Source of the DNA: Lewinellaceae bacterium
Lineage (GTDB): Bacteria; Bacteroidota; Bacteroidia; Chitinophagales; Saprospiraceae
Assembly (NCBI GenBank): GCA_947476195.1
Contig: CANJPT010000013.1
Coordinates: 1-58,982, forward strand
DNA length: 58,982 nucleotides
Direction of reading: 5' to 3'
Shown: positions 1-58,982 of the stretch, in pieces
Numbering within the stretch: the stretch's first letter is position 1
Layout of the letters: each line of letters opens with the position of its first letter
Position numbers and translations under genes: made by a program
The notes under the pieces: generated by a model
Seen by the model: the letters and a program-made list of their open reading frames with translations, nothing else
What the model was told of the DNA's origin: nothing
Databases searched by the model: none

Positions 1-72
1 CAACAACCCATATTGACTACATTCATACCATTGACCACCTTAGTTTGATTTGGTCAAATCAATACACCTTTA

Positions 73-3000
73 TCACCGGATCACCACTTTCTGTACGCTA
101 TTTCCAGCGCTGCTTTGGAGGCGAACAGTGTATACACCTGGAGGTGCTTGTTGTACATTGAGTGTAAGTATCTGGCCAAGGCCCAGGCCTTGGATCGTGC
201 GGCTCATCACGGTGCGGCCGTCTGCTGCAAGCAGCGTTGCGAGCACATGGCCTTCCAATGCCTGACCGAGGCTGATATGCAACATGTCATCAGCAGGGTT
301 TGGTTGCACAAGCATCGAAATAGATTGCTTATTAGGCTCATCAGTACCTACTGTAACCGGCTGTACGATTACACCATACTCAGGTGCACTTGCACAGGCC
401 TGGTCACCACCAGTAGCTGTAATGCAGGCTTCTCCTAAGTAGTTGAACAGATCCATGACCTCTACTTCATCAATATACCATGCACCATTAGCTGGTGCAT
501 CAGCTGCATCAGAGCCAAAACGGAATCGGAAGGTGATATTTTTGCCCGAGTAAGCACTTAGGTCGAAATAAGACTGCTTCCAACCATTTGAGTTGCCAGA
601 GAATCCTGAAAGTCCTGGAATGGCGAAGGTGCTGTATTGTACAGAGCCATCGTATCCTCCACGAAGGGCATTGTTTTGAGTCAGGCGATTCCATTTTCCG
701 GAAGGATCATCCAAATCCTGTACCTCAAGAAAACCAGCATCTACAGCAGCTTCCGTTTCATATTGATGCCAAAAACGCAAAGTTGGTTTGCTGCCTGTAA
801 CCGTAAGGCTTTGAGTAGTTCCAAGGTAGTAATTGGAGGCAACGGCCACATCACGACCCGCAAATGAGCCAGTACCACTTCCAGGGTGGAATACATCGTT
901 TTGGAAAATGAATATTTCGCCTGTTGCAGGGTTTAGGATATCAGAATACCACTCTAATTCATCATCCAGCAAATCGCGGAAATAACGCGTTGAACCTATT
1001 CCGGCATCGCTTTTAGCCGTGTAAGTCAAGGTTCTAACCTGGCCACTTGGCATTGAGCCCAGATCCCAGCGCACCATTCCATTGGAGAAAAAGCCGCCAT
1101 TAGAAGCACTGATCAAAGTAAGACCTGCAGGTAGTTCATCTGTAACGACAACGCCGGTTTCTGCTTGATCTTTGTGATTGGTGACCGTGATCTCAAAGGC
1201 CACATTGTCGCCCGGCTCAATGGTAGGGGTCGTTGTGATCTTTTTGATTTTCAGTTCTTTGATACAAGTCGGGATGGGGTCAAAATTCTGAATACCATCA
1301 GAAGCATTGTTTGCATCACCCTGACTGGCGAAGTAGCCGAGACCACGACGGGCAAAAACGGATGATATAAGACAAGTGTCTGCCCCGTTGTAGTTCAATT
1401 CGTCGGCCAACATAATGGCATCACGGCCATCTGTAAAACCAGGTCCGCAGGGCTGTAGTTTCATCCCGTCCACGACAAGCTGGATGGCACGGTAATTACC
1501 ACTGGTAGTGTTATTGATGTCTGGATTCCAGCCATATTTTTCGACCAGGGCCCAGTATAAGTCCCAGACCATACAGGTCCATATTTCACCCAAGGCATGC
1601 ACCTCCGGGTTAGCGGCTACGTCGGCATAAACATGTGGGTTTATGCTCATGTCCGTAGAGTACGCATAGCTACGAATACCAACGCCATTAGGCTCCTGAT
1701 ATACGGCATAAGTACCAACTCCACGCTTATCGATTCCCTGGTCGCCAGGTTCTACTGAAGCAATCAGACTGGCCCAGTCACTCCATCCTTCGCCCATTTG
1801 CTCGGCATTTCCAAGGCAGCTGAAGCCGTCACCGGTGAGGCGGTTTGAGATTCCATGGTGCAGTTCATGTGCAATGATGCCGTTGTCAAAATCACCATCG
1901 CGTTGTGCAGGGCCAGAGATGTTTGGCTGAGCAATGGAGATATTTAGACCTGCACCTGCGTATTGACGGAGGAGGTCACAGTCTGTTTTTTTCATCATGA
2001 TTGTAGGGATGGTCACCTGACCGCCTACGGAGCCGGCTGCCATACCCACCGTGGCATCTGCAAAATTGCAAATGATACAGGCGATACCGCCTCCTTCCTG
2101 AACGGTGAGTGCTTTGCGACCAAATTCACAAACACCGCGATCCACCATTACAATTTTTCCAGCCACATCATTCACTGCTGGGTTGCATCCAAGATTGCCA
2201 TCAGATGTTCCATCGTCCACAAAAACAACGTCACCAGTTACAGGGGTCGTGGTAATCGCACCACCCCAGCCATTGCCGTCAGAAGAAGAGGCGCCGTAAG
2301 TTCCGATGACTGATCCAGGGCCATTGGCAGTCACGATATTGCCGCCAGAACGGTCCCAGACGTACATCTGCATCCGACCATGACCGCCATCTTGCGGTGT
2401 AGAGAAATTTGCATTGTTAGAGCCACTGCCATCTATGGCCTGGGCATATACTTCATCATTTCCTACGCCGCCGTTACTATAGTTGTTAGACTGGAAATTA
2501 CCAGCTTGTTCATTAAATCCATGACGATAAAAGAGGTCGTGCAAGGCATTGTTTACATAGAAAAGGTTGACAATAGCCGAATTCCTGTTCACCTGAGGCT
2601 CTGCATTAGGATCAAACGGAAAGTCAAAATTTAAACTCGCTCCTCCATCAGGAGAGTCGCTGACCTGGGGCGTGTCGTCACTGGCGCTGTCATCAAATGC
2701 CCAGACGTTGTTGCCTCGGGTGTACGTGTAATCTTGCCCGGTAGCACCGTTGGTATCCAGCCAGCCATAAGGTGAAGCCTGTAAATCGGCCGGATTGGTC
2801 AGAATACTACGGTTACCATGGATAGGACTTTCAACAGGAAAAGCAAACACGTTATATTTTTCATCCACCAAGAGTTCGTCCATGGCAGACTTTTGGTCCA
2901 ACTCATCCGATGATTGAACAAGGGCTTTTCCGCCTGCTGCTGCCTCACACTGGTCGGCATCGCCACCACGGTGTGCGTGGCCAGATTTGCAGTATACGGT

Positions 3001-3636
3001 ATGGTTCAATTTATTGGAGACCAAACCTGTTTGGGCATCCACGGTAATGGTCCAAAGGTCAGACGTGTTGGCCTGGTCAATTACCATTTGCCATGAAAGG
3101 CGTAGAGAACCAGTGTTGGTGAGCACGTAAGAAGCGGACACGGGGATCTCATTTCTGGAAATCACACCGCGCTCAAACAGGAAATTTTGCTCGTTGGTTT
3201 TGCTACGCAAACCAGGCACAGGAAAACCCGTAAATCCCAAATTTGTCATCGCTAATTCCAGCGCTTTAATGGCGCTTACAGAGGGCAGTTCCGTGTTTGT
3301 CCGGTGGCTAAGATCGTTTACAAAACGGTGACCAAGGTGCATTACTTCACCATTTGGTTTTACGTGAAGTCCAAAAAGGCCATTGAAGACTGGGATGCCG
3401 CGGTATTGTTGCTGCAGCCACACGTGTGTGATGTTGTTGTGTTCCGTGTGGTATTGCCGTACGACCTTCACATCTGAAACGTCGTTTTGAGTGAGTTCAA
3501 ATTTAGCTGGGTTTTCTTGCAAAAAGCGGAGCGCAGTTTCGCTTGGAGAACGGTCCTGAGCTGATAAGCCCATCGTCATAAAGGCGAAGAGACAAGTCAA
3601 AAGCGAAAGGCGTGTGTAAAGGGAAAGTCGATTCAT
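73..3636 (-). CDS. Secreted M36 (fungalysin-type) zinc metalloprotease with T9SS type A sorting domain
   Basis: A large secreted endopeptidase (about 1187 residues). It has an N-terminal signal peptide (MNRLSLYTRLSLL... ending near SAQ), a propeptide of FTP/PepSY type, and a catalytic domain with the zinc site HELHHGISNR. A PA-like insertion lies before the HEXXH motif. A DUF11-like region (VTNHKDQAETGVVVTDELP) and a MAM/jelly-roll-like region follow, and the C-terminus (QPNPADDMLHIS ... VQKVVIR) is a T9SS type A sorting signal. The frame stays open up to position 3720, but a TACCTTTG -7 promoter element at 3689-3696 on this strand puts the transcript start downstream of that, so the ATG at 3636 directly before the signal peptide was chosen. 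Family identity is clear; the substrate is unknown. Confidence 0.9.
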   Translation of the reverse strand: MNRLSLYTRLSLLTCLFAFMTMGLSAQDRSPSETALRFLQENPAKFELTQNDVSDVKVVRQYHTEHNNITHVWLQQQYRGIPVFNGLFGLHVKPNGEVMHLGHRFVNDLSHRTNTELPSVSAIKALELAMTNLGFTGFPVPGLRSKTNEQNFLFERGVISRNEIPVSASYVLTNTGSLRLSWQMVIDQANTSDLWTITVDAQTGLVSNKLNHTVYCKSGHAHRGGDADQCEAAAGGKALVQSSDELDQKSAMDELLVDEKYNVFAFPVESPIHGNRSILTNPADLQASPYGWLDTNGATGQDYTYTRGNNVWAFDDSASDDTPQVSDSPDGGASLNFDFPFDPNAEPQVNRNSAIVNLFYVNNALHDLFYRHGFNEQAGNFQSNNYSNGGVGNDEVYAQAIDGSGSNNANFSTPQDGGHGRMQMYVWDRSGGNIVTANGPGSVIGTYGASSSDGNGWGGAITTTPVTGDVVFVDDGTSDGNLGCNPAVNDVAGKIVMVDRGVCEFGRKALTVQEGGGIACIICNFADATVGMAAGSVGGQVTIPTIMMKKTDCDLLRQYAGAGLNISIAQPNISGPAQRDGDFDNGIIAHELHHGISNRLTGDGFSCLGNAEQMGEGWSDWASLIASVEPGDQGIDKRGVGTYAVYQEPNGVGIRSYAYSTDMSINPHVYADVAANPEVHALGEIWTCMVWDLYWALVEKYGWNPDINNTTSGNYRAIQLVVDGMKLQPCGPGFTDGRDAIMLADELNYNGADTCLISSVFARRGLGYFASQGDANNASDGIQNFDPIPTCIKELKIKKITTTPTIEPGDNVAFEITVTNHKDQAETGVVVTDELPAGLTLISASNGGFFSNGMVRWDLGSMPSGQVRTLTYTAKSDAGIGSTRYFRDLLDDELEWYSDILNPATGEIFIFQNDVFHPGSGTGSFAGRDVAVASNYYLGTTQSLTVTGSKPTLRFWHQYETEAAVDAGFLEVQDLDDPSGKWNRLTQNNALRGGYDGSVQYSTFAIPGLSGFSGNSNGWKQSYFDLSAYSGKNITFRFRFGSDAADAPANGAWYIDEVEVMDLFNYLGEACITATGGDQACASAPEYGVIVQPVTVGTDEPNKQSISMLVQPNPADDMLHISLGQALEGHVLATLLAADGRTVMSRTIQGLGLGQILTLNVQQAPPGVYTVRLQSSAGNSVQKVVIR

Positions 3637-3688
3637 TTGCCAGACAGAAAGATTTGGTGAAAGTAAGAGAGCAGGCCTTGTGGGCGAC

Positions 3689-3696
3689 CAAAGGTA
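3689..3696 (-). promoter_or_regulatory. -7 promoter element of the M36 protease gene
   Basis: Read on the minus strand this is TACCTTTG, an exact match to the Bacteroidota -7 consensus TAnnTTTG, 53 bp upstream of the ATG at 3636. It excludes the longer possible start at 3720. Confidence 0.6.
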
Positions 3697-3764
3697 ACAC
3701 TTGATAGTTTTCTCAAGCAACTACCTTTAAAAAATGTCAGAAATAGCAAACTTGGGGTAAGCTT

Positions 3765-3874
3765 CGGACTACTGGACATTTCACATTTGACCTTAGACTT
3801 AAATAAGTAAGTGTATGATTTTCAATTTTTTAGGTACTAATCTAATGTTCAATGTCAAAATGCCCAGTAGTCAG
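3765..3874. mobile_element. Older MITE-like element sharing termini with the 91-bp MITE family
   Basis: The segment starts CGGACTACTGGACATTT and ends AAAATGCCCAGTAGTCAG, so its termini match those of the 91-bp MITEs described below, but its A/T-rich interior is different and it is about 110 bp. It is flanked by ggtaagctt and ggaaacctt, which agree at 7 of 9 positions and could be a decayed 9-bp target duplication. The rest of this gap holds short repeated words (gtccaaagtcc) and the prs promoter. Confidence 0.55.
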
Positions 3875-3969
3875 GGAAACCTTTTTAGACCTCGAATCTG
3901 TCTGGTTTAAGTCCAAAGTCCAGGTGTCCAAAGTCCAAACTCTTCGATACACCATACAATCCTAGTTTC

Positions 3970-3977
3970 TACCTTTG
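3970..3977 (+). promoter_or_regulatory. -7 promoter element of prs
   Basis: TACCTTTG is an exact TAnnTTTG box only 11 bases before the TTG at 3989. The transcript would begin close to that TTG, so translation is either nearly leaderless or starts at a later codon such as GTG 4079. Confidence 0.55.
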
Positions 3978-3988
3978 CCTAAAATTAC

Positions 3989-5005
3989 TTGACGTTGGAA
4001 AATAAAACGACCAATAACCTGCCGCCCAAGCATGCAGGCAAACAAAACAAAACTGATAACCAACTACCAGCCTCTACCGTGCCAGAAGTTAAACTTTTTG
4101 CCTGCTCCGCCTCCAAAGAACTCTCCAAAGACATCGCGCATTACTATGATTCAGCGCTCGGAGACACCACGCTCGCCCGCTTTAGCGATGGCGAAATGCA
4201 GACCATCATCAATGAAAGTGTACGTGGTTCTTACACGTTTTTTATCCAAAGTACTTGCCAGCCCCACGACAATTTCGTGGAGCTCCTGCTTTGGATCGAT
4301 ACCGCCCGTCGCGCTTCAGCTGGTTACATCACTGCTGTAGTGCCGTATTTTGGCTATGCTCGCCAGGATCGCAAAGACAAACCACGCGTGCCTATCAGTG
4401 CCAAATTAATGGCTAATATGATCACGGCAGCCGGTGTGGATCGTATCATGACCATGGACCTTCATGCTGATCAGGTACAGGGCTTCTTTGATATTCCTGT
4501 CGATCACCTGCGCTCTGAAGCAATCTATGTCCCTTACCTCGAGAAACAAGATCTTTCTGATGTTATTTTCGCAAGCCCTGATGTGGGTGGCGTAAAACGC
4601 GCCCGTATTTACGCCATGCACTTTGGCCGCGAGCTGGTCATTTGCGATAAATACCGCACAAAAGCCAATGAAGTAGCCGCGATGACTGTCATTGGCGACG
4701 TCAGAGGTGCCGACGTAATTCTTGTGGATGACCTCGTGGATACTGCTGGCACGCTATGTAAAGCCGCTGACGCCCTAATGGAAAAAGGCGCAAAATCGGT
4801 GCGCGCTATCTGTACCCACCCAGTGTTATCTGGCAAAGCCTACGAAAATATAGAAGCCTCTCAACTCACAGAGCTCATTGTATGTGATACCATTCCACTT
4901 CGCCGGGAGTCTCCTAAGATCAAAGTACTTTCTACTGCCAGCCTCTTCGCCCGCGCCATCCGAAATACGGTAGAGCACAAGAGTATTGCCGCGCTTTTTC
5001 ATTAA
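3989..5005 (+). CDS. prs: Ribose-phosphate pyrophosphokinase (PRPP synthetase)
   Basis: Makes 5-phosphoribosyl-1-pyrophosphate from ribose 5-phosphate and ATP for nucleotide, histidine and NAD synthesis in the cytoplasm. Class I features are visible: VVPYFGYARQDRK, the divalent-metal and ribose-5-phosphate loop MDLHADQVQGFF, and the PRPP loop VILVDDLVDTAGTL. As given the protein is 338 residues, about 25-30 longer at the N-terminus than usual, because it starts at a TTG. A GTG at 4079 just before the conserved EVKLFACS strand would give a standard-length enzyme. With the -7 box at 3970-3977 both starts remain possible. The family call is secure. Confidence 0.93.
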   Translation: MTLENKTTNNLPPKHAGKQNKTDNQLPASTVPEVKLFACSASKELSKDIAHYYDSALGDTTLARFSDGEMQTIINESVRGSYTFFIQSTCQPHDNFVELLLWIDTARRASAGYITAVVPYFGYARQDRKDKPRVPISAKLMANMITAAGVDRIMTMDLHADQVQGFFDIPVDHLRSEAIYVPYLEKQDLSDVIFASPDVGGVKRARIYAMHFGRELVICDKYRTKANEVAAMTVIGDVRGADVILVDDLVDTAGTLCKAADALMEKGAKSVRAICTHPVLSGKAYENIEASQLTELIVCDTIPLRRESPKIKVLSTASLFARAIRNTVEHKSIAALFH

Positions 5006-5281
5006 AATAAAGCTGAATTCGGGGGGGGATATTCAGAGGGTAACAGTTGCGTCATTCAGTCAATATTTTCCCCGTATCCAGCAAATCTTTGTTTTTTAAG
5101 CCGCATTCTCCTTTTTTCCCCCGTATTCTAAATGTGCTTTTTGATATAATTTGAAGCAATTACTTTCGTACCAGTTTTCTCATAATATGTTTTGAGTTTC
5201 CTAAAGCTATCCCTTCTTGCAATAGGATTTTTTTAATCATCTCACCGCTTTAATGGCCCCCGGTCTATGATCTTCGGTTCG

Positions 5282-5322
5282 GCACCTAGCGCGACGTTTA
5301 CGTTTAAACGTTGCGCTGGGTG
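5282..5322. other. Imperfect inverted repeat in the prs-rhodanese intergenic region
   Basis: The arms GCACCtAGCGCgACGTTT and AAACGTtGCGCTgGGTGC form a long imperfect stem with a short loop. There is no T-tract, so it is not a classical terminator. The rest of the 380-bp gap (5006-5385) contains no convincing gene; it holds poly-G and poly-C runs and a TAcTTTCG sequence near 5164 that might be a -7 box with a long leader. Confidence 0.45.
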
Positions 5323-5385
5323 CGGGTCATTTCTCCAACCTTTTTTGTTGTGCACTGTTGAGTCTGTGTTTTTAAACATCGGGCC

Positions 5386-5901
5386 ATGCTCTCATTTTTC
5401 AAAAAAATACTTTTTGTAGTCCTCGTGCTTTCCTTGTTTGCGATCACCTCCTTCGGACAGGTGAAAAGCAGTGCATATCGCGTGATGCTAAATGGCTTTT
5501 TGAGCCATAGTGTACCAGAAATAGACGTTCAGAAAGCAGCACGCAATAGCAGTACATCTATTTTTTTGGATGCCAGGGAGCCCCGGGAATATGCTGTGAG
5601 CCATATCTCAGGTGCGATTCCGGTGGGTTACGACCATTTTTCTTTGGAAAATATGCCTGTCGGTATTGCCCCAAACCAACCCATCGTGGTTTATTGCTCT
5701 ATTGGTTATCGCAGTGAAAAAGTGACCGAAAAGCTCCAAAAAGCAGGCTTCAAAAATGTTTACAATCTCTATGGTGGTATCTTTGAATGGGTCAATCAGG
5801 ACCTTCCCGTAGTCAATCAATCGGGCCTCACCCACGACGTGCATGCTTATGATCATACCTGGGGCATTTGGTTGAAGAAGGGGAAGAAGGTATATAAATA
5901 A
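5386..5901 (+). CDS. Exported rhodanese-like sulfurtransferase
   Basis: A single rhodanese domain (residues about 45-150) follows an N-terminal signal peptide (FFKKILFVVLVLSLFAITSFGQ), so it should act in the periplasm. The active-site loop is VVYCSIGYRSE with the sulfur-carrying cysteine at residue 104, and the second fold signature GAIPVGYDHF is present. The protein is 171 residues, which is normal for a signal peptide plus one domain. It belongs functionally with the many rhodaneses of the 38-50 kb sulfur island but is encoded apart from them. Its physiological acceptor cannot be read from sequence. Confidence 0.88.
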   Translation: MLSFFKKILFVVLVLSLFAITSFGQVKSSAYRVMLNGFLSHSVPEIDVQKAARNSSTSIFLDAREPREYAVSHISGAIPVGYDHFSLENMPVGIAPNQPIVVYCSIGYRSEKVTEKLQKAGFKNVYNLYGGIFEWVNQDLPVVNQSGLTHDVHAYDHTWGIWLKKGKKVYK

Positions 5902-5909
5902 TCATAAAA

Positions 5910-5940
5910 ATAGCCTGACTACCGCTCGGTGTCAGGCTAT
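5910..5940. terminator. Stem-loop after the exported rhodanese
   Basis: ATAGCCTGAC and GTCAGGCTAT form a perfect 10-bp stem with an 11-base loop, 8 bases after the stop codon at 5901. The T-run is on the minus-strand side, so on the plus strand it is a stem without a U-tract. A second imperfect repeat (atccttag / ctaaggat) lies at about 6047-6095. Confidence 0.55.
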
Positions 5941-6193
5941 CAACTTATCCTAATAATTCTTCCTTACGCTGAACCTAATTTCTGTAATCATTCTCAATAT
6001 GATACAAAGGTATGGTTGCCACTCTAAGCCTTTGCTTTATTAAGATTAGAGTATCCTTAGAATTATGCGGGCACTCAATCAATAAAACTCTAAGGATATC
6101 CTAAGGCGGCTGTTCCGAATCTGGCCGTTCCTTTGCAGCAAGATTTATGTAAACGCACACTTTCTAACCACACTTTTCAATCTTGCTTTTCAA

Positions 6194-7420
6194 ATGAATA
6201 ATTGCTACAAACTTATTCTACCGCTCATCGCATTACTATTTAGCATTTCCAATAAAGGCCAGGCACAAGGCTGTGTCGCGGTGCGTCAAATGGGTGGCAT
6301 CAACACAATGTGTTCTTCCAACGCCTATAACCTTGGGAAAGGAGATTTTCAAATTGGTACCAGTTACCGCTATTTTCACTCTTGGCGTCACTTTGTAGGC
6401 ACTGAAGAGCAAAAATACCGTCAGACAACTGGCGGTGGCCATGATGCAAACGGCGTAGAGCGCGGTAATGCGGTTAATATTTATTCGCATGCACTGGATA
6501 TTAATTTGTCTTACGGACTCACGAATCGGATTCAACTGAATGCCTCTATTCCGTATGTACACAATGAGCGCTCGCAGGTTTTGAGAACCACCGTTGCTCC
6601 TAAAGATACCTTCCGTTACAGTGTATACGCACAAGGACTCGGAGATGTCCGGATCAGCGCAAACTATTGGATGTTTGATCCAGCTAAAGCACACAGAGGT
6701 AATCTGATGCTCGGTCTGGGTGTGAAATTGCCTACGGGTAAGCACGACGTTCAGGATGATGCCCCACAGGCTGACGGAACAACCAAAAGTGTTGTGATGG
6801 ATCAGGCGATCCAGCCTGGTGACGGTGGCACCGGTATTTCTGTTGAATTACAAGGTTTTACGCAAGTGTATAAAGGCTTGGGCGCCTTCGCAAATGGCTA
6901 CTACCTCTTCAACCCAAAAGAATCCAACGGTTCTTTCAAATCTGCCCCGAAAGCCGGTCTCGAAGGGTACAATATCTATGCCTGCCCTGATCAGTATTTT
7001 GGCCGTGCCGGTTTTTCGTATGCCGTAGGGAAATCTAAAAACCTGTCTTTCTCTTTAGCTGGCCGGTTTGAAGGCATTCCTGCTTACGACGCTTTTGGCG
7101 GACAAGTCGCTTACCGCCGCCCAGGCTATGTAGTAGCTGTGGAATCAGGCGTATCATACAGCAAAGGCAAGCATAGCTTCAGCCTTTTCGTGCCTTACAA
7201 TTTTATTAAAAACCGCATCCAGAGCGCAGCAGATATTGCAGACCAAAACCTGCAAAACTCAAAAATCACCGACCCGAACGCATATGTGCATGTTCAGGGC
7301 GATGCCGCTTTTGCTGATTACTCCATCAGCTTAAACTATAGCTATCGCCTCGGGAGGTTGTTTGGTAAAAAACACGAAATGCCTGCGCCATCAGCTGTTT
7401 TCCCTGAAGTGAAACACTAA
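6194..7420 (+). CDS. Outer-membrane beta-barrel protein (transporter/porin-like)
   Basis: 408 residues with a signal peptide (LILPLIALLFSISNKGQAQ) and then alternating amphipathic strands with aromatic girdle residues, for example GDFQIGTSYRYFHSW, HALDINLSYGLTNRIQLNASIPY, GNLMLGLGVKLPTGKHD and the last strand YSISLNYSYRLGRLF. This resembles the outer-membrane proteins annotated in Bacteroidota as transporter or meta-pathway-phenol-degradation-like barrels. The spaced CVAVRQMGG...MCSS cysteines directly after the signal peptide may form a disulfide. A TTCCTTTG sequence at 6128-6135 could be its -7 element. The substrate is unknown. Confidence 0.7.
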   Translation: MNNCYKLILPLIALLFSISNKGQAQGCVAVRQMGGINTMCSSNAYNLGKGDFQIGTSYRYFHSWRHFVGTEEQKYRQTTGGGHDANGVERGNAVNIYSHALDINLSYGLTNRIQLNASIPYVHNERSQVLRTTVAPKDTFRYSVYAQGLGDVRISANYWMFDPAKAHRGNLMLGLGVKLPTGKHDVQDDAPQADGTTKSVVMDQAIQPGDGGTGISVELQGFTQVYKGLGAFANGYYLFNPKESNGSFKSAPKAGLEGYNIYACPDQYFGRAGFSYAVGKSKNLSFSLAGRFEGIPAYDAFGGQVAYRRPGYVVAVESGVSYSKGKHSFSLFVPYNFIKNRIQSAADIADQNLQNSKITDPNAYVHVQGDAAFADYSISLNYSYRLGRLFGKKHEMPAPSAVFPEVKH

Positions 7421-7474
7421 GTAGTATTACTGATCCTGGTTGTTGGGATCGCTGAAGTAAGGCAAAGAACAAAC

Positions 7475-7535
7475 AAAGACCTCCTGCATTTTGAGTGTGT
7501 ATAAGCACTTGGGTTATGCAGGAGGTCTTTTTATT
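7475..7535 (+). terminator. Rho-independent terminator
   Basis: AAAGACCTCCTGCA (7475-7488) pairs perfectly with TGCAGGAGGTCTTT (7517-7530), followed by TTATTTTT. It lies after the outer-membrane barrel gene and is close to symmetric, so it could also serve the convergent gene from the right. Confidence 0.85.
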
Positions 7536-7599
7536 TTTACCAGTAAAAATCTTCTGCGCATTTATCTGCGGGCTCAACAGCAATAAAAACACCGAATGT

Positions 7600-7720
7600 C
7601 GAACAACGAATACCGAATTTCGAAGTGGGCTCCGGGCTAAATGTCCCATTGAAAATCAGCATTTATGAAACACAAATACCATGAGCAGCGCCCACTTTGA
7701 AATTCGATATTTAGTGTTCG
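7600..7720. repeat. Long interrupted inverted repeat between convergent genes
   Basis: AATACCGAATTTCGAAGTGGGC at 7609-7630 is mirrored by an almost complementary arm at 7690-7711, with similarity extending outward through short gaattcg/ttcgg words on both sides. It sits between two convergent genes. Such degenerate word-rich repeats recur in this window at 28.5 kb and 3.9 kb. No coding potential was seen. Confidence 0.5.
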
Positions 7721-7781
7721 GTGTTCGATATTAAAAACATACGCCACCCCAAAAATCCGGTCTGCCTTATATTTGCCCACC

Positions 7782-10700
7782 TTACCGCAACAACGTCACA
7801 TCCCCGCTCATCTGGTGCCCTCCCCCACCACACTCATAATCCAAGATCCAAACGTACACATCAGAAGGTGCGAGCTTATCGCCAATTTTACCATCCCACT
7901 GGGCATTCTGGCCGGAACCTTCGTAAACTTTTTGTCCCCAGCGGTCGTATACCCGGAGCAATTTAATGACCTCTGCTCCTTCGTGCGGAGCTACCCGGAA
8001 GAGATCGTTGAAGTTATCTCCATTGGGTGTGAATGCATTCGGAATATGGATCAGTGATTCATCGCAAACAAATACCCGGTATTCAACGGAATCCTTGCAT
8101 CCATTACCATCCGTAACCACCAGAAGGAAGGTCGTGGAAGTATCCGGGCTGGCCGTTGGGTCCGGGCAATTCGGGCTGGTAGGACAATTCGGAAAACTCA
8201 GATCACCCAGAGGCGTCCATACATAGTTTGCATAATCGTTGGGCGTTTCAATGACGACCTCTTCTCCGAGGGAAATAACCAAAGCCATGTCTTGTTCCGG
8301 CACTTGAGGGTTGGGCACCTGTTTCACCGTCACACAAGTCTTCACCAGGCAGCCATTGGTATTCAATTCCGTCTTACAGATACTACCCTCCGAGGTAAAC
8401 GTACTATCCAAGGCCATTACGGAGCCGCCCGGGCAAAAGACGGCCGTTTGCGATACGGTAGTCGGCACCACGATCAATTCTTGTATGATAATACTGTCGC
8501 ATCCGTTCACTTTTTGAAGTGCTAAAGTATAGATCCCGGGCACAGAAGTTGTTTGCCCAAAGATGGTAGCCGCATCGCCTTCACAGATCGTGACCGCTGG
8601 TAACTGCAATTTATAGGCTGGATTCACCGTAACAGAAACAGTACCCGTGCCCGTACAACCACCTGAAAACGTAACGGTTACACTGTAGGTAGTACTTGAG
8701 TTTGGTTGCACGACCTGTATTTGTTGGTTGGGATTCGTGATCCCTGTTCCCGCCCAATTGTATGCTGAACCACCTGCCGTGGCTTCCAGGGTAACCGGGT
8801 CGCCTTCACAAGTGGTCTGAGCCACCGTTTCAATCCCAAAGGAGCCACCGAACTGGATCTCAAACCTGCGTTCAACGGTACAATCTCCCGATTTTTCCTG
8901 CAAGACCAGCGTAACCAGATCGCCGGGGTGCACCTCCGGGCCAGGCGTATACGTAGCATTGGCACACGCAATACAACTCAGTCCGCCAGGGGTAAGCCAG
9001 TTGTAAGTGTTTCCTGGAATACTATCTGTGCTAACATTCACCGCTTGCAGATTACAAAGGCCGATGCCTTTTGTCACGATCTGATTGCCATCCAGCGGGA
9101 AAATATGATCGGCACAAGCACAGTTTTCGTCTGCCGGGATCAGTGCAATGAGGTCGCAAAAAGCTCCCGCTGGCAGGTTGTTGAGATTGCCTGAAATAGA
9201 CAATACCCCGCCTGGAGCAATGGTTCCATTCTGCGTTACTTCCGCTACCAGCGGATCTGTCAGGTCTATCTGACCATTGCCATTCAGGTCGTGGTAAAGT
9301 TGAACCAGCGGGTTAGTGTCCGTCGTATTGCCGGCGTTCTCCAGCACCGCGTGGAAGGTAGTTTGATTCCCTTGCGTGTTCAACTCAAAGTTATTGAACT
9401 GAAGTTCAGGGTTTTGTGCGTTTAGGTTAAGCAATGATTCGCCGGTGGCGACATAAATATCGCAGAACTGATTGCTCGAGGAGCAGAAAGCCTGCGTCTT
9501 TTCGCGGGTCTGCAGGATCACAAATTTATCCGTGCAACCAGCAGGATCGTCGTAACGGATCTTGAGCTTAAAACTCAGGACACTACCCGCCCCGAGCGCA
9601 GTTGGTAAGGGCAATTGGATCTGCTGACCAGATACCTGTGGTGGGCCACCGGGGGCATTGACCCCAGCCTGATAAGAACCGGCCACAAACGAAGTGCCTG
9701 CAGGAAACAGCATATAAATGCTATCGCCCGACATCGGCACGTCATTCACGGCAATGCTGGCCGAAAGTTCTACCTCCTGACCACAACCCGAGGCGCCGGG
9801 AGGGACGGTAAATTGAAGGTTAGAAACAGCGGTATAACTTGGTTCTACCCCTTCTATACCAAGTGGCAAGCCGGGCTTACGCAACACATTGGAATTAATA
9901 CCGCAAGCCTGCACCGATTCTGCACCATAAATTGGCTGGGAATTGGCTACTACCCCACACTCTGCGATCACTTTAAAACGAATGTGCAAGGCATTTAGCG
10001 GGGCTTTGTCTGCCGAAATCAGGCCATTTTGAGCCAACAAACTGGAAGAAGACTCTGGATCGAATTGCCAGACATTGCCAGGCAGTTGAGTCGGGTTGGT
10101 AAGGTTAATGAATGCGCCACCAGCCGGGTAAGAAAGTTGTGCTGACCCGGGTTGGATACGCATGCCGGGCGGCAGTTTGATACTTGGAAAGATATTATAG
10201 GCTGAGCCGTCGTTCGCATTGGAAATTTCAAATTCAAAGTATCCGGAAGGTTCACACAAAGGCACTGAAGGTGGTTGATTGACAATGACCAACTCTAATT
10301 CAGGAGGCTGCGGGCGCAGTTCAATGGTTTTGATAAAGCTGCCACAAGCGTCCCCATTGGCATTGAAAACAGGGGAGCAGTCCCAGCCAAAACGGAAGGT
10401 TACCTTAACGGACCTACAGCTGAGATTTCGGGCGGTAAATCTCAAAGCGGGCTGCGCAAAACTTGTCAGATCGCCCAGTTGATATACCCCGCCTATTTGT
10501 GGAACGGGCGTTTGCCCTGGCATGAGCAACAGTTGCACATCGGCCAAATCACCGTCCGATTCGATGCTCATCCAGGTATTCGCTGCATTTACTGAAGCAT
10601 TGTTGCGCAGGAAAAAGTTGAGCAATACAGCATCTGTTGGCAGATACAGAATGTTGTTTTGCGTAAAAATTTCAAGTTTGGGGCTGCCACTTTGATAGCC

Positions 10701-13700
10701 GTTTGGATTGGCAATATTGTAGGTGGTCACTGCGGGGTTGTGAAAACACATACTGGCATATTCCAGGCCCACAACGGTACGGCCAAATTTGGAGCCGTTG
10801 TATCCACAAGTGGTATCAAAACGGGTGCTTATTTCAAAGGAATACCCTTCGTCAAGCGGGTTAAGGAAAAATGGTTCAAGATTCAAGGTAAGCGAATCGC
10901 CCCCAAAACCTGGGGCAAGCGGGGTGACACCATAAAGCTGTACATTCTTCTGCAGGCGCAGGAAATTCAACTTGGTTTCGAGTAAATTCACCGACGTCGG
11001 CAGGCTGTACGAATAATCTGTTATCTTAGAAAGTTGCCGTACCTCAAATGGGAACATGTTGCTCCTCGCAATGATCATGTTGTATTGGAATGGCGAAACT
11101 TCTGTACTAACATCGCATGGTTCAATGATCTGGGCCTCTGGATTGATCGACTCGAGGTAGCCGGAAAACTGGCAAATCTCCTTTTCGGTGCAAAAGTTTT
11201 CTAACTCCCAGGCGTAGGTTTTACCCGTATCACAAATGGAGTTTCGGAAATTGATAAGCGGTGGCGCATTTGCGCCATTGGGGGTGAAGTTGTTCTCAAA
11301 TTTAAAATCCGAAGTGAAGACCAGAGAGTCTCCAGCCGACAGCACAAAACCTGGTGGCAAGCAGGGCAATTGACCAAACGGCAGATCGAATTGGTGAAAC
11401 ATATTGGTCAATACATCAATGATCTGCGGAGGGCGGATATTGGGCTCTGCAACCTGGATAACGTGCTGGTCAGATTTAATTTCGGGCAAGCCGATCGGGC
11501 AATCGTACTGTTGCCCGCCCGCCGTTTTGATCCGCAGATGGGCCGCGATAAAACTCGTGGTATCATAATTTGCGAAAAGTTTTTTGCCCGTAACAAGATC
11601 GTATGCGTCGCCATCCAAGGTGTCAAAATCACTTAGCCAGGATTCGAAAAATACACGAAAATTTAGCGCATCAAGCGTGCCTTGCGACATAAATGCCCGG
11701 AGTTCCGTGCGCAAGGTGTCACCTACCAGGAATCGGTCGCGACGCACCCCGGGTGCATTGGCCGTATTGTTGTTGTCAGCCGTGCGGTCGTCATTGTTGT
11801 CTTGCAGGCCGTAGTTGGTGCGGTAGGAATCGAAATCTACTACCACCAGATTCCCACCATCCAGACCGCCACCTCCGCCACCACCACCTCCGCCGCCCCC
11901 AGTAGTATCACATTGGTCATTTACGACCAGAATAAATTCATCACAATAGGTAATGGCGCAGTTGATGGTTTCATCTTTTGTTGTAGATACCAAAGAGTAG
12001 GTGTGGAGTTTAAGCTGGCAACCGCCACAATCAGAGGGTGGTGGATACACAATGTAGTCCAGGCCCCGTGGGGGCACATTGGGAACATCAGACTGGCAGG
12101 GCATCCCTTTTTCGCAATGGTAAAGCAAGCAAAAGCCAATGGAGACAGAATCCTTCGAAAACGGCAGATCGAACACCATGCGAACAGAGTTGGAGCCATC
12201 TGGATTGGAGGTGATGACGGATTGAAGCGGTGTTTGGCCATCCAGACTGAATGGGCAGGACTGCACCCAATCAAAACCCAGTGGGAGCTCAAATAAAACC
12301 TGCAAAAAGCCCGTGTCTTGCAGCAATCGCCCTGATTTTATCCAATAGTCAAGGTTATAGGTCTCGCCGTCCTGCAAGCAGTTTTCGAGGTGATAATCCA
12401 CACCAGCCTTTATTTTTAAAAAAGCGGTGTCAGGGTAGAAATTGAACACTCCGCTGATCGGCACATTGGCCGGGCAAGCTTTGAAATAATTAAACGCAAC
12501 GCGCATCCTTGGAATCAGTCCGCCGCAGACAGGCTCACAATAATAGGTATTGAACCGAAGTCGTACGGTATCGCCGGGAAGCACCTCTGGAACGACTACG
12601 GTCACGTCCTTTGAATAGTCAGAATTGCTACAGCTACCCAAAACAATCGAATTGTGACTTGTGGCAGCGAGTGGTTGCCAGCCCGACCCATTGTTCCACT
12701 CAAACGAAACCTGGTCGAGTCCGTGAAACAAGGTGTCGAGCGTGTAGGGGCTCATGATAACATTCGTTGCAGGCAATAGACCATTGTTGATGATCAGGAT
12801 CTCCTGTGTGGAGGGGGCCGCACCACACTGACTATGGGGTGCATCATAAATAGGTACAAATGCGAGGCTTGGGTTTTCTGTTGTTGGTAAAATTGTGATC
12901 GAAGCATTTACACTGTCCGTCCGGCAAGGCGGTCCGCCACAACCCCAGCCAATGATGATAAGCGATTGATCTATTAAGGTTGGAATACCACAATCTTCGA
13001 TCGTTACTTTTTCAATTAAGGTAATTTCCTCGTTGAAATCCAACAAATTATCATTGTTGCCAACCGAGGTGAAAAAGCTGCCAGGCACTTCGGCGCTAAA
13101 GTAGGTCGGCAGGTTAGTCTGATTGATGGCTCCCTGAACCTGAATATTGATACCCGGGAAGTGCGCATCGGAAAAGATCAGCGATTGGATGGGGCCCTGG
13201 CGTGTATTTTTCATGGTGATCATGCGCATCACGACATCGCCTTTTTGTGCCGAAACGGTGGGCGGGGTAATGGTTCCAATATTGAGCAAACCTGTTTCCA
13301 CGAGGTATAAATTGGAGACGATCTGCTTACTTCCACCCGTATAGGTAGCCAAGATGGTGTTTGAAAAAGTCTCCCCGTTATTGATCGCCTGGACCACCGG
13401 GCATCCAGCCGTAACATTCAAGGTAAAAGAAACCGAAGCTCCGCCTGCCAAATCGGCCAGCGCAAATACCGGAGCGTTCAGGTTGGAGATATTATTTTCA
13501 GTAGCGCCAGCTATAGAACCTGGCAAGTAGGTGATACCGTTGGGAAAAGTAAGGGTGGCTTTTAAATTAGTTGCTGCAGGACCTGCTCCATTTTGCATGG
13601 TTACCGTCATCTGTTCGGTTCCGCAAACGTAGAGACCACTGGGGTTTTGGCTCGATATTACTACATTTTGAGCCAATAGAGTGGCTGAAAAGGCAAAGGA

Positions 13701-13727
13701 TAAAAGGGCTAGGGTAAGTTTTTTCAT
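7782..13727 (-). CDS. Giant T9SS type B cell-surface protein (CHU_C / gliding-motility C-terminal domain)
   Basis: 1981 residues. A signal peptide (KKLTLALLSFAFSATLLAQ) is followed by many DUF11/Ig-like beta-sandwich repeats with phrases such as LPAGAFCDLIALIP, a PKD/Ig-like segment (GDPVTLEATAGGSAYNWAG), and a C-terminal type B sorting domain (NAFTPNGDNFNDLFRV ... YDRWGQKVYEG ... WDGK). The protein should be exported by T9SS and attached to or released from the surface. A pure glycine tract of about 13 residues lies near residue 615 (DNA around 11867-11906), directly after a cysteine-rich stretch, and looks like a flexible or length-variable linker. It could be an adhesin or sheath component. 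No catalytic motif was recognised. Confidence 0.85.
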   Translation of the reverse strand: MKKLTLALLSFAFSATLLAQNVVISSQNPSGLYVCGTEQMTVTMQNGAGPAATNLKATLTFPNGITYLPGSIAGATENNISNLNAPVFALADLAGGASVSFTLNVTAGCPVVQAINNGETFSNTILATYTGGSKQIVSNLYLVETGLLNIGTITPPTVSAQKGDVVMRMITMKNTRQGPIQSLIFSDAHFPGINIQVQGAINQTNLPTYFSAEVPGSFFTSVGNNDNLLDFNEEITLIEKVTIEDCGIPTLIDQSLIIIGWGCGGPPCRTDSVNASITILPTTENPSLAFVPIYDAPHSQCGAAPSTQEILIINNGLLPATNVIMSPYTLDTLFHGLDQVSFEWNNGSGWQPLAATSHNSIVLGSCSNSDYSKDVTVVVPEVLPGDTVRLRFNTYYCEPVCGGLIPRMRVAFNYFKACPANVPISGVFNFYPDTAFLKIKAGVDYHLENCLQDGETYNLDYWIKSGRLLQDTGFLQVLFELPLGFDWVQSCPFSLDGQTPLQSVITSNPDGSNSVRMVFDLPFSKDSVSIGFCLLYHCEKGMPCQSDVPNVPPRGLDYIVYPPPSDCGGCQLKLHTYSLVSTTKDETINCAITYCDEFILVVNDQCDTTGGGGGGGGGGGGLDGGNLVVVDFDSYRTNYGLQDNNDDRTADNNNTANAPGVRRDRFLVGDTLRTELRAFMSQGTLDALNFRVFFESWLSDFDTLDGDAYDLVTGKKLFANYDTTSFIAAHLRIKTAGGQQYDCPIGLPEIKSDQHVIQVAEPNIRPPQIIDVLTNMFHQFDLPFGQLPCLPPGFVLSAGDSLVFTSDFKFENNFTPNGANAPPLINFRNSICDTGKTYAWELENFCTEKEICQFSGYLESINPEAQIIEPCDVSTEVSPFQYNMIIARSNMFPFEVRQLSKITDYSYSLPTSVNLLETKLNFLRLQKNVQLYGVTPLAPGFGGDSLTLNLEPFFLNPLDEGYSFEISTRFDTTCGYNGSKFGRTVVGLEYASMCFHNPAVTTYNIANPNGYQSGSPKLEIFTQNNILYLPTDAVLLNFFLRNNASVNAANTWMSIESDGDLADVQLLLMPGQTPVPQIGGVYQLGDLTSFAQPALRFTARNLSCRSVKVTFRFGWDCSPVFNANGDACGSFIKTIELRPQPPELELVIVNQPPSVPLCEPSGYFEFEISNANDGSAYNIFPSIKLPPGMRIQPGSAQLSYPAGGAFINLTNPTQLPGNVWQFDPESSSSLLAQNGLISADKAPLNALHIRFKVIAECGVVANSQPIYGAESVQACGINSNVLRKPGLPLGIEGVEPSYTAVSNLQFTVPPGASGCGQEVELSASIAVNDVPMSGDSIYMLFPAGTSFVAGSYQAGVNAPGGPPQVSGQQIQLPLPTALGAGSVLSFKLKIRYDDPAGCTDKFVILQTREKTQAFCSSSNQFCDIYVATGESLLNLNAQNPELQFNNFELNTQGNQTTFHAVLENAGNTTDTNPLVQLYHDLNGNGQIDLTDPLVAEVTQNGTIAPGGVLSISGNLNNLPAGAFCDLIALIPADENCACADHIFPLDGNQIVTKGIGLCNLQAVNVSTDSIPGNTYNWLTPGGLSCIACANATYTPGPEVHPGDLVTLVLQEKSGDCTVERRFEIQFGGSFGIETVAQTTCEGDPVTLEATAGGSAYNWAGTGITNPNQQIQVVQPNSSTTYSVTVTFSGGCTGTGTVSVTVNPAYKLQLPAVTICEGDAATIFGQTTSVPGIYTLALQKVNGCDSIIIQELIVVPTTVSQTAVFCPGGSVMALDSTFTSEGSICKTELNTNGCLVKTCVTVKQVPNPQVPEQDMALVISLGEEVVIETPNDYANYVWTPLGDLSFPNCPTSPNCPDPTASPDTSTTFLLVVTDGNGCKDSVEYRVFVCDESLIHIPNAFTPNGDNFNDLFRVAPHEGAEVIKLLRVYDRWGQKVYEGSGQNAQWDGKIGDKLAPSDVYVWILDYECGGGGHQMSGDVTLLR

Positions 13728-14368
13728 TTTTCGGATATTTGTTGATCTGGTTGAAATGGTACGATTCCAGCGTCCAAAGTAAGGACAGCATTATAAACGC
13801 AATAAGCAATTTTGTGAAATGACGCGCTTTAGCGGTGATTACGCTGCCTGTAAGTCATCCTATAGTATGACGCAGTGGGCGGGTAAAAGGCTGGGTTTAG
13901 ATTTTTTGTCGTGCTCGTTTTCTTCCGTATCCTCTGCAGTCTCCCTGTCCCTGATGGATGTAGAGCCTTTTGTGATAATGCTGCGCGCATCATTGCCGCC
14001 AGTGGCCTTTACCCTAACCAGAGTGCTGTTCGCACGGGTTTCGCGGATATTGCAGTGTCCCCTTTTTTCGCGATGGTTTCGGCATTTTCAGATGCATTAG
14101 CTTTAACTGCCCACTAGTTTATTACAATCTTTTTTACCCCGTCTTGATGGGCAAAACCCTAAAAAACACACCCAAGGGGAAAGGAAGAAGGATTCGACAG
14201 AACGGAATCTTACGTTATTGAATGGCAAATTTTTTTAACAATTTTTTCGAACAAGCGCCAGTTCACATACTTCTTTTAGAATGATGTACGTTAAAGCAAC
14301 AATCCCCGGGTAATCGGTGACTCGAAACAACAAATATTTAATCTCACGAATACTCTTAGACCGAACTT
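13728..14368. other. 641-bp intergenic region, possibly holding a decayed minus-strand gene
   Basis: Near 13773-13782 there is a TTACTTTG-like sequence suitable as a -7 box for the giant surface protein. On the minus strand, 14115 to 13860 reads as hydrophilic, coding-like sequence (KANASENAETIAKKGDTAIS, then in another frame KATGGNDARSIITKG) ending in a stop at 13860, with one apparent frameshift and no start codon. This may be the tail of a lost gene; no family was recognised. Overlapping short plus-strand frames look like shadows. Confidence 0.3.
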
Positions 14369-15100
14369 ATGGCTAGTCCTCAGTACAAAATCCTGCTGGT
14401 CGAAGACGACCAAAATTTTGGTGACGTACTTCGCTCGTATCTTGAAATGCACGATTACGAGGTAACGCTTGCCACTGATGGTGTGCTCGGCCTCGAAGCC
14501 TTCCGCAAAAGCACCTACGACCTCTGCATTTTTGATGTAATGATGCCCCGAAAGGATGGCTTTACACTCGCCAAGGATGTTCGTGAACGGAACAAGGACG
14601 TGCCGATCATCTTCCTCACAGCTAAAACCATGAAAGATGATGTCTTGCAAGGTTTTAAACTCGGCGCCGATGACTACATCCCCAAGCCTTTCAATTCGGA
14701 AGAGCTGTTGCTACGCATCCAGGCGGTGCTCAAACGGGTAAACAAAAACCCTGATCCAAGGGACGATCAGCGGGAGTACATCATCGGAAAATATCATTTC
14801 AATTTCCCCTTACGCATACTCACTTTCCAGGATCCAAAGCCGGGACAGGAAAATCAGTGGAAACTCAGCCCGAAAGAATCCGATCTGCTCAAAATGTTCT
14901 GCAAATACATCAACGATGTAACGCCGCGCTCAGAAGCCCTCACCAAGATCTGGCACGAGGACACTTATTTTACAGCGCGTTCCATGGATGTTTTTGTGAC
15001 CAAACTCCGCAAATACCTGGCACTTGACCCATCTATTGAAATTGTGAATATCCATGGAAATGGATTTCAGCTTTTAGTACGGGAATCTGCTGCTGCATGA
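14369..15100 (+). CDS. OmpR/PhoB-family response regulator
   Basis: 243 residues: a receiver domain (1-125) and a winged-helix DNA-binding domain (140-240). Receiver residues are intact: D13/D14, phosphoacceptor D56 (FDVMMP), T84 and K106 (YIPKPF). The effector domain contains the usual LSPKESDLLKMF and RSMDVFVTKLRKYL segments. The type is that of RprY-like Bacteroidota regulators. There is no histidine kinase next to it; the nearest one (20.5 kb) is of the HisKA_3 type, which normally pairs with NarL rather than OmpR regulators, so the partner is probably elsewhere. Confidence 0.92.
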   Translation: MASPQYKILLVEDDQNFGDVLRSYLEMHDYEVTLATDGVLGLEAFRKSTYDLCIFDVMMPRKDGFTLAKDVRERNKDVPIIFLTAKTMKDDVLQGFKLGADDYIPKPFNSEELLLRIQAVLKRVNKNPDPRDDQREYIIGKYHFNFPLRILTFQDPKPGQENQWKLSPKESDLLKMFCKYINDVTPRSEALTKIWHEDTYFTARSMDVFVTKLRKYLALDPSIEIVNIHGNGFQLLVRESAAA

Positions 15101-15130
15101 AAATAGAATAATATTCTTCCTGACTTGTTG

Positions 15131-15163
15131 CCCGCACACTGATTTTGGTGTGCGGGTTTTTTT
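15131..15163 (+). terminator. Rho-independent terminator of the response regulator
   Basis: CCCGCACAC (15131-15139) pairs with GTGTGCGGG (15148-15156), followed by seven T. Confidence 0.9.
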
Positions 15164-15244
15164 ATGCTTTAATCCGGGTTTCCGAATAGCTTGCCTATTT
15201 TTAGCCCTCAAAACCACCCAGTCATTTCTGCACAAATTATTTCC

Positions 15245-17308
15245 ATGAAAAAACTACACGCCTGCACGATCCTCTTTGGGCTTCTTTTTTGCGCCATTCT
15301 AAAGGGCTACAGCCAACAGCCTCCTACGGGTAAAACCACCAATGATGCCTGGCACATCGTAGCAGACAATATTGATCCCGCCAATTATCATGGCATAACA
15401 GTTGCCAACGGCATGATCGGCCTAGTCTCCTCGCCAGAACCTATGAAGGTTAAAGATGTAGTGCTCAATGGAGCTTATGACAACTACGGTCGCGGACGGG
15501 TGAGCAACATCCTTAAAGGCTTCAACTTTATGAATATGAACCTGGACGTGGATGGTAAGCGTATTGGTCGGGCCGACATTTCTGATTACAAACAAGTACT
15601 TGATATGCATCATGCTCAACTTACCACGAGCTATGATGTAGGTGATAAAATTACCGTAAGCCATACACTCATGGCCTTGCGGCATTTGCCCTATTCGGCG
15701 CTGAGCATCATAGAAATCACAGCTAAAAAAGACGTAACCATTTCCCCGATGGCAGTCATCGAAACCCCTGAAATATTGCAGGACGTACATAATCTCTATG
15801 CTGAAATTGACCGGCCGCACGTGCTGATCCCACTTCTTACATCTGTTGGTAAAAGTCCTTCGGGTAAATATACTGTGGCGGCCTCGAGCTGTTTTATTTT
15901 TGAAGAGCCCCATGGGTCGGAGCCTGATCTTATCCATGAAGACTGGGATTACAACATGCACTTGCTGAAATTCTCCAAAAAGCTGAAAGCTGGGGTGACT
16001 TACAAATTTGCCATCGTAGGCACGCTTATCAGTTCTGCACACACCATCGACGCGCACAACGAGGCCGAACGCCTCACCATATTTGCTGCGCTTGAACGGA
16101 CTGAACGCTTGCTAAAAAGACACAATGAGGCTTGGGACAAACTTTGGGCTTCTGACATCACCATCGAAGGAGACGTGGATGCCACCCGCGACGTACACGC
16201 TGCCATGTACCATTTATATTCTTTTGGGCGTGAAGGCACGGCCCTCAGTCTTTCACCCATGGGCTTAAGCGGGTTAGGGTACAACGGGCATGTATTCTGG
16301 GACACCGAATTATGGATGTACCCGCCCATGCTCCTGCTTCATCCGGAAATTGCCAAATCCTTCCTCGAATTCCGCTATCAACTCCTGGATGAGGCCAAAC
16401 AAAACGCTTTTTCACACGGCTATCAAGGCGCCATGTATCCTTGGGAGAGCACCACGACCGGGCAGGAAGAAACGCCTGTCTGGGCACTTACCGGTCCATT
16501 CCAACACCATATCACGGGTTGCGTGGGCTGGGCAGCCTGGCAGTATTATCTGGTGACTAAAGATAAAACCTGGCTGCGCGATCGCGGATGGCCGATCCTG
16601 AAGGAAGTCGCTGACTTTTGGGCTTCCCGGGTGGAACGCAATGGCCCCGGAAAATACGATATCATCAATGTGATCGGCGCGAATGAATGGGAAGAAAATA
16701 TCGACAACAATGCGTTCACCAACGGTATGGCGAAAACGGCCCTGGGTTATGCCATCGATGCGGCCAAAGAGCTGGGACTAACACCCAATCCTGACTGGGC
16801 CCTAGTGGCTGAGAATATCCCCATCCTCAAATTCCCCGACGGTACTACCCGTGAAAATGCTACCTACAACGGCCAAACCATTAAACAGGCCGATGTAAAT
16901 CTCCTGGCCTACCCGCTAAAAGTCATTACTGACCCTGCCCAGGTCAAAAAAGACCTCGATTATTATGAGCCCCGCATGGCCAAAGATGGCCCGGCTATGG
17001 GCAATGCCATTCTCACGGTTTCCGCCGCGCGGTCAGGCGATGCAGATCGTGCTTATGGCCTCTGGGTGAACAGTTACAAGCCAAATGAGGTGCCGCCGTT
17101 TGGCGTGTTAGCTGAGTGCGCAGGTGGTACGAATCCTTACTTTGCTACCGGAGCAGGTGGATTTCTGCAAGCTACTATCATGGGTTTTGGAGGACTTGAT
17201 ATTACGCCGCAGGGCATTGTACAGCTGAAAACAAAGTTGCCCAAAAAATGGAAGTCTATTACAATCACGGGGATCGGGGTGGAGAAGAAGACTTTTGTGG
17301 TGAAGTAA
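15245..17308 (+). CDS. Secreted glycoside hydrolase family 65 enzyme
   Basis: About 687 residues with a signal peptide (KLHACTILFGLLFCAILKGYSQ), so periplasmic or exported. The (alpha/alpha)6 barrel signatures of GH65 are present: GHVFWDTELWMYPP, GAMYPWES, and the general-acid region GANEWEENIDNNAFTN with the likely catalytic Glu around residue 481. GH65 includes disaccharide phosphorylases and hydrolases such as acid trehalase and glucosylgalactosyl-hydroxylysine glucosidase; the secreted form and lack of neighbouring sugar genes favour a hydrolase, but this is inference. The ATG at 15245 starts the signal peptide; the frame extends 54 bases further upstream without a better start. Confidence 0.85.
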   Translation: MKKLHACTILFGLLFCAILKGYSQQPPTGKTTNDAWHIVADNIDPANYHGITVANGMIGLVSSPEPMKVKDVVLNGAYDNYGRGRVSNILKGFNFMNMNLDVDGKRIGRADISDYKQVLDMHHAQLTTSYDVGDKITVSHTLMALRHLPYSALSIIEITAKKDVTISPMAVIETPEILQDVHNLYAEIDRPHVLIPLLTSVGKSPSGKYTVAASSCFIFEEPHGSEPDLIHEDWDYNMHLLKFSKKLKAGVTYKFAIVGTLISSAHTIDAHNEAERLTIFAALERTERLLKRHNEAWDKLWASDITIEGDVDATRDVHAAMYHLYSFGREGTALSLSPMGLSGLGYNGHVFWDTELWMYPPMLLLHPEIAKSFLEFRYQLLDEAKQNAFSHGYQGAMYPWESTTTGQEETPVWALTGPFQHHITGCVGWAAWQYYLVTKDKTWLRDRGWPILKEVADFWASRVERNGPGKYDIINVIGANEWEENIDNNAFTNGMAKTALGYAIDAAKELGLTPNPDWALVAENIPILKFPDGTTRENATYNGQTIKQADVNLLAYPLKVITDPAQVKKDLDYYEPRMAKDGPAMGNAILTVSAARSGDADRAYGLWVNSYKPNEVPPFGVLAECAGGTNPYFATGAGGFLQATIMGFGGLDITPQGIVQLKTKLPKKWKSITITGIGVEKKTFVVK

Positions 17309-17564
17309 TTTAACTAAAAGCTTACCCTCAGGGTACTTTCCAATCGATAACCTGGAATAACTTTGCATTTTGTGGTTGTAGAAAATACTAATCTGTTTCA
17401 GCAATAGAACACATAGCATTGATTTATTCGAAGTCGGCATATAGAATGCGGATTTTTGAATTCGCCTAAAACAGCATACCGTATCCTGAACAAAAGAACA
17501 GAAAACCCGTTTTGACCATCCTCTCCCACATTGATCACATTTCTAAAATTGACCACATTCTAAA

Positions 17565-18020
17565 ATGTCCCACCTAAAAGAAGGCGATCTCGCCCCCGCA
17601 TTTTCTGCCCTGAATGAAAAGGGCCAAATCGTAAGCCTTAAAGATTATGAAGGCAAAAAATTAGTACTCTACTTTTATCCAAAAGACGATACACCTGGTT
17701 GTACGGCAGAATCCTGCAGCTTGCGCGACGGCTATCCCCGTTTTCAGGCCCAGGGCTTCGAGATCCTTGGTGTGAGCCCTGACACTGTGAAAAAACACGT
17801 TAAATTCCAGGAAAAGTATAGTCTTCCCTTCAATTTATTGGCCGACGAAGATCATGCTGTAGCAGAAGCTTATGGCGTCTGGGGTGAGAAAAAATTTATG
17901 GGCCGGACCTATATGGGTATTCTCCGTACCACTTTTGTGATCGATGAGACAGGAAAGATTGTGCGTGTGATCTCAAAAGTGGATACTGGCAATCATACGG
18001 AGCAGTTGTTGGACCAGTGA
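17565..18020 (+). CDS. bcp: Thioredoxin-dependent peroxiredoxin (Bcp type)
   Basis: 151 residues, the usual Bcp/PrxQ length. It reduces hydrogen peroxide and organic hydroperoxides in the cytoplasm. The active site YPKDDTPGCTAESCSLRD has the peroxidatic Cys46 and the resolving Cys51 five residues later, as in the atypical 2-Cys alpha subgroup. The downstream GVWGEKKFMGRTYMGI and TTFVIDETGKI segments are typical. It appears monocistronic. Confidence 0.93.
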   Translation: MSHLKEGDLAPAFSALNEKGQIVSLKDYEGKKLVLYFYPKDDTPGCTAESCSLRDGYPRFQAQGFEILGVSPDTVKKHVKFQEKYSLPFNLLADEDHAVAEAYGVWGEKKFMGRTYMGILRTTFVIDETGKIVRVISKVDTGNHTEQLLDQ

Positions 18021-18215
18021 AGCAGCCTTTTTTTTAGGTAAAGTAAAATTCAATTGCTTGTTTTGACAGTTTGAGTAGTTTTACGGCTTGCCCGCCATAA
18101 CTTTAGTGAAGGCATGCTCAGTTCTAACTCAAATGTATGGTAGCTTGGGCTAAGGATTAACTGGTATGTTCCTCTTTTGCTAAAGCCTCAGCGGGTAAAC
18201 AAACAAACAGCAGTC

Positions 18216-19220
18216 ATGAAAAAAATAGGAATCCTACACGGCAAAGAGCGTTCTTTCCCTGAGGCCTTTGTGGCTCGGGTTAACTCAAAAAATGTAAAGG
18301 GGATATCTGCGGAACCAGTTCAGGTAGACGAACTGATGCAGGGGAATCCTACGCCCTATGCGGTAATGATCGACCGGATTAGTCAGGACGTGCCGTTTTA
18401 TCGCGCATATGTAAAAAACGCCGGGCTCAATGGAACTGCTGTACTGAACAACCCATTCTGGTGGAGTGCGGACGAGAAATTTTTCAACAACTGCCTTAGC
18501 ACTAAGATTGGCGTCCCTGTGCCCAAAACAATTCTTCTGCCGTCCAAAGAGATGCCACCGGATACCTCTGGACAAAGTTTCCGCAACCTGAAGTACCCGC
18601 TTGAGTGGGAAAACATGATCGATTATCTCGGAGGCTTTCCGCTCTTTATGAAGCCGCACTCCGGTGGCGGTTGGAAAAGCGTGTATAAAGTTGAGAACTT
18701 TGACGAATTCTTTCGCGACTATAACGAAACCAATACTTTGGTGATGATGTTGCAGGAGGCTATCGAATTTGATGCGTATTTCCGTTGCTATTGTCTCGGT
18801 GGTAAGTATGTGCGCATCATGGACTATGAGCCACGAAACCCACCCCATACCCGCTATGTTGCTGACCATAAAATAAGCAAAGCACTTCGCGAGCAAATGC
18901 ATGACCTCGTGTTGCGTATCAATCGCTATCTCGGCTACGATTTTAATACGGTAGAATTTGCTATCCGCGATGGCATTCCATACGCTATTGATTTTTGCAA
19001 TCCTGCACCTGATGCCGACCTCAGTTCCGTAGGGGAGGATAATTTTGAATGGGTTGTAGAAACTGCTGCAAAAATGACCATCGAAAAAGCCCTGACACAC
19101 AAAGAAGGTGGCAATAACCTGACTTGGGGTCAATATATGCAGGATTCTGTCGCTGGCAGGATGTCGTCAATTCCTACTGAAACGGAACCTGCAAAAGCGA
19201 GCAGCAAAGTTAAAAAGTGA
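18216..19220 (+). CDS. ATP-grasp domain protein of unknown substrate
   Basis: 334 residues from the ATG at 18216; an upstream in-frame TTG at 18177 is less likely. The body carries ATP-grasp features: a lysine- and glycine-rich loop (LFMKPHSGGGWKSVYKV), a LMMLQEAIEF-type hinge, and a metal-binding C-terminal part (FNTVEFAIRDGIPYAIDFCNPAPDAD). Such proteins ligate a carboxylate to an amine or thiol at the cost of ATP. The nearest genes (bcp upstream, lgt downstream) do not point to a substrate. Related ATP-grasp proteins often occur in small natural-product or peptide-ligase clusters, but none is visible here. Confidence 0.72.
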   Translation: MKKIGILHGKERSFPEAFVARVNSKNVKGISAEPVQVDELMQGNPTPYAVMIDRISQDVPFYRAYVKNAGLNGTAVLNNPFWWSADEKFFNNCLSTKIGVPVPKTILLPSKEMPPDTSGQSFRNLKYPLEWENMIDYLGGFPLFMKPHSGGGWKSVYKVENFDEFFRDYNETNTLVMMLQEAIEFDAYFRCYCLGGKYVRIMDYEPRNPPHTRYVADHKISKALREQMHDLVLRINRYLGYDFNTVEFAIRDGIPYAIDFCNPAPDADLSSVGEDNFEWVVETAAKMTIEKALTHKEGGNNLTWGQYMQDSVAGRMSSIPTETEPAKASSKVKK

Positions 19221-19275
19221 TTTATTGGTGATGCGTTTACAACCTCACCGATATGCCAATTTTAGTTGTAGCACT

Positions 19276-19310
19276 ACACCAATTAGCCATTTACCAATAC
19301 ACCAATTAGC
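19276..19310 (+). repeat. Short direct repeat before lgt
   Basis: ACACCAATTAGC occurs at 19276-19287 and 19299-19310, within a stretch of similar caatta words between the ATP-grasp gene and lgt. Function unknown. Confidence 0.5.
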
Positions 19311-19318
19311 TATCTTAA

Positions 19319-20491
19319 ATGTACCCAGACCTTTCCTATCTCCTCCACGACCTGATCGGCACCGCGCCCGACAACTGGCTTTCTATTTTTAAAACCTTTG
19401 GTTTTGTGCTTGCGCTCTCATTCCTGGTGAGCGCTTTGGTGTTCAATATTGAGTTGCGACGCAAGGCTCGCGAAGGTTTCTATACACCTGTTTCGGTTAC
19501 TTTTACGGAAGGGCTTCCTGCTACTAAAGGAGAAATTTTTGCCAATGCACTGGCTGGGTTGCTTATCGCAGGAAAAGGGTTTTATGCCTACCAACATTAT
19601 GGTGAATTTCGCCATGACCCGGCCTCAGTCATTCTTTCTTCCAAAATACATTGGATAGCCGGACTACTTGGAGCGGCCGTACTTGGAGGCATTACCTGGT
19701 GGGATGGTCAACGCCGACGCAAGGCGGAACCAGTCATTTTACAGCGTCAGCTTTATCCACATGACCGATTGAGCGAAATGACCGTAATGGCAGCCATCGG
19801 CGGTATCTTAGGCGCTAAATTTTTTGACTTATTCGACAACTGGGAATCCTTTATACAAGATCCCATTGGCTCTTTGACCTCGGGTGGTGGATTGGCCTTT
19901 TTCGGCGGGTTGATTATGGGCTTTGTAATGGTAGTCTGGTTTATGTGGCGGCATAAGATTCCATTCTGGCCTACTGCCGATGCAGTAGCGCCTGCACTTA
20001 CTGCCGGTTATGGCTTTGGCCGCATCGGTTGTCAGCTCTCCGGCGACGGGGATTGGGGCATCAACAATCTGGCGCCTAAACCCGGTTGGATGTCTTTTCT
20101 GCCCGACTGGATGTGGTCTTTCCAATATCCACACAACGTACTCAAAGAAGAGGTTTCGATCGAGGGTTGCACGTATGACTATTGCAAACAACTGGCTGAG
20201 CCAGTATTCCCTACGCCATTTTATGAAGTGATGATGATGTGCGTCGTTTTTGGCATTTTGTGGTCCATCCGCAAACGGTTCAAAGCTCCGGGTATGATCT
20301 TTTTCATTTACCTAGGCTTGATCGCCATCGAGCGTTTTATCATCGAAAAGATACGAGTGAATGTGGTACACGATGTGTTGGGTTTTCAGCTTACCCAGGC
20401 GGAAATCATATCTATTGTGCTTTTCTGTATCAGTTTGGGCGGTATGGTTTATGTTTCGAAATTCAGGAAGGCTAGCGAGGTTGCTTCGTAG
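19319..20491 (+). CDS. lgt: Prolipoprotein diacylglyceryl transferase
   Basis: Transfers diacylglycerol from phosphatidylglycerol to the lipobox cysteine of prolipoproteins in the inner membrane. It has several membrane segments (SIFKTFGFVLALSFLVSALVF, GGLAFFGGLIMGFVMVVWFMW, YEVMMMCVVFGILWSI, AEIISIVLFCISLGGMVYV) and the Lgt signature in the form GYGFGRIGCQLSGDGDWG, a variant of the usual GRxGNFxNGE-type loop. At 390 residues it is longer than the E. coli enzyme (about 290) because of extended loops, as is common in Bacteroidota. A histidine kinase gene follows at once. Confidence 0.88.
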   Translation: MYPDLSYLLHDLIGTAPDNWLSIFKTFGFVLALSFLVSALVFNIELRRKAREGFYTPVSVTFTEGLPATKGEIFANALAGLLIAGKGFYAYQHYGEFRHDPASVILSSKIHWIAGLLGAAVLGGITWWDGQRRRKAEPVILQRQLYPHDRLSEMTVMAAIGGILGAKFFDLFDNWESFIQDPIGSLTSGGGLAFFGGLIMGFVMVVWFMWRHKIPFWPTADAVAPALTAGYGFGRIGCQLSGDGDWGINNLAPKPGWMSFLPDWMWSFQYPHNVLKEEVSIEGCTYDYCKQLAEPVFPTPFYEVMMMCVVFGILWSIRKRFKAPGMIFFIYLGLIAIERFIIEKIRVNVVHDVLGFQLTQAEIISIVLFCISLGGMVYVSKFRKASEVAS

Positions 20492-20503
20492 TTTCGCCTA
20501 ATC

Positions 20504-20528
20504 GGGGTGCGATTTGACGTCGCACCCC
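20504..20528 (+). terminator. Stem-loop between lgt and the histidine kinase
   Basis: GGGGTGCG (20504-20511) pairs with CGCACCCC (20521-20528) around a 9-base loop, 12 bases after the lgt stop. There is no T-tract. The hairpin overlaps the most upstream possible start (GTG 20507) of the next gene, which argues for a later start there. Confidence 0.5.
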
Positions 20529-20551
20529 GGTTATACCCCACGCCCCTCCCC

Positions 20552-22330
20552 TTGCGCATCCAACTCATCACCCTTTTCTTGCTTTGCTCCACGCTGGCCT
20601 CTGCCCAGCCTGAATTTGATCAGCACCTGAATTTTGATCAGATTAAAGGCATGCTGGAAGCCGGAATCCAGGAAAAAGATCCGCGAAAACAAGCCATGGC
20701 CTGGTACCACTGGGCCTATTACGACGAAGAACAGACTGGTATTTCTGATTCTGCATTTCAATACCTTGCCCGAAGTGCCGATCGTTTTGGAAAAGCTGGC
20801 GACTCCCTGGCCTACCAGCGCGCCCGTGCCGATCTGGCCGACCGTATTGCTGCCCGTGGCCTATGGGATGAAGCCCTTAAAATGCACCAGGAAGCCCTTG
20901 AATATTTCCAGCGAACTGGTAATCTATACCTCGAAACCCACCTGCTTGCCCGTATGAGCAAGACGTATTCTGATCAGGGGAATGTTCAAAAAGCCATCGC
21001 CTTCAAAAGGGCCTTTTCTGCTCAAAATCAGGTCTTAAAAGATACCGTACTCGACATCGCAATGGCAAAATCTGAGGTGGAGCACAATGGCCAACTCGGC
21101 AAATATTCCATCGCCCGATACGAGGCATCCAACGTGCTGCGCCTGGCAGAACAGATCAAACACAGCGATTTTATTACCTGGGGTCAGTATTTCGTGGGGC
21201 GTTACAGCCTTTTGGACCGGGATTACAACATGGCCTTGTTTTTTCTGAAAAAAGCCGAAAAATCGGCTCCAAGGACCACCGTCGTGATGCGACGCGATAT
21301 CTGCCGACAACTTTCCACTACCTATGCCGCACTTGACAGCCTGGAACTTGCCTTAAAATATGCTACCCGCGCCGTGGAAATCGGAGATACCCTAATCTCC
21401 ACGGAGCGGGAGGCAGCACTGCACCGACTCGCCCTGCAATTCGACACTCGGGAAAAACGCCGTGAGATCAAGCAGCTGGAGGAAGAAAAAAGCGTCGTGA
21501 AAGAAGCATCAAAACAGCAGAAAATTGGCCTTTTAACACTCGGTGTAGCCTTGGCAGCCGTGCTTTTGGCCCTCTTTTTTATCGTGCGCGATTACAGTCA
21601 CCGGATGCGGGTAAACAAACTGCTCGCCGCACAAAAAGAAGAGATCAATCAGCAAAAGATCAGGGATCTGGAAAATACCCTGAAGATTGAAACCATGCAA
21701 AGTATGCTCGCTGGCCAGGAAAGTGAACGACAACGTGTGGCACAGGATCTGCACGACAGCGTGGGAGGTCTGCTGGCAGCAGTCAAAATTCAGCTCGAAA
21801 CCATGCTTTCTAAAAAGCCGAAGCGTGCGCAGGACGACGACTGGATAAAAATAAAAGCTTTGTTGGATGAAACGGTATCTGAAACCCGCCACATTGCCCG
21901 AAATATGCAACCCAGTGCTTTGCTGGAATTTGGCCTTGTGACGGCCCTGCGCGATCTAACCAATCGGGTCCATGGCGAAGGTGTGCCACACATCAGCTTC
22001 CAGCATTTTGGCGAATTTGCGGACATAGACCAGGAAATCGCACTCAATTGCTACCGTATCATCCAGGAATTGGTGCAGAACAGCCTCAAACATGCCCAAG
22101 CCACGGAAATTATGGTGCAAATCACCCGGACCGACAATCAGGTAGCACTCCTGGTGGAAGACGACGGAGCGGGATTCGATCCTGAAAGCAACAAAAAAGG
22201 CATGGGCACTGACAATGTAGCCCGCCGGGCGCATTTTCTCAAAGGAGAACTCAGTGTACAGTCTGCCAAAGGACAAGGAACCAGTACAGTGGTTACGGTA
22301 CCAATTTCAGAAACTCAGGGTAAACCCTGA
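20552..22330 (+). CDS. TPR sensor histidine kinase (HisKA_3 / NarX-like)
   Basis: About 592 residues. A signal peptide (RIQLITLFLLCSTLASAQ) leads into a periplasmic array of TPR-like helical repeats, then one transmembrane segment (IGLLTLGVALAAVLLALFFIV), a coiled-coil linker, the HisKA_3 dimerisation box (ESERQRVAQDLHDSVGG, phosphoacceptor His about residue 401) and a HATPase_c domain (ELVQNSLKHA, DDGAGFD, GMGTDNVARRA). This architecture is common in Bacteroidota and usually partners a NarL/LuxR-type regulator, which is not adjacent. The start is uncertain: GTG 20507 lies in a hairpin, so TTG 20552 directly before the signal peptide is preferred. Confidence 0.87.
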   Translation: MRIQLITLFLLCSTLASAQPEFDQHLNFDQIKGMLEAGIQEKDPRKQAMAWYHWAYYDEEQTGISDSAFQYLARSADRFGKAGDSLAYQRARADLADRIAARGLWDEALKMHQEALEYFQRTGNLYLETHLLARMSKTYSDQGNVQKAIAFKRAFSAQNQVLKDTVLDIAMAKSEVEHNGQLGKYSIARYEASNVLRLAEQIKHSDFITWGQYFVGRYSLLDRDYNMALFFLKKAEKSAPRTTVVMRRDICRQLSTTYAALDSLELALKYATRAVEIGDTLISTEREAALHRLALQFDTREKRREIKQLEEEKSVVKEASKQQKIGLLTLGVALAAVLLALFFIVRDYSHRMRVNKLLAAQKEEINQQKIRDLENTLKIETMQSMLAGQESERQRVAQDLHDSVGGLLAAVKIQLETMLSKKPKRAQDDDWIKIKALLDETVSETRHIARNMQPSALLEFGLVTALRDLTNRVHGEGVPHISFQHFGEFADIDQEIALNCYRIIQELVQNSLKHAQATEIMVQITRTDNQVALLVEDDGAGFDPESNKKGMGTDNVARRAHFLKGELSVQSAKGQGTSTVVTVPISETQGKP

Positions 22331-22559
22331 ATTTTAAACCCGGTTTTGCCCTGAGGAAAACGGGAGCAGGTTTATAGATTTTTGTGATGGGCATTTCATA
22401 AACCGATTACACGTAGAGCATATTGGCACTTTTTATTTCGGGGTTTAAAACGGTGCTTTTCGTCATTTTTACCTTTTTTTAGGTATATTAATAAGGCTAA
22501 AGTCCTTCAAAACGAAAAAAATGACAAAAAAATCTTAATTTCACCTCCAGCAGAAAGTC

Positions 22560-22769
22560 TCCGACATACTCTTTGTACCTTGCCCCTCATCTTTATAAGT
22601 TGTTTTTTTACGGGTCGTTTTGAAATAGTTGAAATGGCTACATTCTAAACCTTTCGCGGTAAAAGTGCCGCACTCCTCCTCCTACTACCACAGTTTTTTG
22701 TGGTTTTTAGATCATCCTGAATACGCAGTTACGAATCGCCCGCCGCTCTACGGAGTCGCGGGCGTTTTT
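22560..22769 (+). ncRNA. Possible small RNA ending in a strong terminator
   Basis: A perfect 7-bp GC stem CGCCCGC (22737-22743) / GCGGGCG (22758-22764) is followed by TTTTT. No gene precedes it within 400 bp. A tactcTTTG sequence at about 22567-22575 could be a -7 box, which would give a transcript of about 190 bases. The terminator is well supported; the existence and identity of the RNA are inference. The interval 22331-22560 contains only A/T-rich sequence and a cgtcatttttacc / aaaaaaatgac-type imperfect repeat. Confidence 0.35.
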
Positions 22770-22798
22770 GTTACAGGGTTAAAAACGGTGTATTTTTG

Positions 22799-22889
22799 CA
22801 CACTACTCGACATTTTCTAAAATCGAGACCTATAAGGTTCCCTAAAACCTTTTAGGTCTGGGGGCAAAACAAAAATGTCCGGTAGCATG
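22799..22889 (-). mobile_element. 91-bp MITE, copy A (most diverged)
   Basis: Reverse orientation relative to the other copies. It ends in CATG..CTACCGGACATTTTTG when read on the minus strand and carries the internal AGACCT...AGGTCT hairpin. Its length is exactly 91 bp, like copies B, C and D. The flanks gtatttttg and ctatttttg agree at 8 of 9 bases, consistent with an aged 9-bp target duplication. Confidence 0.8.
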
Positions 22890-22995
22890 CTATTTTTGCC
22901 AATTCTCCTCTTTTTCGTCATTGTGCTGTGCTTCAAATAGGGCCTGTCTTTGACAGTATATTTAAATCACTGCGGCACAACATATCCCCCCATCC

Positions 22996-23674
22996 CAGGG
23001 CAGACGCATTAAAAGTCAAGTGTTTTCTGCCTATAATCATCTGAAATTGTGCATTTAGAGATTTTTCGATTTACGCTAATATTCTCGGGAAAAGATTTCA
23101 AAAGGTTAAGTATACATCTTCGAATCAATGCTAAATTTTGTGAGACATTATTGCTTTGTTTTTGGCTTGAATCCTCCCCAAATTGAACATACATTGCCCA
23201 GTGAAGCTTATTCTCGATTCCCTAATGCTGGCGAATTTATTCATGCTCCCTCTGAGCTTTTTGCCATCAATATTAATCAGCTTTTCCGACAATGAACCTG
23301 CAAGCCCAGTTGCCCAAACAGCAAAAAACGCTTCAAATTCCTCGTGTTATATTAACACCATCACTAGGTTCAAGGTGTCATGTGATGGGATTCCGTTCAC
23401 GAACGGACGATATTTTCGCAACCAGTCCTGCTTTAATTCTCCAAAGTCAACCATCTCCTCTCATTCTTGAAGCCCGCTCATCACGGCGCAAACCATTAAA
23501 AACAATATCTCCTCAAGTGGATATAGTTTTTTCCGGTCAATCCTTGGGTCTTCAATGTCCCCAAGCATGTCAAGTAAGCTATAAATTGGCTGCGAATAGT
23601 TTGGCTCTTGCATTTTTTGCCATAAAGGGCATCATTCCTTCTAATTTGTGAGAAATTTTAATGCGTTTGCCCTG
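22996..23674 (-). mobile_element. Decayed ISAs1-family insertion sequence with both inverted repeats
   Basis: The left end CAGGGCAGACGCATTAAAA (22996-23014) is matched by the right end, which reads CAGGGCAAACGCATTAAAA inward from 23674 (18 of 19 identical). Between them is a broken ISAs1-type transposase. At 679 bp the copy is about half the normal family length (1.2-1.5 kb), so a central part is lost. The C-rich flanks make the target duplication unreadable. MITE copy B sits 3 bp beyond the right end. Confidence 0.8.
23009..23613 (-). pseudogene. ISAs1-family DDE transposase remnant
   Basis: Reading the minus strand from 23613: MQEPNYSQPIYSLLDMLGDI, then DPRIDRKKLYPLEEILFLMV, then CAVMSGLQE, a TGA where the family has Trp, then EEMVDFGELKQDWLRKY and RPFVNGIPSHDT. 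A stop and frameshift follow, then HEEFEAFFAVWATG and LINIDGKKLRGS. The sequence then jumps to the C-terminal signature NLALIRRCILNLLK ending at 23009. The order and motifs (SGxxxWExxxxFG, NGIPSHDT, IDGKxxRGS, LALxRxxxLNLLK) are those of ISAs1 / H-repeat transposases. An internal stop, at least one frameshift and loss of the central catalytic region make it non-functional. Confidence 0.85.
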
Positions 23675-23677
23675 TCC

Positions 23678-23768
23678 CATACTACTGGACATTTTTGTTT
23701 TGTCCCCAGACCTATAAGGTTTTTGAAAACCTTATAGGTCTCGATTTTAGAAAATGTCCAGTAGTCTG
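23678..23768 (+). mobile_element. 91-bp MITE, copy B, nested at the end of the ISAs1 remnant
   Basis: Starts CATACTACTGGACATTTT and ends AAAATGTCCAGTAGTCTG. The interior is an almost perfect hairpin, AGACCTATAAGGTTTT / AAAACCTTATAGGTCT (16-bp stem). The perfect 9-bp duplication GCCCTGTCC flanks it at 23669-23677 and 23769-23777. The first six bases of that target are the outer end of the ISAs1 inverted repeat, so the MITE arrived after the IS. Confidence 0.92.
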
Positions 23769-23787
23769 GCCCTGTCCCCTCCCCGGC

Positions 23788-26700
23788 CTACTTCCCCGCC
23801 TTCTGATAAACCATACTCCGCCACTTCGCCAGCAAACTGATCCCCACCAAGGCACCCACAATATAATACACAAACGAGGGCACCGGCACCGGATCCCCTG
23901 CGGCATAGGAGTGTAAGCCTGACAAGTAATAATTCACCCCGAAATAAGTCATGGCAACGGAGGCCCAGCCGAATAAGGTGGCGGTATTAAAAGCATATAG
24001 TCCTCTCAAACCGGGAATAAACCGCATGTGCAGGATAAAGGAATACACCAGTACAGTAACGAGCGCCCAGGTCTCTTTGGCATCCCAGCCCCAGTATCTG
24101 CCCCAGGATTCATTGGCCCACACACCACCCAGGTAAGTGCCAGTGCTGAGCATGAATAGTCCGCCAATCAGCGTCATTTCACTGATCCAGGACAGTTCTT
24201 TGATGATCCGATAAACGTTTTCACCGTTTTTCTGGTTGGCGAAGATCATGAAGATCAGGTTGAGTACGCCAATGATGGCCCCGAGTACCAAAAAGCCATA
24301 ACTCCCGGCCTCCAGAGAAACGTGGATGGTGAGCCAGTAAGATTTCAAAACAGGCACCAGTGGCGTGATCTCCGGATCCAGCCAGCTTAGTCCGGCCACC
24401 ATCATGATCGTGGCAGCCAGCACGGTGGTTGCGGCCAAACCGCCATAGGATTTTCGGGCAAAAATCAGGCCTGCAAGGGTAGTCGTCCAACCGATATAGA
24501 TCAGGGATTCATACCCATTGCTCCAGGGTGCGCGCCCGGAGATAAACCAGCGTAGACCTAATCCAAAGGTGTGCATGGAGAAGCAAAAGGCTAAAAGCCA
24601 TAAAGCTACTTTCCCAACCATTTGCAGCCGGGATTTTGGATTGAAAACCGAGGTGAAAAGTAAGACCAGAAAGGAGAGTCCCAATAATCCATAGAGCCCC
24701 GTAAGGCGACTGAAAATGTTTAGTTTATTGAGCAGCAGCTCTGCAATGACAGTGTTCTCTGATGGCAAAATTGCGCCGCCGTATTTTTGTTGATACTTGT
24801 CCAATTCGGTGATCATCTGATTGACCAGACTCCAGTCATTGCTCTGTACCGCTTCCTGTAATGCCAGGATGTACACCGAGTAAAATTTTTCAAGGATGGA
24901 TCCTCCGGCAGCTAAATTATTCTGTTGGGGTACATCATCCGGTGACAGCCATGTATTGGAGGTGTCGCCGGGAATCGGGAACACTTTCATGAATCTTCCT
25001 GAGAAGACCATGCTACAGATATTCACCTTTTCGTCGATCTTCAGAAGTTCTTTTTCATAAACACCCCGGTCGCGCGGTGCTCCGTTGGAGGCCTTTCGGA
25101 TAGCATCCCTCAGTTTGTATTCACCGGCGTCATTAAAAAAGTCATCATAAGAGGCCATTTCGCCGTTGATCCCCAGTAGTTTCTGAATGTCTTCCTGTTT
25201 GCCAACTTTGATAATCGGGGCATCGTACCAGGCTTTCGGATCGTAAGCCATGCCGAGAATGACCTGCTCCGGACTTTGTCCAAACAGCTCCTCTTTTCGG
25301 GAGATTTTCCGAAGCAGTTCATCGGCAAAAGTGTTCATCGGTTTTAAGCGCCCCTTATTGTCCTGTACCAGAATATGGCCAAATTTGCTGGCATGGTCAG
25401 CGTTGATTTCCTGTGGGCCAGGGCCACAATAGGCAGGCGTGGAAAATCCAAGGAAACCAGCCACTAAAAACACGCCCAGTGTTTTTGCCGACTGTCTCAT
25501 TTTTTTTATGTTTTCAGCTAATTGTTGAAAGCGACTGTTTTTGCTGAACAGGGTCAGGATCATCCCCAGGGTCAGCAGGATATACCCGATGTAGGAGATC
25601 CAAGTTCCCACGGCATCGTAATTGACGCTTAGATAAGTACCTAACTCGTCCTGATCATAGGAAGACTGGAAAAAACGGTATCCATCGTAGTCCAGAATAT
25701 GGTTCATATAGATCCGCTGATCGTGGGCCATATTGTTTCGATTGTCCATTAATGTGACTTCGCTGGCATAAGACGATGCGCTATTGGTACCCGGATATCG
25801 CTCCATGATAAAATCGCGCAGTTTGATGGCAAAAGGAAGCGTCACTCTTTTTGCGCCGTAAGCGACGGCTATTTGGGTGTTGTCAAAAGAAACTACCGCT
25901 GGTTTACCTTCTACGCCCTGACTTCCGATGACAAATACATTTTTTTCTAGGCCACCCAGACTGACTTTTATATCCAGTCCGCCGGTACTGGTACTCTTCA
26001 TTTTGGGAGAATCGGAGCCAGTCATCGCCTTCGCACTTGGGTTAAAATCTCCGAATACAAAGCTTTGCTCCCCATTAGAATACATACTGCGCAGCATCAG
26101 GGTATGATAAACACCCGGGGCGAGTGTGTCGCGTTTCTGGGTGGCCATGACCATTTGCGAAAAGGCCGTAGGCGCCTTGAAAGTCAGGTTTTTGTCTTGA
26201 TATTTTATATTGAAAGCCTCTGGGTCATCCGGGTTCCCAAAATTGAAAAGGGTTCCATAAATATCAGTTTTGTCGAGGTATTTTACCAGAAACTCTTCCC
26301 GCCCATTCATTCCGCCAATGACGACCTTGATGATTGGGACTCCTGACGGATCGTCCGCCATCGTCTCTTTAGGATTGGGCATAAAATTCTGAACCTCCAC
26401 TTTCAACTCCTGATTGCCGATCATATAGGATCTTTTCAGGTGATTGTCGCCCAAAGTAGCAAACAGCACAGGCTCATCGAAGGAGTAACGTTTCCCATTG
26501 ACCAGCGCCTGAAATTGCAAATAAGTTTCGGCGCTGATATAGGAGTTGGAGGCGCTGCCTTCCCGGATGTTCATCATGCCCTCACTACCAAAATAACGGG
26601 TTATGCCGGCTCCGATCAAAATGATAACCATAGCAGCGTGGAAGCTCATGGTACCCCATTTTTTTTGCTGCATCATCCGGAATCTGAAGATATTGACAAT

Positions 26701-26892
26701 GAGTGTGATCCCGAATAAAACCAATAAAAATTCAAACCACTTGGTTTTGAAGATGAGCTTTTGTGCGGAACTGGTGCCAAAGTCATTTTCAACAAACGTG
26801 GCAACCCCGATTGAAATAGCAAAAAGTAAAATGTATAACCCGGCGGCAGAGGTGGAGAAAAGCCAGTCGAATAGTTTTTTCAATAAATTCAT
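23788..26892 (-). CDS. ccsBA: Fused cytochrome c synthase CcsBA (ResB-ResC, system II)
   Basis: 1034 residues, inner membrane. The N-terminal half is CcsB/ResB-like (membrane segments near LYILLFAISIGVATF and FEFLLVLFGITLIVNIF, then a large periplasmic domain). The C-terminal half is CcsA/ResC-like with the tryptophan-rich haem-handling WWD motif, ESWGRYWGWDAKETWALV, at about residues 924-944, and flanking conserved histidines (LTIHVSLEAGSYGF, FILHMRF). It delivers haem to the periplasm and attaches it to CXXCH motifs. It is divergent from, and adjacent to, the dihaem TsdA-like gene, and the island also encodes a 12-haem cytochrome, so the clients are local. The extended middle domain is typical of Bacteroidota fusions. 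Confidence 0.92.
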   Translation of the reverse strand: MNLLKKLFDWLFSTSAAGLYILLFAISIGVATFVENDFGTSSAQKLIFKTKWFEFLLVLFGITLIVNIFRFRMMQQKKWGTMSFHAAMVIILIGAGITRYFGSEGMMNIREGSASNSYISAETYLQFQALVNGKRYSFDEPVLFATLGDNHLKRSYMIGNQELKVEVQNFMPNPKETMADDPSGVPIIKVVIGGMNGREEFLVKYLDKTDIYGTLFNFGNPDDPEAFNIKYQDKNLTFKAPTAFSQMVMATQKRDTLAPGVYHTLMLRSMYSNGEQSFVFGDFNPSAKAMTGSDSPKMKSTSTGGLDIKVSLGGLEKNVFVIGSQGVEGKPAVVSFDNTQIAVAYGAKRVTLPFAIKLRDFIMERYPGTNSASSYASEVTLMDNRNNMAHDQRIYMNHILDYDGYRFFQSSYDQDELGTYLSVNYDAVGTWISYIGYILLTLGMILTLFSKNSRFQQLAENIKKMRQSAKTLGVFLVAGFLGFSTPAYCGPGPQEINADHASKFGHILVQDNKGRLKPMNTFADELLRKISRKEELFGQSPEQVILGMAYDPKAWYDAPIIKVGKQEDIQKLLGINGEMASYDDFFNDAGEYKLRDAIRKASNGAPRDRGVYEKELLKIDEKVNICSMVFSGRFMKVFPIPGDTSNTWLSPDDVPQQNNLAAGGSILEKFYSVYILALQEAVQSNDWSLVNQMITELDKYQQKYGGAILPSENTVIAELLLNKLNIFSRLTGLYGLLGLSFLVLLFTSVFNPKSRLQMVGKVALWLLAFCFSMHTFGLGLRWFISGRAPWSNGYESLIYIGWTTTLAGLIFARKSYGGLAATTVLAATIMMVAGLSWLDPEITPLVPVLKSYWLTIHVSLEAGSYGFLVLGAIIGVLNLIFMIFANQKNGENVYRIIKELSWISEMTLIGGLFMLSTGTYLGGVWANESWGRYWGWDAKETWALVTVLVYSFILHMRFIPGLRGLYAFNTATLFGWASVAMTYFGVNYYLSGLHSYAAGDPVPVPSFVYYIVGALVGISLLAKWRSMVYQKAGK

Positions 26893-27213
26893 AGGAATGC
26901 TATAATCGGTTTTATAAAAGGAATCAGTGGCGCCTAAAGGATTAATAGCTGGTTCTATGAGGGATTTTCCCCGGAGAAAAAACTAAATACGCTGTAGATT
27001 CCGTCAATAATCAAGAAGGGTAAAACAAGCTTCTACTCATTCGGGAAAAACCTATGAACAGTTGCTTGGAGGTCTGAAATATTTAAAAAACTTACGTCCG
27101 TATTTAGGTCACATGCATCCGGGGAGATTTTGAAAAACATTAAAATTAGTCAGGAAGAAGAACTTACGAACAAGCGCTTAATTTCAACCCTGATTTTTTT
27201 AACATCTGAGTCT

Positions 27214-27258
27214 CGTGATAAATATCACGTTGCACTATTTACCTATTCCTGACATTTG
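27214..27258 (+). promoter_or_regulatory. Site S1: Crp/Fnr-type palindrome plus -7 box upstream of the TsdA-like gene
   Basis: CGTGATAAATATCACG (27214-27229; 7-bp arms, 2-bp centre) lies 21 bp before GACATTTG (27251-27258), a TAnnTTTG-like -7 box. The coding start is 19 bp further on. The same arrangement recurs at six other places (S2-S7). The rest of the 385-bp divergent region 26893-27277 shows no gene. Confidence 0.7.
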
Positions 27259-27277
27259 TAGTGATAATGGGCTTTAG

Positions 27278-28492
27278 ATGCATTTGGCTGACCCCAATAC
27301 AAGTATTTCAGGGATGTTAAATGTAACAAATATTCCTTTATTTATGGGTAAAAACGTTTATTTTCCTGTTTTGTGGCTGGTTATTGCGGCCGTGGTTATT
27401 GGCATTGTAGCAGTCATTGCTGCAGTATCCTTTTACAAAAAGAGCATGGTGGATGATCCAATGCTCAGGGGGCGCTTTTATCGGCAATTCGTTTTTTTAA
27501 CGAAGATCAATTTATTGTTGTGGGTATTGGCCCTGGCCATGACAGGAAGTGGCTTCGGCGCCTGGTATTGGGAGGATAAAACGCAGGAAATTGCCGTGGC
27601 TGAGGCGCGTGCCCGACTGACCCCGATCTTTGATAAAAGCAAAATATGGCAAGCGCCAGACCCCTACCTCGCCGAAACAGACAACGAAAAAAATCTCATC
27701 GCTTATGGCCGCGATCTGGTGGCCCGTACCCAGGATTATTTTGGGGAAAGCGGTCTGGTGCGTCCGGGAAGTATCAATGGCATGAACTGCCAGAACTGCC
27801 ACCTGGAAGCAGGTATCAAACCTTTTGGCAATAATTATTTCGCGGTAGAAAGCACCTATCCACAAATGCGCGCCCGATCCGGTGCACTCGAAACCATTCC
27901 AAAACGGGTGAATGACTGTTTTCAGCGTAGCCTCAACGGACAGCCTATTGACACCACCAGCCGAGAGATGCGGGCCATTATAGCCTATATGCACTGGTTG
28001 GGTACTGGTGTTCCAAAAGGCGAAAAACCCAAAGGCACAGGAATAATGGAGGTGCCTTTTCTTGGTCGTGCCGCCGACCCCGTGAAGGGCCAGCAGATCT
28101 ACGCCGCAAAATGTGCTTCCTGCCATGCCGCCGACGGACATGGTTTGCCTATGCCAGACAGTCCTCGAAATTATCCACCGCTTTGGGGCGACAAGAGTTA
28201 CAACGAAGCGGCTGGCTTGTTCCGGATGTCTCGCTTTGCTGGCTATGTCAAAGCGAATATGCCCTTTGGCGCCACGTATCAAAACCCACAATTAACGGAT
28301 GAAGAAGCCTGGGATGTGGCGGCATTTGTCAATTCTCAACCACGCCCGAAGCACCCGTTTCTCCAAACCGATTGGCCCAAGATCGAGAAAAAACCGTTTG
28401 ACCATCCGTTTGGTCCGTTTAAGGATACCTTTCCGGAAGCACAGCACAAGTATGGGCCGTTTGGGCCGATTGTGGCTTTTTATAAAAAATAG
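27278..28492 (+). CDS. TsdA-like dihaem cytochrome c (thiosulfate dehydrogenase family)
   Basis: 404 residues. Two N-terminal membrane segments (VLWLVIAAVVIGIVAVIAAV and INLLLWVLALAMTGSGFGAW) anchor a periplasmic dihaem domain. Haem sites are CQNCH (C171-H175) and CASCH (C279-H283). Family hallmarks are NGMNCQNCHLEAGIKPFGNN, STYPQMRARSG and KRVNDCFQRSLNG; Cys214 in the last one is at the place where TsdA has its unusual cysteine axial ligand of haem 1. TsdA joins two thiosulfates to tetrathionate or runs in reverse. Membrane anchoring suggests direct coupling to the quinone pool or an oxidase. It leads an apparent operon with the SoxB-like gene and has palindrome S1 in its promoter. An internal ATG at 27314 is an alternative start. 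Confidence 0.82.
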   Translation: MHLADPNTSISGMLNVTNIPLFMGKNVYFPVLWLVIAAVVIGIVAVIAAVSFYKKSMVDDPMLRGRFYRQFVFLTKINLLLWVLALAMTGSGFGAWYWEDKTQEIAVAEARARLTPIFDKSKIWQAPDPYLAETDNEKNLIAYGRDLVARTQDYFGESGLVRPGSINGMNCQNCHLEAGIKPFGNNYFAVESTYPQMRARSGALETIPKRVNDCFQRSLNGQPIDTTSREMRAIIAYMHWLGTGVPKGEKPKGTGIMEVPFLGRAADPVKGQQIYAAKCASCHAADGHGLPMPDSPRNYPPLWGDKSYNEAAGLFRMSRFAGYVKANMPFGATYQNPQLTDEEAWDVAAFVNSQPRPKHPFLQTDWPKIEKKPFDHPFGPFKDTFPEAQHKYGPFGPIVAFYKK

Positions 28493-28497
28493 ATTTT

Positions 28498-28662
28498 GGA
28501 CGGTGCACGGTATACGGTGAACGGTATACGGTGCACGGTGCACGGGGTCTCCACTCCCTCCACCGTAAACCGTCCACCATATACCGTTCACCGTATACCG
28601 TTCACCGTCCACCATATACCGTTCACCGTTCACCGTATACCGTTCACCGTAAACCGTTCCAA
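28498..28662. repeat. Word-repeat hairpin array between tsdA-like and soxB-like genes
   Basis: About 165 bp built almost only from permutations of the words ACGGT, ATACGGTG and GTGCACGG on the left, and their complements (CACCGT, ATACCGTTC) on the right, around a short unique centre (ggtctccactccctcc). The two halves can fold into one long imperfect hairpin. It fills the entire gap between two cotranscribed genes, so it would appear in the mRNA. Replication slippage or a palindromic repeat family are both possible origins. Confidence 0.75.
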
Positions 28663-28664
28663 CC

Positions 28665-30368
28665 ATGAGCTCAGATCGTCGCAAATTTCTAAAAAACTCC
28701 CTGTTAACTGGCTTGGCCGCCGGGCTTGCACCGCTTGCATTAACGGGCAAAACCCTATTGCCTGAGACAGAGCACCCGGATAACACTTCAGGTTCTGAGG
28801 AAGACCTCGCTCCTTTAAACGGCACCCTCACCCTCCTGCAAACCACCGACGTGCACTGCCAGATCCACCCGCACGATGAGTTATTCTGGGAAAATGGGAA
28901 AGCGGTATTCCGCAAAACGGCCGGGTATGCGCACGTTGCAACGCTGTTTGATAAGGTACGCAAGAGCAATCCCAATACGTATATCATCGATACCGGCGAT
29001 ATGTTTCAGGGCAGTGAACTGTCTGTCAAAACCACCGGAAAGGCCATTACGCCCATTTTGAACGCCATGGGGTATGATCTTTATCTGCCGGGCAACTGGG
29101 AGGTGGTGTATTACAAAAAAGCCATGCAAACCCTGCTCGGTGGCCTCGATGCGCCCAAGGTCTGCGCTAATATGTTTCACGATCTGGGAGAAGGGAAAAA
29201 AGGGGAGCTCATTTTCCCACCGTATTTTACCTGGTCGAAATTGGGCGTAAAAATCGGCTTTCTTGGATACACCGATCCACTGGTACCAACGCGCCAGCCG
29301 CCAGCCTACTCCAAAGGCATTCTTTATACTAAACCAGAAGAGAATCTGGCTTATTACGTCAGTGTACTGCGCGAGCAGGAGCAGTGCGATTTTATTATCA
29401 TTTTGGCACACCTGGGTTTGTCGCAACAAATCGCACTGGCCAATATGCCTGAATGTGAAGGCGTGCAGTATATTTTTGGAGGCGACACCCATGAGCGTGT
29501 GCGCGAGCCGATCGTTTGTAAATATGCCAAAGTAGTGGAACCCGGGGCATTTGGTTCTTTTGTCGGGCGGCTGGATATTGACGTAAAAGACGGCAAGATC
29601 ACGGGTCATCGATACGAATTGATGGAAGTAGACCCGAAAAAATACAAAGCTAAAAAGGAAATATCGGCGCTTATTGATCAACTGGAGACTCCGTATCTGG
29701 ATGAGATTGAGCGGGTGGTGGGGTATAGCACGGTCCCCCTTTATCGTTATTTTGTCATTGAAAATACCATTGATACCCTTATTGTTGACGCGCTATTCTG
29801 GAAAAATGGCACCGACATCGTGCTGTCAAGTGGTTTTCGTTTTTGTCCGCCTCGTAGCACACCCAATGCCGATGGTTTGATCCCGATCACAGAAGGGTAT
29901 CTATTTGATATGCTGCCGGTGGATTCCACCGTTCGGACAGCCAAAGTGACCGGTGAACAATTGATGACCTGGCTTGAAAAAGAAATTCAAAACGTGTTTG
30001 CCAAAGATGCATCCAAACGTTTTGGCGGCTGGATGGTCAAGTTCCGGGGCATGGAAGTTGAATTCAATGCTTTTGGTGAACAAGGCAAACGGGTACAAAA
30101 AGTGACCATCGGTGGCAAACCGCTGGATCCTGCCCGCAGTTATTCCATCTCCGCTTGTGATCGTGAGGGCGATCCGGAAACCATACTTTGTCGTATTCCG
30201 AACGTTAAAGAGGGTAAAAACATGCCCTATTCCCTGCACCCGGTTTTGAAAGAGTATCTGGCGAAACATTCCCCGGTGACGCCGCTGCCGCACGGCGCTG
30301 CCAAAGCCTTGGATGCGCCGGCCACTTTGTTGACCCAGGTGAGTGGGGTGGCGTATGATTTTAGATAA
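28665..30368 (+). CDS. SoxB-like Tat-exported metallophosphoesterase
   Basis: 567 residues of the 5'-nucleotidase/SoxB superfamily. The N-terminus has a twin-arginine signal (SSDRRKFLKNSLLTGLAAGL), so the folded metalloprotein goes to the periplasm. Metal-ligand motifs are in order: TTDVHCQIHP, DTGDMFQG, GNWEV, ILAHLG, GGDTHER. In nucleotidases the third motif is GNHE with a catalytic His; here Trp replaces it, as in SoxB (xHWE/NWE type), which hydrolyses sulfonate sulfur from a carrier. The C-terminal 5_nucleotid_C domain is present. It follows the TsdA-like cytochrome in the same direction. No SoxA, SoxX, SoxY, SoxZ or SoxC is seen here, so its substrate carrier is unclear. A plain nucleotidase is the alternative. 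Confidence 0.78.
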   Translation: MSSDRRKFLKNSLLTGLAAGLAPLALTGKTLLPETEHPDNTSGSEEDLAPLNGTLTLLQTTDVHCQIHPHDELFWENGKAVFRKTAGYAHVATLFDKVRKSNPNTYIIDTGDMFQGSELSVKTTGKAITPILNAMGYDLYLPGNWEVVYYKKAMQTLLGGLDAPKVCANMFHDLGEGKKGELIFPPYFTWSKLGVKIGFLGYTDPLVPTRQPPAYSKGILYTKPEENLAYYVSVLREQEQCDFIIILAHLGLSQQIALANMPECEGVQYIFGGDTHERVREPIVCKYAKVVEPGAFGSFVGRLDIDVKDGKITGHRYELMEVDPKKYKAKKEISALIDQLETPYLDEIERVVGYSTVPLYRYFVIENTIDTLIVDALFWKNGTDIVLSSGFRFCPPRSTPNADGLIPITEGYLFDMLPVDSTVRTAKVTGEQLMTWLEKEIQNVFAKDASKRFGGWMVKFRGMEVEFNAFGEQGKRVQKVTIGGKPLDPARSYSISACDREGDPETILCRIPNVKEGKNMPYSLHPVLKEYLAKHSPVTPLPHGAAKALDAPATLLTQVSGVAYDFR

Positions 30369-30388
30369 AATATATTCAATCTACTACC

Positions 30389-31258
30389 ATGAACTACTGG
30401 CAAACCTTCACCCAAAGTTTCACAGGCTACGCAAGTTACCTGGCCAATGAAGTACTCAACCCGCACTGGGGCAATTATTTCTACTGGCTCATTGCCATTT
30501 CGTTGGCCGTATATGTCCTCGAGCTGCTATTCCCCTGGCGGAAGAACCAACCAAACATTCGCGAAGATTTTTGGCTGGATACCTTTTACATGTTTTTCAA
30601 TTTCTTCCTGTTTGGACTGGTAGGGTACAACGCGGTTTCCAGTGTCGTTTCACAGGGGTTCACTGATTTTCTGGCCAACGTTTTTGGTGTCCGGAATCTG
30701 GTAGCGATCAATATTGCCCAGACGCCGCATTGGGTGCAATTGCTGATTTTATTCCTGGTGCGCGATTTTGTGCAATGGAACACACACCGGTTGCTGCACA
30801 GGGTTCCGTTCCTTTGGGAGGTGCACAAAGTACACCACTCGGTGCGTGAAATGGGGTATGCTGCCCACCTGCGCTACCATTTCGGGGAAACCCTCGTATA
30901 TCGTACCATTGAATATTTGCCCCTGGCGATGATCGGCTTCGGGATCCAGGATTTTTTGCTGGTACACCTGTTCACGATCGTAATCGGTCACCTGAACCAC
31001 GCCAATATTTACCTGCCACTCGGGCCTTTGAAGTATATCTTCAACAATCCGCAGATGCACATCTGGCACCACGTCAAGGATATTCCGAAGGATAGTTACG
31101 GTATCAATTACGGCATTTCATTATCCCTATGGGACTATCTGTTCGGCACCGCCTGGATCCCTGGCGACGGGCGCGACATCAAACTTGGGTTCGAAGAAGT
31201 CGACACTTACCCACACGGTTTTTTTAGTCAAATGCTCAAACCTTTTCAACGAAAATGA
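30389..31258 (+). CDS. Sterol desaturase / fatty acid hydroxylase family membrane protein
   Basis: 289 residues with about four membrane helices and the three histidine clusters of the di-iron hydroxylase superfamily: HRLLHR, HKVHHS and HIWHH. The enzyme would hydroxylate or desaturate a lipid at the cytoplasmic membrane. It starts 20 bp after the SoxB-like stop, with the next gene overlapping its stop codon, so it appears to be in the same operon. Its link to sulfur metabolism is not evident; the substrate is unknown. Confidence 0.87.
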   Translation: MNYWQTFTQSFTGYASYLANEVLNPHWGNYFYWLIAISLAVYVLELLFPWRKNQPNIREDFWLDTFYMFFNFFLFGLVGYNAVSSVVSQGFTDFLANVFGVRNLVAINIAQTPHWVQLLILFLVRDFVQWNTHRLLHRVPFLWEVHKVHHSVREMGYAAHLRYHFGETLVYRTIEYLPLAMIGFGIQDFLLVHLFTIVIGHLNHANIYLPLGPLKYIFNNPQMHIWHHVKDIPKDSYGINYGISLSLWDYLFGTAWIPGDGRDIKLGFEEVDTYPHGFFSQMLKPFQRK

Positions 31259-31482
31259 AGCCCTGGAACGATTGGAAGTTGGTGATTATGGCTTGTCTGT
31301 TTCTTGGGCTTGCCCCTTTTATCCCAGAACCGCACCTGCTGGGCAAACTTCGCTGGGTCGCTGGCGGTGCTATCGGGATGCAAGCTTTGGACTGGTTTGA
31401 TCTCCTATGGCATAGCTTACCCTGGGTGTTGCTGATGAGGCTGGTGTTTTTGAAAATCTTTGGTTTGCCTAAAATTGTATAG
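31255..31482 (+). CDS. Small membrane protein translationally coupled to the hydroxylase
   Basis: 75 residues; the ATG overlaps the preceding TGA in an ATGA arrangement, strong evidence that it is a real coupled gene. Two hydrophobic segments (LVIMACLFLGLAPFIP and LLWHSLPWVLLMRLVFLKIF) suggest a two-helix membrane protein. No domain was recognised. It may be an accessory of the sterol-desaturase-like enzyme. Confidence 0.7.
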   Translation: MKPWNDWKLVIMACLFLGLAPFIPEPHLLGKLRWVAGGAIGMQALDWFDLLWHSLPWVLLMRLVFLKIFGLPKIV

Positions 31483-31583
31483 GTTTATGGCGCTGTTTGT
31501 CCTGTATTCGCCGTGCTGCGACAGGACGAACAGAGCCAAACAATCGTATTAACAGGATAATTCTGATTCAACACATCCCAACT

Positions 31584-31856
31584 ATGACACACATATTCGA
31601 AGTAGAAAACATCAAATGCGGCGGTTGCATGAACACCATCCGCAAAGGGCTCGAGCAAATGCAGGGCGTCAAGGCTGCCCAACCTGAAAACGAGCACGGT
31701 ACTGTCACAGTAGACTTCGATGAGCAAGAGGTCTCCGCTGCTGACATTGGCCTCAAACTATCCGATATGGGTTATCCCCTTCTGGGTGAGAACAATTTTG
31801 GAAAAAAAGCCAAATCATTCGTGAGTTGTATGATCGGACGCGTGACTGCGGAATAA
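31584..31856 (+). CDS. Small heavy-metal-associated (HMA) domain protein
   Basis: 90 residues from the ATG at 31584; an upstream in-frame extension to 31497 has no domain content. The ferredoxin-like HMA fold starts at once (THIFEVENIKCGGCMNTI) with a CxxC metal site, and the usual second-half pattern (GTVTVDFDEQEVSAADIGLKLSDMGYP) follows. A C-terminal tail adds one more Cys (SFVSCMIG). It is probably a copper or other soft-metal chaperone, CopZ-like. No copper ATPase is adjacent. Confidence 0.82.
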   Translation: MTHIFEVENIKCGGCMNTIRKGLEQMQGVKAAQPENEHGTVTVDFDEQEVSAADIGLKLSDMGYPLLGENNFGKKAKSFVSCMIGRVTAE

Positions 31857-31951
31857 GTAAATAGGGCAGATGCGCAGATAGATTATTCTCAAAGGGGGAA
31901 ATTTTGCCTGCAAAGTTTTGAACGAGATATCTACCTTGGGGGGGCTATTAT

Positions 31952-32584
31952 ATGTATATGGAGAATTACCGTCATTTGTTTCCTGATCTTGAAGAAGCCT
32001 TACTACGAGAATTACAGGAGAAAGGCCGCATCTTAACCGCAAAAGCAGGCCAGGTTTTGATTCAAAGCGGCCAGAATATTCGCAATACCATGATCGTGCT
32101 GGATGGCCTGATCAAACTCTATCGTGAAAATGATGAGGGCAGCGAATTTTTTATGTACCATCTCCACCCTGGCGACGGCTGTGCACTTTCTTTGATCTGT
32201 GATCGAAGTTTTAAGCTTAGTTCCGTTACCGCGAAAGCTGTGACGGATTCCGTATTATTGGTTGTGCCGCTGGAACATACCGAAAACTGGATGCGTCAAT
32301 ACCGCACCTGGTATCATTTCGTGGTAGGAACTTACCGTCGACGGTACGAGGAATTGTTGGAAACCATCGATCATATCGCCTTTCAAAACATGGATGAACG
32401 GCTTGAGTTTTATCTGCGTCGCCACCAACAGGCGCTCCAAACCAATGTGCTTGAAATTACCAATACCCAGATTGCGCAGGAACTCAATTCCTCCCGCGAG
32501 GTCATTTCGCGTTTGATGAAAAAACTCGCAGAAGACGGCAAAGTACGTTTGATGAAAAACGGGATTGAGATTTTGAAACCCTAA
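31952..32584 (+). CDS. Crp/Fnr-family transcription regulator, candidate regulator of the sulfur island
   Basis: 210 residues: a cyclic-nucleotide-binding-like beta-roll (about 15-125), a dimerisation helix, and a Crp-type winged helix. The recognition helix reads NSSREVISRLMKKL, placing R182, E183 and R187 exactly like R180, E181 and R185 of E. coli CRP, the residues that contact GTGA half-sites. Palindromes with CGTGA arms (S1-S7) occur across this island. There is no Fnr-type Fe-S cysteine set, but Cys77 and Cys83 (GDGCALSLICD) form a close pair that could respond to persulfide or redox state (inference). ATG 31952 or 31958 can start it. Its last 4 bases overlap the convergent DUF779 gene. 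Confidence 0.88.
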   Translation: MYMENYRHLFPDLEEALLRELQEKGRILTAKAGQVLIQSGQNIRNTMIVLDGLIKLYRENDEGSEFFMYHLHPGDGCALSLICDRSFKLSSVTAKAVTDSVLLVVPLEHTENWMRQYRTWYHFVVGTYRRRYEELLETIDHIAFQNMDERLEFYLRRHQQALQTNVLEITNTQIAQELNSSREVISRLMKKLAEDGKVRLMKNGIEILKP

Positions 32585-32952
32585 TCAGCCTTTGGGAAAA
32601 GTGCCGCATACTCCGCATCAGTGAGCAATCTACTTCGCACCATAAACCGCAATCCAAGCGGAATTTCCAGCGAAAAACTTGCCCCGCGACCGGGCACTAC
32701 GTCTATTGTAAGGTGGGTGTGCTTCCAGTATTCATATTGATCCCTGCTCATGTAAAATGGGCAGCCATGAATATATCCTAACAGCACATCGGATTTGCCG
32801 GTGATGAATTCACCTTCCGGAAAACACATCGGCGCCGAGCCGTCACAGCAGCCTCCGCTCTGGTGAAACATCAGCGGGCCGTGCTGTGCGCGCAACTGGT
32901 CGATGACCGCAGCAGCAGCGGGGGTGATTTCTACCCTTGAAATTTTTTCCAT
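32581..32952 (-). CDS. DUF779 family protein (aldehyde dehydrogenase companion)
   Basis: 123 residues. It contains the family's cysteine-rich segment HQSGGCCDGSAPMCFPEGEF and the terminal HTHLTIDVVPGRGASFSLE. Genes of this family are regularly found next to ExaC/AldB-type aldehyde dehydrogenases, as here, where it follows the dehydrogenase on the same strand. The biochemical role is unknown; the conserved Cys suggests metal or thiol chemistry. A terminator stands between the two genes, so it may also have its own promoter. Confidence 0.88.
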   Translation of the reverse strand: MEKISRVEITPAAAAVIDQLRAQHGPLMFHQSGGCCDGSAPMCFPEGEFITGKSDVLLGYIHGCPFYMSRDQYEYWKHTHLTIDVVPGRGASFSLEIPLGLRFMVRSRLLTDAEYAALFPKAD

Positions 32953-33013
32953 GGTGCTTGTTGTTAATTACTCTATTGCAAACAGGATAGTTTTTGCATC
33001 ACTCAAATCATAG

Positions 33014-33051
33014 TAAAAAACACCGGGCAGCCTACAGCAGCCACCCGGTGT
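33014..33051 (-). terminator. Rho-independent terminator after the aldehyde dehydrogenase gene
   Basis: On the minus strand ACACCGGG and CCCGGTGT pair around a 16-base loop and are followed by TTTTTT. It lies between the aldehyde dehydrogenase and DUF779 genes. Confidence 0.8.
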
Positions 33052-33075
33052 CGTTATCGAAGCAAAATTTATCTA

Positions 33076-34605
33076 CTAAAAAAAGCCGAGCTTGTTCTTG
33101 TCGTACGAGATCAACATGTTCTTGTTCTGACGATAATGGTTGAGCATCATCAGGTGCGTTTCCCGACCAAATCCGGATTTTTTATAGCCGCCAAACGGCG
33201 CGTGTGCCGGATAGGCATGGTAGCAATTGACCCACACCCGTCCGGCCTGAATGGCTCGTGGAATGGTGTATAATTCATGTGCATCTCGGGTCCAAAGTCC
33301 TGCACCCAGACCATACAAGGTATCATTGGCGATGGCCAGCGCTTCTTCGGTAGTTTTGAAAGTAGTCACAGAAGTAACCGGCCCGAAGATCTCTTCCTGG
33401 AAAACGCGCATTTTATTGTGGCCTTTGAAGATCGTAGGCTGTACGTAATAACCCTTTTCCAGTCCGCTGTTCAAAGAAAAAGCCTCTCCGCCGCAAAGAA
33501 TCTCGGCGCCCTCTTGTCGTCCGATCTCCATATAACTCAGAATTTTTTCATACTGATCATTGGAAGCCTGCGCGCCCATCATAGTCTCCGGATCGAGTGG
33601 GTGGCCAATTTTGATGGCTTTTGTGCGGGCGATCACGCGTTCCATGAAGCGATCGTAAATGGATTCATGCACGAGAATACGCGATGGGCAGGTGCAAACT
33701 TCACCTTGATTGAAGGCAAACAGCACCGCGCCTTCCACACATTTATCGAAGAATGCATCGTCTGCATCCGCGATAGAAGGCATAAAAATATTGGGTGATT
33801 TGCCTCCCAATTCCATGGTAACCGGATTCAGGTTTTCTGAAGCGTATTGCATGATCAGACGTCCGGTAGTCGTTTCTCCGGTAAAGGCCACTTTATTGAT
33901 TCTGCTGGATTGGGCCAGAGGCTTGCCGGCTTCGATCCCAAATCCATTGATCACATTGAGCACGCCGTCCGGAAGAATACCCTGGATAAGTTCCATGAGG
34001 ATGAGGATGCTGGTAGGCGTCTGCTCAGCTGGTTTGACGATGGTGCAGCAACCTGCGGCCAGCGCCGGAGCGATTTTCCAGGCTGCCATGAGCAGTGGGA
34101 AATTCCAGGGAATGATCTGCGCGACCACTCCGATGGGTTCTTTGATATTCATGGAGACCGTGTGGGCATCCAGTTCTACCACCGTGCTTTCTTCTGCACG
34201 GATCACGCCTGCGTAGTAACGAAAGTGGTCTACTACGAGCGGAACGTCGGCTGCAAGGGTTTCGCGGATGGCTTTTCCATTGTCGATGGTTTCTACCGTA
34301 GCCAGGTATTCGAGGTTTTTCTCCACCACATCTGCAATTTTCAGGAGCATATTGCTGCGCTCCGTCGCAGAGGTACGTGCCCATGCGGGAAATGCTTTGT
34401 GCGCGGCATCCAGGGCTAGTTCCACGTCTTTGTGGTTGGAGCGGGCTACCTGAGTGAAGGCCTTTCCATCGATCGGGGAGATGTTGTCGAAATACGCGCC
34501 ATCCACCGGAGCCACCCATTTGCCACCGATAAAGTTATCGTACCGCGCTTTGAATGTCGGGCGCGCAACCAACGTACTTGTTTTTTCTTTTTCCAAAACT
34601 GCCAT
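33076..34605 (-). CDS. NAD-dependent aldehyde dehydrogenase (ExaC/AldB type)
   Basis: 509 residues, full-length ALDH superfamily. Visible motifs are the cofactor-binding [20 protein letters not shown], the general-base region [13 protein letters not shown], and the catalytic-cysteine region [12 protein letters not shown] typical of the acetaldehyde dehydrogenase subgroup. It oxidises acetaldehyde and similar short aldehydes to acids in the cytoplasm. It is divergent from an AraC regulator and followed by DUF779, a recurrent trio. A TACCTTTG -7 box lies at 34655-34662 on its strand. Confidence 0.93.
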
Positions 34606-34654
34606 AGGTCATGATATTATTAATATGAATTGAAAAATTTAATTCTGAATGAGA

Positions 34655-34767
34655 CAAAGGTATCGGTAGCTTTGGGGGATAATATTTTCCTGCAATATCG
34701 TATGAGTGAACAATCGTATCATTTTTGAAGACCATTTTCGGTTTTGGAATGGAGTGTGGTAACTTTG
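34655..34767. promoter_or_regulatory. Divergent promoter region with ATCGTAT operator repeats
   Basis: A TACCTTTG box (34655-34662, minus strand) serves the aldehyde dehydrogenase, and a TAACTTTG box (34760-34767, plus strand) serves the AraC gene. Between them ATCGTAT is repeated directly at 34697-34703 and 34713-34719 (16-bp period, within the longer words CAATATCGTAT and ACAATCGTAT). Direct repeats of this kind are typical AraC-family operators. The plus-strand box also fixes the AraC start to codons after about 34773. Confidence 0.65.
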
Positions 34768-34785
34768 TTTGTAGAAATAATAAAA

Positions 34786-35718
34786 ATGGCCAGATCTGGA
34801 GATGTAAATATGAATTATTCTGTTCAGCACGAGACAAGGCTTCGGCATTTGTTTGACCATCGGGACACGCTGGTGGAAAGCCGTAAGGTCTTTGCCTTTG
34901 ATACTGCTGAGCTTAATTTGTTTGAGACGGTACAACGCTCGGAGCAATTTGCTTTACGCTTCCCTGATCCGGTTATTGCGATCATGCTGAAAGGGAAAAA
35001 AGTGATGCATCTTGGTCAGGAACAAGGCTTTGATTTTTTGCCGGGCCAATCCGTGATCCTCAATAGCCATGAGCGAATGGTCATAGACTTTCCGGAAGCA
35101 GAAGAGGCCAATCCAACCCGATGTATTGCGCTCACCCTTTCTTCCGATTTGATCCAACGAACGGTGGAGCGTGCCAACGACCAGTTCACGCGACTGGATG
35201 GCGCCAGCTGGTCGCTGGATTATTGCAATTATTTCCTGAGCAACGATGATAATCTGGATGCGCTCGTGCGCCGTCTGATGTATCTCTACATGGAGGATGT
35301 GTACGGGAAAAAAGTGCTGACCCAGCATGGTTTGGAAGAACTGGTGTTGCGCATCATGCAAACCCAGGCAAGACAGATGTTGCTCACCACCGATTCGCCC
35401 AACCGTCATCGATTGGGCGAAGTGCTGCAGTTTATTCGCCGAAACATTTCCGAAAACCTGTCCATTGACGATCTGGCCCGCCGCAGCTATTTGTCTCGGC
35501 CGCAATTTTTTCGTGTTTTTAAACAAGAAATGGGCATTACCCCGGTAGAATTGGTCAACAAGGAGCGGTTGCGTTATGCCAAGCGGATCTTGTTAGAAAG
35601 CCGGGATATTTCCCAGGCTTGTTTTGCTGCGGGCTTCAATAGCCTTTCCTATTTTCATCGTATTTTCAAAAAAGAAGAACGCAAGACCCCGATGATTTGG
35701 TTGGAAGAAAATAGATAG
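34786..35718 (+). CDS. AraC-family transcription regulator
   Basis: About 310 residues with an N-terminal cupin-like sensing domain and a C-terminal pair of helix-turn-helix motifs (LSIDDLARRSYLSRPQFFRVFKQEMG and DISQACFAAGFNSLSYFHRIFKKE). The reading frame opens at 34744, but that lies upstream of the TAACTTTG promoter box, so the ATG at 34786 (or 34810) is used. It stands divergently from the aldehyde dehydrogenase it probably controls through the ATCGTAT repeats. The inducer is unknown, plausibly an aldehyde or alcohol. Confidence 0.88.
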   Translation: MARSGDVNMNYSVQHETRLRHLFDHRDTLVESRKVFAFDTAELNLFETVQRSEQFALRFPDPVIAIMLKGKKVMHLGQEQGFDFLPGQSVILNSHERMVIDFPEAEEANPTRCIALTLSSDLIQRTVERANDQFTRLDGASWSLDYCNYFLSNDDNLDALVRRLMYLYMEDVYGKKVLTQHGLEELVLRIMQTQARQMLLTTDSPNRHRLGEVLQFIRRNISENLSIDDLARRSYLSRPQFFRVFKQEMGITPVELVNKERLRYAKRILLESRDISQACFAAGFNSLSYFHRIFKKEERKTPMIWLEENR

Positions 35719-35742
35719 CCAGGAACAGTATTATTTCGCTGC

Positions 35743-35787
35743 AAAACCCCATAGAACGCCGGATTCTATGGGGTTTTACATTTTTTT
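35743..35787 (+). terminator. Rho-independent terminator of the AraC gene
   Basis: AAAACCCCATAGAA (35743-35756) pairs perfectly with TTCTATGGGGTTTT (35764-35777), followed shortly by a run of eight T. Confidence 0.9.
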
Positions 35788-35794
35788 TGCACTT

Positions 35795-35840
35795 CGTGAC
35801 AAATATCTCAGTCAAGTACCTCCAACTGCTCCCACATTTG
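35795..35840 (+). promoter_or_regulatory. Site S4: Crp/Fnr-type site plus -7 box upstream of tauE/safE
   Basis: CGTGACAAATATCTCA (35795-35810; left arm perfect, right arm weakened) is 22 bp upstream of CACATTTG (35833-35840), the same geometry as S1-S3. The start codon is at 35915. Confidence 0.6.
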
Positions 35841-35914
35841 CAGGATCAATTTGACATTGCAGGAACTTAAGAAACCAGTAATTATTCATCCATTTCGATG
35901 CAAACATTTACTTC

Positions 35915-36742
35915 ATGGAAATCATAGGCTATTTCGCGTCGATGCTGATCGGCGTTTCCCTCGGACTCATTGGCGGCGGGGGCAGTATTTTAACAGTACC
36001 GGTTCTGGTTTATCTTTTTGACGTGGATCCGGTGCGGGCTACGGCTTATTCGCTTTTTATTGTCGGCGCCACCAGTCTTGTGGGAACTTATCCCAAGTAT
36101 CGGGACGGAATGGTCAACCTTAAAACGGCAATTATTTTTGGTATTCCAGCTATTTTGGCTGTGTATGCTACAAGGGCTTTTTTGGTGCCGATGATTCCTA
36201 ATCCTGCGTTTAGCATCGGCAGTTTTGTGGTGTCCAAGGCCATGCTTATGATGGGTATTTTTGCCACACTGATGGTATTTGCCTCCTATTCAATGATCCG
36301 CGGAAAGAAAAGTGGCCTGGAGGAGAAGGAGTCCGATGGGCCTCAAAAATTTAATTATCCCATGATTTTGATGGAAGGAGCTGTTGTGGGTATACTTACG
36401 GGTCTGGTAGGTGCCGGAGGCGGATTTTTGATCATTCCAGCGTTGGTATTGTTTAGCAAACTGCCCATGAAGCAAGCCGTCGGCACTTCGCTGCTCATCA
36501 TTGCCGCCAAATCACTTATTGGCTTTACCGGCGACTTGTCGCACTATGAAATGGATTGGACGTTGCTGGGGATCATCACCGCACTGGCCATCGCAGGGAT
36601 ATTTATCGGCAACAGACTCAGCCGCAATGTGGACGGCGAAAAACTCAAGAAAGCATTCGGTTGGTTTGTGCTCGTGATGGGGATTTATATCCTGATCAAA
36701 GAACTGGTGCTCAACCCTGCTGCTGCTGGCATGGGGCATTAG
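35915..36742 (+). CDS. Sulfite exporter TauE/SafE family protein
   Basis: 275 residues with about eight membrane helices and two copies of the family's glycine-rich re-entrant motif, LIGGGGSILTVPVLVY and LVGAGGGFLIIPALVLF, each followed by the KQAVGTSLLIIA-type loop (VRATAYSLFIVGA in the first half). The family exports sulfite, sulfonates or organosulfur compounds. Sulfite is the product of persulfide dioxygenase, which is encoded downstream, so export of sulfite is the likely job. Promoter site S4 places it in the candidate regulon. The MFS gene follows after 50 bp in the same direction. Confidence 0.88.
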   Translation: MEIIGYFASMLIGVSLGLIGGGGSILTVPVLVYLFDVDPVRATAYSLFIVGATSLVGTYPKYRDGMVNLKTAIIFGIPAILAVYATRAFLVPMIPNPAFSIGSFVVSKAMLMMGIFATLMVFASYSMIRGKKSGLEEKESDGPQKFNYPMILMEGAVVGILTGLVGAGGGFLIIPALVLFSKLPMKQAVGTSLLIIAAKSLIGFTGDLSHYEMDWTLLGIITALAIAGIFIGNRLSRNVDGEKLKKAFGWFVLVMGIYILIKELVLNPAAAGMGH

Positions 36743-36792
36743 AAACAGGATCCAATAACTATCTTGTTGCCTGATTTAACCGCATCCCAGGC

Positions 36793-37974
36793 ATGACGCA
36801 AGATTTAAAAATCATTACCCGAAACATTTGGATACTCTCTCTGGTCAGCCTATTCACCGATATGGCCAGCGAGATGTTATATCCGGTCATGCCGGTTTAC
36901 CTCAAAAGCATTGGCTTTTCTATTTTGTTAATCGGGGTGCTGGAAGGTGTTGTAGAGGCCACCGCAGGCCTGAGTAAAGGCTATTTTGGTAACCTCAGTG
37001 ATCGAACGGGCCTGCGTAAACCATTTGTGCAGATGGGCTACGCACTCAGTGCCCTTTCCAAGCCGATGATGGCGGTTTTTACTTACCCTTTATGGGTCTT
37101 TTTTGCCCGAACCACCGACCGCCTGGGTAAAGGCATTCGTACCGGCGCCCGCGATGCCTTACTCTCCGATGAAGCCACGCCTGAAACCAAAGGCAGGGTA
37201 TTTGGTTTTCACCGATCTATGGATACCATCGGAGCGGTGATCGGGCCGCTGCTGGCGCTCATTTTTCTGCAGTTCTATCCTGGAAATTATACGACCCTTT
37301 TTTTTCTGGCCTTCCTGCCGGGCATTCTGGCGATCGTGTTTACTGCGCTGATTCAGGAAAAAAAGAAATTGCAGACAGCTTCTGTGATCAAACCCGGCTT
37401 TTGGGATTTCCTGCAATACTGGCGGCGCAGCCCGGCACAATACCGGCAATTGGCCAGCAGCCTGCTTTTTTTCGCCTTGTTTAATAGCTCTGATGTATTT
37501 CTGTTGCTGCAGGTCAAAGCGGCAGGCCTGAGCGACAGTGCTGTGATCGGGATGTATATTTTTTACAACCTCGTATATGCCGCTGCTGCTTATCCAATGG
37601 GCTTGCTGGCCGATCAATTCGGCATGAAACGCGTGTTCGTATCTGGCCTATTATTATTTGCTGCCGTCTATGCCGGTATGGCATTCGCATCCACCTGGCC
37701 AGTTTTTGCTGCGCTGTTTTTTGTTTACGGACTGTATGCCGCTGCCACGGAAGGCGTTGCGAAAGCCTGGATGACCAATATTTCAGCCAAAGAAGATACG
37801 GCCACTGCCATCGGAACCTATACCGCGTTTCAAAGTGTAAGCGCCTTGCTGGCGAGCAGTCTGGCAGGTTTTATATGGTATGCTGCAGGCCCGTGGGCTG
37901 TGTTTAGCATCAGTGCCGTAGCCGGGGCATTAGTAGCCGTATATATAGGGTTTCTGAAGAATTTTGAAAAATAA
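36793..37974 (+). CDS. Major facilitator superfamily transporter
   Basis: 393 residues with about 12 membrane helices. The MFS loop 2-3 signature is present in the form GYFGNLSDRTGLRKPFVQMGY, and a second one, MGLLADQFGMKRVFVSGLLL, occurs in the C-terminal half. RLGKGIRTGARDALLSDEA is typical of a subfamily often seen beside TauE in Bacteroidota. The substrate cannot be read from sequence. It is probably cotranscribed with tauE/safE. Confidence 0.87.
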   Translation: MTQDLKIITRNIWILSLVSLFTDMASEMLYPVMPVYLKSIGFSILLIGVLEGVVEATAGLSKGYFGNLSDRTGLRKPFVQMGYALSALSKPMMAVFTYPLWVFFARTTDRLGKGIRTGARDALLSDEATPETKGRVFGFHRSMDTIGAVIGPLLALIFLQFYPGNYTTLFFLAFLPGILAIVFTALIQEKKKLQTASVIKPGFWDFLQYWRRSPAQYRQLASSLLFFALFNSSDVFLLLQVKAAGLSDSAVIGMYIFYNLVYAAAAYPMGLLADQFGMKRVFVSGLLLFAAVYAGMAFASTWPVFAALFFVYGLYAAATEGVAKAWMTNISAKEDTATAIGTYTAFQSVSALLASSLAGFIWYAAGPWAVFSISAVAGALVAVYIGFLKNFEK

Positions 37975-37982
37975 TCGCTTGC

Positions 37983-38028
37983 CGTGACTCAAGTCACGCA
38001 GGGAGCGCTTCAGACTGCCCCACCTTTG
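37983..38028 (+). promoter_or_regulatory. Site S2: Crp/Fnr-type palindrome plus -7 box upstream of the disrupted ETHE1-like gene
   Basis: CGTGACTCAAGTCACG (37983-37998; perfect 7-bp arms) is 22 bp before CACCTTTG (38021-38028). The gene it drives starts at 38081 and is a pseudogene. Confidence 0.7.
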
Positions 38029-38080
38029 TATCATCAATTCAACCACACCGCTATTTCTAAAAGATAAAATTACAGACATC

Positions 38081-38825
38081 ATGTTTTTCCAACACGTTTA
38101 CGACAAAACTTTGGCACAGGCCAGTTATTTCATAGGTTGCCAGAAGGCGGGCGTTGCCATGGTTATTGATCCAAAAAGGGATGTTGATCATACTACTGGA
38201 CATTTTTGTTTTGCCCCCAGACCTATAAGGTTTCCAAAAACCTTATAGGTCTCGATTTTAGAAAATGTCCAGTAGTGTGGATGTTGATACCTACCTCGAA
38301 ATTGCCCGACAAAACAATATGATTATCACCCATGTTGCAGAAACACATATTCATGCCGACTTCCTTTCCGGCTCACGGGAACTTGCTGCACTCACGGGCG
38401 CAAAGCAGATGTACCAATCCATCAAAAAATTCGCAGAGCTCCCAGACTACATTCAGGTCTGGCCTGGCCACGGCGCAGGTTCCGCCTGCGGAAAAGCACT
38501 GGGTGCTGTCCCAAGTTCTACCGTAGGTTATGAAAAGATCCGAAACTGGGCCCTTCAATACCCCACCAACGAACCTGGTTTTGTGCAGTACCTCCTGGCT
38601 GACCAACCGGAGCCGCCCAAATACTTTGCTATGATGAAAAAGCTCAACAAGGTGGATCGCTCCTTGCTGACTGAAGTACCGAAGCAAAAAAAACTAAGCA
38701 CGAGTGAATTGGTCGCCAATCTGGGGACAGGCGTAAAACTTATTGATGCCCGCAACAAGCTTGATTTTGCTGCAGGCATGAATGAATGGGTGAATACCAG
38801 GAATCCTATCATTTCGGAAAACTGA
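38081..38825 (+). pseudogene. ETHE1-like persulfide dioxygenase/rhodanese gene disrupted by a MITE
   Basis: The first 36 codons ([20 protein letters not shown] ... DPKRDVD) are intact. They are then interrupted by MITE copy C plus its 9-bp duplication (100 bp in total, so the frame shifts). After the insert the frame resumes DVDTYLEIARQNN, THVAETHIHADFLSGSRELA. Independent of the MITE, about 85-90 residues are missing between ALTGAKQMY and QSIKKFAELPDY, removing the HTPGHT and GDxxFxGDxGRPD metal motifs, and the rhodanese domain stops early (KLIDARNKLDFAAGMNEW). Two or three separate lesions mean no activity. The residual sequence is of a different ETHE1 subtype from the intact gene just downstream, so it is not a recent duplicate. 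Confidence 0.9.
38189..38279 (+). mobile_element. 91-bp MITE, copy C, inside the ETHE1-like gene
   Basis: Starts CATACTACTGGACATTTT and ends AAAATGTCCAGTAGTGTG, with the internal AGACCTATAAGGTTT / AACCTTATAGGTCT hairpin. The perfect 9-bp duplication GATGTTGAT lies at 38180-38188 and 38280-38288. Removing 100 bp restores the reading frame RDVDTYLEIA across the site, which proves the element is an insertion. Confidence 0.95.
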
Positions 38826-38842
38826 TAAAAAATACTGCTTAC

Positions 38843-38888
38843 CGTGACTTTAATCACGGAATCCATCTTCTATGCGGGGTTACCTTTG
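38843..38888 (+). promoter_or_regulatory. Site S3: Crp/Fnr-type palindrome plus -7 box upstream of the ETHE1-rhodanese fusion
   Basis: CGTGACTTTAATCACG (38843-38858) is 22 bp upstream of TACCTTTG (38881-38888), a perfect TAnnTTTG box. The chosen ATG is at 38931; any start upstream of 38888 would precede the promoter. Confidence 0.75.
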
Positions 38889-38930
38889 TACCATAAGTTT
38901 CAAACCATCCACGTTCAAATTTTCCCAGTC

Positions 38931-40352
38931 ATGAAAATCGAGCAAATCTATACTGGCTGTTTGGCACATGCAGCCTATTATCTGGAAAGCAATGGTGAAG
39001 CAGCCATTTTTGACCCGCTTCGGGAAATAGATCCATACCTCAATCGTGCTGCAAAAAGCAATGCCCGGATAAAGTATGTTTTTGAGACCCATTTCCATGC
39101 CGACTTTGTTAGCGGGCACTTGGACCTGGCAAAGAAAACGGGTGCACAAATAGTTTTTGGCCCTACTGCAAAACCTGGGTATGATGCTATCACGGCAGAA
39201 GACAACCAGATTTTCAAGGTTGGCGACTACACGGTGAAGGTCATCCATACACCAGGGCACACGATGGAAAGCACGACGTATTTGTTGATAGATGAAAATG
39301 GAAAGGAACACGGCATCATTTCTGGTGATACCCTGTTTATTGGAGACGTTGGGCGACCTGATTTGGCGCAACACGTCGTTGCCGAATTGACGCAGGAAAA
39401 ATTGGCCGCACACTTGTACGACTCGCTCCGAAACAAAATTATGCCACTTAGTGATGACCTTATTGTATACCCCAACCACGGAGCTGGGAGTGCCTGCGGC
39501 AAAAACATGAGCAAAGAAACGACCGACACATTGGGGCATCAAAAAATGGTCAATTATGCACTTAACCCGGAACTGACCAAAGAACAGTTTATCAAAGAAA
39601 TTTTGAGCGGGCTGACCGCGCCTCCAGGCTATTTCCCGAAAAATGTGCTGATGAATATCAAGGGGTATGAAAGTTTCGAGACTGTAATGGAGCGCGGCAC
39701 AAATCCACTTTCGCCCCGTGCGTTTGAGGCAGCAGCCAATGAAACGGAAGCCTTGGTGCTGGATACCCGGGATGCCCAGAAATTTTCGGAAGGATTTGTC
39801 CCCAACGCCATCAATATCGGTATTGACGGAAACTTTGCACCTTGGGTGGGTGCCCTGATCCCAGATATTAAGCAGCAAATTCTACTGGTAACCGATCCGG
39901 GCCGTGAACAAGAGGTCGTGACTCGCCTGGCTCGCGTTGGCTATGACTACTGTATCGGCTATCTGGATGGCGGTTTCGATGCCTGGAAAAAGGCTGGAAT
40001 GGAAATTGACAACATTAAACGGGTCACTGTAGATCAATTGGCCGATATTCTGAAAGCCGCGCCTCAAACTCCTGTGTATGATGTGCGCAAACAAAGTGAA
40101 TACAATAGCGAACACGTGGAGCAGGTTGAAAATGCACCCTTGGATATTATCAATGAATCCATGCTTAGCATTCCAAAAGACAAAACAGTTTTTGTACACT
40201 GCGCAGCTGGGTATCGCTCCATGATCTTTGTAAGTATCCTGCGGGCACGTGGGTATGATAATTTGGTGGATGTCGTAGGCGGCTTCAAAGCAATTAAAGA
40301 CAGTACTAAATTCAAGATTTCGGACTATGTATGTCCGACTACCTTGTTGTAA
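38931..40352 (+). CDS. ETHE1-like persulfide dioxygenase fused to two rhodanese domains
   Basis: 473 residues. The metallo-beta-lactamase domain (1-240) has the iron-site motifs THFHADF (H54, H56, D58), HTPGHT, SGDTLFIGDVGRPDL and the C-terminal NHGAGSACGKN. It oxidises glutathione or protein persulfide to sulfite. The first rhodanese domain (about 285-365) lacks the catalytic Cys (LLVTDPGREQE). The second (about 370-465) is active-type with FVHCAAGYRS. The active rhodanese would feed or use sulfane sulfur next to the dioxygenase site. The start is set by promoter S3. The single rhodanese gene follows 87 bp later. Confidence 0.93.
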   Translation: MKIEQIYTGCLAHAAYYLESNGEAAIFDPLREIDPYLNRAAKSNARIKYVFETHFHADFVSGHLDLAKKTGAQIVFGPTAKPGYDAITAEDNQIFKVGDYTVKVIHTPGHTMESTTYLLIDENGKEHGIISGDTLFIGDVGRPDLAQHVVAELTQEKLAAHLYDSLRNKIMPLSDDLIVYPNHGAGSACGKNMSKETTDTLGHQKMVNYALNPELTKEQFIKEILSGLTAPPGYFPKNVLMNIKGYESFETVMERGTNPLSPRAFEAAANETEALVLDTRDAQKFSEGFVPNAINIGIDGNFAPWVGALIPDIKQQILLVTDPGREQEVVTRLARVGYDYCIGYLDGGFDAWKKAGMEIDNIKRVTVDQLADILKAAPQTPVYDVRKQSEYNSEHVEQVENAPLDIINESMLSIPKDKTVFVHCAAGYRSMIFVSILRARGYDNLVDVVGGFKAIKDSTKFKISDYVCPTTLL

Positions 40353-40439
40353 AGACAGCTCCATAAACCTCGTAGGTTTCAAAAAACTGGCGAGGTCTTT
40401 CTAAGAATAAAACTTTTCCTCACACAAATACTACAAACA

Positions 40440-40826
40440 ATGGCTTGGACATCATTTTTGAAAAACCTGATCGGCGGCGACAAAACAGAGGTTGCTGAAC
40501 TCGACAATACAGCAGATACCGGCGCAGCCCGCAATGAAAATCTTTCGGGTCGTGCATTTAAAAAACAACTGGAAGAAGCGGACAATGCCATTTTGTTGGA
40601 TGTACGCACCGCTGGAGAATTTTCTGGCGGCACCATCCCCGGTTCAAAAAACATTGACTTTCTTTCACCTTCATTCGCTACTAAAGCCAAGACCCTGAAT
40701 AAGGATGCAACGTATTTTGTGTTCTGCCGAAGCGGTAACCGCAGTGGACAAGCTTGTAAAATGATGTATAATATGGGCTTTAATGTGCGGAATTTGTCGG
40801 GCGGGATTGGTGCTTTTCCGGCTTAA
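40440..40826 (+). CDS. Single-domain rhodanese sulfurtransferase
   Basis: 128 residues, cytoplasmic, no signal peptide. The active loop is FVFCRSGNRSGQA with the cysteine at residue 96, and the fold signatures LLDVRTAGEFSGGTIPGSKNID and NLSGGIGAF are present. The N-terminal TSFLKNLIGG segment is an extra short helix. It lies behind the ETHE1-rhodanese fusion in the same direction, separated by a weak AAACCTCG/CGAGGTcTTT repeat that may act as an attenuator, and is followed by a strong terminator, so the two probably form one transcription unit. Confidence 0.92.
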   Translation: MAWTSFLKNLIGGDKTEVAELDNTADTGAARNENLSGRAFKKQLEEADNAILLDVRTAGEFSGGTIPGSKNIDFLSPSFATKAKTLNKDATYFVFCRSGNRSGQACKMMYNMGFNVRNLSGGIGAFPA

Positions 40827-40883
40827 AAAAAGGTTCCATTGGAATATGGATGACTCCTGTTTAATACAATGAATTCATAAGCT

Positions 40884-40922
40884 GGCTTGCTCCCTGATCG
40901 GGGAGCAAGCCGGAGCTTTTTT
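40884..40922 (+). terminator. Rho-independent terminator of the ETHE1-rhodanese unit
   Basis: GGCTTGCTCCC (40884-40894) pairs perfectly with GGGAGCAAGCC (40901-40911), followed by gGAGC and six T. Confidence 0.92.
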
Positions 40923-40938
40923 GTCCATACCCATCATT

Positions 40939-42132
40939 ATGTTTTCCAACAACTTCATCGCCGCTCTGATCCTCGTCCTCCTGCTGCAAGGCGCCACCCA
41001 ATGCCGTACCCAATCCGCCTCACCAATTTCGGGGAAAGTCACGCTGTCGTCGGATTGGAAACCGATGATGTACCTGGTTCAGCCGCGCAATTTTTTGGAA
41101 ATCGCCTCGAATTTTAGCGGGTTGGTGGTTGATTCGGCAGCGATCCTGGGAGAAGGTCGTTTCAGCTTCACTAAGTTGTCTCTTTCCGGAGAAAAAGCAC
41201 TCTTCCAACTCTGCGTCCAAAAGGCCGGAAATCGCTTCCCCAATCAACTGATGGACGATGATCCTTTGATGTCCAACTATATGCCGGTGGTTTTGCAAAA
41301 AGGTGACCGGCTTCAGGTATCTGCAGAAGCCGGGCATTTTCAGGCTTCGTTTTCCATTCAAAATCCATCGGAGGAGAATCAGGCGTTACTGAAATTGCGG
41401 GATATCCGACACCATGCCTTTCGTCAGGAAAGCGCCCAAATGGCCGGGGGAGAGCATTCAGATGAAGCCGCATTACTTGAGCGCGAAGCAGCCTTAAACC
41501 GGTATCAGCAGCCGCTCATGGCCTTTGCGGATTCGAGTATTTCGCTCTGGCCTGCTCTGGTGGCCACACGTTGGGTGAGCCCCTTGAGCGACTATGAACG
41601 CGTACCGGAATTTCTATTTGGGCAGTGTGAAAAATGGCACGGCAAAGCACCTGAAAACCAATGGACAGCCCAATTATGCCAGGCCGCAAACCGGGAAAAG
41701 CTGCCGGTGCTGAAGGGGGATAAGATCCCTGATTTTCAGCTCCCTATGTTGGCCGGTGACACCATGAGCTTATATACGCTTTTGGGCGCCCGACTTACCA
41801 TTCTGGATATTTGGGCTTCTTGGTGTGCCCCATGCCGTCGTGAAAACCGGGAGGTATTGTCGCCGCTTTGGACGCAGCAAAAAGATCGTGGGCTGCAAAT
41901 TTTAGGCTATTCGATCGACAGCAGCCCGGCAGCCTGGAAAGCAGGCATTGCCAAAGATGCAGCCGCCTGGCCTCATGCCTCGCATCTTAGCGGGGATGCC
42001 ACGCCTTTTATGGAAGCCTTGCGGATCACAAGCATTCCGGCCAATTTTATACTCGATGCACGAGGGAAAGTGCTGGCTAAAAATTTGCACGGGGATGCCT
42101 TGCGGGTTTTTGTGGAGGAATATTTGAAGTAA
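40939..42132 (+). CDS. TlpA/ResA-like thioredoxin-fold protein with DUF4369-type N-terminal domain
   Basis: About 397 residues with an export signal (FSNNFIAALILVLLLQGATQ). An N-terminal beta-rich domain of the kind found in Bacteroidota TlpA proteins (VTLSSDWKPMMYLVQ ... DDPLMSNYMPVVLQKGDRL) is followed by a C-terminal thioredoxin domain with the redox site WASWCAPCRREN and the cis-Pro loop TSIPANFILDARG. It would reduce periplasmic disulfides, for example apocytochrome c CXXCH thiols before haem attachment by CcsBA. It begins 17 bp after a terminator, so it must have its own start or depend on read-through. It ends 3 bp from the convergent ATPase gene. Confidence 0.85.
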   Translation: MFSNNFIAALILVLLLQGATQCRTQSASPISGKVTLSSDWKPMMYLVQPRNFLEIASNFSGLVVDSAAILGEGRFSFTKLSLSGEKALFQLCVQKAGNRFPNQLMDDDPLMSNYMPVVLQKGDRLQVSAEAGHFQASFSIQNPSEENQALLKLRDIRHHAFRQESAQMAGGEHSDEAALLEREAALNRYQQPLMAFADSSISLWPALVATRWVSPLSDYERVPEFLFGQCEKWHGKAPENQWTAQLCQAANREKLPVLKGDKIPDFQLPMLAGDTMSLYTLLGARLTILDIWASWCAPCRRENREVLSPLWTQQKDRGLQILGYSIDSSPAAWKAGIAKDAAAWPHASHLSGDATPFMEALRITSIPANFILDARGKVLAKNLHGDALRVFVEEYLK

Positions 42133-42135
42133 CCT

Positions 42136-44724
42136 TCAACTTGAAACCTTCAAATTCCCCCTATTTGTAAGCCATCTCCGTACCAACTTCTCCATTTCCA
42201 CAGCATGAAATACGATCAGGGAGACCATCAGACAGGTGCCTAATTCAAGCAGGGTAAGGGGCTGGGTAGAAAAGATCTCTTGTAAAAAAGGCACGTAAAG
42301 CAGGGCTAATTGCAATACAAAAGTCAAAGCGACTGCTCCGATCAAGGGTAAATTACTAAAAATGCCTTGCCGGAACAGGAAAAAATGTTCGCTGCGAATG
42401 GCCATCACGTGTCCCATCTGGCTGAGACAAAGCACTGTAAACACGTAGGTTTGCCATTTTGGATCATGGTTATGCATCGCCCAGGCCTGCATGCTCAGAC
42501 ACACGGCACCCATCAGCAAGCCCACCCAAAGGATATGCCAACCCATTCCTTGTCCAAAGATGTTTTCGTTGGGCGCCCTGGGAGGCAAACTCATGACATT
42601 CTTTTCGGCTGGTTCGTTGGCCAGCGCAAGTCCCGGCAGACCATCGGTCACCAGGTTGATCCAGAGAATGTGAATCGGCAATAAAGGAATCGGAAGTCCG
42701 ATCAGTGGAGCGAGGAAGATCGTCCAGATCTCGCCACTATTGCTCGTCATGGTGTACTTGATAAACTTGCGGATATTGGCAAAAATGCGCCGCCCTTCTT
42801 TCACCGCCTTAATGATGGTGGCAAAATTGTCGTCCAGCAAGATCATGTGCGCAGCTTCTTTCGAAACATCCGTGCCAGTGATGCCCATGGCCACCCCAAT
42901 ATTTGCCCGTCGAAGTGCAGGAGCATCATTTACCCCATCACCAGTCATCGCCACGAATTGGTTTTTCAGCTGCAAGGCCTTCACGATCTGGAGTTTTTGC
43001 TCCGGCGATACCCGGGCATAGACTTTGATGCGTTCGATCTCTTCGATGAATTCGTGTTCTGGCATTTGCAGCAGTTCTGCGCCAGTGATCAACTTGTCGG
43101 TTGGGCTGCTCAAAATACCAATTTTTTGGGCAATGGAGGCTGCCGTAACCGGGTGATCCCCAGTGATCATAACGGGCACAATGCCTGCGGCTTGGCAATC
43201 GCGGATGGCTTTTTCTGCTTCTTTGCGCAGTGGATCCATCATTCCGGCTATTCCACAACATTGTAATCCTGTTTCAAGCGTCGCAAAATTAAGTTCCGAA
43301 GGCAAGACATCGACCACCCGACAGGCATATGCGAGCACGCGCAGACCATTTTCCCCCATTTTTTCTCCTGCCGCGATCATGGTGGCCGCGTCGGTATCTT
43401 CGCAGGCTTTCAGCACAGATTCTAGGGCACCTTTGGTGACGATCAAAAACCGCTTTTCGTTCCAGCGGTGCACCGTGGTCATCATTTTACGCGTTGCATC
43501 AAAGGGCAACTCCGCTACTCTTTTATAGGCGTCCGGCTGGAGCGGACCGTGCTTTTCTTCGCCATAAACGGCCAGGGCTACTTCTGTGGATTCGCCGATT
43601 TGCTTTCCTGCTTTATTCTTTTTTACATTGTGGTTGAGCGACATGCAAAGAAAAAGGGCTTCTTCTGCGCTGAGGGATAGTCCAATTGGAGCAGATTCGG
43701 GCACCCAGGTTTCGGTGACGGTCATGCGGTTCTGGGTCAGTGTTCCGGTTTTATCCGTGCAGATAAAAGTAACGGAGCCCAGGGTTTCTACTGCGGGAAG
43801 TTTTCGAATCAGCACGTGTTTACGCGCCAATCGTGCAGCGCCCATGGCGAGCGCAATGGTCACTACGGCTGGCAGGGCTTCCGGGATGGCTGCGACGGCC
43901 AGAGAGATGGACGTCAGCAACATCTTGATCGGATCTTCGCCCCGGATTAAGCCGGTCACATAAAGCACTACACAGATAGCGAGGACGGCAAAGGATAGCT
44001 TCTTGCCAAAATCTGCCAGTCGTTTCTGGAGTGGGGTCTGCGATTCATCTTCCTGCAACATTTCAGCAATGCGACCAATTTCGGTCTTCATGCCCGTGGC
44101 TACGACCACCCCATGTCCCCTGCCGGCTGTTGCCAGTGTACCTTTATAGGCCATATTGGTACGGTCGCCAATAGGCAAATGCTCCCCTTCCAGGCCCTCG
44201 GTTTGTTTCTCCACGGCATTGGATTCGCCCGTCAGGGAGGCCTCTTCAATCTGCAAGGCATGGGATTTCAGTAGCCTGATATCGGCAGGTACCATGTTGC
44301 CAGCCTCAAGGTTGACCACATCACCCGGCACTAAAACGGAAGCATCAATCTGAACGGGCGTACCCTCCCGAAGGACCGTCGCCGAGTGTGCCGACATCTT
44401 TTTCAGGGCCTCCATGGCCTTTCCTGCCCGGTACTCTTGTACAAAACCAATGATCGCGTTCAGCAGCACGATGATCAGTATGACAATGGTGTCTTTGAGT
44501 CCTCCGATCAAACCCGATACCACTGCGGCGGCCAGCAGGATGATGATCATCACATCTTTGAACTGGAGCAGAAACAGCATCCAGAGCGGCTTTTTCTTTT
44601 TTTCCTTCAAGGCATTGAGGCCATGCTCTATAAGCCGCGCTTCTGCCTGGAGGTTGGATAGTCCTTCGGGGTGACTGTCAACTTGTTTTATAGCTTCTTC
44701 TTTATCGATTAAATGCCAATGCAT
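42136..44724 (-). CDS. Calcium-type P-type ATPase (P2A, SERCA/PMCA-like)
   Basis: 862 residues. It has a cation-transporter N-domain (TKVDSHPEGLSNLQ-like), the actuator SLTGESNAVEK, the phosphorylation site CTDKTGTLTQNRMT with D324, the nucleotide-binding domain (VTKGALESVLKACE), the hinge MTGDGVNDAPALRRANIGVAMG, and ten membrane helices. The TM4 sequence AAIPEALPAVVTIALA is the P2A calcium-pump type. It exports Ca2+ or possibly Mn2+ from the cytoplasm. It has no obvious link to the surrounding sulfur genes. Confidence 0.92.
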   Translation of the reverse strand: MHWHLIDKEEAIKQVDSHPEGLSNLQAEARLIEHGLNALKEKKKKPLWMLFLLQFKDVMIIILLAAAVVSGLIGGLKDTIVILIIVLLNAIIGFVQEYRAGKAMEALKKMSAHSATVLREGTPVQIDASVLVPGDVVNLEAGNMVPADIRLLKSHALQIEEASLTGESNAVEKQTEGLEGEHLPIGDRTNMAYKGTLATAGRGHGVVVATGMKTEIGRIAEMLQEDESQTPLQKRLADFGKKLSFAVLAICVVLYVTGLIRGEDPIKMLLTSISLAVAAIPEALPAVVTIALAMGAARLARKHVLIRKLPAVETLGSVTFICTDKTGTLTQNRMTVTETWVPESAPIGLSLSAEEALFLCMSLNHNVKKNKAGKQIGESTEVALAVYGEEKHGPLQPDAYKRVAELPFDATRKMMTTVHRWNEKRFLIVTKGALESVLKACEDTDAATMIAAGEKMGENGLRVLAYACRVVDVLPSELNFATLETGLQCCGIAGMMDPLRKEAEKAIRDCQAAGIVPVMITGDHPVTAASIAQKIGILSSPTDKLITGAELLQMPEHEFIEEIERIKVYARVSPEQKLQIVKALQLKNQFVAMTGDGVNDAPALRRANIGVAMGITGTDVSKEAAHMILLDDNFATIIKAVKEGRRIFANIRKFIKYTMTSNSGEIWTIFLAPLIGLPIPLLPIHILWINLVTDGLPGLALANEPAEKNVMSLPPRAPNENIFGQGMGWHILWVGLLMGAVCLSMQAWAMHNHDPKWQTYVFTVLCLSQMGHVMAIRSEHFFLFRQGIFSNLPLIGAVALTFVLQLALLYVPFLQEIFSTQPLTLLELGTCLMVSLIVFHAVEMEKLVRRWLTNRGNLKVSS

Positions 44725-44809
44725 AAATTATTTGGGTTCTATTTGTTTATGGTCTTTCAAAACCTACCCACGAAGTTAATGAAAATATATGATTTTTTTC
44801 AAACACATG

Positions 44810-45847
44810 CTAATCATCATCATCATTTTCCCGCTTCCCTTCCTTTTTCTTTGAATTATTGCCTCGGTTTTCACCGCGGTTAGATTCTCCTTCGCCCTCA
44901 TCACCACTTCTGTGGCAGGCAACACAATTGGTTATATTGCTGATTCCTTCTTCTCTGTGCTCTGACAAAATATTGTTCACGGTGTGCTCATGGCATCCGT
45001 AACAGGTATAAGTATCATAATTATTGTTTTTGTGGCAGGTATTGCAACTTGCATTGTGGTCTCCGTCCAGCGCAAAATAGCGGTCGTGATCAAAATTTGC
45101 CGGAACCCATTTGTCCGTGCTGTGGCAGGAATTGCAGTTGTTTTTTAATGATTGGTGTAAGTTGTCCTTAGGCTTTTGATGGCAGGCAATACAATTGTTC
45201 CGATCTGAAACCGTCAGTAGGTTGTGATCGAATTTAACATCTGATTTCCAGCCTTCTGTATTGTGGCAACTACTACACGCGGAACTTAGCTGTTTGTGAA
45301 GATTGTCTGTTGGTTTCTGATGGCAAGAGACACAGTCGTTCTTGTCAGGAACCATGAGCATATCGTGATCAAATTTCACCCCGGATTTCCAGCCTTCGGT
45401 ATTGTGACAGCTTTTGCAGGTGGTGTTTAATTGTTTATGAAGATCATCGCTTGGTTTTTGGTGACAACTTACACAGTTGTTGATTACGGTTTCTGACAAG
45501 AGATTATGCTTAAATCCATCCAGTTTTGTTGCAGGGTTTTCACCCTCATGGTCTGTGTGGCAAGCCATGCAGGATTGATTTGAAAGGTTTTCGTGGAATA
45601 AAACCTTTTCCTTACCTGCTACCATATTATTGCCATTATTTGCCTCTTTTCCTATTTCTGACAACTTATGGCAAGCAATACATTTATCATTTTCAATCCC
45701 CCCAAAGGGTGTATGACAAGCAAAACAATTGTTATTAAATTCCTGGTGTCCTTGCACCAATTCTCCCGGGCTGAGCATGGTATGCGGGAACCGCACCATT
45801 AAAAAAACGATACCCGCTACAATTCCTAAGATCAGTATGTTTTTCAT
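44810..45847 (-). CDS. Membrane-anchored 12-haem cytochrome c
   Basis: 345 residues from the ATG at 45847 (the frame extends further upstream, but that part overlaps the preceding gene). One N-terminal membrane helix (ILILGIVAGIVFLMVRFP) is followed by twelve CXXCH motifs: CFACH, CIACH, CMACH, CVSCH, CKSCH, CVSCH, CSSCH, CIACH, CNSCH, CNTCH, CYGCH and CVACH. Motifs 4-9 lie in tandem repeats of about 44 residues (CxxCHNTEGWKSxVKFDHxxL ... CxxCHQKPxDNLHxxL). The C-terminus is a charged Asp/Glu/Lys tail. It is a periplasmic electron wire of the cytochrome c3/c7-like type. The start overlaps the stop of the b-type membrane protein gene (ATGA), so the two are translationally coupled. Confidence 0.9.
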   Translation of the reverse strand: MKNILILGIVAGIVFLMVRFPHTMLSPGELVQGHQEFNNNCFACHTPFGGIENDKCIACHKLSEIGKEANNGNNMVAGKEKVLFHENLSNQSCMACHTDHEGENPATKLDGFKHNLLSETVINNCVSCHQKPSDDLHKQLNTTCKSCHNTEGWKSGVKFDHDMLMVPDKNDCVSCHQKPTDNLHKQLSSACSSCHNTEGWKSDVKFDHNLLTVSDRNNCIACHQKPKDNLHQSLKNNCNSCHSTDKWVPANFDHDRYFALDGDHNASCNTCHKNNNYDTYTCYGCHEHTVNNILSEHREEGISNITNCVACHRSGDEGEGESNRGENRGNNSKKKEGKRENDDDD

Positions 45848-46422
45848 TTTTTGAACATAAATACGGTGATGATGTGCAGAAGAGACAAAATTCCAAACAT
45901 AAAGGAAATTGGAAGGTGGATGTCCCTCCATTTTCGCATAAGATCTACTACGATAGCATCAAAAAAAAGTTCTTTGTCGGCGGCTTCTTTCGTAATACCA
46001 GTAATGGAAAATTCCTGTCGGGCAGCACTGAGTGAATCGGCTGCTGTTTTTAATAAAAACTTCCCTACCAAGCCGCTTGCCACATTGATCAATAACATCA
46101 GCACAGCAAGCCATGCTAACTGAGCATTGAAATGAATTCCAGCATGCACCAAAATCAGTAAAGATCCAGCCCATGCCATGTATTCATGAAACACTAAATA
46201 TTGCTTTGGTGAACCTGATGTTATATGCTTACGCTTTCTTAAAGAATATGTAAAGGAGGCGATTATTAAAAAGGTTCCGATATAACCTAAATACAGCCCA
46301 ACAGATATAAAATGAAAATAATGAAGAAAATAATCCAGTGCAATAGTAATAAGGATCATTAAGCCATACCAAGCAATAAATGGCAGCACATGCTTTATTA
46401 GAATAGGTTGTTTCATGGTCAA
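45844..46422 (-). CDS. b-type cytochrome-like integral membrane protein coupled to the 12-haem cytochrome
   Basis: 192 residues with about five membrane helices. Conserved-looking histidines lie inside helices: YLVFHEYMAWAGSLLILVHAGIHF, and DIHLPISFMFGILSLLHIITV near the C-terminus. This pattern of paired histidines fits two b haems in a cytochrome-b561/ferric-reductase-like fold. With the coupled multihaem cytochrome it could form a quinol-to-periplasm electron conduit. It has no close named match that I recognise; ATG 46422 or 46416 starts it. Confidence 0.72.
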   Translation of the reverse strand: MTMKQPILIKHVLPFIAWYGLMILITIALDYFLHYFHFISVGLYLGYIGTFLIIASFTYSLRKRKHITSGSPKQYLVFHEYMAWAGSLLILVHAGIHFNAQLAWLAVLMLLINVASGLVGKFLLKTAADSLSAARQEFSITGITKEAADKELFFDAIVVDLMRKWRDIHLPISFMFGILSLLHIITVFMFKK

Positions 46423-46429
46423 TTAATTT

Positions 46430-46505
46430 AGAGCTTAATCGGGATTTTGATCCGAGTCGAAAGCGAGCAAATAATATTTCAATTGAGGCGAAATTTGAAG
46501 CCCGA
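46430..46505. repeat. Dispersed repeat, copy 1 (partner near 51985-52050 and 52112-52140)
   Basis: This segment is about 73 percent identical over 64 bp to 51988-52051 (shared words GGATTTTG, GAGCAAAT, TTTCAATTGAGG). Its first 25 bp (TTAGAGCTTAATCGGGATTTTG) recur inverted at about 52113-52140. Both copies are near MITE sequences. Short frames across it look non-functional. It may be the remnant of a repeated small gene. Confidence 0.5.
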
Positions 46506-46615
46506 ATCGAAAACTAAGAACAAGTTGTTTGAGGCAAAATGCTGCTATGCCTATTCCAAATGTTATCCTGAACCTTTCGTTAAGATTAATCTGCAAGTTA
46601 TAGGGTAGCAGGATA

Positions 46616-46658
46616 CAAAAACGGTGACGGCTATCATTCTCCAGAATGATAGCCGTCA
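46616..46658 (-). terminator. Perfect 16-bp stem terminator for the kelch-like gene
   Basis: TGACGGCTATCATTCT (46625-46640) and AGAATGATAGCCGTCA (46643-46658) are perfect complements with a 2-base centre. On the minus strand they are followed by CCGTTTTTG. It serves the gene ending at 46794; MITE copy D now lies between that stop codon and this terminator. Confidence 0.85.
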
Positions 46659-46682
46659 TTACGATAAAAATAGTCCACCAAC

Positions 46683-46773
46683 CATACTACTGGACATTTT
46701 TGTTTTGTCTCCAGACCTATAAGGTTTTTGCAAACCTTATAGGTCTCGATTTTAGAAAATGTCCAGTAGTCTG
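46683..46773 (+). mobile_element. 91-bp MITE, copy D
   Basis: Starts CATACTACTGGACATTTT, ends AAAATGTCCAGTAGTCTG, carries the internal AGACCTATAAGGTTT / AACCTTATAGGTCT hairpin, and is flanked by a perfect 9-bp duplication TCCACCAAC (46674-46682 and 46774-46782). It is inserted 20 bp downstream of the stop codon of the kelch-like gene. Confidence 0.95.
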
Positions 46774-46793
46774 TCCACCAACAAAACACCCCT

Positions 46794-48455
46794 TTATTCC
46801 TGAACCACCGTTTTTACAGTAGCCCGTTCCGTTTCTGTTTCCAGGGTAACGAGGTATGCATTACCCACGGCCAGCTTGCTCAATTTTCGGGTAACGATAT
46901 TTTCACCTGGAAACAGGTTTTTCAATGCCTCCCTGTTAATAATCTTGCCATTCATATCCGATATGCTCAACCAGACGTTCGTGACTTTTTGCAGCTGAAA
47001 TTTTACCCCAAACACGCCGTTATTTGGGTTTGGGAAGACCTGCATTCGCAAGGTTCCGATGCTTTGTGTATTCAATTCATGCGCTGCGGAAGAAGCATTT
47101 TTGACCACAAAAACCTTGTAGATCTGGCTGCTGGCGTTGCTCTCGGTGCCTGTATTGATCCAAAAAATATTGGCAGCCGTGCTGGCAATCCCGCCGTAGA
47201 TATAACCCACGAGAGTCTTATCAGCGGGTAGCTCATCTAGTTTTATTACGTTGTTGGCATATACAGGAAGCGTTTCCAGTGGGATAAACTCTGAACTGGC
47301 GCCAAGCAAGGCGGGCATTTCTACCGGCAATTTATACTCCGCCATGGCCCCGTCTGCATGGCGCGTCACCCGGGCAATGGTCTTGACAAATGGTACGTTG
47401 TTGTCCTGAACAAGAATTCCCAGGCTGTCGTAAAACTGTGCGATACCGCCAAAAAAGACCGTGTGCATTTCATTGGCACTGGACGAATAAAGCGGTAAGA
47501 AAGCGCAATGGTAATGGTTGTAATACTGAGTAAACGCATTGTTTGCTACATATCCACTGCTATCAATATTCACACAATTGAGGTAAGGGAAGTCAACGGT
47601 TTTTTGAAAAACCCCGGAAAAAGCAGTGGCGCCCTCCTGCCCGTTGGGCATGATCTGTGGAGCAACATTGTAATCCCGTCGGTGCAGCTGATCCGAATCT
47701 GTAAAAGAAGGTAAGTGGATCACCGTAAGCGTATTGCCATCATCAGAAATCTTGAATTTTCGGATTTGATCGGTGTATTGCTGTACAAATCCAGGGCCAT
47801 GGGTGGGCCCCATCGGATTGTACCGGCCTTCAAATTTTTGGCCGCCCACCAGATAATAGGTATCATAGATCTTGGATAAATGCCCGCCAGTTACCTCAAA
47901 TTGCGGATCTGAGATCTGACGAAAAGACCCTGAGAAAGGAGTTCCATTGATAATGGCTGTAATTACATCAGAGATTTTCACGGCAGTTAAATTCTTGTAT
48001 GTAATATGATCGCCTGCCGTATTACTGAATCCATATCCACCAAGGAGGTACAAATAGTCGCCCTCCTGAATGAATTGCATATTGGTAGCGCTCAACTGTT
48101 CTTGCATCGCTACGGGCAGGGTGCTCAAAGGGGTAGACCACTTTTGTTGAGCACCGGGGTCAATAACAATGAGTTGGTTGTTGTTTCCGGCTACATCAAA
48201 TGAGGCAAAGGGCTGCCGTTGGTGCAGTCCATCGAGCCGGCCACCAATGATTAGCCACTTCCCGTTGTACTGACCATAGGCATACGATTGTAAGCCGTCC
48301 ACATTGGGAATCGACATGGGTTCGATCAGGATATTAAAAGGGCTTACCTGAGCTGATAATTGAAGCGCTGCGCCAACAATTAGAATGGAATATAATAGTG
48401 ATTTCAAAATAAACAATAAATGTTTTGGTTTACAAAGGACGGGATTTCTGACCAA
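46794..48455 (-). CDS. Secreted kelch-like beta-propeller protein with T9SS type A sorting domain
   Basis: Up to 553 residues. A signal peptide (LLYSILIVGAALQLSAQ) is followed by kelch-type blades (GKWLIIGGRLDG, DYLYLLGGYGFSNTAG, DTYYLVGGQKFEGRYNP, HTVFFGGIAQFYDSLG, LVGYIYGGIASTAANIF) and a C-terminal type A sorting domain (QVFPNPNNGVFGVKFQL ... VTLETETERATVKTVV). It should be exported through T9SS. The most upstream start is a TTG at 48455; no ATG precedes the signal peptide, so the exact start is uncertain. Function unknown. The CoA-disulfide reductase gene ends 13 bp upstream, so the two may be cotranscribed. Confidence 0.8.
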   Translation of the reverse strand: MVRNPVLCKPKHLLFILKSLLYSILIVGAALQLSAQVSPFNILIEPMSIPNVDGLQSYAYGQYNGKWLIIGGRLDGLHQRQPFASFDVAGNNNQLIVIDPGAQQKWSTPLSTLPVAMQEQLSATNMQFIQEGDYLYLLGGYGFSNTAGDHITYKNLTAVKISDVITAIINGTPFSGSFRQISDPQFEVTGGHLSKIYDTYYLVGGQKFEGRYNPMGPTHGPGFVQQYTDQIRKFKISDDGNTLTVIHLPSFTDSDQLHRRDYNVAPQIMPNGQEGATAFSGVFQKTVDFPYLNCVNIDSSGYVANNAFTQYYNHYHCAFLPLYSSSANEMHTVFFGGIAQFYDSLGILVQDNNVPFVKTIARVTRHADGAMAEYKLPVEMPALLGASSEFIPLETLPVYANNVIKLDELPADKTLVGYIYGGIASTAANIFWINTGTESNASSQIYKVFVVKNASSAAHELNTQSIGTLRMQVFPNPNNGVFGVKFQLQKVTNVWLSISDMNGKIINREALKNLFPGENIVTRKLSKLAVGNAYLVTLETETERATVKTVVQE

Positions 48456-48468
48456 AAGCTGTTTGATT

Positions 48469-50166
48469 TTAGGCCACGAGTGCTGGCGCTCTAACCGCTA
48501 CCGGCTTTGCCCGAACCATTTCCTGATCACAGATTTGCCATAACTGATACCCCCCGGATAAATTTACGATCGAGTTATACCCATTCTGGTTCAAGATCCT
48601 TTGAGCCAGATAACCTCGTAAGCCCGCCCGACAATAGGTGTAGATCTTTTTGTTTGGGTCAATCTCGTTGATCCGGTCTCGCAAATCATCCACCGGAATG
48701 TTGAGGGCATTTTCGATGTGGCCAGCTTCAAATTCTTCTTTGGTTCTGACATCTATCAACAGATCATCTTTGGTAATTTGATTAAATTGATCCCAATAAT
48801 AGAGGTTTAGTCGGCCCTGTAAGATGTTTTCGGCTACAAACCCAGCCATATTAATCGGGTCTTTGGCTGAGGAATAGGGTGGTGCGTATGCATGTTCAAA
48901 TTCCGCCAACTCGTAGATGGTACTATTCCGTTGGATGGCAGAAGACAAAATGTCGATCCTTTTGTCAACGCCTTCATAGCCAGCTATTTGAGCACTTAAC
49001 AGCCGCCCGTCTTCCGGACAGAAAGCTATCTGAATGCTCATTTGTCGGGCACCCGGGAAATAACCGGCGTGAGAACCACTATGCGTCGTAGAAACAATGT
49101 GCTTAATATCGGTTTTTGTCAGATTCTTGGAGGCTGTTCCGGCACTTGCAACGGTCATATCAAATACCTTTACGATGGCGGTATTGATCGCACCATGGTA
49201 CTTTTGGACATTTCCCAACACGAGGTTGTTTGCACAAATGCGCCCTTGTTTATTGGCAGGGCCAGCCAGGTAGGTATTCATAGATTGATGCGTAATTGGA
49301 TTGCTGAATTCTATGGCGTCACCTACGGCATAAATATCCGGGTTTGAGGTTTGTAAAAATTCATTCACCCAGATGCCTGATGCATCACCCAGTTTTAGCG
49401 CTGCCTGTACCGCCAATCTAGTATCTGGCCGGACACCGATAGACATTATCACTACATCAGCATCCAGTATGACCCCACTTTTTAGAAATACCTGAAGGGC
49501 AGCGTCCTGTTTTTCAAAGGCTGAAACGGCATCATTGAGTAACAGATGAACTCCTTTTTCCCGTATATGCTTCTGAACCATGGCTGCGATTGGATAGTCT
49601 AAGGGGGCTAAGATCTGGCTTCCCATTTCTATAACAGTGACATCCAGGCCAAGTTTATGCAGGTTTTCAGCCATTTCCAGTCCGATAAACCCTGCCCCAA
49701 TTACGACCGCTTTTTTTACATGCTTCTGTGCTATAAATCCTTTGATATAGTCTGTATCGGATACATTTCTTAGGGTAAAGATTCCTTCATTGTTGATACC
49801 AGGCAGTGGAGGTCTTATGGGTTCAGCACCTGGAGACAATACCAGTTTATCATAGGACTCAAGATAGGTCTTGCCGGTAATTTGATCTAAGGCTGTGACC
49901 GTTTTTGACGCCGGATCAATAGCGGTAACCTCCGTTCTGGTCCTGACATCTATATTAAACCTTTTATTGAACGCGGAAGCCGTTTGAACGAACAAAGTAT
50001 TTCGGTCTTTGATCACATCACCAATGTAATAAGGCAGGCCACAATTGGCGTAAGAAATATAGGCGCCTTTTTCAAAAATTACAATTTCAGCATGTTCGTC
50101 CATTCTTCTGAGTCTTGCGGCGGTGCTTGCGCCTCCTGCTACTGCTCCGATGATCACATATTTCAT
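48469..50166 (-). CDS. CoA-disulfide / persulfide reductase fused to a rhodanese domain
   Basis: 565 residues. The FAD/NAD(P)H reductase part (1-450) has the N-terminal FAD loop IIGAVAGGASTAARLRR, the redox-active single cysteine in SYANCGLPYYIGD (Cys42), the NAD loop VVIGAGFIGLEMAENL and the FAD loop VYAVGDAIEF. The C-terminal rhodanese (about 460-545) has YTYCRAGLRG with Cys512. This architecture is the CoADR-RHD / NADH-dependent persulfide reductase type, which reduces CoA or glutathione persulfides and polysulfides. Its promoter contains palindrome S5, placing it in the candidate regulon with the dioxygenase, which competes for the same persulfides. Confidence 0.92.
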   Translation of the reverse strand: MKYVIIGAVAGGASTAARLRRMDEHAEIVIFEKGAYISYANCGLPYYIGDVIKDRNTLFVQTASAFNKRFNIDVRTRTEVTAIDPASKTVTALDQITGKTYLESYDKLVLSPGAEPIRPPLPGINNEGIFTLRNVSDTDYIKGFIAQKHVKKAVVIGAGFIGLEMAENLHKLGLDVTVIEMGSQILAPLDYPIAAMVQKHIREKGVHLLLNDAVSAFEKQDAALQVFLKSGVILDADVVIMSIGVRPDTRLAVQAALKLGDASGIWVNEFLQTSNPDIYAVGDAIEFSNPITHQSMNTYLAGPANKQGRICANNLVLGNVQKYHGAINTAIVKVFDMTVASAGTASKNLTKTDIKHIVSTTHSGSHAGYFPGARQMSIQIAFCPEDGRLLSAQIAGYEGVDKRIDILSSAIQRNSTIYELAEFEHAYAPPYSSAKDPINMAGFVAENILQGRLNLYYWDQFNQITKDDLLIDVRTKEEFEAGHIENALNIPVDDLRDRINEIDPNKKIYTYCRAGLRGYLAQRILNQNGYNSIVNLSGGYQLWQICDQEMVRAKPVAVRAPALVA

Positions 50167-50243
50167 TTTGTAGATGTTTAAAAGTGTAGCCGATCAGGGA
50201 ATCACCTCAATGATTCACTTTTTTGCCGGTGTAAATCGATGGA

Positions 50244-50288
50244 CAAAATTACGCGTGCAGTTGGGGCGATTCCGTGATATATGTCACG
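50244..50288 (-). promoter_or_regulatory. Site S5: Crp/Fnr-type palindrome plus -7 box upstream of the persulfide reductase
   Basis: On the minus strand CGTGACATATATCACG (50288-50273) is 21 bp before TAATTTTG (50251-50244). The gene starts at 50166. Confidence 0.72.
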
Positions 50289-50311
50289 ACTAAGGAGTTT
50301 TGGTTCCTTTT

Positions 50312-50605
50312 CTATTGGATCAGAATGCAATAGCTATCTGATTCTGCGGTCACCTGGTGGATCGTATCTGGCGGAATTTCGGTATATTCCAAAGCCCAAA
50401 GGGGCCGTGCAATACCTTCTCCCAACTGTTCATACAGCACTGCACCTTCCATTACCAGCACCATGGCGGGCACTGGGCTTTTATGCTCTTTAAAAACTTC
50501 TCCCATGCGCAGGCGAATGGCGGTCAAACGGCCATTTTGAACCTTAAAAATGGGGCGAAAAATGGGCCCGGTCTGTTCGGATTCAAGCAATGCGGATAAA
50601 GTCAT
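50312..50605 (-). CDS. Small single-domain cupin protein
   Basis: 97 residues. The cupin pattern is visible: RLRMGEVFKEHKSPVPAMVLVMEGAVLYE (motif 1) and PDTIHQVTAESDSYCILI (motif 2) with metal-ligand histidines. Similar short cupins are encoded beside Bacteroidota sulfur or nitrogen-stress genes, but the substrate is unknown. It is upstream of the persulfide reductase on the same strand, separated by promoter S5, and has its own degenerate site S6. Confidence 0.82.
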   Translation of the reverse strand: MTLSALLESEQTGPIFRPIFKVQNGRLTAIRLRMGEVFKEHKSPVPAMVLVMEGAVLYEQLGEGIARPLWALEYTEIPPDTIHQVTAESDSYCILIQ

Positions 50606-50645
50606 AGGAAAAAGGTCTGGTTGCTGGAAGTATATAAATCACCAA

Positions 50646-50690
50646 CAAAGTTACCAACCCGGATTGCTATCGCTCCTGACCAGGGTCACC
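50646..50690 (-). promoter_or_regulatory. Site S6: degenerate Crp/Fnr-type site plus -7 box upstream of the cupin gene
   Basis: On the minus strand GGTGACCCTGGTCAGG (50690-50675) is 21 bp before TAACTTTG (50653-50646). The arms deviate (GGTGA/TCAGG) but the spacing equals that of the good sites. Confidence 0.5.
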
Positions 50691-50764
50691 CTCGTAGATG
50701 ATTGTACGGGAATCCGGTTGTAACGGGATACGACCCCCTGGTATCAACCCTTAATTATTGCCGC

Positions 50765-50810
50765 AATGACTTAAGGCAAGCGCCGTCCCCCTGCTACTCC
50801 CCGACCTTTG
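50765..50810 (+). promoter_or_regulatory. Site S7: weak Crp/Fnr-like site plus -7 box
   Basis: AATGACTTAAGGCAAG (50765-50780) matches site S2 at 11 of 16 positions and is 22 bp before GACCTTTG (50803-50810). It precedes a small broken gene at 50843. Weak on its own; noted because the spacing is the same. Confidence 0.35.
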
Positions 50811-50842
50811 TGGCAGCAATTGAATGAATATTCAATCACAAT

Positions 50843-51215
50843 ATGAAACGTATATTTCTACTAATGGCAGGAGCACTCCAAACTGTCCTGCTATTTTCTC
50901 AAGCCACACAGCCTGATCCTGCAGCATCGCCGACGCAAAAACTGCATGCCAGCAACCTGTTGCAAGCTTATAAATTCGGCCAATTTCAGGGCGATTTTCG
51001 CACCTTTTTAATGGATACTGACAATGCCAATTTTTCGTTGGTGGCATTATCGGAGGCTTTATCATAGCTTCCCTTTATTGGCCAATCCGGAGCCGTTCGA
51101 AGTAGCGTCTGAATTGGCGATAGAGCTCCAGACCTATGGCATCACCGGCACAATTGGTTTCCTGGGAAAGCTTGTTTACGTTGCGAGGCTTTCTAATGCT
51201 GGTAGTAATCCGTGA
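50843..51215 (+). pseudogene. Truncated/frameshifted gene for an exported protein (possibly a porin)
   Basis: A clear signal peptide (KRIFLLMAGALQTVLLFSQA) is followed by LQAYKFGQFQGDFRTFLMDT, a phrase resembling the N-terminus of Bacteroidota outer-membrane porins with a GxFRxxFMxTDN pattern. The frame then ends at 51067, while an overlapping frame continues coding-like to 51215 (PLLANPEPFEVASELAIELQ). This fits a decayed and shortened gene. The porin assignment is tentative. Confidence 0.4.
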
Positions 51216-51303
51216 TATTCTTTGGATAAAAATAGAATAAAATTACGTTTAAATACATATTTTAAAAATAAAGAAACTTATTTTAGCCCTTTTAAGCGCT
51301 TTT

Positions 51304-51474
51304 TTAGAAAGGCTTAATCGGCCAAACTTGTTCAGAACGCATAAATCTTATGTGGTCAATTTGGATTACCTGACTCGATTTGAGCCGACGATTATTACGA
51401 TCCTGGGGCCCCTTATTCCCATTTCAAAAACCTACTCTGAAGGCCTTTTAAAGCGCCTGGCCTGGATGTATTGA
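51304..51474 (+). pseudogene. C-terminal remnant of a LytTR-type response regulator
   Basis: The only frame reads LERLNRPNLFRTHKSYVVNL, then DYLTRFEPTIITILGPLIPI, then SKTYSEGLLKRL and a stop. This is the end of a LytTR DNA-binding domain (FxRxHKSYxVNLDYxxRxE ... IPISxxYxExLLKRL). No receiver domain or start codon precedes it; upstream sequence is A/T-rich. The following 230 bp (51475-51705) hold nothing recognisable. Confidence 0.75.
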
Positions 51475-51705
51475 AGGCCTTGCTCCAAAAAATAACCAGC
51501 ACAGTTCGTTTCATCACAAGCCCAGCGCAGTTCATCCCTTTTATTAGGGTGGATAAAACTCCGTATACTTTTCTTTGCTCCATTTGAATCAGCGTGGGAA
51601 CTGGGAATGGGACTTTTCACCTTTGATTTTTATGGCCTGACTATGAAAGTGCCGGATTGCTAAACAAAGGTTGTCTCGACCTAATCTCATTCAGATATAA
51701 CACAA

Positions 51706-51918
51706 ATGAGCCGTGTGGGCATCGCCATTTGGGCCATCCATGAGGCCTGGAGTACTCCACAATGGTTGCTGCTGGTGCCGGGCGGGATCTTTGCATTACA
51801 GGTAATATTCGATGTCGGATGTTGTGGGGCGGCGGGGTGTGCGCCCAATCAGCAAAAAAGTTACGATGGAAAGGTAGACCCTGTGAATGAAGAAGTTGTG
51901 TATCAAGAGGTACAATAA
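51706..51918 (+). CDS. Small hydrophobic cysteine-containing protein
   Basis: 70 residues with a membrane segment (PQWLLLVPGGIFALQVIFDV) directly followed by a cysteine cluster (GCCGAAGCAPN) and a polar tail. The organisation recalls short DUF2892/YgaP-type membrane proteins that accompany rhodaneses, in which a hydrophobic hairpin ends in a cysteine motif, but the match is loose. It lies in a decayed region, so it could itself be a fragment. Confidence 0.4.
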   Translation: MSRVGIAIWAIHEAWSTPQWLLLVPGGIFALQVIFDVGCCGAAGCAPNQQKSYDGKVDPVNEEVVYQEVQ

Positions 51919-51926
51919 GAACAGGT

Positions 51927-51956
51927 GACAAAATGTCCAGTAGTCTGGACAAAATG
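51927..51956 (+). mobile_element. MITE scar, copy F (only the right end left)
   Basis: GACAAAATG (51927-51935), TCCAGTAGTCTG (51936-51947), GACAAAATG (51948-51956). The 12 bases are the right terminus of the 91-bp MITE and the flanks are a perfect 9-bp duplication. The left target copy ends in AAAATG and the MITE's right end begins AAAATGTCC, so a deletion across this 6-bp microhomology explains the structure. Confidence 0.8.
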
Positions 51957-52231
51957 ATTTAATGGGCTTGAATTAGGTGCGTATTCCGGATTTTGGTTCC
52001 AGGCGAAAATGAGCAAATGTTGTTTCAATTGAGGTAAAACTTGTAACCCTGGCAGTGTGCCTAAGGTGAAATTTTTAATGAAACGTGAAATGAATTTTGC
52101 CATTTGTAACGCGAGCTCAAAATCCCGACCAAGCTCTAAGTTACTTTCGGGGAATTCTTCGTTTCTCATTAGGCTACCCTCCAGATGATGGCAGCCATCA
52201 TCACAGCTTTTCCGAATTTTTTAATCGTACA

Positions 52232-52792
52232 ATGAATCAAAAACGCTTTGCTCAAATAATCGAAGGATGCCGTCGGCAGGATTGTGCATTTCAAAAAGAG
52301 TTGTATCAACTCTTTTACCAGTATACACTCAAGGTGGGGCTTAATTTTGCTTCTACCCTCAACGAGGCCAGGGAGATTGTCAATGATGTTTTCTTAAAGG
52401 TGTTTAGCAAAATAGACCATTATAACTCTGAGCAGCCTTTTAAACCCTGGATTAATCGAATAACCGTTTTTACGGCCATTGATTATTACCGGAAAAACAT
52501 CAAGAATCAGCTCCGTATAGATGAACTGGAAACAATCACAGAGCTTGGAGATCCCGCTGACATTATTGCCCAGATCTCGGCAGAGGAATTAAGGGATTTA
52601 GTTCAAAAGCTTTCGCTGGCTTACCGGCTTGCCATCAACCTCTACGCCATAGAAGGTTATGATCACAATGAAATTGCTGATATATTGGGTATTTCTGTGG
52701 GCGCATCTAAATCAAATCTATTCAAAGCCCGCGCCAAATTAAAAATGCTGCTACTCCGACAAAATATTGAAAAATCTCAGGCTAGTTATTAA
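52232..52792 (+). CDS. ECF-type RNA polymerase sigma-70 factor
   Basis: 186 residues from the ATG at 52232; the frame is open 135 bp further upstream but that part resembles the dispersed repeat. Region 2 (YTLKVGLNFASTLNEAREIVNDVFLKVFSKI) and region 4 (LAINLYAIEGYDHNEIADILGISVGASKSNLFKARAKLK) are intact. It would direct transcription of a stress or surface regulon. Usually an anti-sigma gene follows; here the next 580 bp contain only inverted-repeat sequence, so the operon partner is missing or never existed. Confidence 0.87.
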   Translation: MNQKRFAQIIEGCRRQDCAFQKELYQLFYQYTLKVGLNFASTLNEAREIVNDVFLKVFSKIDHYNSEQPFKPWINRITVFTAIDYYRKNIKNQLRIDELETITELGDPADIIAQISAEELRDLVQKLSLAYRLAINLYAIEGYDHNEIADILGISVGASKSNLFKARAKLKMLLLRQNIEKSQASY

Positions 52793-52876
52793 TGCCGCGT
52801 CCAGCCATGGACTTTCCTCCTTCGAAAGGCGGTTTTAGTTTCAAATGCAACAGATTTTCAAAGCCTTGGAGTTGGA

Positions 52877-53040
52877 CTAGTGCCGCGTCCGGCCATTAAG
52901 GTGTGAATATGGCGGTCTAATTTTTCCTTTCTCTGCGTTGTTCGTTGGTTAAAATGTCCCGCATTGCGCCCTTCTCACGCCTTGATAAAGAAAAAATTTG
53001 CCTCCCCAATTCATACCTTAATGGCCGGGCGCGGCACTAG
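52877..53040. mobile_element. MITE-like element with 32-bp inverted repeats and CTAG ends
   Basis: The left end CTAGTGCCGCGTCCGGCCAT (continuing TAAGGTGTGAAT) and the right end, read inward, CTAGTGCCGCGCCCGGCCAT (continuing TAAGGTATGAAT) agree at 30 of 32 positions. The element is 164 bp, or 156 bp if CTAG is a 4-bp target duplication of the IS5 kind (inference). It carries no gene. Related half-sites, TGCCGCGTCCAGCCAT at 52794-52809 and TGCCGTGTCCGACCAT at about 53776-53791, occur on either side. The remaining bases of the gap 52793-53371 show nothing recognisable. Confidence 0.75.
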
Positions 53041-53371
53041 CAATTTGCAGTGTGGGTCAGAAAGATCATGAATTCAAGCTTCCCGTTACACTTGCTCCCA
53101 ATATTGAGGCTGTAATCTCAGACGGCAAATGTTGAACAGCAATAGACCACTCCTGATCAACATTTGCGCTCCATTACAGGTGCAAAGCAAAAAAATCCGT
53201 CAATTGAGTTTATTTTAATGTGAGATCCTGGAAGGCGATGCCTGGTATCCTATATTTTCTCCTGCTCCGTATTACCTTTACGGAAACGAAAATTTTGAAT
53301 ACGCGTTTTGATTTCAATTCCTTCATAACAAAATAAGGCAATGGCCTTTTTTTAAAAAATATCCTTCTCCT

Positions 53372-53716
53372 ATGTCAGAATTCATACCCTGCCCGAAATG
53401 CAAATGCGAATACACTTATCTAAACGATAGTTTGATGGTGTGCTCTGAATGTTATCACGAATGGAACCCGAAAGAAGTGGAAGAAACGGCAGTCGACGAT
53501 ACCCTCAAAGTGCTTGACGTGAATGGCAATGAGCTGCAAAACGGCGATAGTGTCATCGTAATCAAAGATCTGCCGGTAAAAGGCATGCCCAGACCCGTGA
53601 AAGCCGGAACCAAAGTGAAGAACATCCGTCTTACCGATGGCGACCATAATATTGATTGTAAAATTGAAGGTTTCGGCTCGATGGGTTTGAAATCTGAGTT
53701 TGTGCGGAAGGCTTGA
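53372..53716 (+). CDS. yjdM: YjdM/PhnA-family zinc-ribbon protein
   Basis: 114 residues, the usual family length. An N-terminal zinc ribbon ([26 protein letters not shown]) is followed by the PhnA/YjdM beta domain ([23 protein letters not shown] ... [11 protein letters not shown]). Despite historical naming it is not a proven phosphonate enzyme; the role is unclear. It is monocistronic. The 370-bp gap after it (53717-54089) contains a single TGCCGTGTCC-type half-repeat and no gene I can support. Confidence 0.9.
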
Positions 53717-54089
53717 TTCGGGGCTTTTGCGAAAGCGGCTTTATGTGCCTTCTCATTGTGCAAGTATATTCCAATGCCGTGTCCGACCATTAGCACATGG
53801 ATTGGGGTGATAAATCTTAGCTTTATCCAGGACAGAGGGGGGGATGGTCTGGTCGGGTTTTGTTTTGCATAGGTTTTAGAGTTCATTCTTGTATCCCATT
53901 GATATTGTCAATATAGGTAAAGACTGCTCGTCGGAACGCCACAACTAAATTATGGCTTAGGGCCGTGTGATCAATAGCTTCTTTCTTCAGGGCGATTTGC
54001 ATTTCAGCGGCCTTTTTTCCCTGTTCAGTCATTATTTTCAAGCAAGAGCGCCTTGAAAATCGTAATTTCACCAGTACAATCGATTGGCT

Positions 54090-54665
54090 ATGAATATTAA
54101 AAAGTATTGGCTTTTACTGTCTGCTGCATTGCTCTTTTGCAGCACAGGCTCGTTCCAAATGTCCAAGACTACAAGCCCATATCGCTGCGATAACGGGAAA
54201 GTGACGTTCAAATCAGAGGCCACACTCGAAACCATTCAGGCCCGTAGTAACAAACTCCGGGGTGCTGTAGATCCAACAAATAACACCTTTGCCTGGTCAG
54301 TGGATGCAATTTCTTTTGATGGCTTCAATAGCGCATTACAACGTGAGCATTTCAACGAAAACTATATAGAGAGCAGTAAATTTCCGAAGCTAACTTTTAC
54401 AGGAAAGATCATCGAGAAAATTGATTTCCAAAAAGATGGCAGATATACCGCCCGAGCAAAAGGCAAACTCGTGGTGCACGGTGTGGAGCAAGAACGAATT
54501 ATCCGCTGTGAACTGGAAGTACTGGGCGATAAGATCCTCGTCCACGCCCAATTTACAGTGCCTTTAGATGACCACAACATCAGAATCCCCCACATCGTCA
54601 ATCAAAAAATTTCGGAAGAAGTTTATTTGAACATAGAAGCGGAGTTGCGACTAACAAGCAGTTGA
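54090..54665 (+). CDS. YceI-like exported lipid-binding protein
   Basis: About 191 residues with a signal peptide (NIKKYWLLLSAALLFCSTGSFQ) and a YceI-type lipocalin-like barrel (GKVTFKSEATLETIQARS ... FDGFNSALQREHFNENYIES ... FPKLTFTGKI). Family members bind isoprenoid chains in the periplasm. The ATG at 54090 is preferred over the TTG two codons earlier. It lies 12 bp before the next gene and may be cotranscribed with the sensor kinase. Confidence 0.85.
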   Translation: MNIKKYWLLLSAALLFCSTGSFQMSKTTSPYRCDNGKVTFKSEATLETIQARSNKLRGAVDPTNNTFAWSVDAISFDGFNSALQREHFNENYIESSKFPKLTFTGKIIEKIDFQKDGRYTARAKGKLVVHGVEQERIIRCELEVLGDKILVHAQFTVPLDDHNIRIPHIVNQKISEEVYLNIEAELRLTSS

Positions 54666-54677
54666 ACGCATTTCATT

Positions 54678-57560
54678 TTGAATCGATTTTTCTATACCCA
54701 TCTATACCTTGCTTGTTGCATCTCAGTTGCAGCGCAGACGCCCATATTCCTTTCCCAGCCTTCACAATCCTTAGGCGGGGCGGAGTTGACCGTGGTGCTG
54801 CAAGACAGCCACGGGTGGCTATGGTGTGGCGCAAAAAAAGGGCTGTTTCGTTTTGATGGTCTTTCCTTTCAGCCCATCGGCCTGGCAGATACCTTTGCTA
54901 CCGCAAGCGTGACTAGTCTTTATGAGTCACAGGGGCTGATTTGGGCAGGCTTTAGCAATGGGGCCATCGGACATGTTCCGATTGCAGGCAATTTTCCACC
55001 CGCGCTCACAGGGGATACCGAAACGGAAAAAAAACATGCTCCCCTCCTGGCACTTTGGGAGATCGAAGAAGGACTTCCGGCACAGAAGATAACCGCTTTT
55101 ACGGAAGATAGCTCAGGAGCATTTTGGATTGGAACTTATGGTGAAGGCTTATATGTTTGGAAAAATAATCGGCTTTATCAGTTTAATGCCAACGATGATG
55201 GCCTGATAAGTGACGATGTCTACGCCCTTGCGAGTGATAAACAAGGCCGTGTCTGGGCCGCTACCGACGCGGGGATTAGCTTATGCACCATGTCAGCATC
55301 GGGCAAAAAGCAAATCCAAAACCTTGGCATAGCCGACGGATTACCCGATGAAATTGTTACGGTGTTATTGGCTGACGACCGGGGTAATATGTGGGCTGGA
55401 ACACAAGAAAGAGGTATTGTAAAGTTTGATATTGCGACACTTCGCCCATCTTTCCGAACCATGAATTGGCCCTATGGAGAAGTGACCAGTCTTACGGTTT
55501 TTGGGAGTCGCGAATTGTGGGTTGGCACTGGAAGAGATGGACTGCTGCGTGTCGATTTGGCTACAGGCGGGGTACAAGCTTTGCCCGGGGATTCTCCGTT
55601 TCGACATGTAAAGCTTCATTCACTGTGCAAGGATCGGGAGGGCCTACTTTGGGCAGTACTCGACAAGGGTAAACTATACGCTGCCAATGTTAGGTTTGGG
55701 TTTTGGCAATCAGGTCTTTCGAATGTTCAGACTTTGCTCAGCGATCAAAAAGGTCTTTTTTGGGCAGGTACTCAGGAAGGTCTTTTTTTGCAAAATTCAA
55801 GCCTAAATACCGTTCCGGCACCCTCAGATTTCAAAAAAATCTTGGCTCAGAATGTCATTTCACTATGGGAGTCCCCCAGAGGTGAAATTTGGGCAGGTAC
55901 CTTTGGCAACGGGGTATTTGTGTTTGATGCCCAAGGACGATTATTGCGCCAGCTTTCAGAACGCCAGGGTCTGGTGAATGGAAGTGTTCTCAGTATTAGT
56001 GGGGATCGTGAGAAAGTTTGGCTCGCTACCCTTGGCGGGGTTTCCACCACGCGGGTCGATGGGAAGGGTCTGTCTCAGGGTCAAGCAGACCTTGGCACCA
56101 GCTATGTATACAAAGTTTTCAGGGACAGCCGGGGTAGGGTATGGTTTTGTACGGACGGTAAAGGTCTGGCATTGCTGGAAAATAGCCGCTTGCGTTTCTT
56201 TACTTCGGCCATGGGCACAACCTTGAAAACAATCTATAGCATTACAGAAGACAAGCGTGGACGAATTTGGTTCAGTACTGATCATGAAGGTCTTTTTTGC
56301 CTGGAGGGTAATGATTTTAAAAGGTTTACGACAGAAAATGGCCTGCACAGTCAAAACATCACAGGGCTCGCCGTAGATGGAAATGGTCTGATCGTGATTG
56401 GGTACGAGGATGGTTTTGACCTCTTGAACTCAGAACGAGTAGACCACTTGACGTTTTTTGAAGCGGGCAGCGGCGTAAACCTAAATGCCTTGTGCGTTGA
56501 CGTGCCGGGTAATGTCTGGCTTGGAAATAAGGACGGGATTATTCGCTCAGCAGCATTTGATGAGACTTTTGTAGACGACCCACAGCCGAGTATCACAGCA
56601 GTGTCTGTATTGTTAAAATCAGTTGATTTCTTGACCACCCATATTTTTTCGCACAGCGATAATTACTTCATTTTCAACTTTGCTGGCTTATGGTTCACTA
56701 ATCCGGAATCTGTTCGTTATCGGTATAAACTGGAAGGTTATGACCCAGACTGGAAGATCTCAAGAGACCATCTGGCTTCGTATCCCAATCTGCCGCCTGG
56801 ACAATATACCTTCCGGGTGCAAACGAGCGAACATGGCAACTTCGTGAAGGTACCAGAGGACTCCTGGTCCTTTAGCATTCAATACCCACTTTGGCAACAA
56901 TGGTGGTTTGTGCTGCTCAGTTTGGTTTCTGTAACGGGTTTGATTCTGGCCTTCGTGCGAAACCGCGAAGCCCGTTTGAAGCGTGAATCGCAATTGAAAA
57001 GAGAGCGGGTAGAGTCACAGTTCGAAACCCTTAAAAGTCAAATAAATCCGCATTTTTTGTTCAATAGTTTCAATACACTAATCACGATCATTGAAGAAAA
57101 CCCTAGTTTAGCCGTGGAATATGTGGAGCACCTCTCTGATTTTTACAGAAGTATCATTGCATATCGGGAGCGTGATTTTATTAGTCTGCAGGAAGAAATG
57201 GAGTTGGTTGGGAGCTTTAGCTTTTTACTTCAAAAACGTTACGAGACTGGCTTTCAGCTCGTATCACGCCTCAACGGAACAGTCGGCCAGGTGATGCCCC
57301 TTGCCTTACAGATGTTGGTAGAAAATGCAGTAAAGCACAATATCATAGCTGCTTCAAAACCGCTTACAGTAGAAATTTTCACAGAAAACGACGGTTATAT
57401 TACGGTGCGAAACAATATTCAGAAAAAAATAAAACCTGAAGCAAGCACCCATTTTGGACTTCAAAGTCTCATAATCCGCTACCAGCTTTTGGGTGAAAAA
57501 CCAGTCATTGTGGTTGAAAACGGAAACTTTTTTACCGTTAAGGTGCCTATAAAAACCTAA
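54678..57560 (+). CDS. Two-component sensor with periplasmic propeller and LytS-type histidine kinase domain
   Basis: 960 residues. The TTG start at 54678 leads directly into a signal peptide (RFFYTHLYLACCISVAAQ). About 14 Reg_prop repeats form periplasmic beta-propellers (phrases such as SSGAFWIGTYGEGLYVW, DRGNMWAGTQERGIV, DKRGRIWFSTDHEGLFCL), followed by a Y_Y_Y domain (RYRYKLEGYDPDW), one membrane helix (WWFVLLSLVSVTGLILAFV), and a His_kinase domain (LKSQINPHFLFNSFNTL, His792) with an ATPase tail (MLVENAVKHN, FGLQSLIIRY). It signals to the LytTR regulator encoded 122 bp downstream. The ligand is unknown. Confidence 0.9.
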   Translation: MNRFFYTHLYLACCISVAAQTPIFLSQPSQSLGGAELTVVLQDSHGWLWCGAKKGLFRFDGLSFQPIGLADTFATASVTSLYESQGLIWAGFSNGAIGHVPIAGNFPPALTGDTETEKKHAPLLALWEIEEGLPAQKITAFTEDSSGAFWIGTYGEGLYVWKNNRLYQFNANDDGLISDDVYALASDKQGRVWAATDAGISLCTMSASGKKQIQNLGIADGLPDEIVTVLLADDRGNMWAGTQERGIVKFDIATLRPSFRTMNWPYGEVTSLTVFGSRELWVGTGRDGLLRVDLATGGVQALPGDSPFRHVKLHSLCKDREGLLWAVLDKGKLYAANVRFGFWQSGLSNVQTLLSDQKGLFWAGTQEGLFLQNSSLNTVPAPSDFKKILAQNVISLWESPRGEIWAGTFGNGVFVFDAQGRLLRQLSERQGLVNGSVLSISGDREKVWLATLGGVSTTRVDGKGLSQGQADLGTSYVYKVFRDSRGRVWFCTDGKGLALLENSRLRFFTSAMGTTLKTIYSITEDKRGRIWFSTDHEGLFCLEGNDFKRFTTENGLHSQNITGLAVDGNGLIVIGYEDGFDLLNSERVDHLTFFEAGSGVNLNALCVDVPGNVWLGNKDGIIRSAAFDETFVDDPQPSITAVSVLLKSVDFLTTHIFSHSDNYFIFNFAGLWFTNPESVRYRYKLEGYDPDWKISRDHLASYPNLPPGQYTFRVQTSEHGNFVKVPEDSWSFSIQYPLWQQWWFVLLSLVSVTGLILAFVRNREARLKRESQLKRERVESQFETLKSQINPHFLFNSFNTLITIIEENPSLAVEYVEHLSDFYRSIIAYRERDFISLQEEMELVGSFSFLLQKRYETGFQLVSRLNGTVGQVMPLALQMLVENAVKHNIIAASKPLTVEIFTENDGYITVRNNIQKKIKPEASTHFGLQSLIIRYQLLGEKPVIVVENGNFFTVKVPIKT

Positions 57561-57682
57561 CTAATTAGGAATCTTGACCTAAAAGGAGCCAACTGCAATA
57601 CACCTCAAATATAATAAATAGTGAATATTTTGCACTTAAACTATGTGTGCTATGTGAACTATGTGGATTAAAAAATACAGCC

Positions 57683-58462
57683 ATGAAAATATTAATCATC
57701 GAAGACGAGCATGCCGCCGCCCGTCGTTTGGAAAAAATTCTCCTTGAAGTAGCACCGGAAGCCGAGATCGCAGGACGACTGGACAGTGTAGAAGCCTCCA
57801 TCGAATGGTTTCATACAAATCCACCACCGGACCTGATCCTGCTGGATATCCACCTGGCTGATGGAGCCAGTTTTGAAATTTTTGAACACGTCAGGATCAA
57901 AAGCCCAGTCATATTCACCACCGCCTATGATGAATATGCCTTGAAAGCCTTTAAAGTGAATGCGGTGGATTATCTGCTGAAGCCTATCAAAGTCAATGAA
58001 TTGGCAGAAGCCATGGACAAATACAAACGCATATTTCAGACTTCGGCACCATCCGCTGATTATACTGGTCTGCTCCAGACTTTGCGCCAGCAGGAAGGCG
58101 GACAAAACTATCTACGCCGCATGCTCATCCGATTCAGCAACAGCCTCCGGCTTGTCGACATGAGCGATGCAGCATATTTCTATACAAAAGATAAAATTAC
58201 ATTCCTCGTGACCCAGCATACGGGCAAGCGATTTCCGGTGGACTACCCACTCGACAAGTTAGAAACCCTGCTTGATCCCGCTGCGTTTTTTCGGATCAAC
58301 CGGCAGTTTATCATCAACGTAGCGGCCATCAAGGAAATGCACCCCTACTCCAAAAGTCGGGTAAAAGTTGATCTGGAACCAGCCGCTACAGATCTGGAAA
58401 CAGTCGTGAGTGCAGAACGATCTTCGGAATTTAAGCGGTGGCTTGTGGGGGAAGGTGCCTAA
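57683..58462 (+). CDS. LytTR-family response regulator
   Basis: 259 residues from the ATG at 57683: a receiver domain with D8, phosphoacceptor D55 (LLDIHLADG), T80 and K100 (LLKPIK), and a LytTR DNA-binding domain (FFRINRQFIINVAAIKEMHPYSKSRVKVDLEP). It is the cognate output of the preceding LytS-type sensor. The leader carries three spaced copies of CTATGTG (57641-57665), which could be a regulatory repeat. Confidence 0.93.
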   Translation: MKILIIEDEHAAARRLEKILLEVAPEAEIAGRLDSVEASIEWFHTNPPPDLILLDIHLADGASFEIFEHVRIKSPVIFTTAYDEYALKAFKVNAVDYLLKPIKVNELAEAMDKYKRIFQTSAPSADYTGLLQTLRQQEGGQNYLRRMLIRFSNSLRLVDMSDAAYFYTKDKITFLVTQHTGKRFPVDYPLDKLETLLDPAAFFRINRQFIINVAAIKEMHPYSKSRVKVDLEPAATDLETVVSAERSSEFKRWLVGEGA

Positions 58463-58607
58463 AAAAACGGACCAAGCCAACCCCATAGGTATGTTCGGTA
58501 GTATGGTTCGGTCGTTTTGAAATAGAAGGCAAAAAAGTCGGGGTATACCACATGCTTGTGCGCCCATTAAATAAAAAAATTGCTTCTTTTGCAAGAAAAT
58601 ACGGCAC

Positions 58608-58968
58608 ATGCAAAACCGCCCTTTTTTCTGGGTAAGTATCCTGGCCATGGTGGCGTTGATCTTTATTGGCTGGTGGATGGACCAAGAGATCAAAGCTGCT
58701 GTAGTGGCGATCCCAGATGGTTTTAAAAGCTCGATCATGGCACTCGAATTTGCGCAGGATACCGCTGGTCCAATCCATATTTAAGTTGCCACAGCCTGAT
58801 TCAATCAGAACACAAAAGGTGGACAAGCTTATTTGCTCAACCAACCTTGATTATCTATACATCCTGGCTTATGCGTTATTCATGATCCAGTTTGCGCTGA
58901 AATGCAAACGAATAGGTTCGAATTGGGCTATTTTGGCGATATCATTTACCTTAATAGCCGCTCTATAA
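58608..58968 (+). pseudogene. Frameshifted gene for a small two-helix membrane protein
   Basis: From the ATG at 58608 the frame reads QNRPFFWVSILAMVALIFIG, WWMDQEIKAAVVAIPDGFKS, SIMALEFAQDT and ends at 58784. An overlapping frame continues coding-like from near 58770 to the stop at 58966-58968 (KLPQPDSIRTQKVDKLICST, LYILAYALFMIQFALK). Joined, they would give a protein of about 120 residues with membrane segments at both ends. A one-base indel near 58765-58775, real or a sequencing error, separates them. Family not recognised. Confidence 0.5.
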
Positions 58969-58982
58969 GGTCTCGCTTATCG

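Follow-up and report, generated by a model that had tools for sequence, protein, structure and literature searches.

Do the genes for sulfane-sulfur handling that lie together in this stretch of 58,982 nucleotides from a Lewinellaceae bacterium (hereafter the window) form a regulon, and which protein would read its sites? A preliminary description had placed Crp/Fnr-type palindromes in front of these genes, each at a set distance from a promoter -7 box, and a sequence search of the window bears this out. The exact palindrome CGTGA-N6-TCACG is present at the four places given for it (27214, 37983, 38843 and 50273), and all seven -7 boxes are present with a palindrome-to-box gap of 21 or 22 bp (six recomputed, the gap at 50765 counted by hand). 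Scored by matches to the ten fixed letters, so that the four exact sites score 10, the imperfect copies were also confirmed, with 8/10 at 35795, 8/10 at 50675 and, by hand count, 6/10 at 50765.

On the forward strand, the exact palindrome at 27214-27229 and the box GACATTTG at 27251-27258 lie upstream of the gene for a TsdA-like cytochrome c (27278-28492), with SoxA-TsdA and cytochrome c domains (PF21342, PF00034). The near-palindrome CGTGACAAATATCTCA and the box CACATTTG (35795-35840) precede tauE, which encodes a TauE/SafE sulfite exporter family protein (35915-36742, PF01925) and is followed by an MFS transporter gene that has no site of its own (36793-37974, PF07690); at the tauE position, the relatives' loci L069, L070 and L071 carry CGTGACAAATATCACA where the window has the near-palindrome. 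Two further exact palindromes, with the boxes CACCTTTG (37983-38028) and TACCTTTG (38843-38888), stand upstream of two ETHE1-type genes. The first (38081-38825) is interrupted at 38191-38277 by a MITE-like element whose arms are found 134 times in the genome, and this insert is absent from the L069 homologue. The second (38931-40352) encodes an ETHE1-type persulfide dioxygenase fused to two rhodanese domains (PF00753 and two stretches of PF00581), and its site sits within a 507-aa stop-to-stop frame, the same frame that contains the gene. The single-domain rhodanese gene at 40440-40826 (forward strand, PF00581) had its own site in none of the three promoters examined and is probably part of the operon.

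On the reverse strand, an exact palindrome with the box TAATTTTG (50244-50288) lies upstream of the gene for a CoA-disulfide/persulfide reductase with a C-terminal rhodanese (48469-50166; PF07992, PF00581), which matches NF010037 above and TIGR03385 below their respective cut-offs; its homologue in L084 has an 8/10 palindrome upstream with the spacing of the window. The weaker palindrome GGTGACCCTGGTCAGG, separated by 21 bp from the box TAACTTTG (50646-50690, reverse strand), precedes a 97-aa ORF (50312-50605, reverse strand, known from its translation) that had been labelled a cupin and that has no homologue in any relative locus compared, the window itself aside. Finally, the degenerate forward-strand site at 50765-50810, with the box GACCTTTG, is probably a decayed one; it fronts remnants (50843-51912, forward strand) of an Opr-like porin (50843-51028), a YeeE/TsuA-like (51075-51207) and a DUF2892-like gene (51703-51912). 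These remnants match regulon genes of relatives (tblastn, 37-75% identity over 21-70 residues), and the L071 homologue of the porin remnant carries TGTGACTTTCGTCACG and GACCTTTG.

Next, we compared these sites with chance expectation. With at most two mismatches, 27 palindromes are found in the window against a mean of 16.4 and a maximum of 24 in 100 dinucleotide shuffles. Six places combine at least 8 of the 10 letters with TTTG at offset 25 or 26; when single bases were shuffled 200 times within 500-bp blocks, the same test found 0.33 such places on average and never more than 4, with a prefilter that can overlook a few of them in shuffled sequence. Eight exact palindromes were counted in the genome (4.76 Mb), four of them in the window, which makes up 1.2% of it; the count for the reversed control pattern is eight as well, indicating that the exact palindrome is clustered in the window and not enriched genome-wide. 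Each of the remaining four falls inside an open frame (171-749 aa), and visual inspection shows no box beside them. Enrichment is likewise absent for the looser GTGAN6TCAC, with 66 genomic matches against 63 in the control. When the box was required, a genome scan (CGTGAN6TCACN{26,27}TTTG) returned four matches, all in the window, against one for the reversed control; a scan with an unsuitable gap of 20-25 nt instead of 26-27 gave nine, none of them in the window, and was discarded.

Two outcomes had been named that would count against a sulfur regulon, lack of conservation in relatives and an equal frequency of palindrome plus spaced box before unrelated genes, and neither test refuted it. 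In the 264,712 bp of 18 loci that surround homologues of the regulator, 30 of the 36 palindromes with at least 9 of 10 letters have TTTG at offset 25 (8 sites) or 26 (22 sites), while every other offset occurs at most three times; the reversed pattern yields nine sites in the same loci, one of them at offset 26. The spacing to the -7 box is thus fixed across relatives' loci, and it would put the palindrome centre near -41 if the transcript start lies where the box places it. These counts are not fully independent, because some relatives nearly duplicate one another (L072/L073, L074/L075 and L085/L086 are near-identical pairs). Another family of the class has altered half-sites (TGTGATAAATGTTACT), and the offset is still 25 in 10 of 18 hand-chosen regions.

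Counted gene by gene with the window included, a site of at least 8/10 plus a box is present in 6 of 7 TsdA, 9 of 11 TauE, 4 of 4 short ETHE1, 9 of 12 ETHE1-rhodanese and both persulfide reductase promoters. It is also present in 2 of 3 YeeE-like promoters, in all 6 carbonic anhydrase promoters (4 distinct, as L148 and L149 duplicate L076 and L078) and in both SulP promoters, the SulP ones having been pre-selected by pattern. The site is infrequent before the regulator's own gene (2 of 20 loci), SQR (1/3), porin (3/9) and DUF2892-like genes (1/3). Among neighbouring genes it was found before none of 7 nucleotidase genes, the one in L086 having an 8/10 palindrome without a box, and before none of 17 genes of ten other types together; an "HMA" frame with 7 stops was excluded from the later gene counts. 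Of the 30 ETHE1-rhodanese loci of the family that were compared, 27 have no 9/10 palindrome plus box, the exceptions being the window's own locus and two congeners. Taken together, the comparative evidence supports the proposal that sulfur genes form a regulon whose Crp-type palindromes have class II spacing.

How specific to sulfur is the pattern? The exact pattern occurs 73 times family-wide against 46 for its reversed control, only mildly above it by hand tally. We then scanned 150 family genomes with the DNA pattern only, the first 20 regions being picked by eye and most remaining ones added later. ETHE1-rhodanese, rhodanese and SulP genes were found downstream of the matches and not in the wrong-spacing control. 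Outside the window, 21 of the 68 distinct matches examined (of 69 outside its own genome, G008:C402 being left out) stand before a gene of the sulfur set. For twelve of them the kind of gene had been expected from the start (ETHE1-rhodanese 4, rhodanese 7, regulator 1); SulP (7) and carbonic anhydrase (2) joined the set only after being seen behind sites. At the control spacing, 2 of the 30 matches examined (of 35) precede a gene of the same set, and both also match at the true spacing. The test for matches inside ORFs was crude (frames of at least 200 aa) and placed L216 within one despite the SulP gene downstream of it. The claim that only sulfur genes and their near neighbours have the pattern stands for the exact site as far as the window's genome goes; some matches in other genomes of the family precede genes without an obvious sulfur role.

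Nor is the spacing geometry specific to sulfur, as the genome has a second set of sites, Fnr-like, that shares it. TGAN6TCA sites spaced like the sulfur ones are found elsewhere in the genome before genes that include universal-stress-like and P-type-ATPase-like ones (names assigned by eye), and the P-type ATPase gene of the window has a TGAN6TCA match with the same spacing at 44758-44801. The loose TGAN6TCA plus box occurs 79 times genome-wide against 21 for the reversed control; these matches are mixed, include the second set and were not counted as evidence for the sulfur set.

The protein that reads the sulfur sites is most likely the Crp/Fnr-family regulator encoded at 31952-32584 on the forward strand, inside the cluster; the preliminary description had left the regulator unnamed. 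The protein contains a cyclic-nucleotide-binding-like domain and a Crp-type HTH (PF00027, PF13545), which place it in the Crp/Fnr superfamily, a domain search gave no match to an ArsR or CsoR fold, and fold comparison yields the general CRP fold only. In 10 of 18 relatives its gene is immediately followed by the palindrome of a tauE or ETHE1-rhodanese gene. Of the 29 regulator loci that score best across the phylum, 28 have a gene of the set no more than 1.5 kb away (one by the porin alone), as do only 8 of the 27 family homologues that are more distant (L150-L176). The genome has six HTH_Crp_2 genes, this one included; none of the other five, which could share the sites, has a gene of the set within 1.5 kb (one flank is short at the paralogue locus L034).

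The regulator retains the DNA-reading residues of CRP and lacks most of the cAMP contacts checked. In an alignment of the 48 best matches only (46 distinct, given two duplicate pairs), CRP R180, E181 and R185, which read DNA, are kept in 48, 47 and 48 sequences. The cAMP contacts of CRP are E72, R82, S83, T127 and S128. E72 faces a gap in all 48 sequences, the alignment being uncertain around it, and the window protein has K for R82, L for S83 and L for both T127 and S128; R82 is R in 15 of the 48 homologues. C77 and C83, six residues apart, are invariant in all 48. An FNR-type protein was ruled out, as the [4Fe-4S] cluster of FNR needs four conserved cysteines and the window protein has only these two. 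In the structure model, the C83 loop is among the less certain parts (mean pLDDT of 60 for residues 81-90).

From these sequence comparisons, we consider it likely that this protein runs the cluster as a local regulon, acting as a thiol-based class II activator that responds to sulfane sulfur. As a dimer it would bind CGTGA-N6-TCACG, some 41 bp ahead of the transcript start, and would recruit RNA polymerase, in class II manner, to promoters with a TAnnTTTG-type -7 box. Its targets in the window would be tsdA, tauE, the two ETHE1-type dioxygenase genes and the persulfide reductase gene, and in relatives also some SQR, YeeE/TsuA-like, SulP and carbonic anhydrase genes. The signal would most likely be reactive sulfane sulfur (persulfide or polysulfide), sensed by C77 and C83, the two invariant cysteines, in the part of the protein that corresponds to the cAMP site of CRP.

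Other readings have to be weighed against this one. The same sites and regulon could answer to another signal, with the cysteine pair sensing disulfide or redox stress, NO or a metal and the sulfur genes merely following; the two-cysteine Crp/Fnr protein Cmr of M. tuberculosis responds to oxidation and nitrosation according to the sections considered of PMC5499769, and the cluster also contains DUF779-like, ALDH and P-type ATPase genes. We regard this as unlikely, since in the gene-by-gene promoter check these three genes do not have the site, whereas the site-bearing genes of the loci examined mostly handle sulfane sulfur, sulfite, thiosulfate or sulfate. It is more doubtful still that the sites serve another Crp/Fnr protein, one that responds to oxygen or nitrogen oxides, and that the local regulator controls something else. 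Five paralogues are at hand, and the TGAN6TCA sites on contig C2 share the spacing before universal-stress-like and P-type-ATPase-like genes; however, these sites are flanked differently (TGA...TCA without CG/CG), and it is the local regulator gene that directly precedes the site in 10 of 18 relatives, while the five paralogues have no gene of the set within 1.5 kb.

Equally improbable, in our view, is that the palindromes are repressor sites from which sulfur releases the regulator, as might be expected from the sulfide-responsive SqrR and BigR, which the sections considered of a review (PMC9774590) describe as ArsR-family repressors. Against this, the centre would lie near -41, not over the box or the start, and the fixed 25-26 nt spacing in 30 of 36 sites suggests polymerase contact. 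Chance clustering, to which the lack of genome-wide enrichment of either palindrome would lend some colour, has a negligible probability in view of the conserved sites and spacing in relatives and the shuffle results.

Beyond this locus, we lean slightly towards a wider version of the activator regulon, in which the Bacteroidota have a dedicated Crp/Fnr clade, recognisable by an invariant C-x5-C in the cAMP-pocket region, that would serve them as sulfane-sulfur sensor and class II activator on TAnnTTTG promoters, with a half-site that drifts between families and a fixed distance to the -7 box. The closest solved sequence (E 7e-20) is 3dv8, a Crp/Fnr protein of Eubacterium rectale, a species of another phylum than the window organism; the protein has a C-x5-C at the same place, with 28% identity over the fold. 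FLP of L. casei is a two-cysteine Crp/Fnr redox sensor.

We found no dedicated Crp/Fnr persulfide sensor in the open-access literature, and papers elsewhere are possible. The sections considered of the review name none either among sulfane-sulfur sensors, which include SqrR and BigR (ArsR), CstR (CsoR-like), FisR, OxyR and a MarR-type protein (PMC9774590). Like the proposed regulator, these control sulfide or persulfide genes, several of them through conserved cysteines that form di- to tetrasulfides, but they belong to other protein families and SqrR and BigR are repressors (PMC9774590). If the proposal is right, the C-x5-C clade would be a class of persulfide sensor absent from those sections (PMC9774590). 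In the parts considered of PMC5499769, Cmr shares the Crp/Fnr fold and thiol-based action of two cysteines, which are however at other positions (Cys36 and Cys131), and its targets are not sulfane-sulfur genes. The Crp-like protein of Acinetobacter baumannii is persulfidated in sulfide-treated cells; it is near CRP and Vfr, unlike the window protein, with its Cys opposite the ligand pocket and, in the sections considered, no link to sulfide genes (PMC7315123).

A regulator, a 16-bp site, a fixed spacing and a target list would make reactive-sulfur sensing testable in a large biomass-degrading phylum, with a regulon readable from sequence in Saprospiraceae known only from metagenomes. The nearest parallel in layout is the class II CRP promoter of E. 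coli, where a palindrome centred near -41 is read by an R-E-x3-R helix; the helix is kept here and the centre would lie near -41 of the inferred start, whereas most checked cAMP contacts are not conserved in the window regulator. The outer letters of the E. coli CRP site are T/A and those of the window sites C/G, and the TAnnTTTG -7 box of Bacteroidota takes the place of the TATAAT found at E. coli CRP promoters. These loci offer a natural data set on how a class II activator would meet the unusual -7 promoters of this phylum.

The exact palindrome CGTGA-N6-TCACG occurs in the window at 27214, 37983, 38843 and 50273, in each case followed in gene direction, 21 or 22 bp on, by a -7 box of the form xxnnTTTG. 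More degenerate copies lie at 35795 (CGTGACAAATATCTCA, 8 of the 10 fixed letters, gap of 22 to the box), 50675 (GGTGACCCTGGTCAGG, 8/10, gap of 21) and 50765 (6/10 by hand count, gap of 22), and reading the sequence confirmed the coordinates, boxes and spacings of the preliminary description at all 7 sites. Palindromes with up to 2 mismatches number 27 in the window vs 16.4 expected from 100 dinucleotide shuffles (maximum 24), and 6 places combine at least 8/10 letters with a TTTG at one of the two offsets, 25 or 26, that leave 21 or 22 bp between the palindrome and the 8-bp box; 200 single-base shuffles within 500-bp blocks averaged 0.33 such places, with 4 at most. The bacterium's own genome (4,759,867 bp, 224 contigs) holds 8 exact palindromes, 4 of them within the 59-kb window; since the reversed control pattern also occurs 8 times, it is the clustering in the window that counts. 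The 4 exact palindromes outside the window all lie within open frames, and no box was seen by eye at any of them. When the spaced box was included (CGTGAN6TCACN{26,27}TTTG), as the preliminary description had proposed for a genome-wide scan, all 4 matches fell in the window, vs 1 for the reversed control. The looser GTGAN6TCAC was not enriched in this genome (66 vs 63 for its control).

Pfam recognises a Crp/Fnr protein, the proposed activator, encoded at 31952-32584 (+), with the tsdA part of the cluster on one side and the tauE part on the other. Searching named genomes for its homologues turned up 18 loci (94-48% identity); 12 carry Saprospiraceae in their titles. TauE or ETHE1-rhodanese is the next query-recognised gene after the regulator, with a palindrome between, in 10/18 loci (L069, L071-L075, L077, L083, L085 and L086), and carbonic anhydrase takes this place, also with a palindrome, in 4 further ones (L076, 10995; L078, 6172; L079, 4861; L080, 10688). 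This last protein resembles beta-carbonic anhydrases, with a signal-peptide-like start; beta-carbonic anhydrase relatives include COS and CS2 hydrolases, and by analogy a sulfur substrate is conceivable. Between the regulator and tauE the window has genes for a DUF779-like protein, an aldehyde dehydrogenase and an AraC regulator (32581-35718), as does L070; in L069 and L071 they do not occupy this place. A fatty-acid-hydroxylase gene (PF04116) lies near the regulator at 30389-31258, and genes that look alike by eye stand behind pattern matches in two other genomes (L138, 352; L246, 507); it is possibly a further regulon member, of unclear role. The own genome has 5 other Crp/Fnr genes, none with a gene of our set (a set gene) within 1.5 kb.

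The promoters of orthologous genes in relatives bear out the arrangement. The 18 regulator loci (264,712 bp) contain 36 palindromes of 9 or 10/10 letters; in 30 of them TTTG follows at offset 25 (8) or 26 (22), with at most 3 at every other offset; the reversed pattern has 9 sites there, one with TTTG at 26. Counted gene by gene, window included, a site of at least 8/10 with its box precedes TsdA in 6/7 promoters, TauE in 9/11, short ETHE1 in 4/4, ETHE1-rhodanese in 9/12, persulfide reductase in 2/2, YeeE-like genes in 2/3, carbonic anhydrase in 6/6 (4 distinct) and SulP in 2/2, these last pre-selected by the pattern. The two remaining TauE promoters (L085, L086) carry a 9/10 palindrome, the L085 box being one letter off (TAGTGTTG), and the three remaining ETHE1-rhodanese promoters have 8/10 or 9/10 palindromes with TTTG missing at its position. 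TTGCA directly follows the palindrome in the three exact-palindrome TsdA promoters. Counting against the pattern are SQR (1/3), DUF2892-like genes (1/3), the Opr-like porin (3/9), the single rhodanese (0/3) and the regulator's own promoter (2/20); moreover, of the 30 ETHE1-rhodanese loci retrieved from the family, 27 are without a 9/10 palindrome plus box. Among control genes, the neighbouring nucleotidase scored 0/7 (its L086 copy has an 8/10 palindrome without box), and ten other types pooled (FA hydroxylase, DUF779, ALDH, AraC, MFS, thioredoxin-like, ResB/CcsA, P-type ATPase, multihaem cytochrome and Por-tail protein) scored 0/17.

A gene-blind scan of 150 genomes of the family gave 73 exact matches at the true spacing, in 49 genomes; the reversed control gave 46 and a wrong spacing (15-16 nt) 35. 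Of the 69 matches in genomes other than the own one, 68 were examined: 44 lie outside large ORFs and 21 ahead of a set gene (SulP 7, rhodanese 7, three of them via the rhodanese part of the reductase, ETHE1-rhodanese 4, carbonic anhydrase 2, regulator 1), or 12/68 without SulP and carbonic anhydrase, which joined the set only after being seen behind sites. For the wrong spacing, 8 of 30 examined matches lie outside large ORFs and 2 ahead of a set gene, these two because the same sites also have the true spacing. The comparison indicates that spacing and gene class go together. By eye, matches also precede cysteine-dioxygenase-like (L245), DUF2892-like (L211) and thioredoxin (L119, L120) genes, as well as genes without obvious sulfur role, among them a formate-tetrahydrofolate-ligase-like and a Dps-like one. 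The earlier claim that the palindrome with its spaced box is limited to sulfur genes and their neighbours stands for the exact site in the own genome and has exceptions in other genomes of the family, where some genes behind matches have no obvious sulfur role.

Across the phylum, 116 of 296 sampled genomes match the regulator clade at E 1e-30 or better. A set gene lies within 1.5 kb in 28 of its 29 best-scoring loci (in L198 this is the porin alone, and in several the match is to a rhodanese domain), vs only 8 of 27 more distant family homologues (L150-L176). Among 18 regulator-to-target regions that we selected, ten (L184, L186-L188, L190, L192, L193, L195, L197, L200) carry TGTGATAAATGTTACT or a close variant, with an xxnnTTTG box at offset 25; all ten belong to a single further family of the class, at a guess Flavobacteriaceae. 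A related palindrome at the same offset is present in L084, L085, L199 and L201, the box not being TTTG in two of them; no site was found in L183, L185 or L203, and L182 is unclear. The half-site drifts between families; the sites that were found keep their spacing. A second set of Crp/Fnr-like sites, TGAN6TCA (often TGATN4ATCA), likewise spaced from TTTG boxes, occurs on contig C2 of the own genome (36582-103379) and in the window at 44758-44801 (-) and 46616-46658 (-), ahead of genes that by eye are universal-stress-like, P-type-ATPase-like and OsmC-like; they are perhaps an oxygen- or NO-type regulon.

In the window the sulfur regulon is partly decaying. An 87-bp MITE-like element (arms at 38191 and 38262), by eye bordered by a GGATGTTGAT repeat, breaks the short ETHE1 gene (38081-38825), whose promoter site is still perfect. 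Such elements, each about 87 bp long and with CACTACTGGACATTTT as arms, lie at 23680-23766, 38191-38277 and 46685-46771, with single arms at 22801 and 51930, and the own genome has 134 arm matches (68 + 66) with up to 1 mismatch. The tauE site has lost one letter that L069-L071 retain, and at 50765 only remnants are left of the site and of the genes that follow it. A second ETHE1-rhodanese fusion, 64% identical, lies elsewhere in the own genome (G000, contig C213, 102-1505).

The G of TTTG lies 37 or 38 bp downstream of the palindrome centre, which, if transcription starts about 4 nt further on, would put the centre near -41, in class II geometry. Sulfane sulfur likely modifies C77 and C83, the two cysteines of the regulator, whose dimer would then bind the palindrome and probably hold polymerase at the -7 box. 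TsdA, ETHE1, rhodanese, persulfide reductase, TauE and SulP fit a pathway that starts with thiosulfate and persulfide and leads to sulfite, sulfate and export. Every step beyond a conserved site ahead of set genes beside the regulator is one that we infer. The open-access literature searched yielded no dedicated Crp/Fnr regulator of sulfane sulfur; the sensors named in the part of a review consulted are SqrR/BigR, CstR, FisR, OxyR, LasR and OhrR (PMC9774590). Within the Crp/Fnr family, Cmr is a redox sensor with two cysteines (PMC5499769), and a Crp of Acinetobacter baumannii has been detected in a persulfidated state (PMC7315123).
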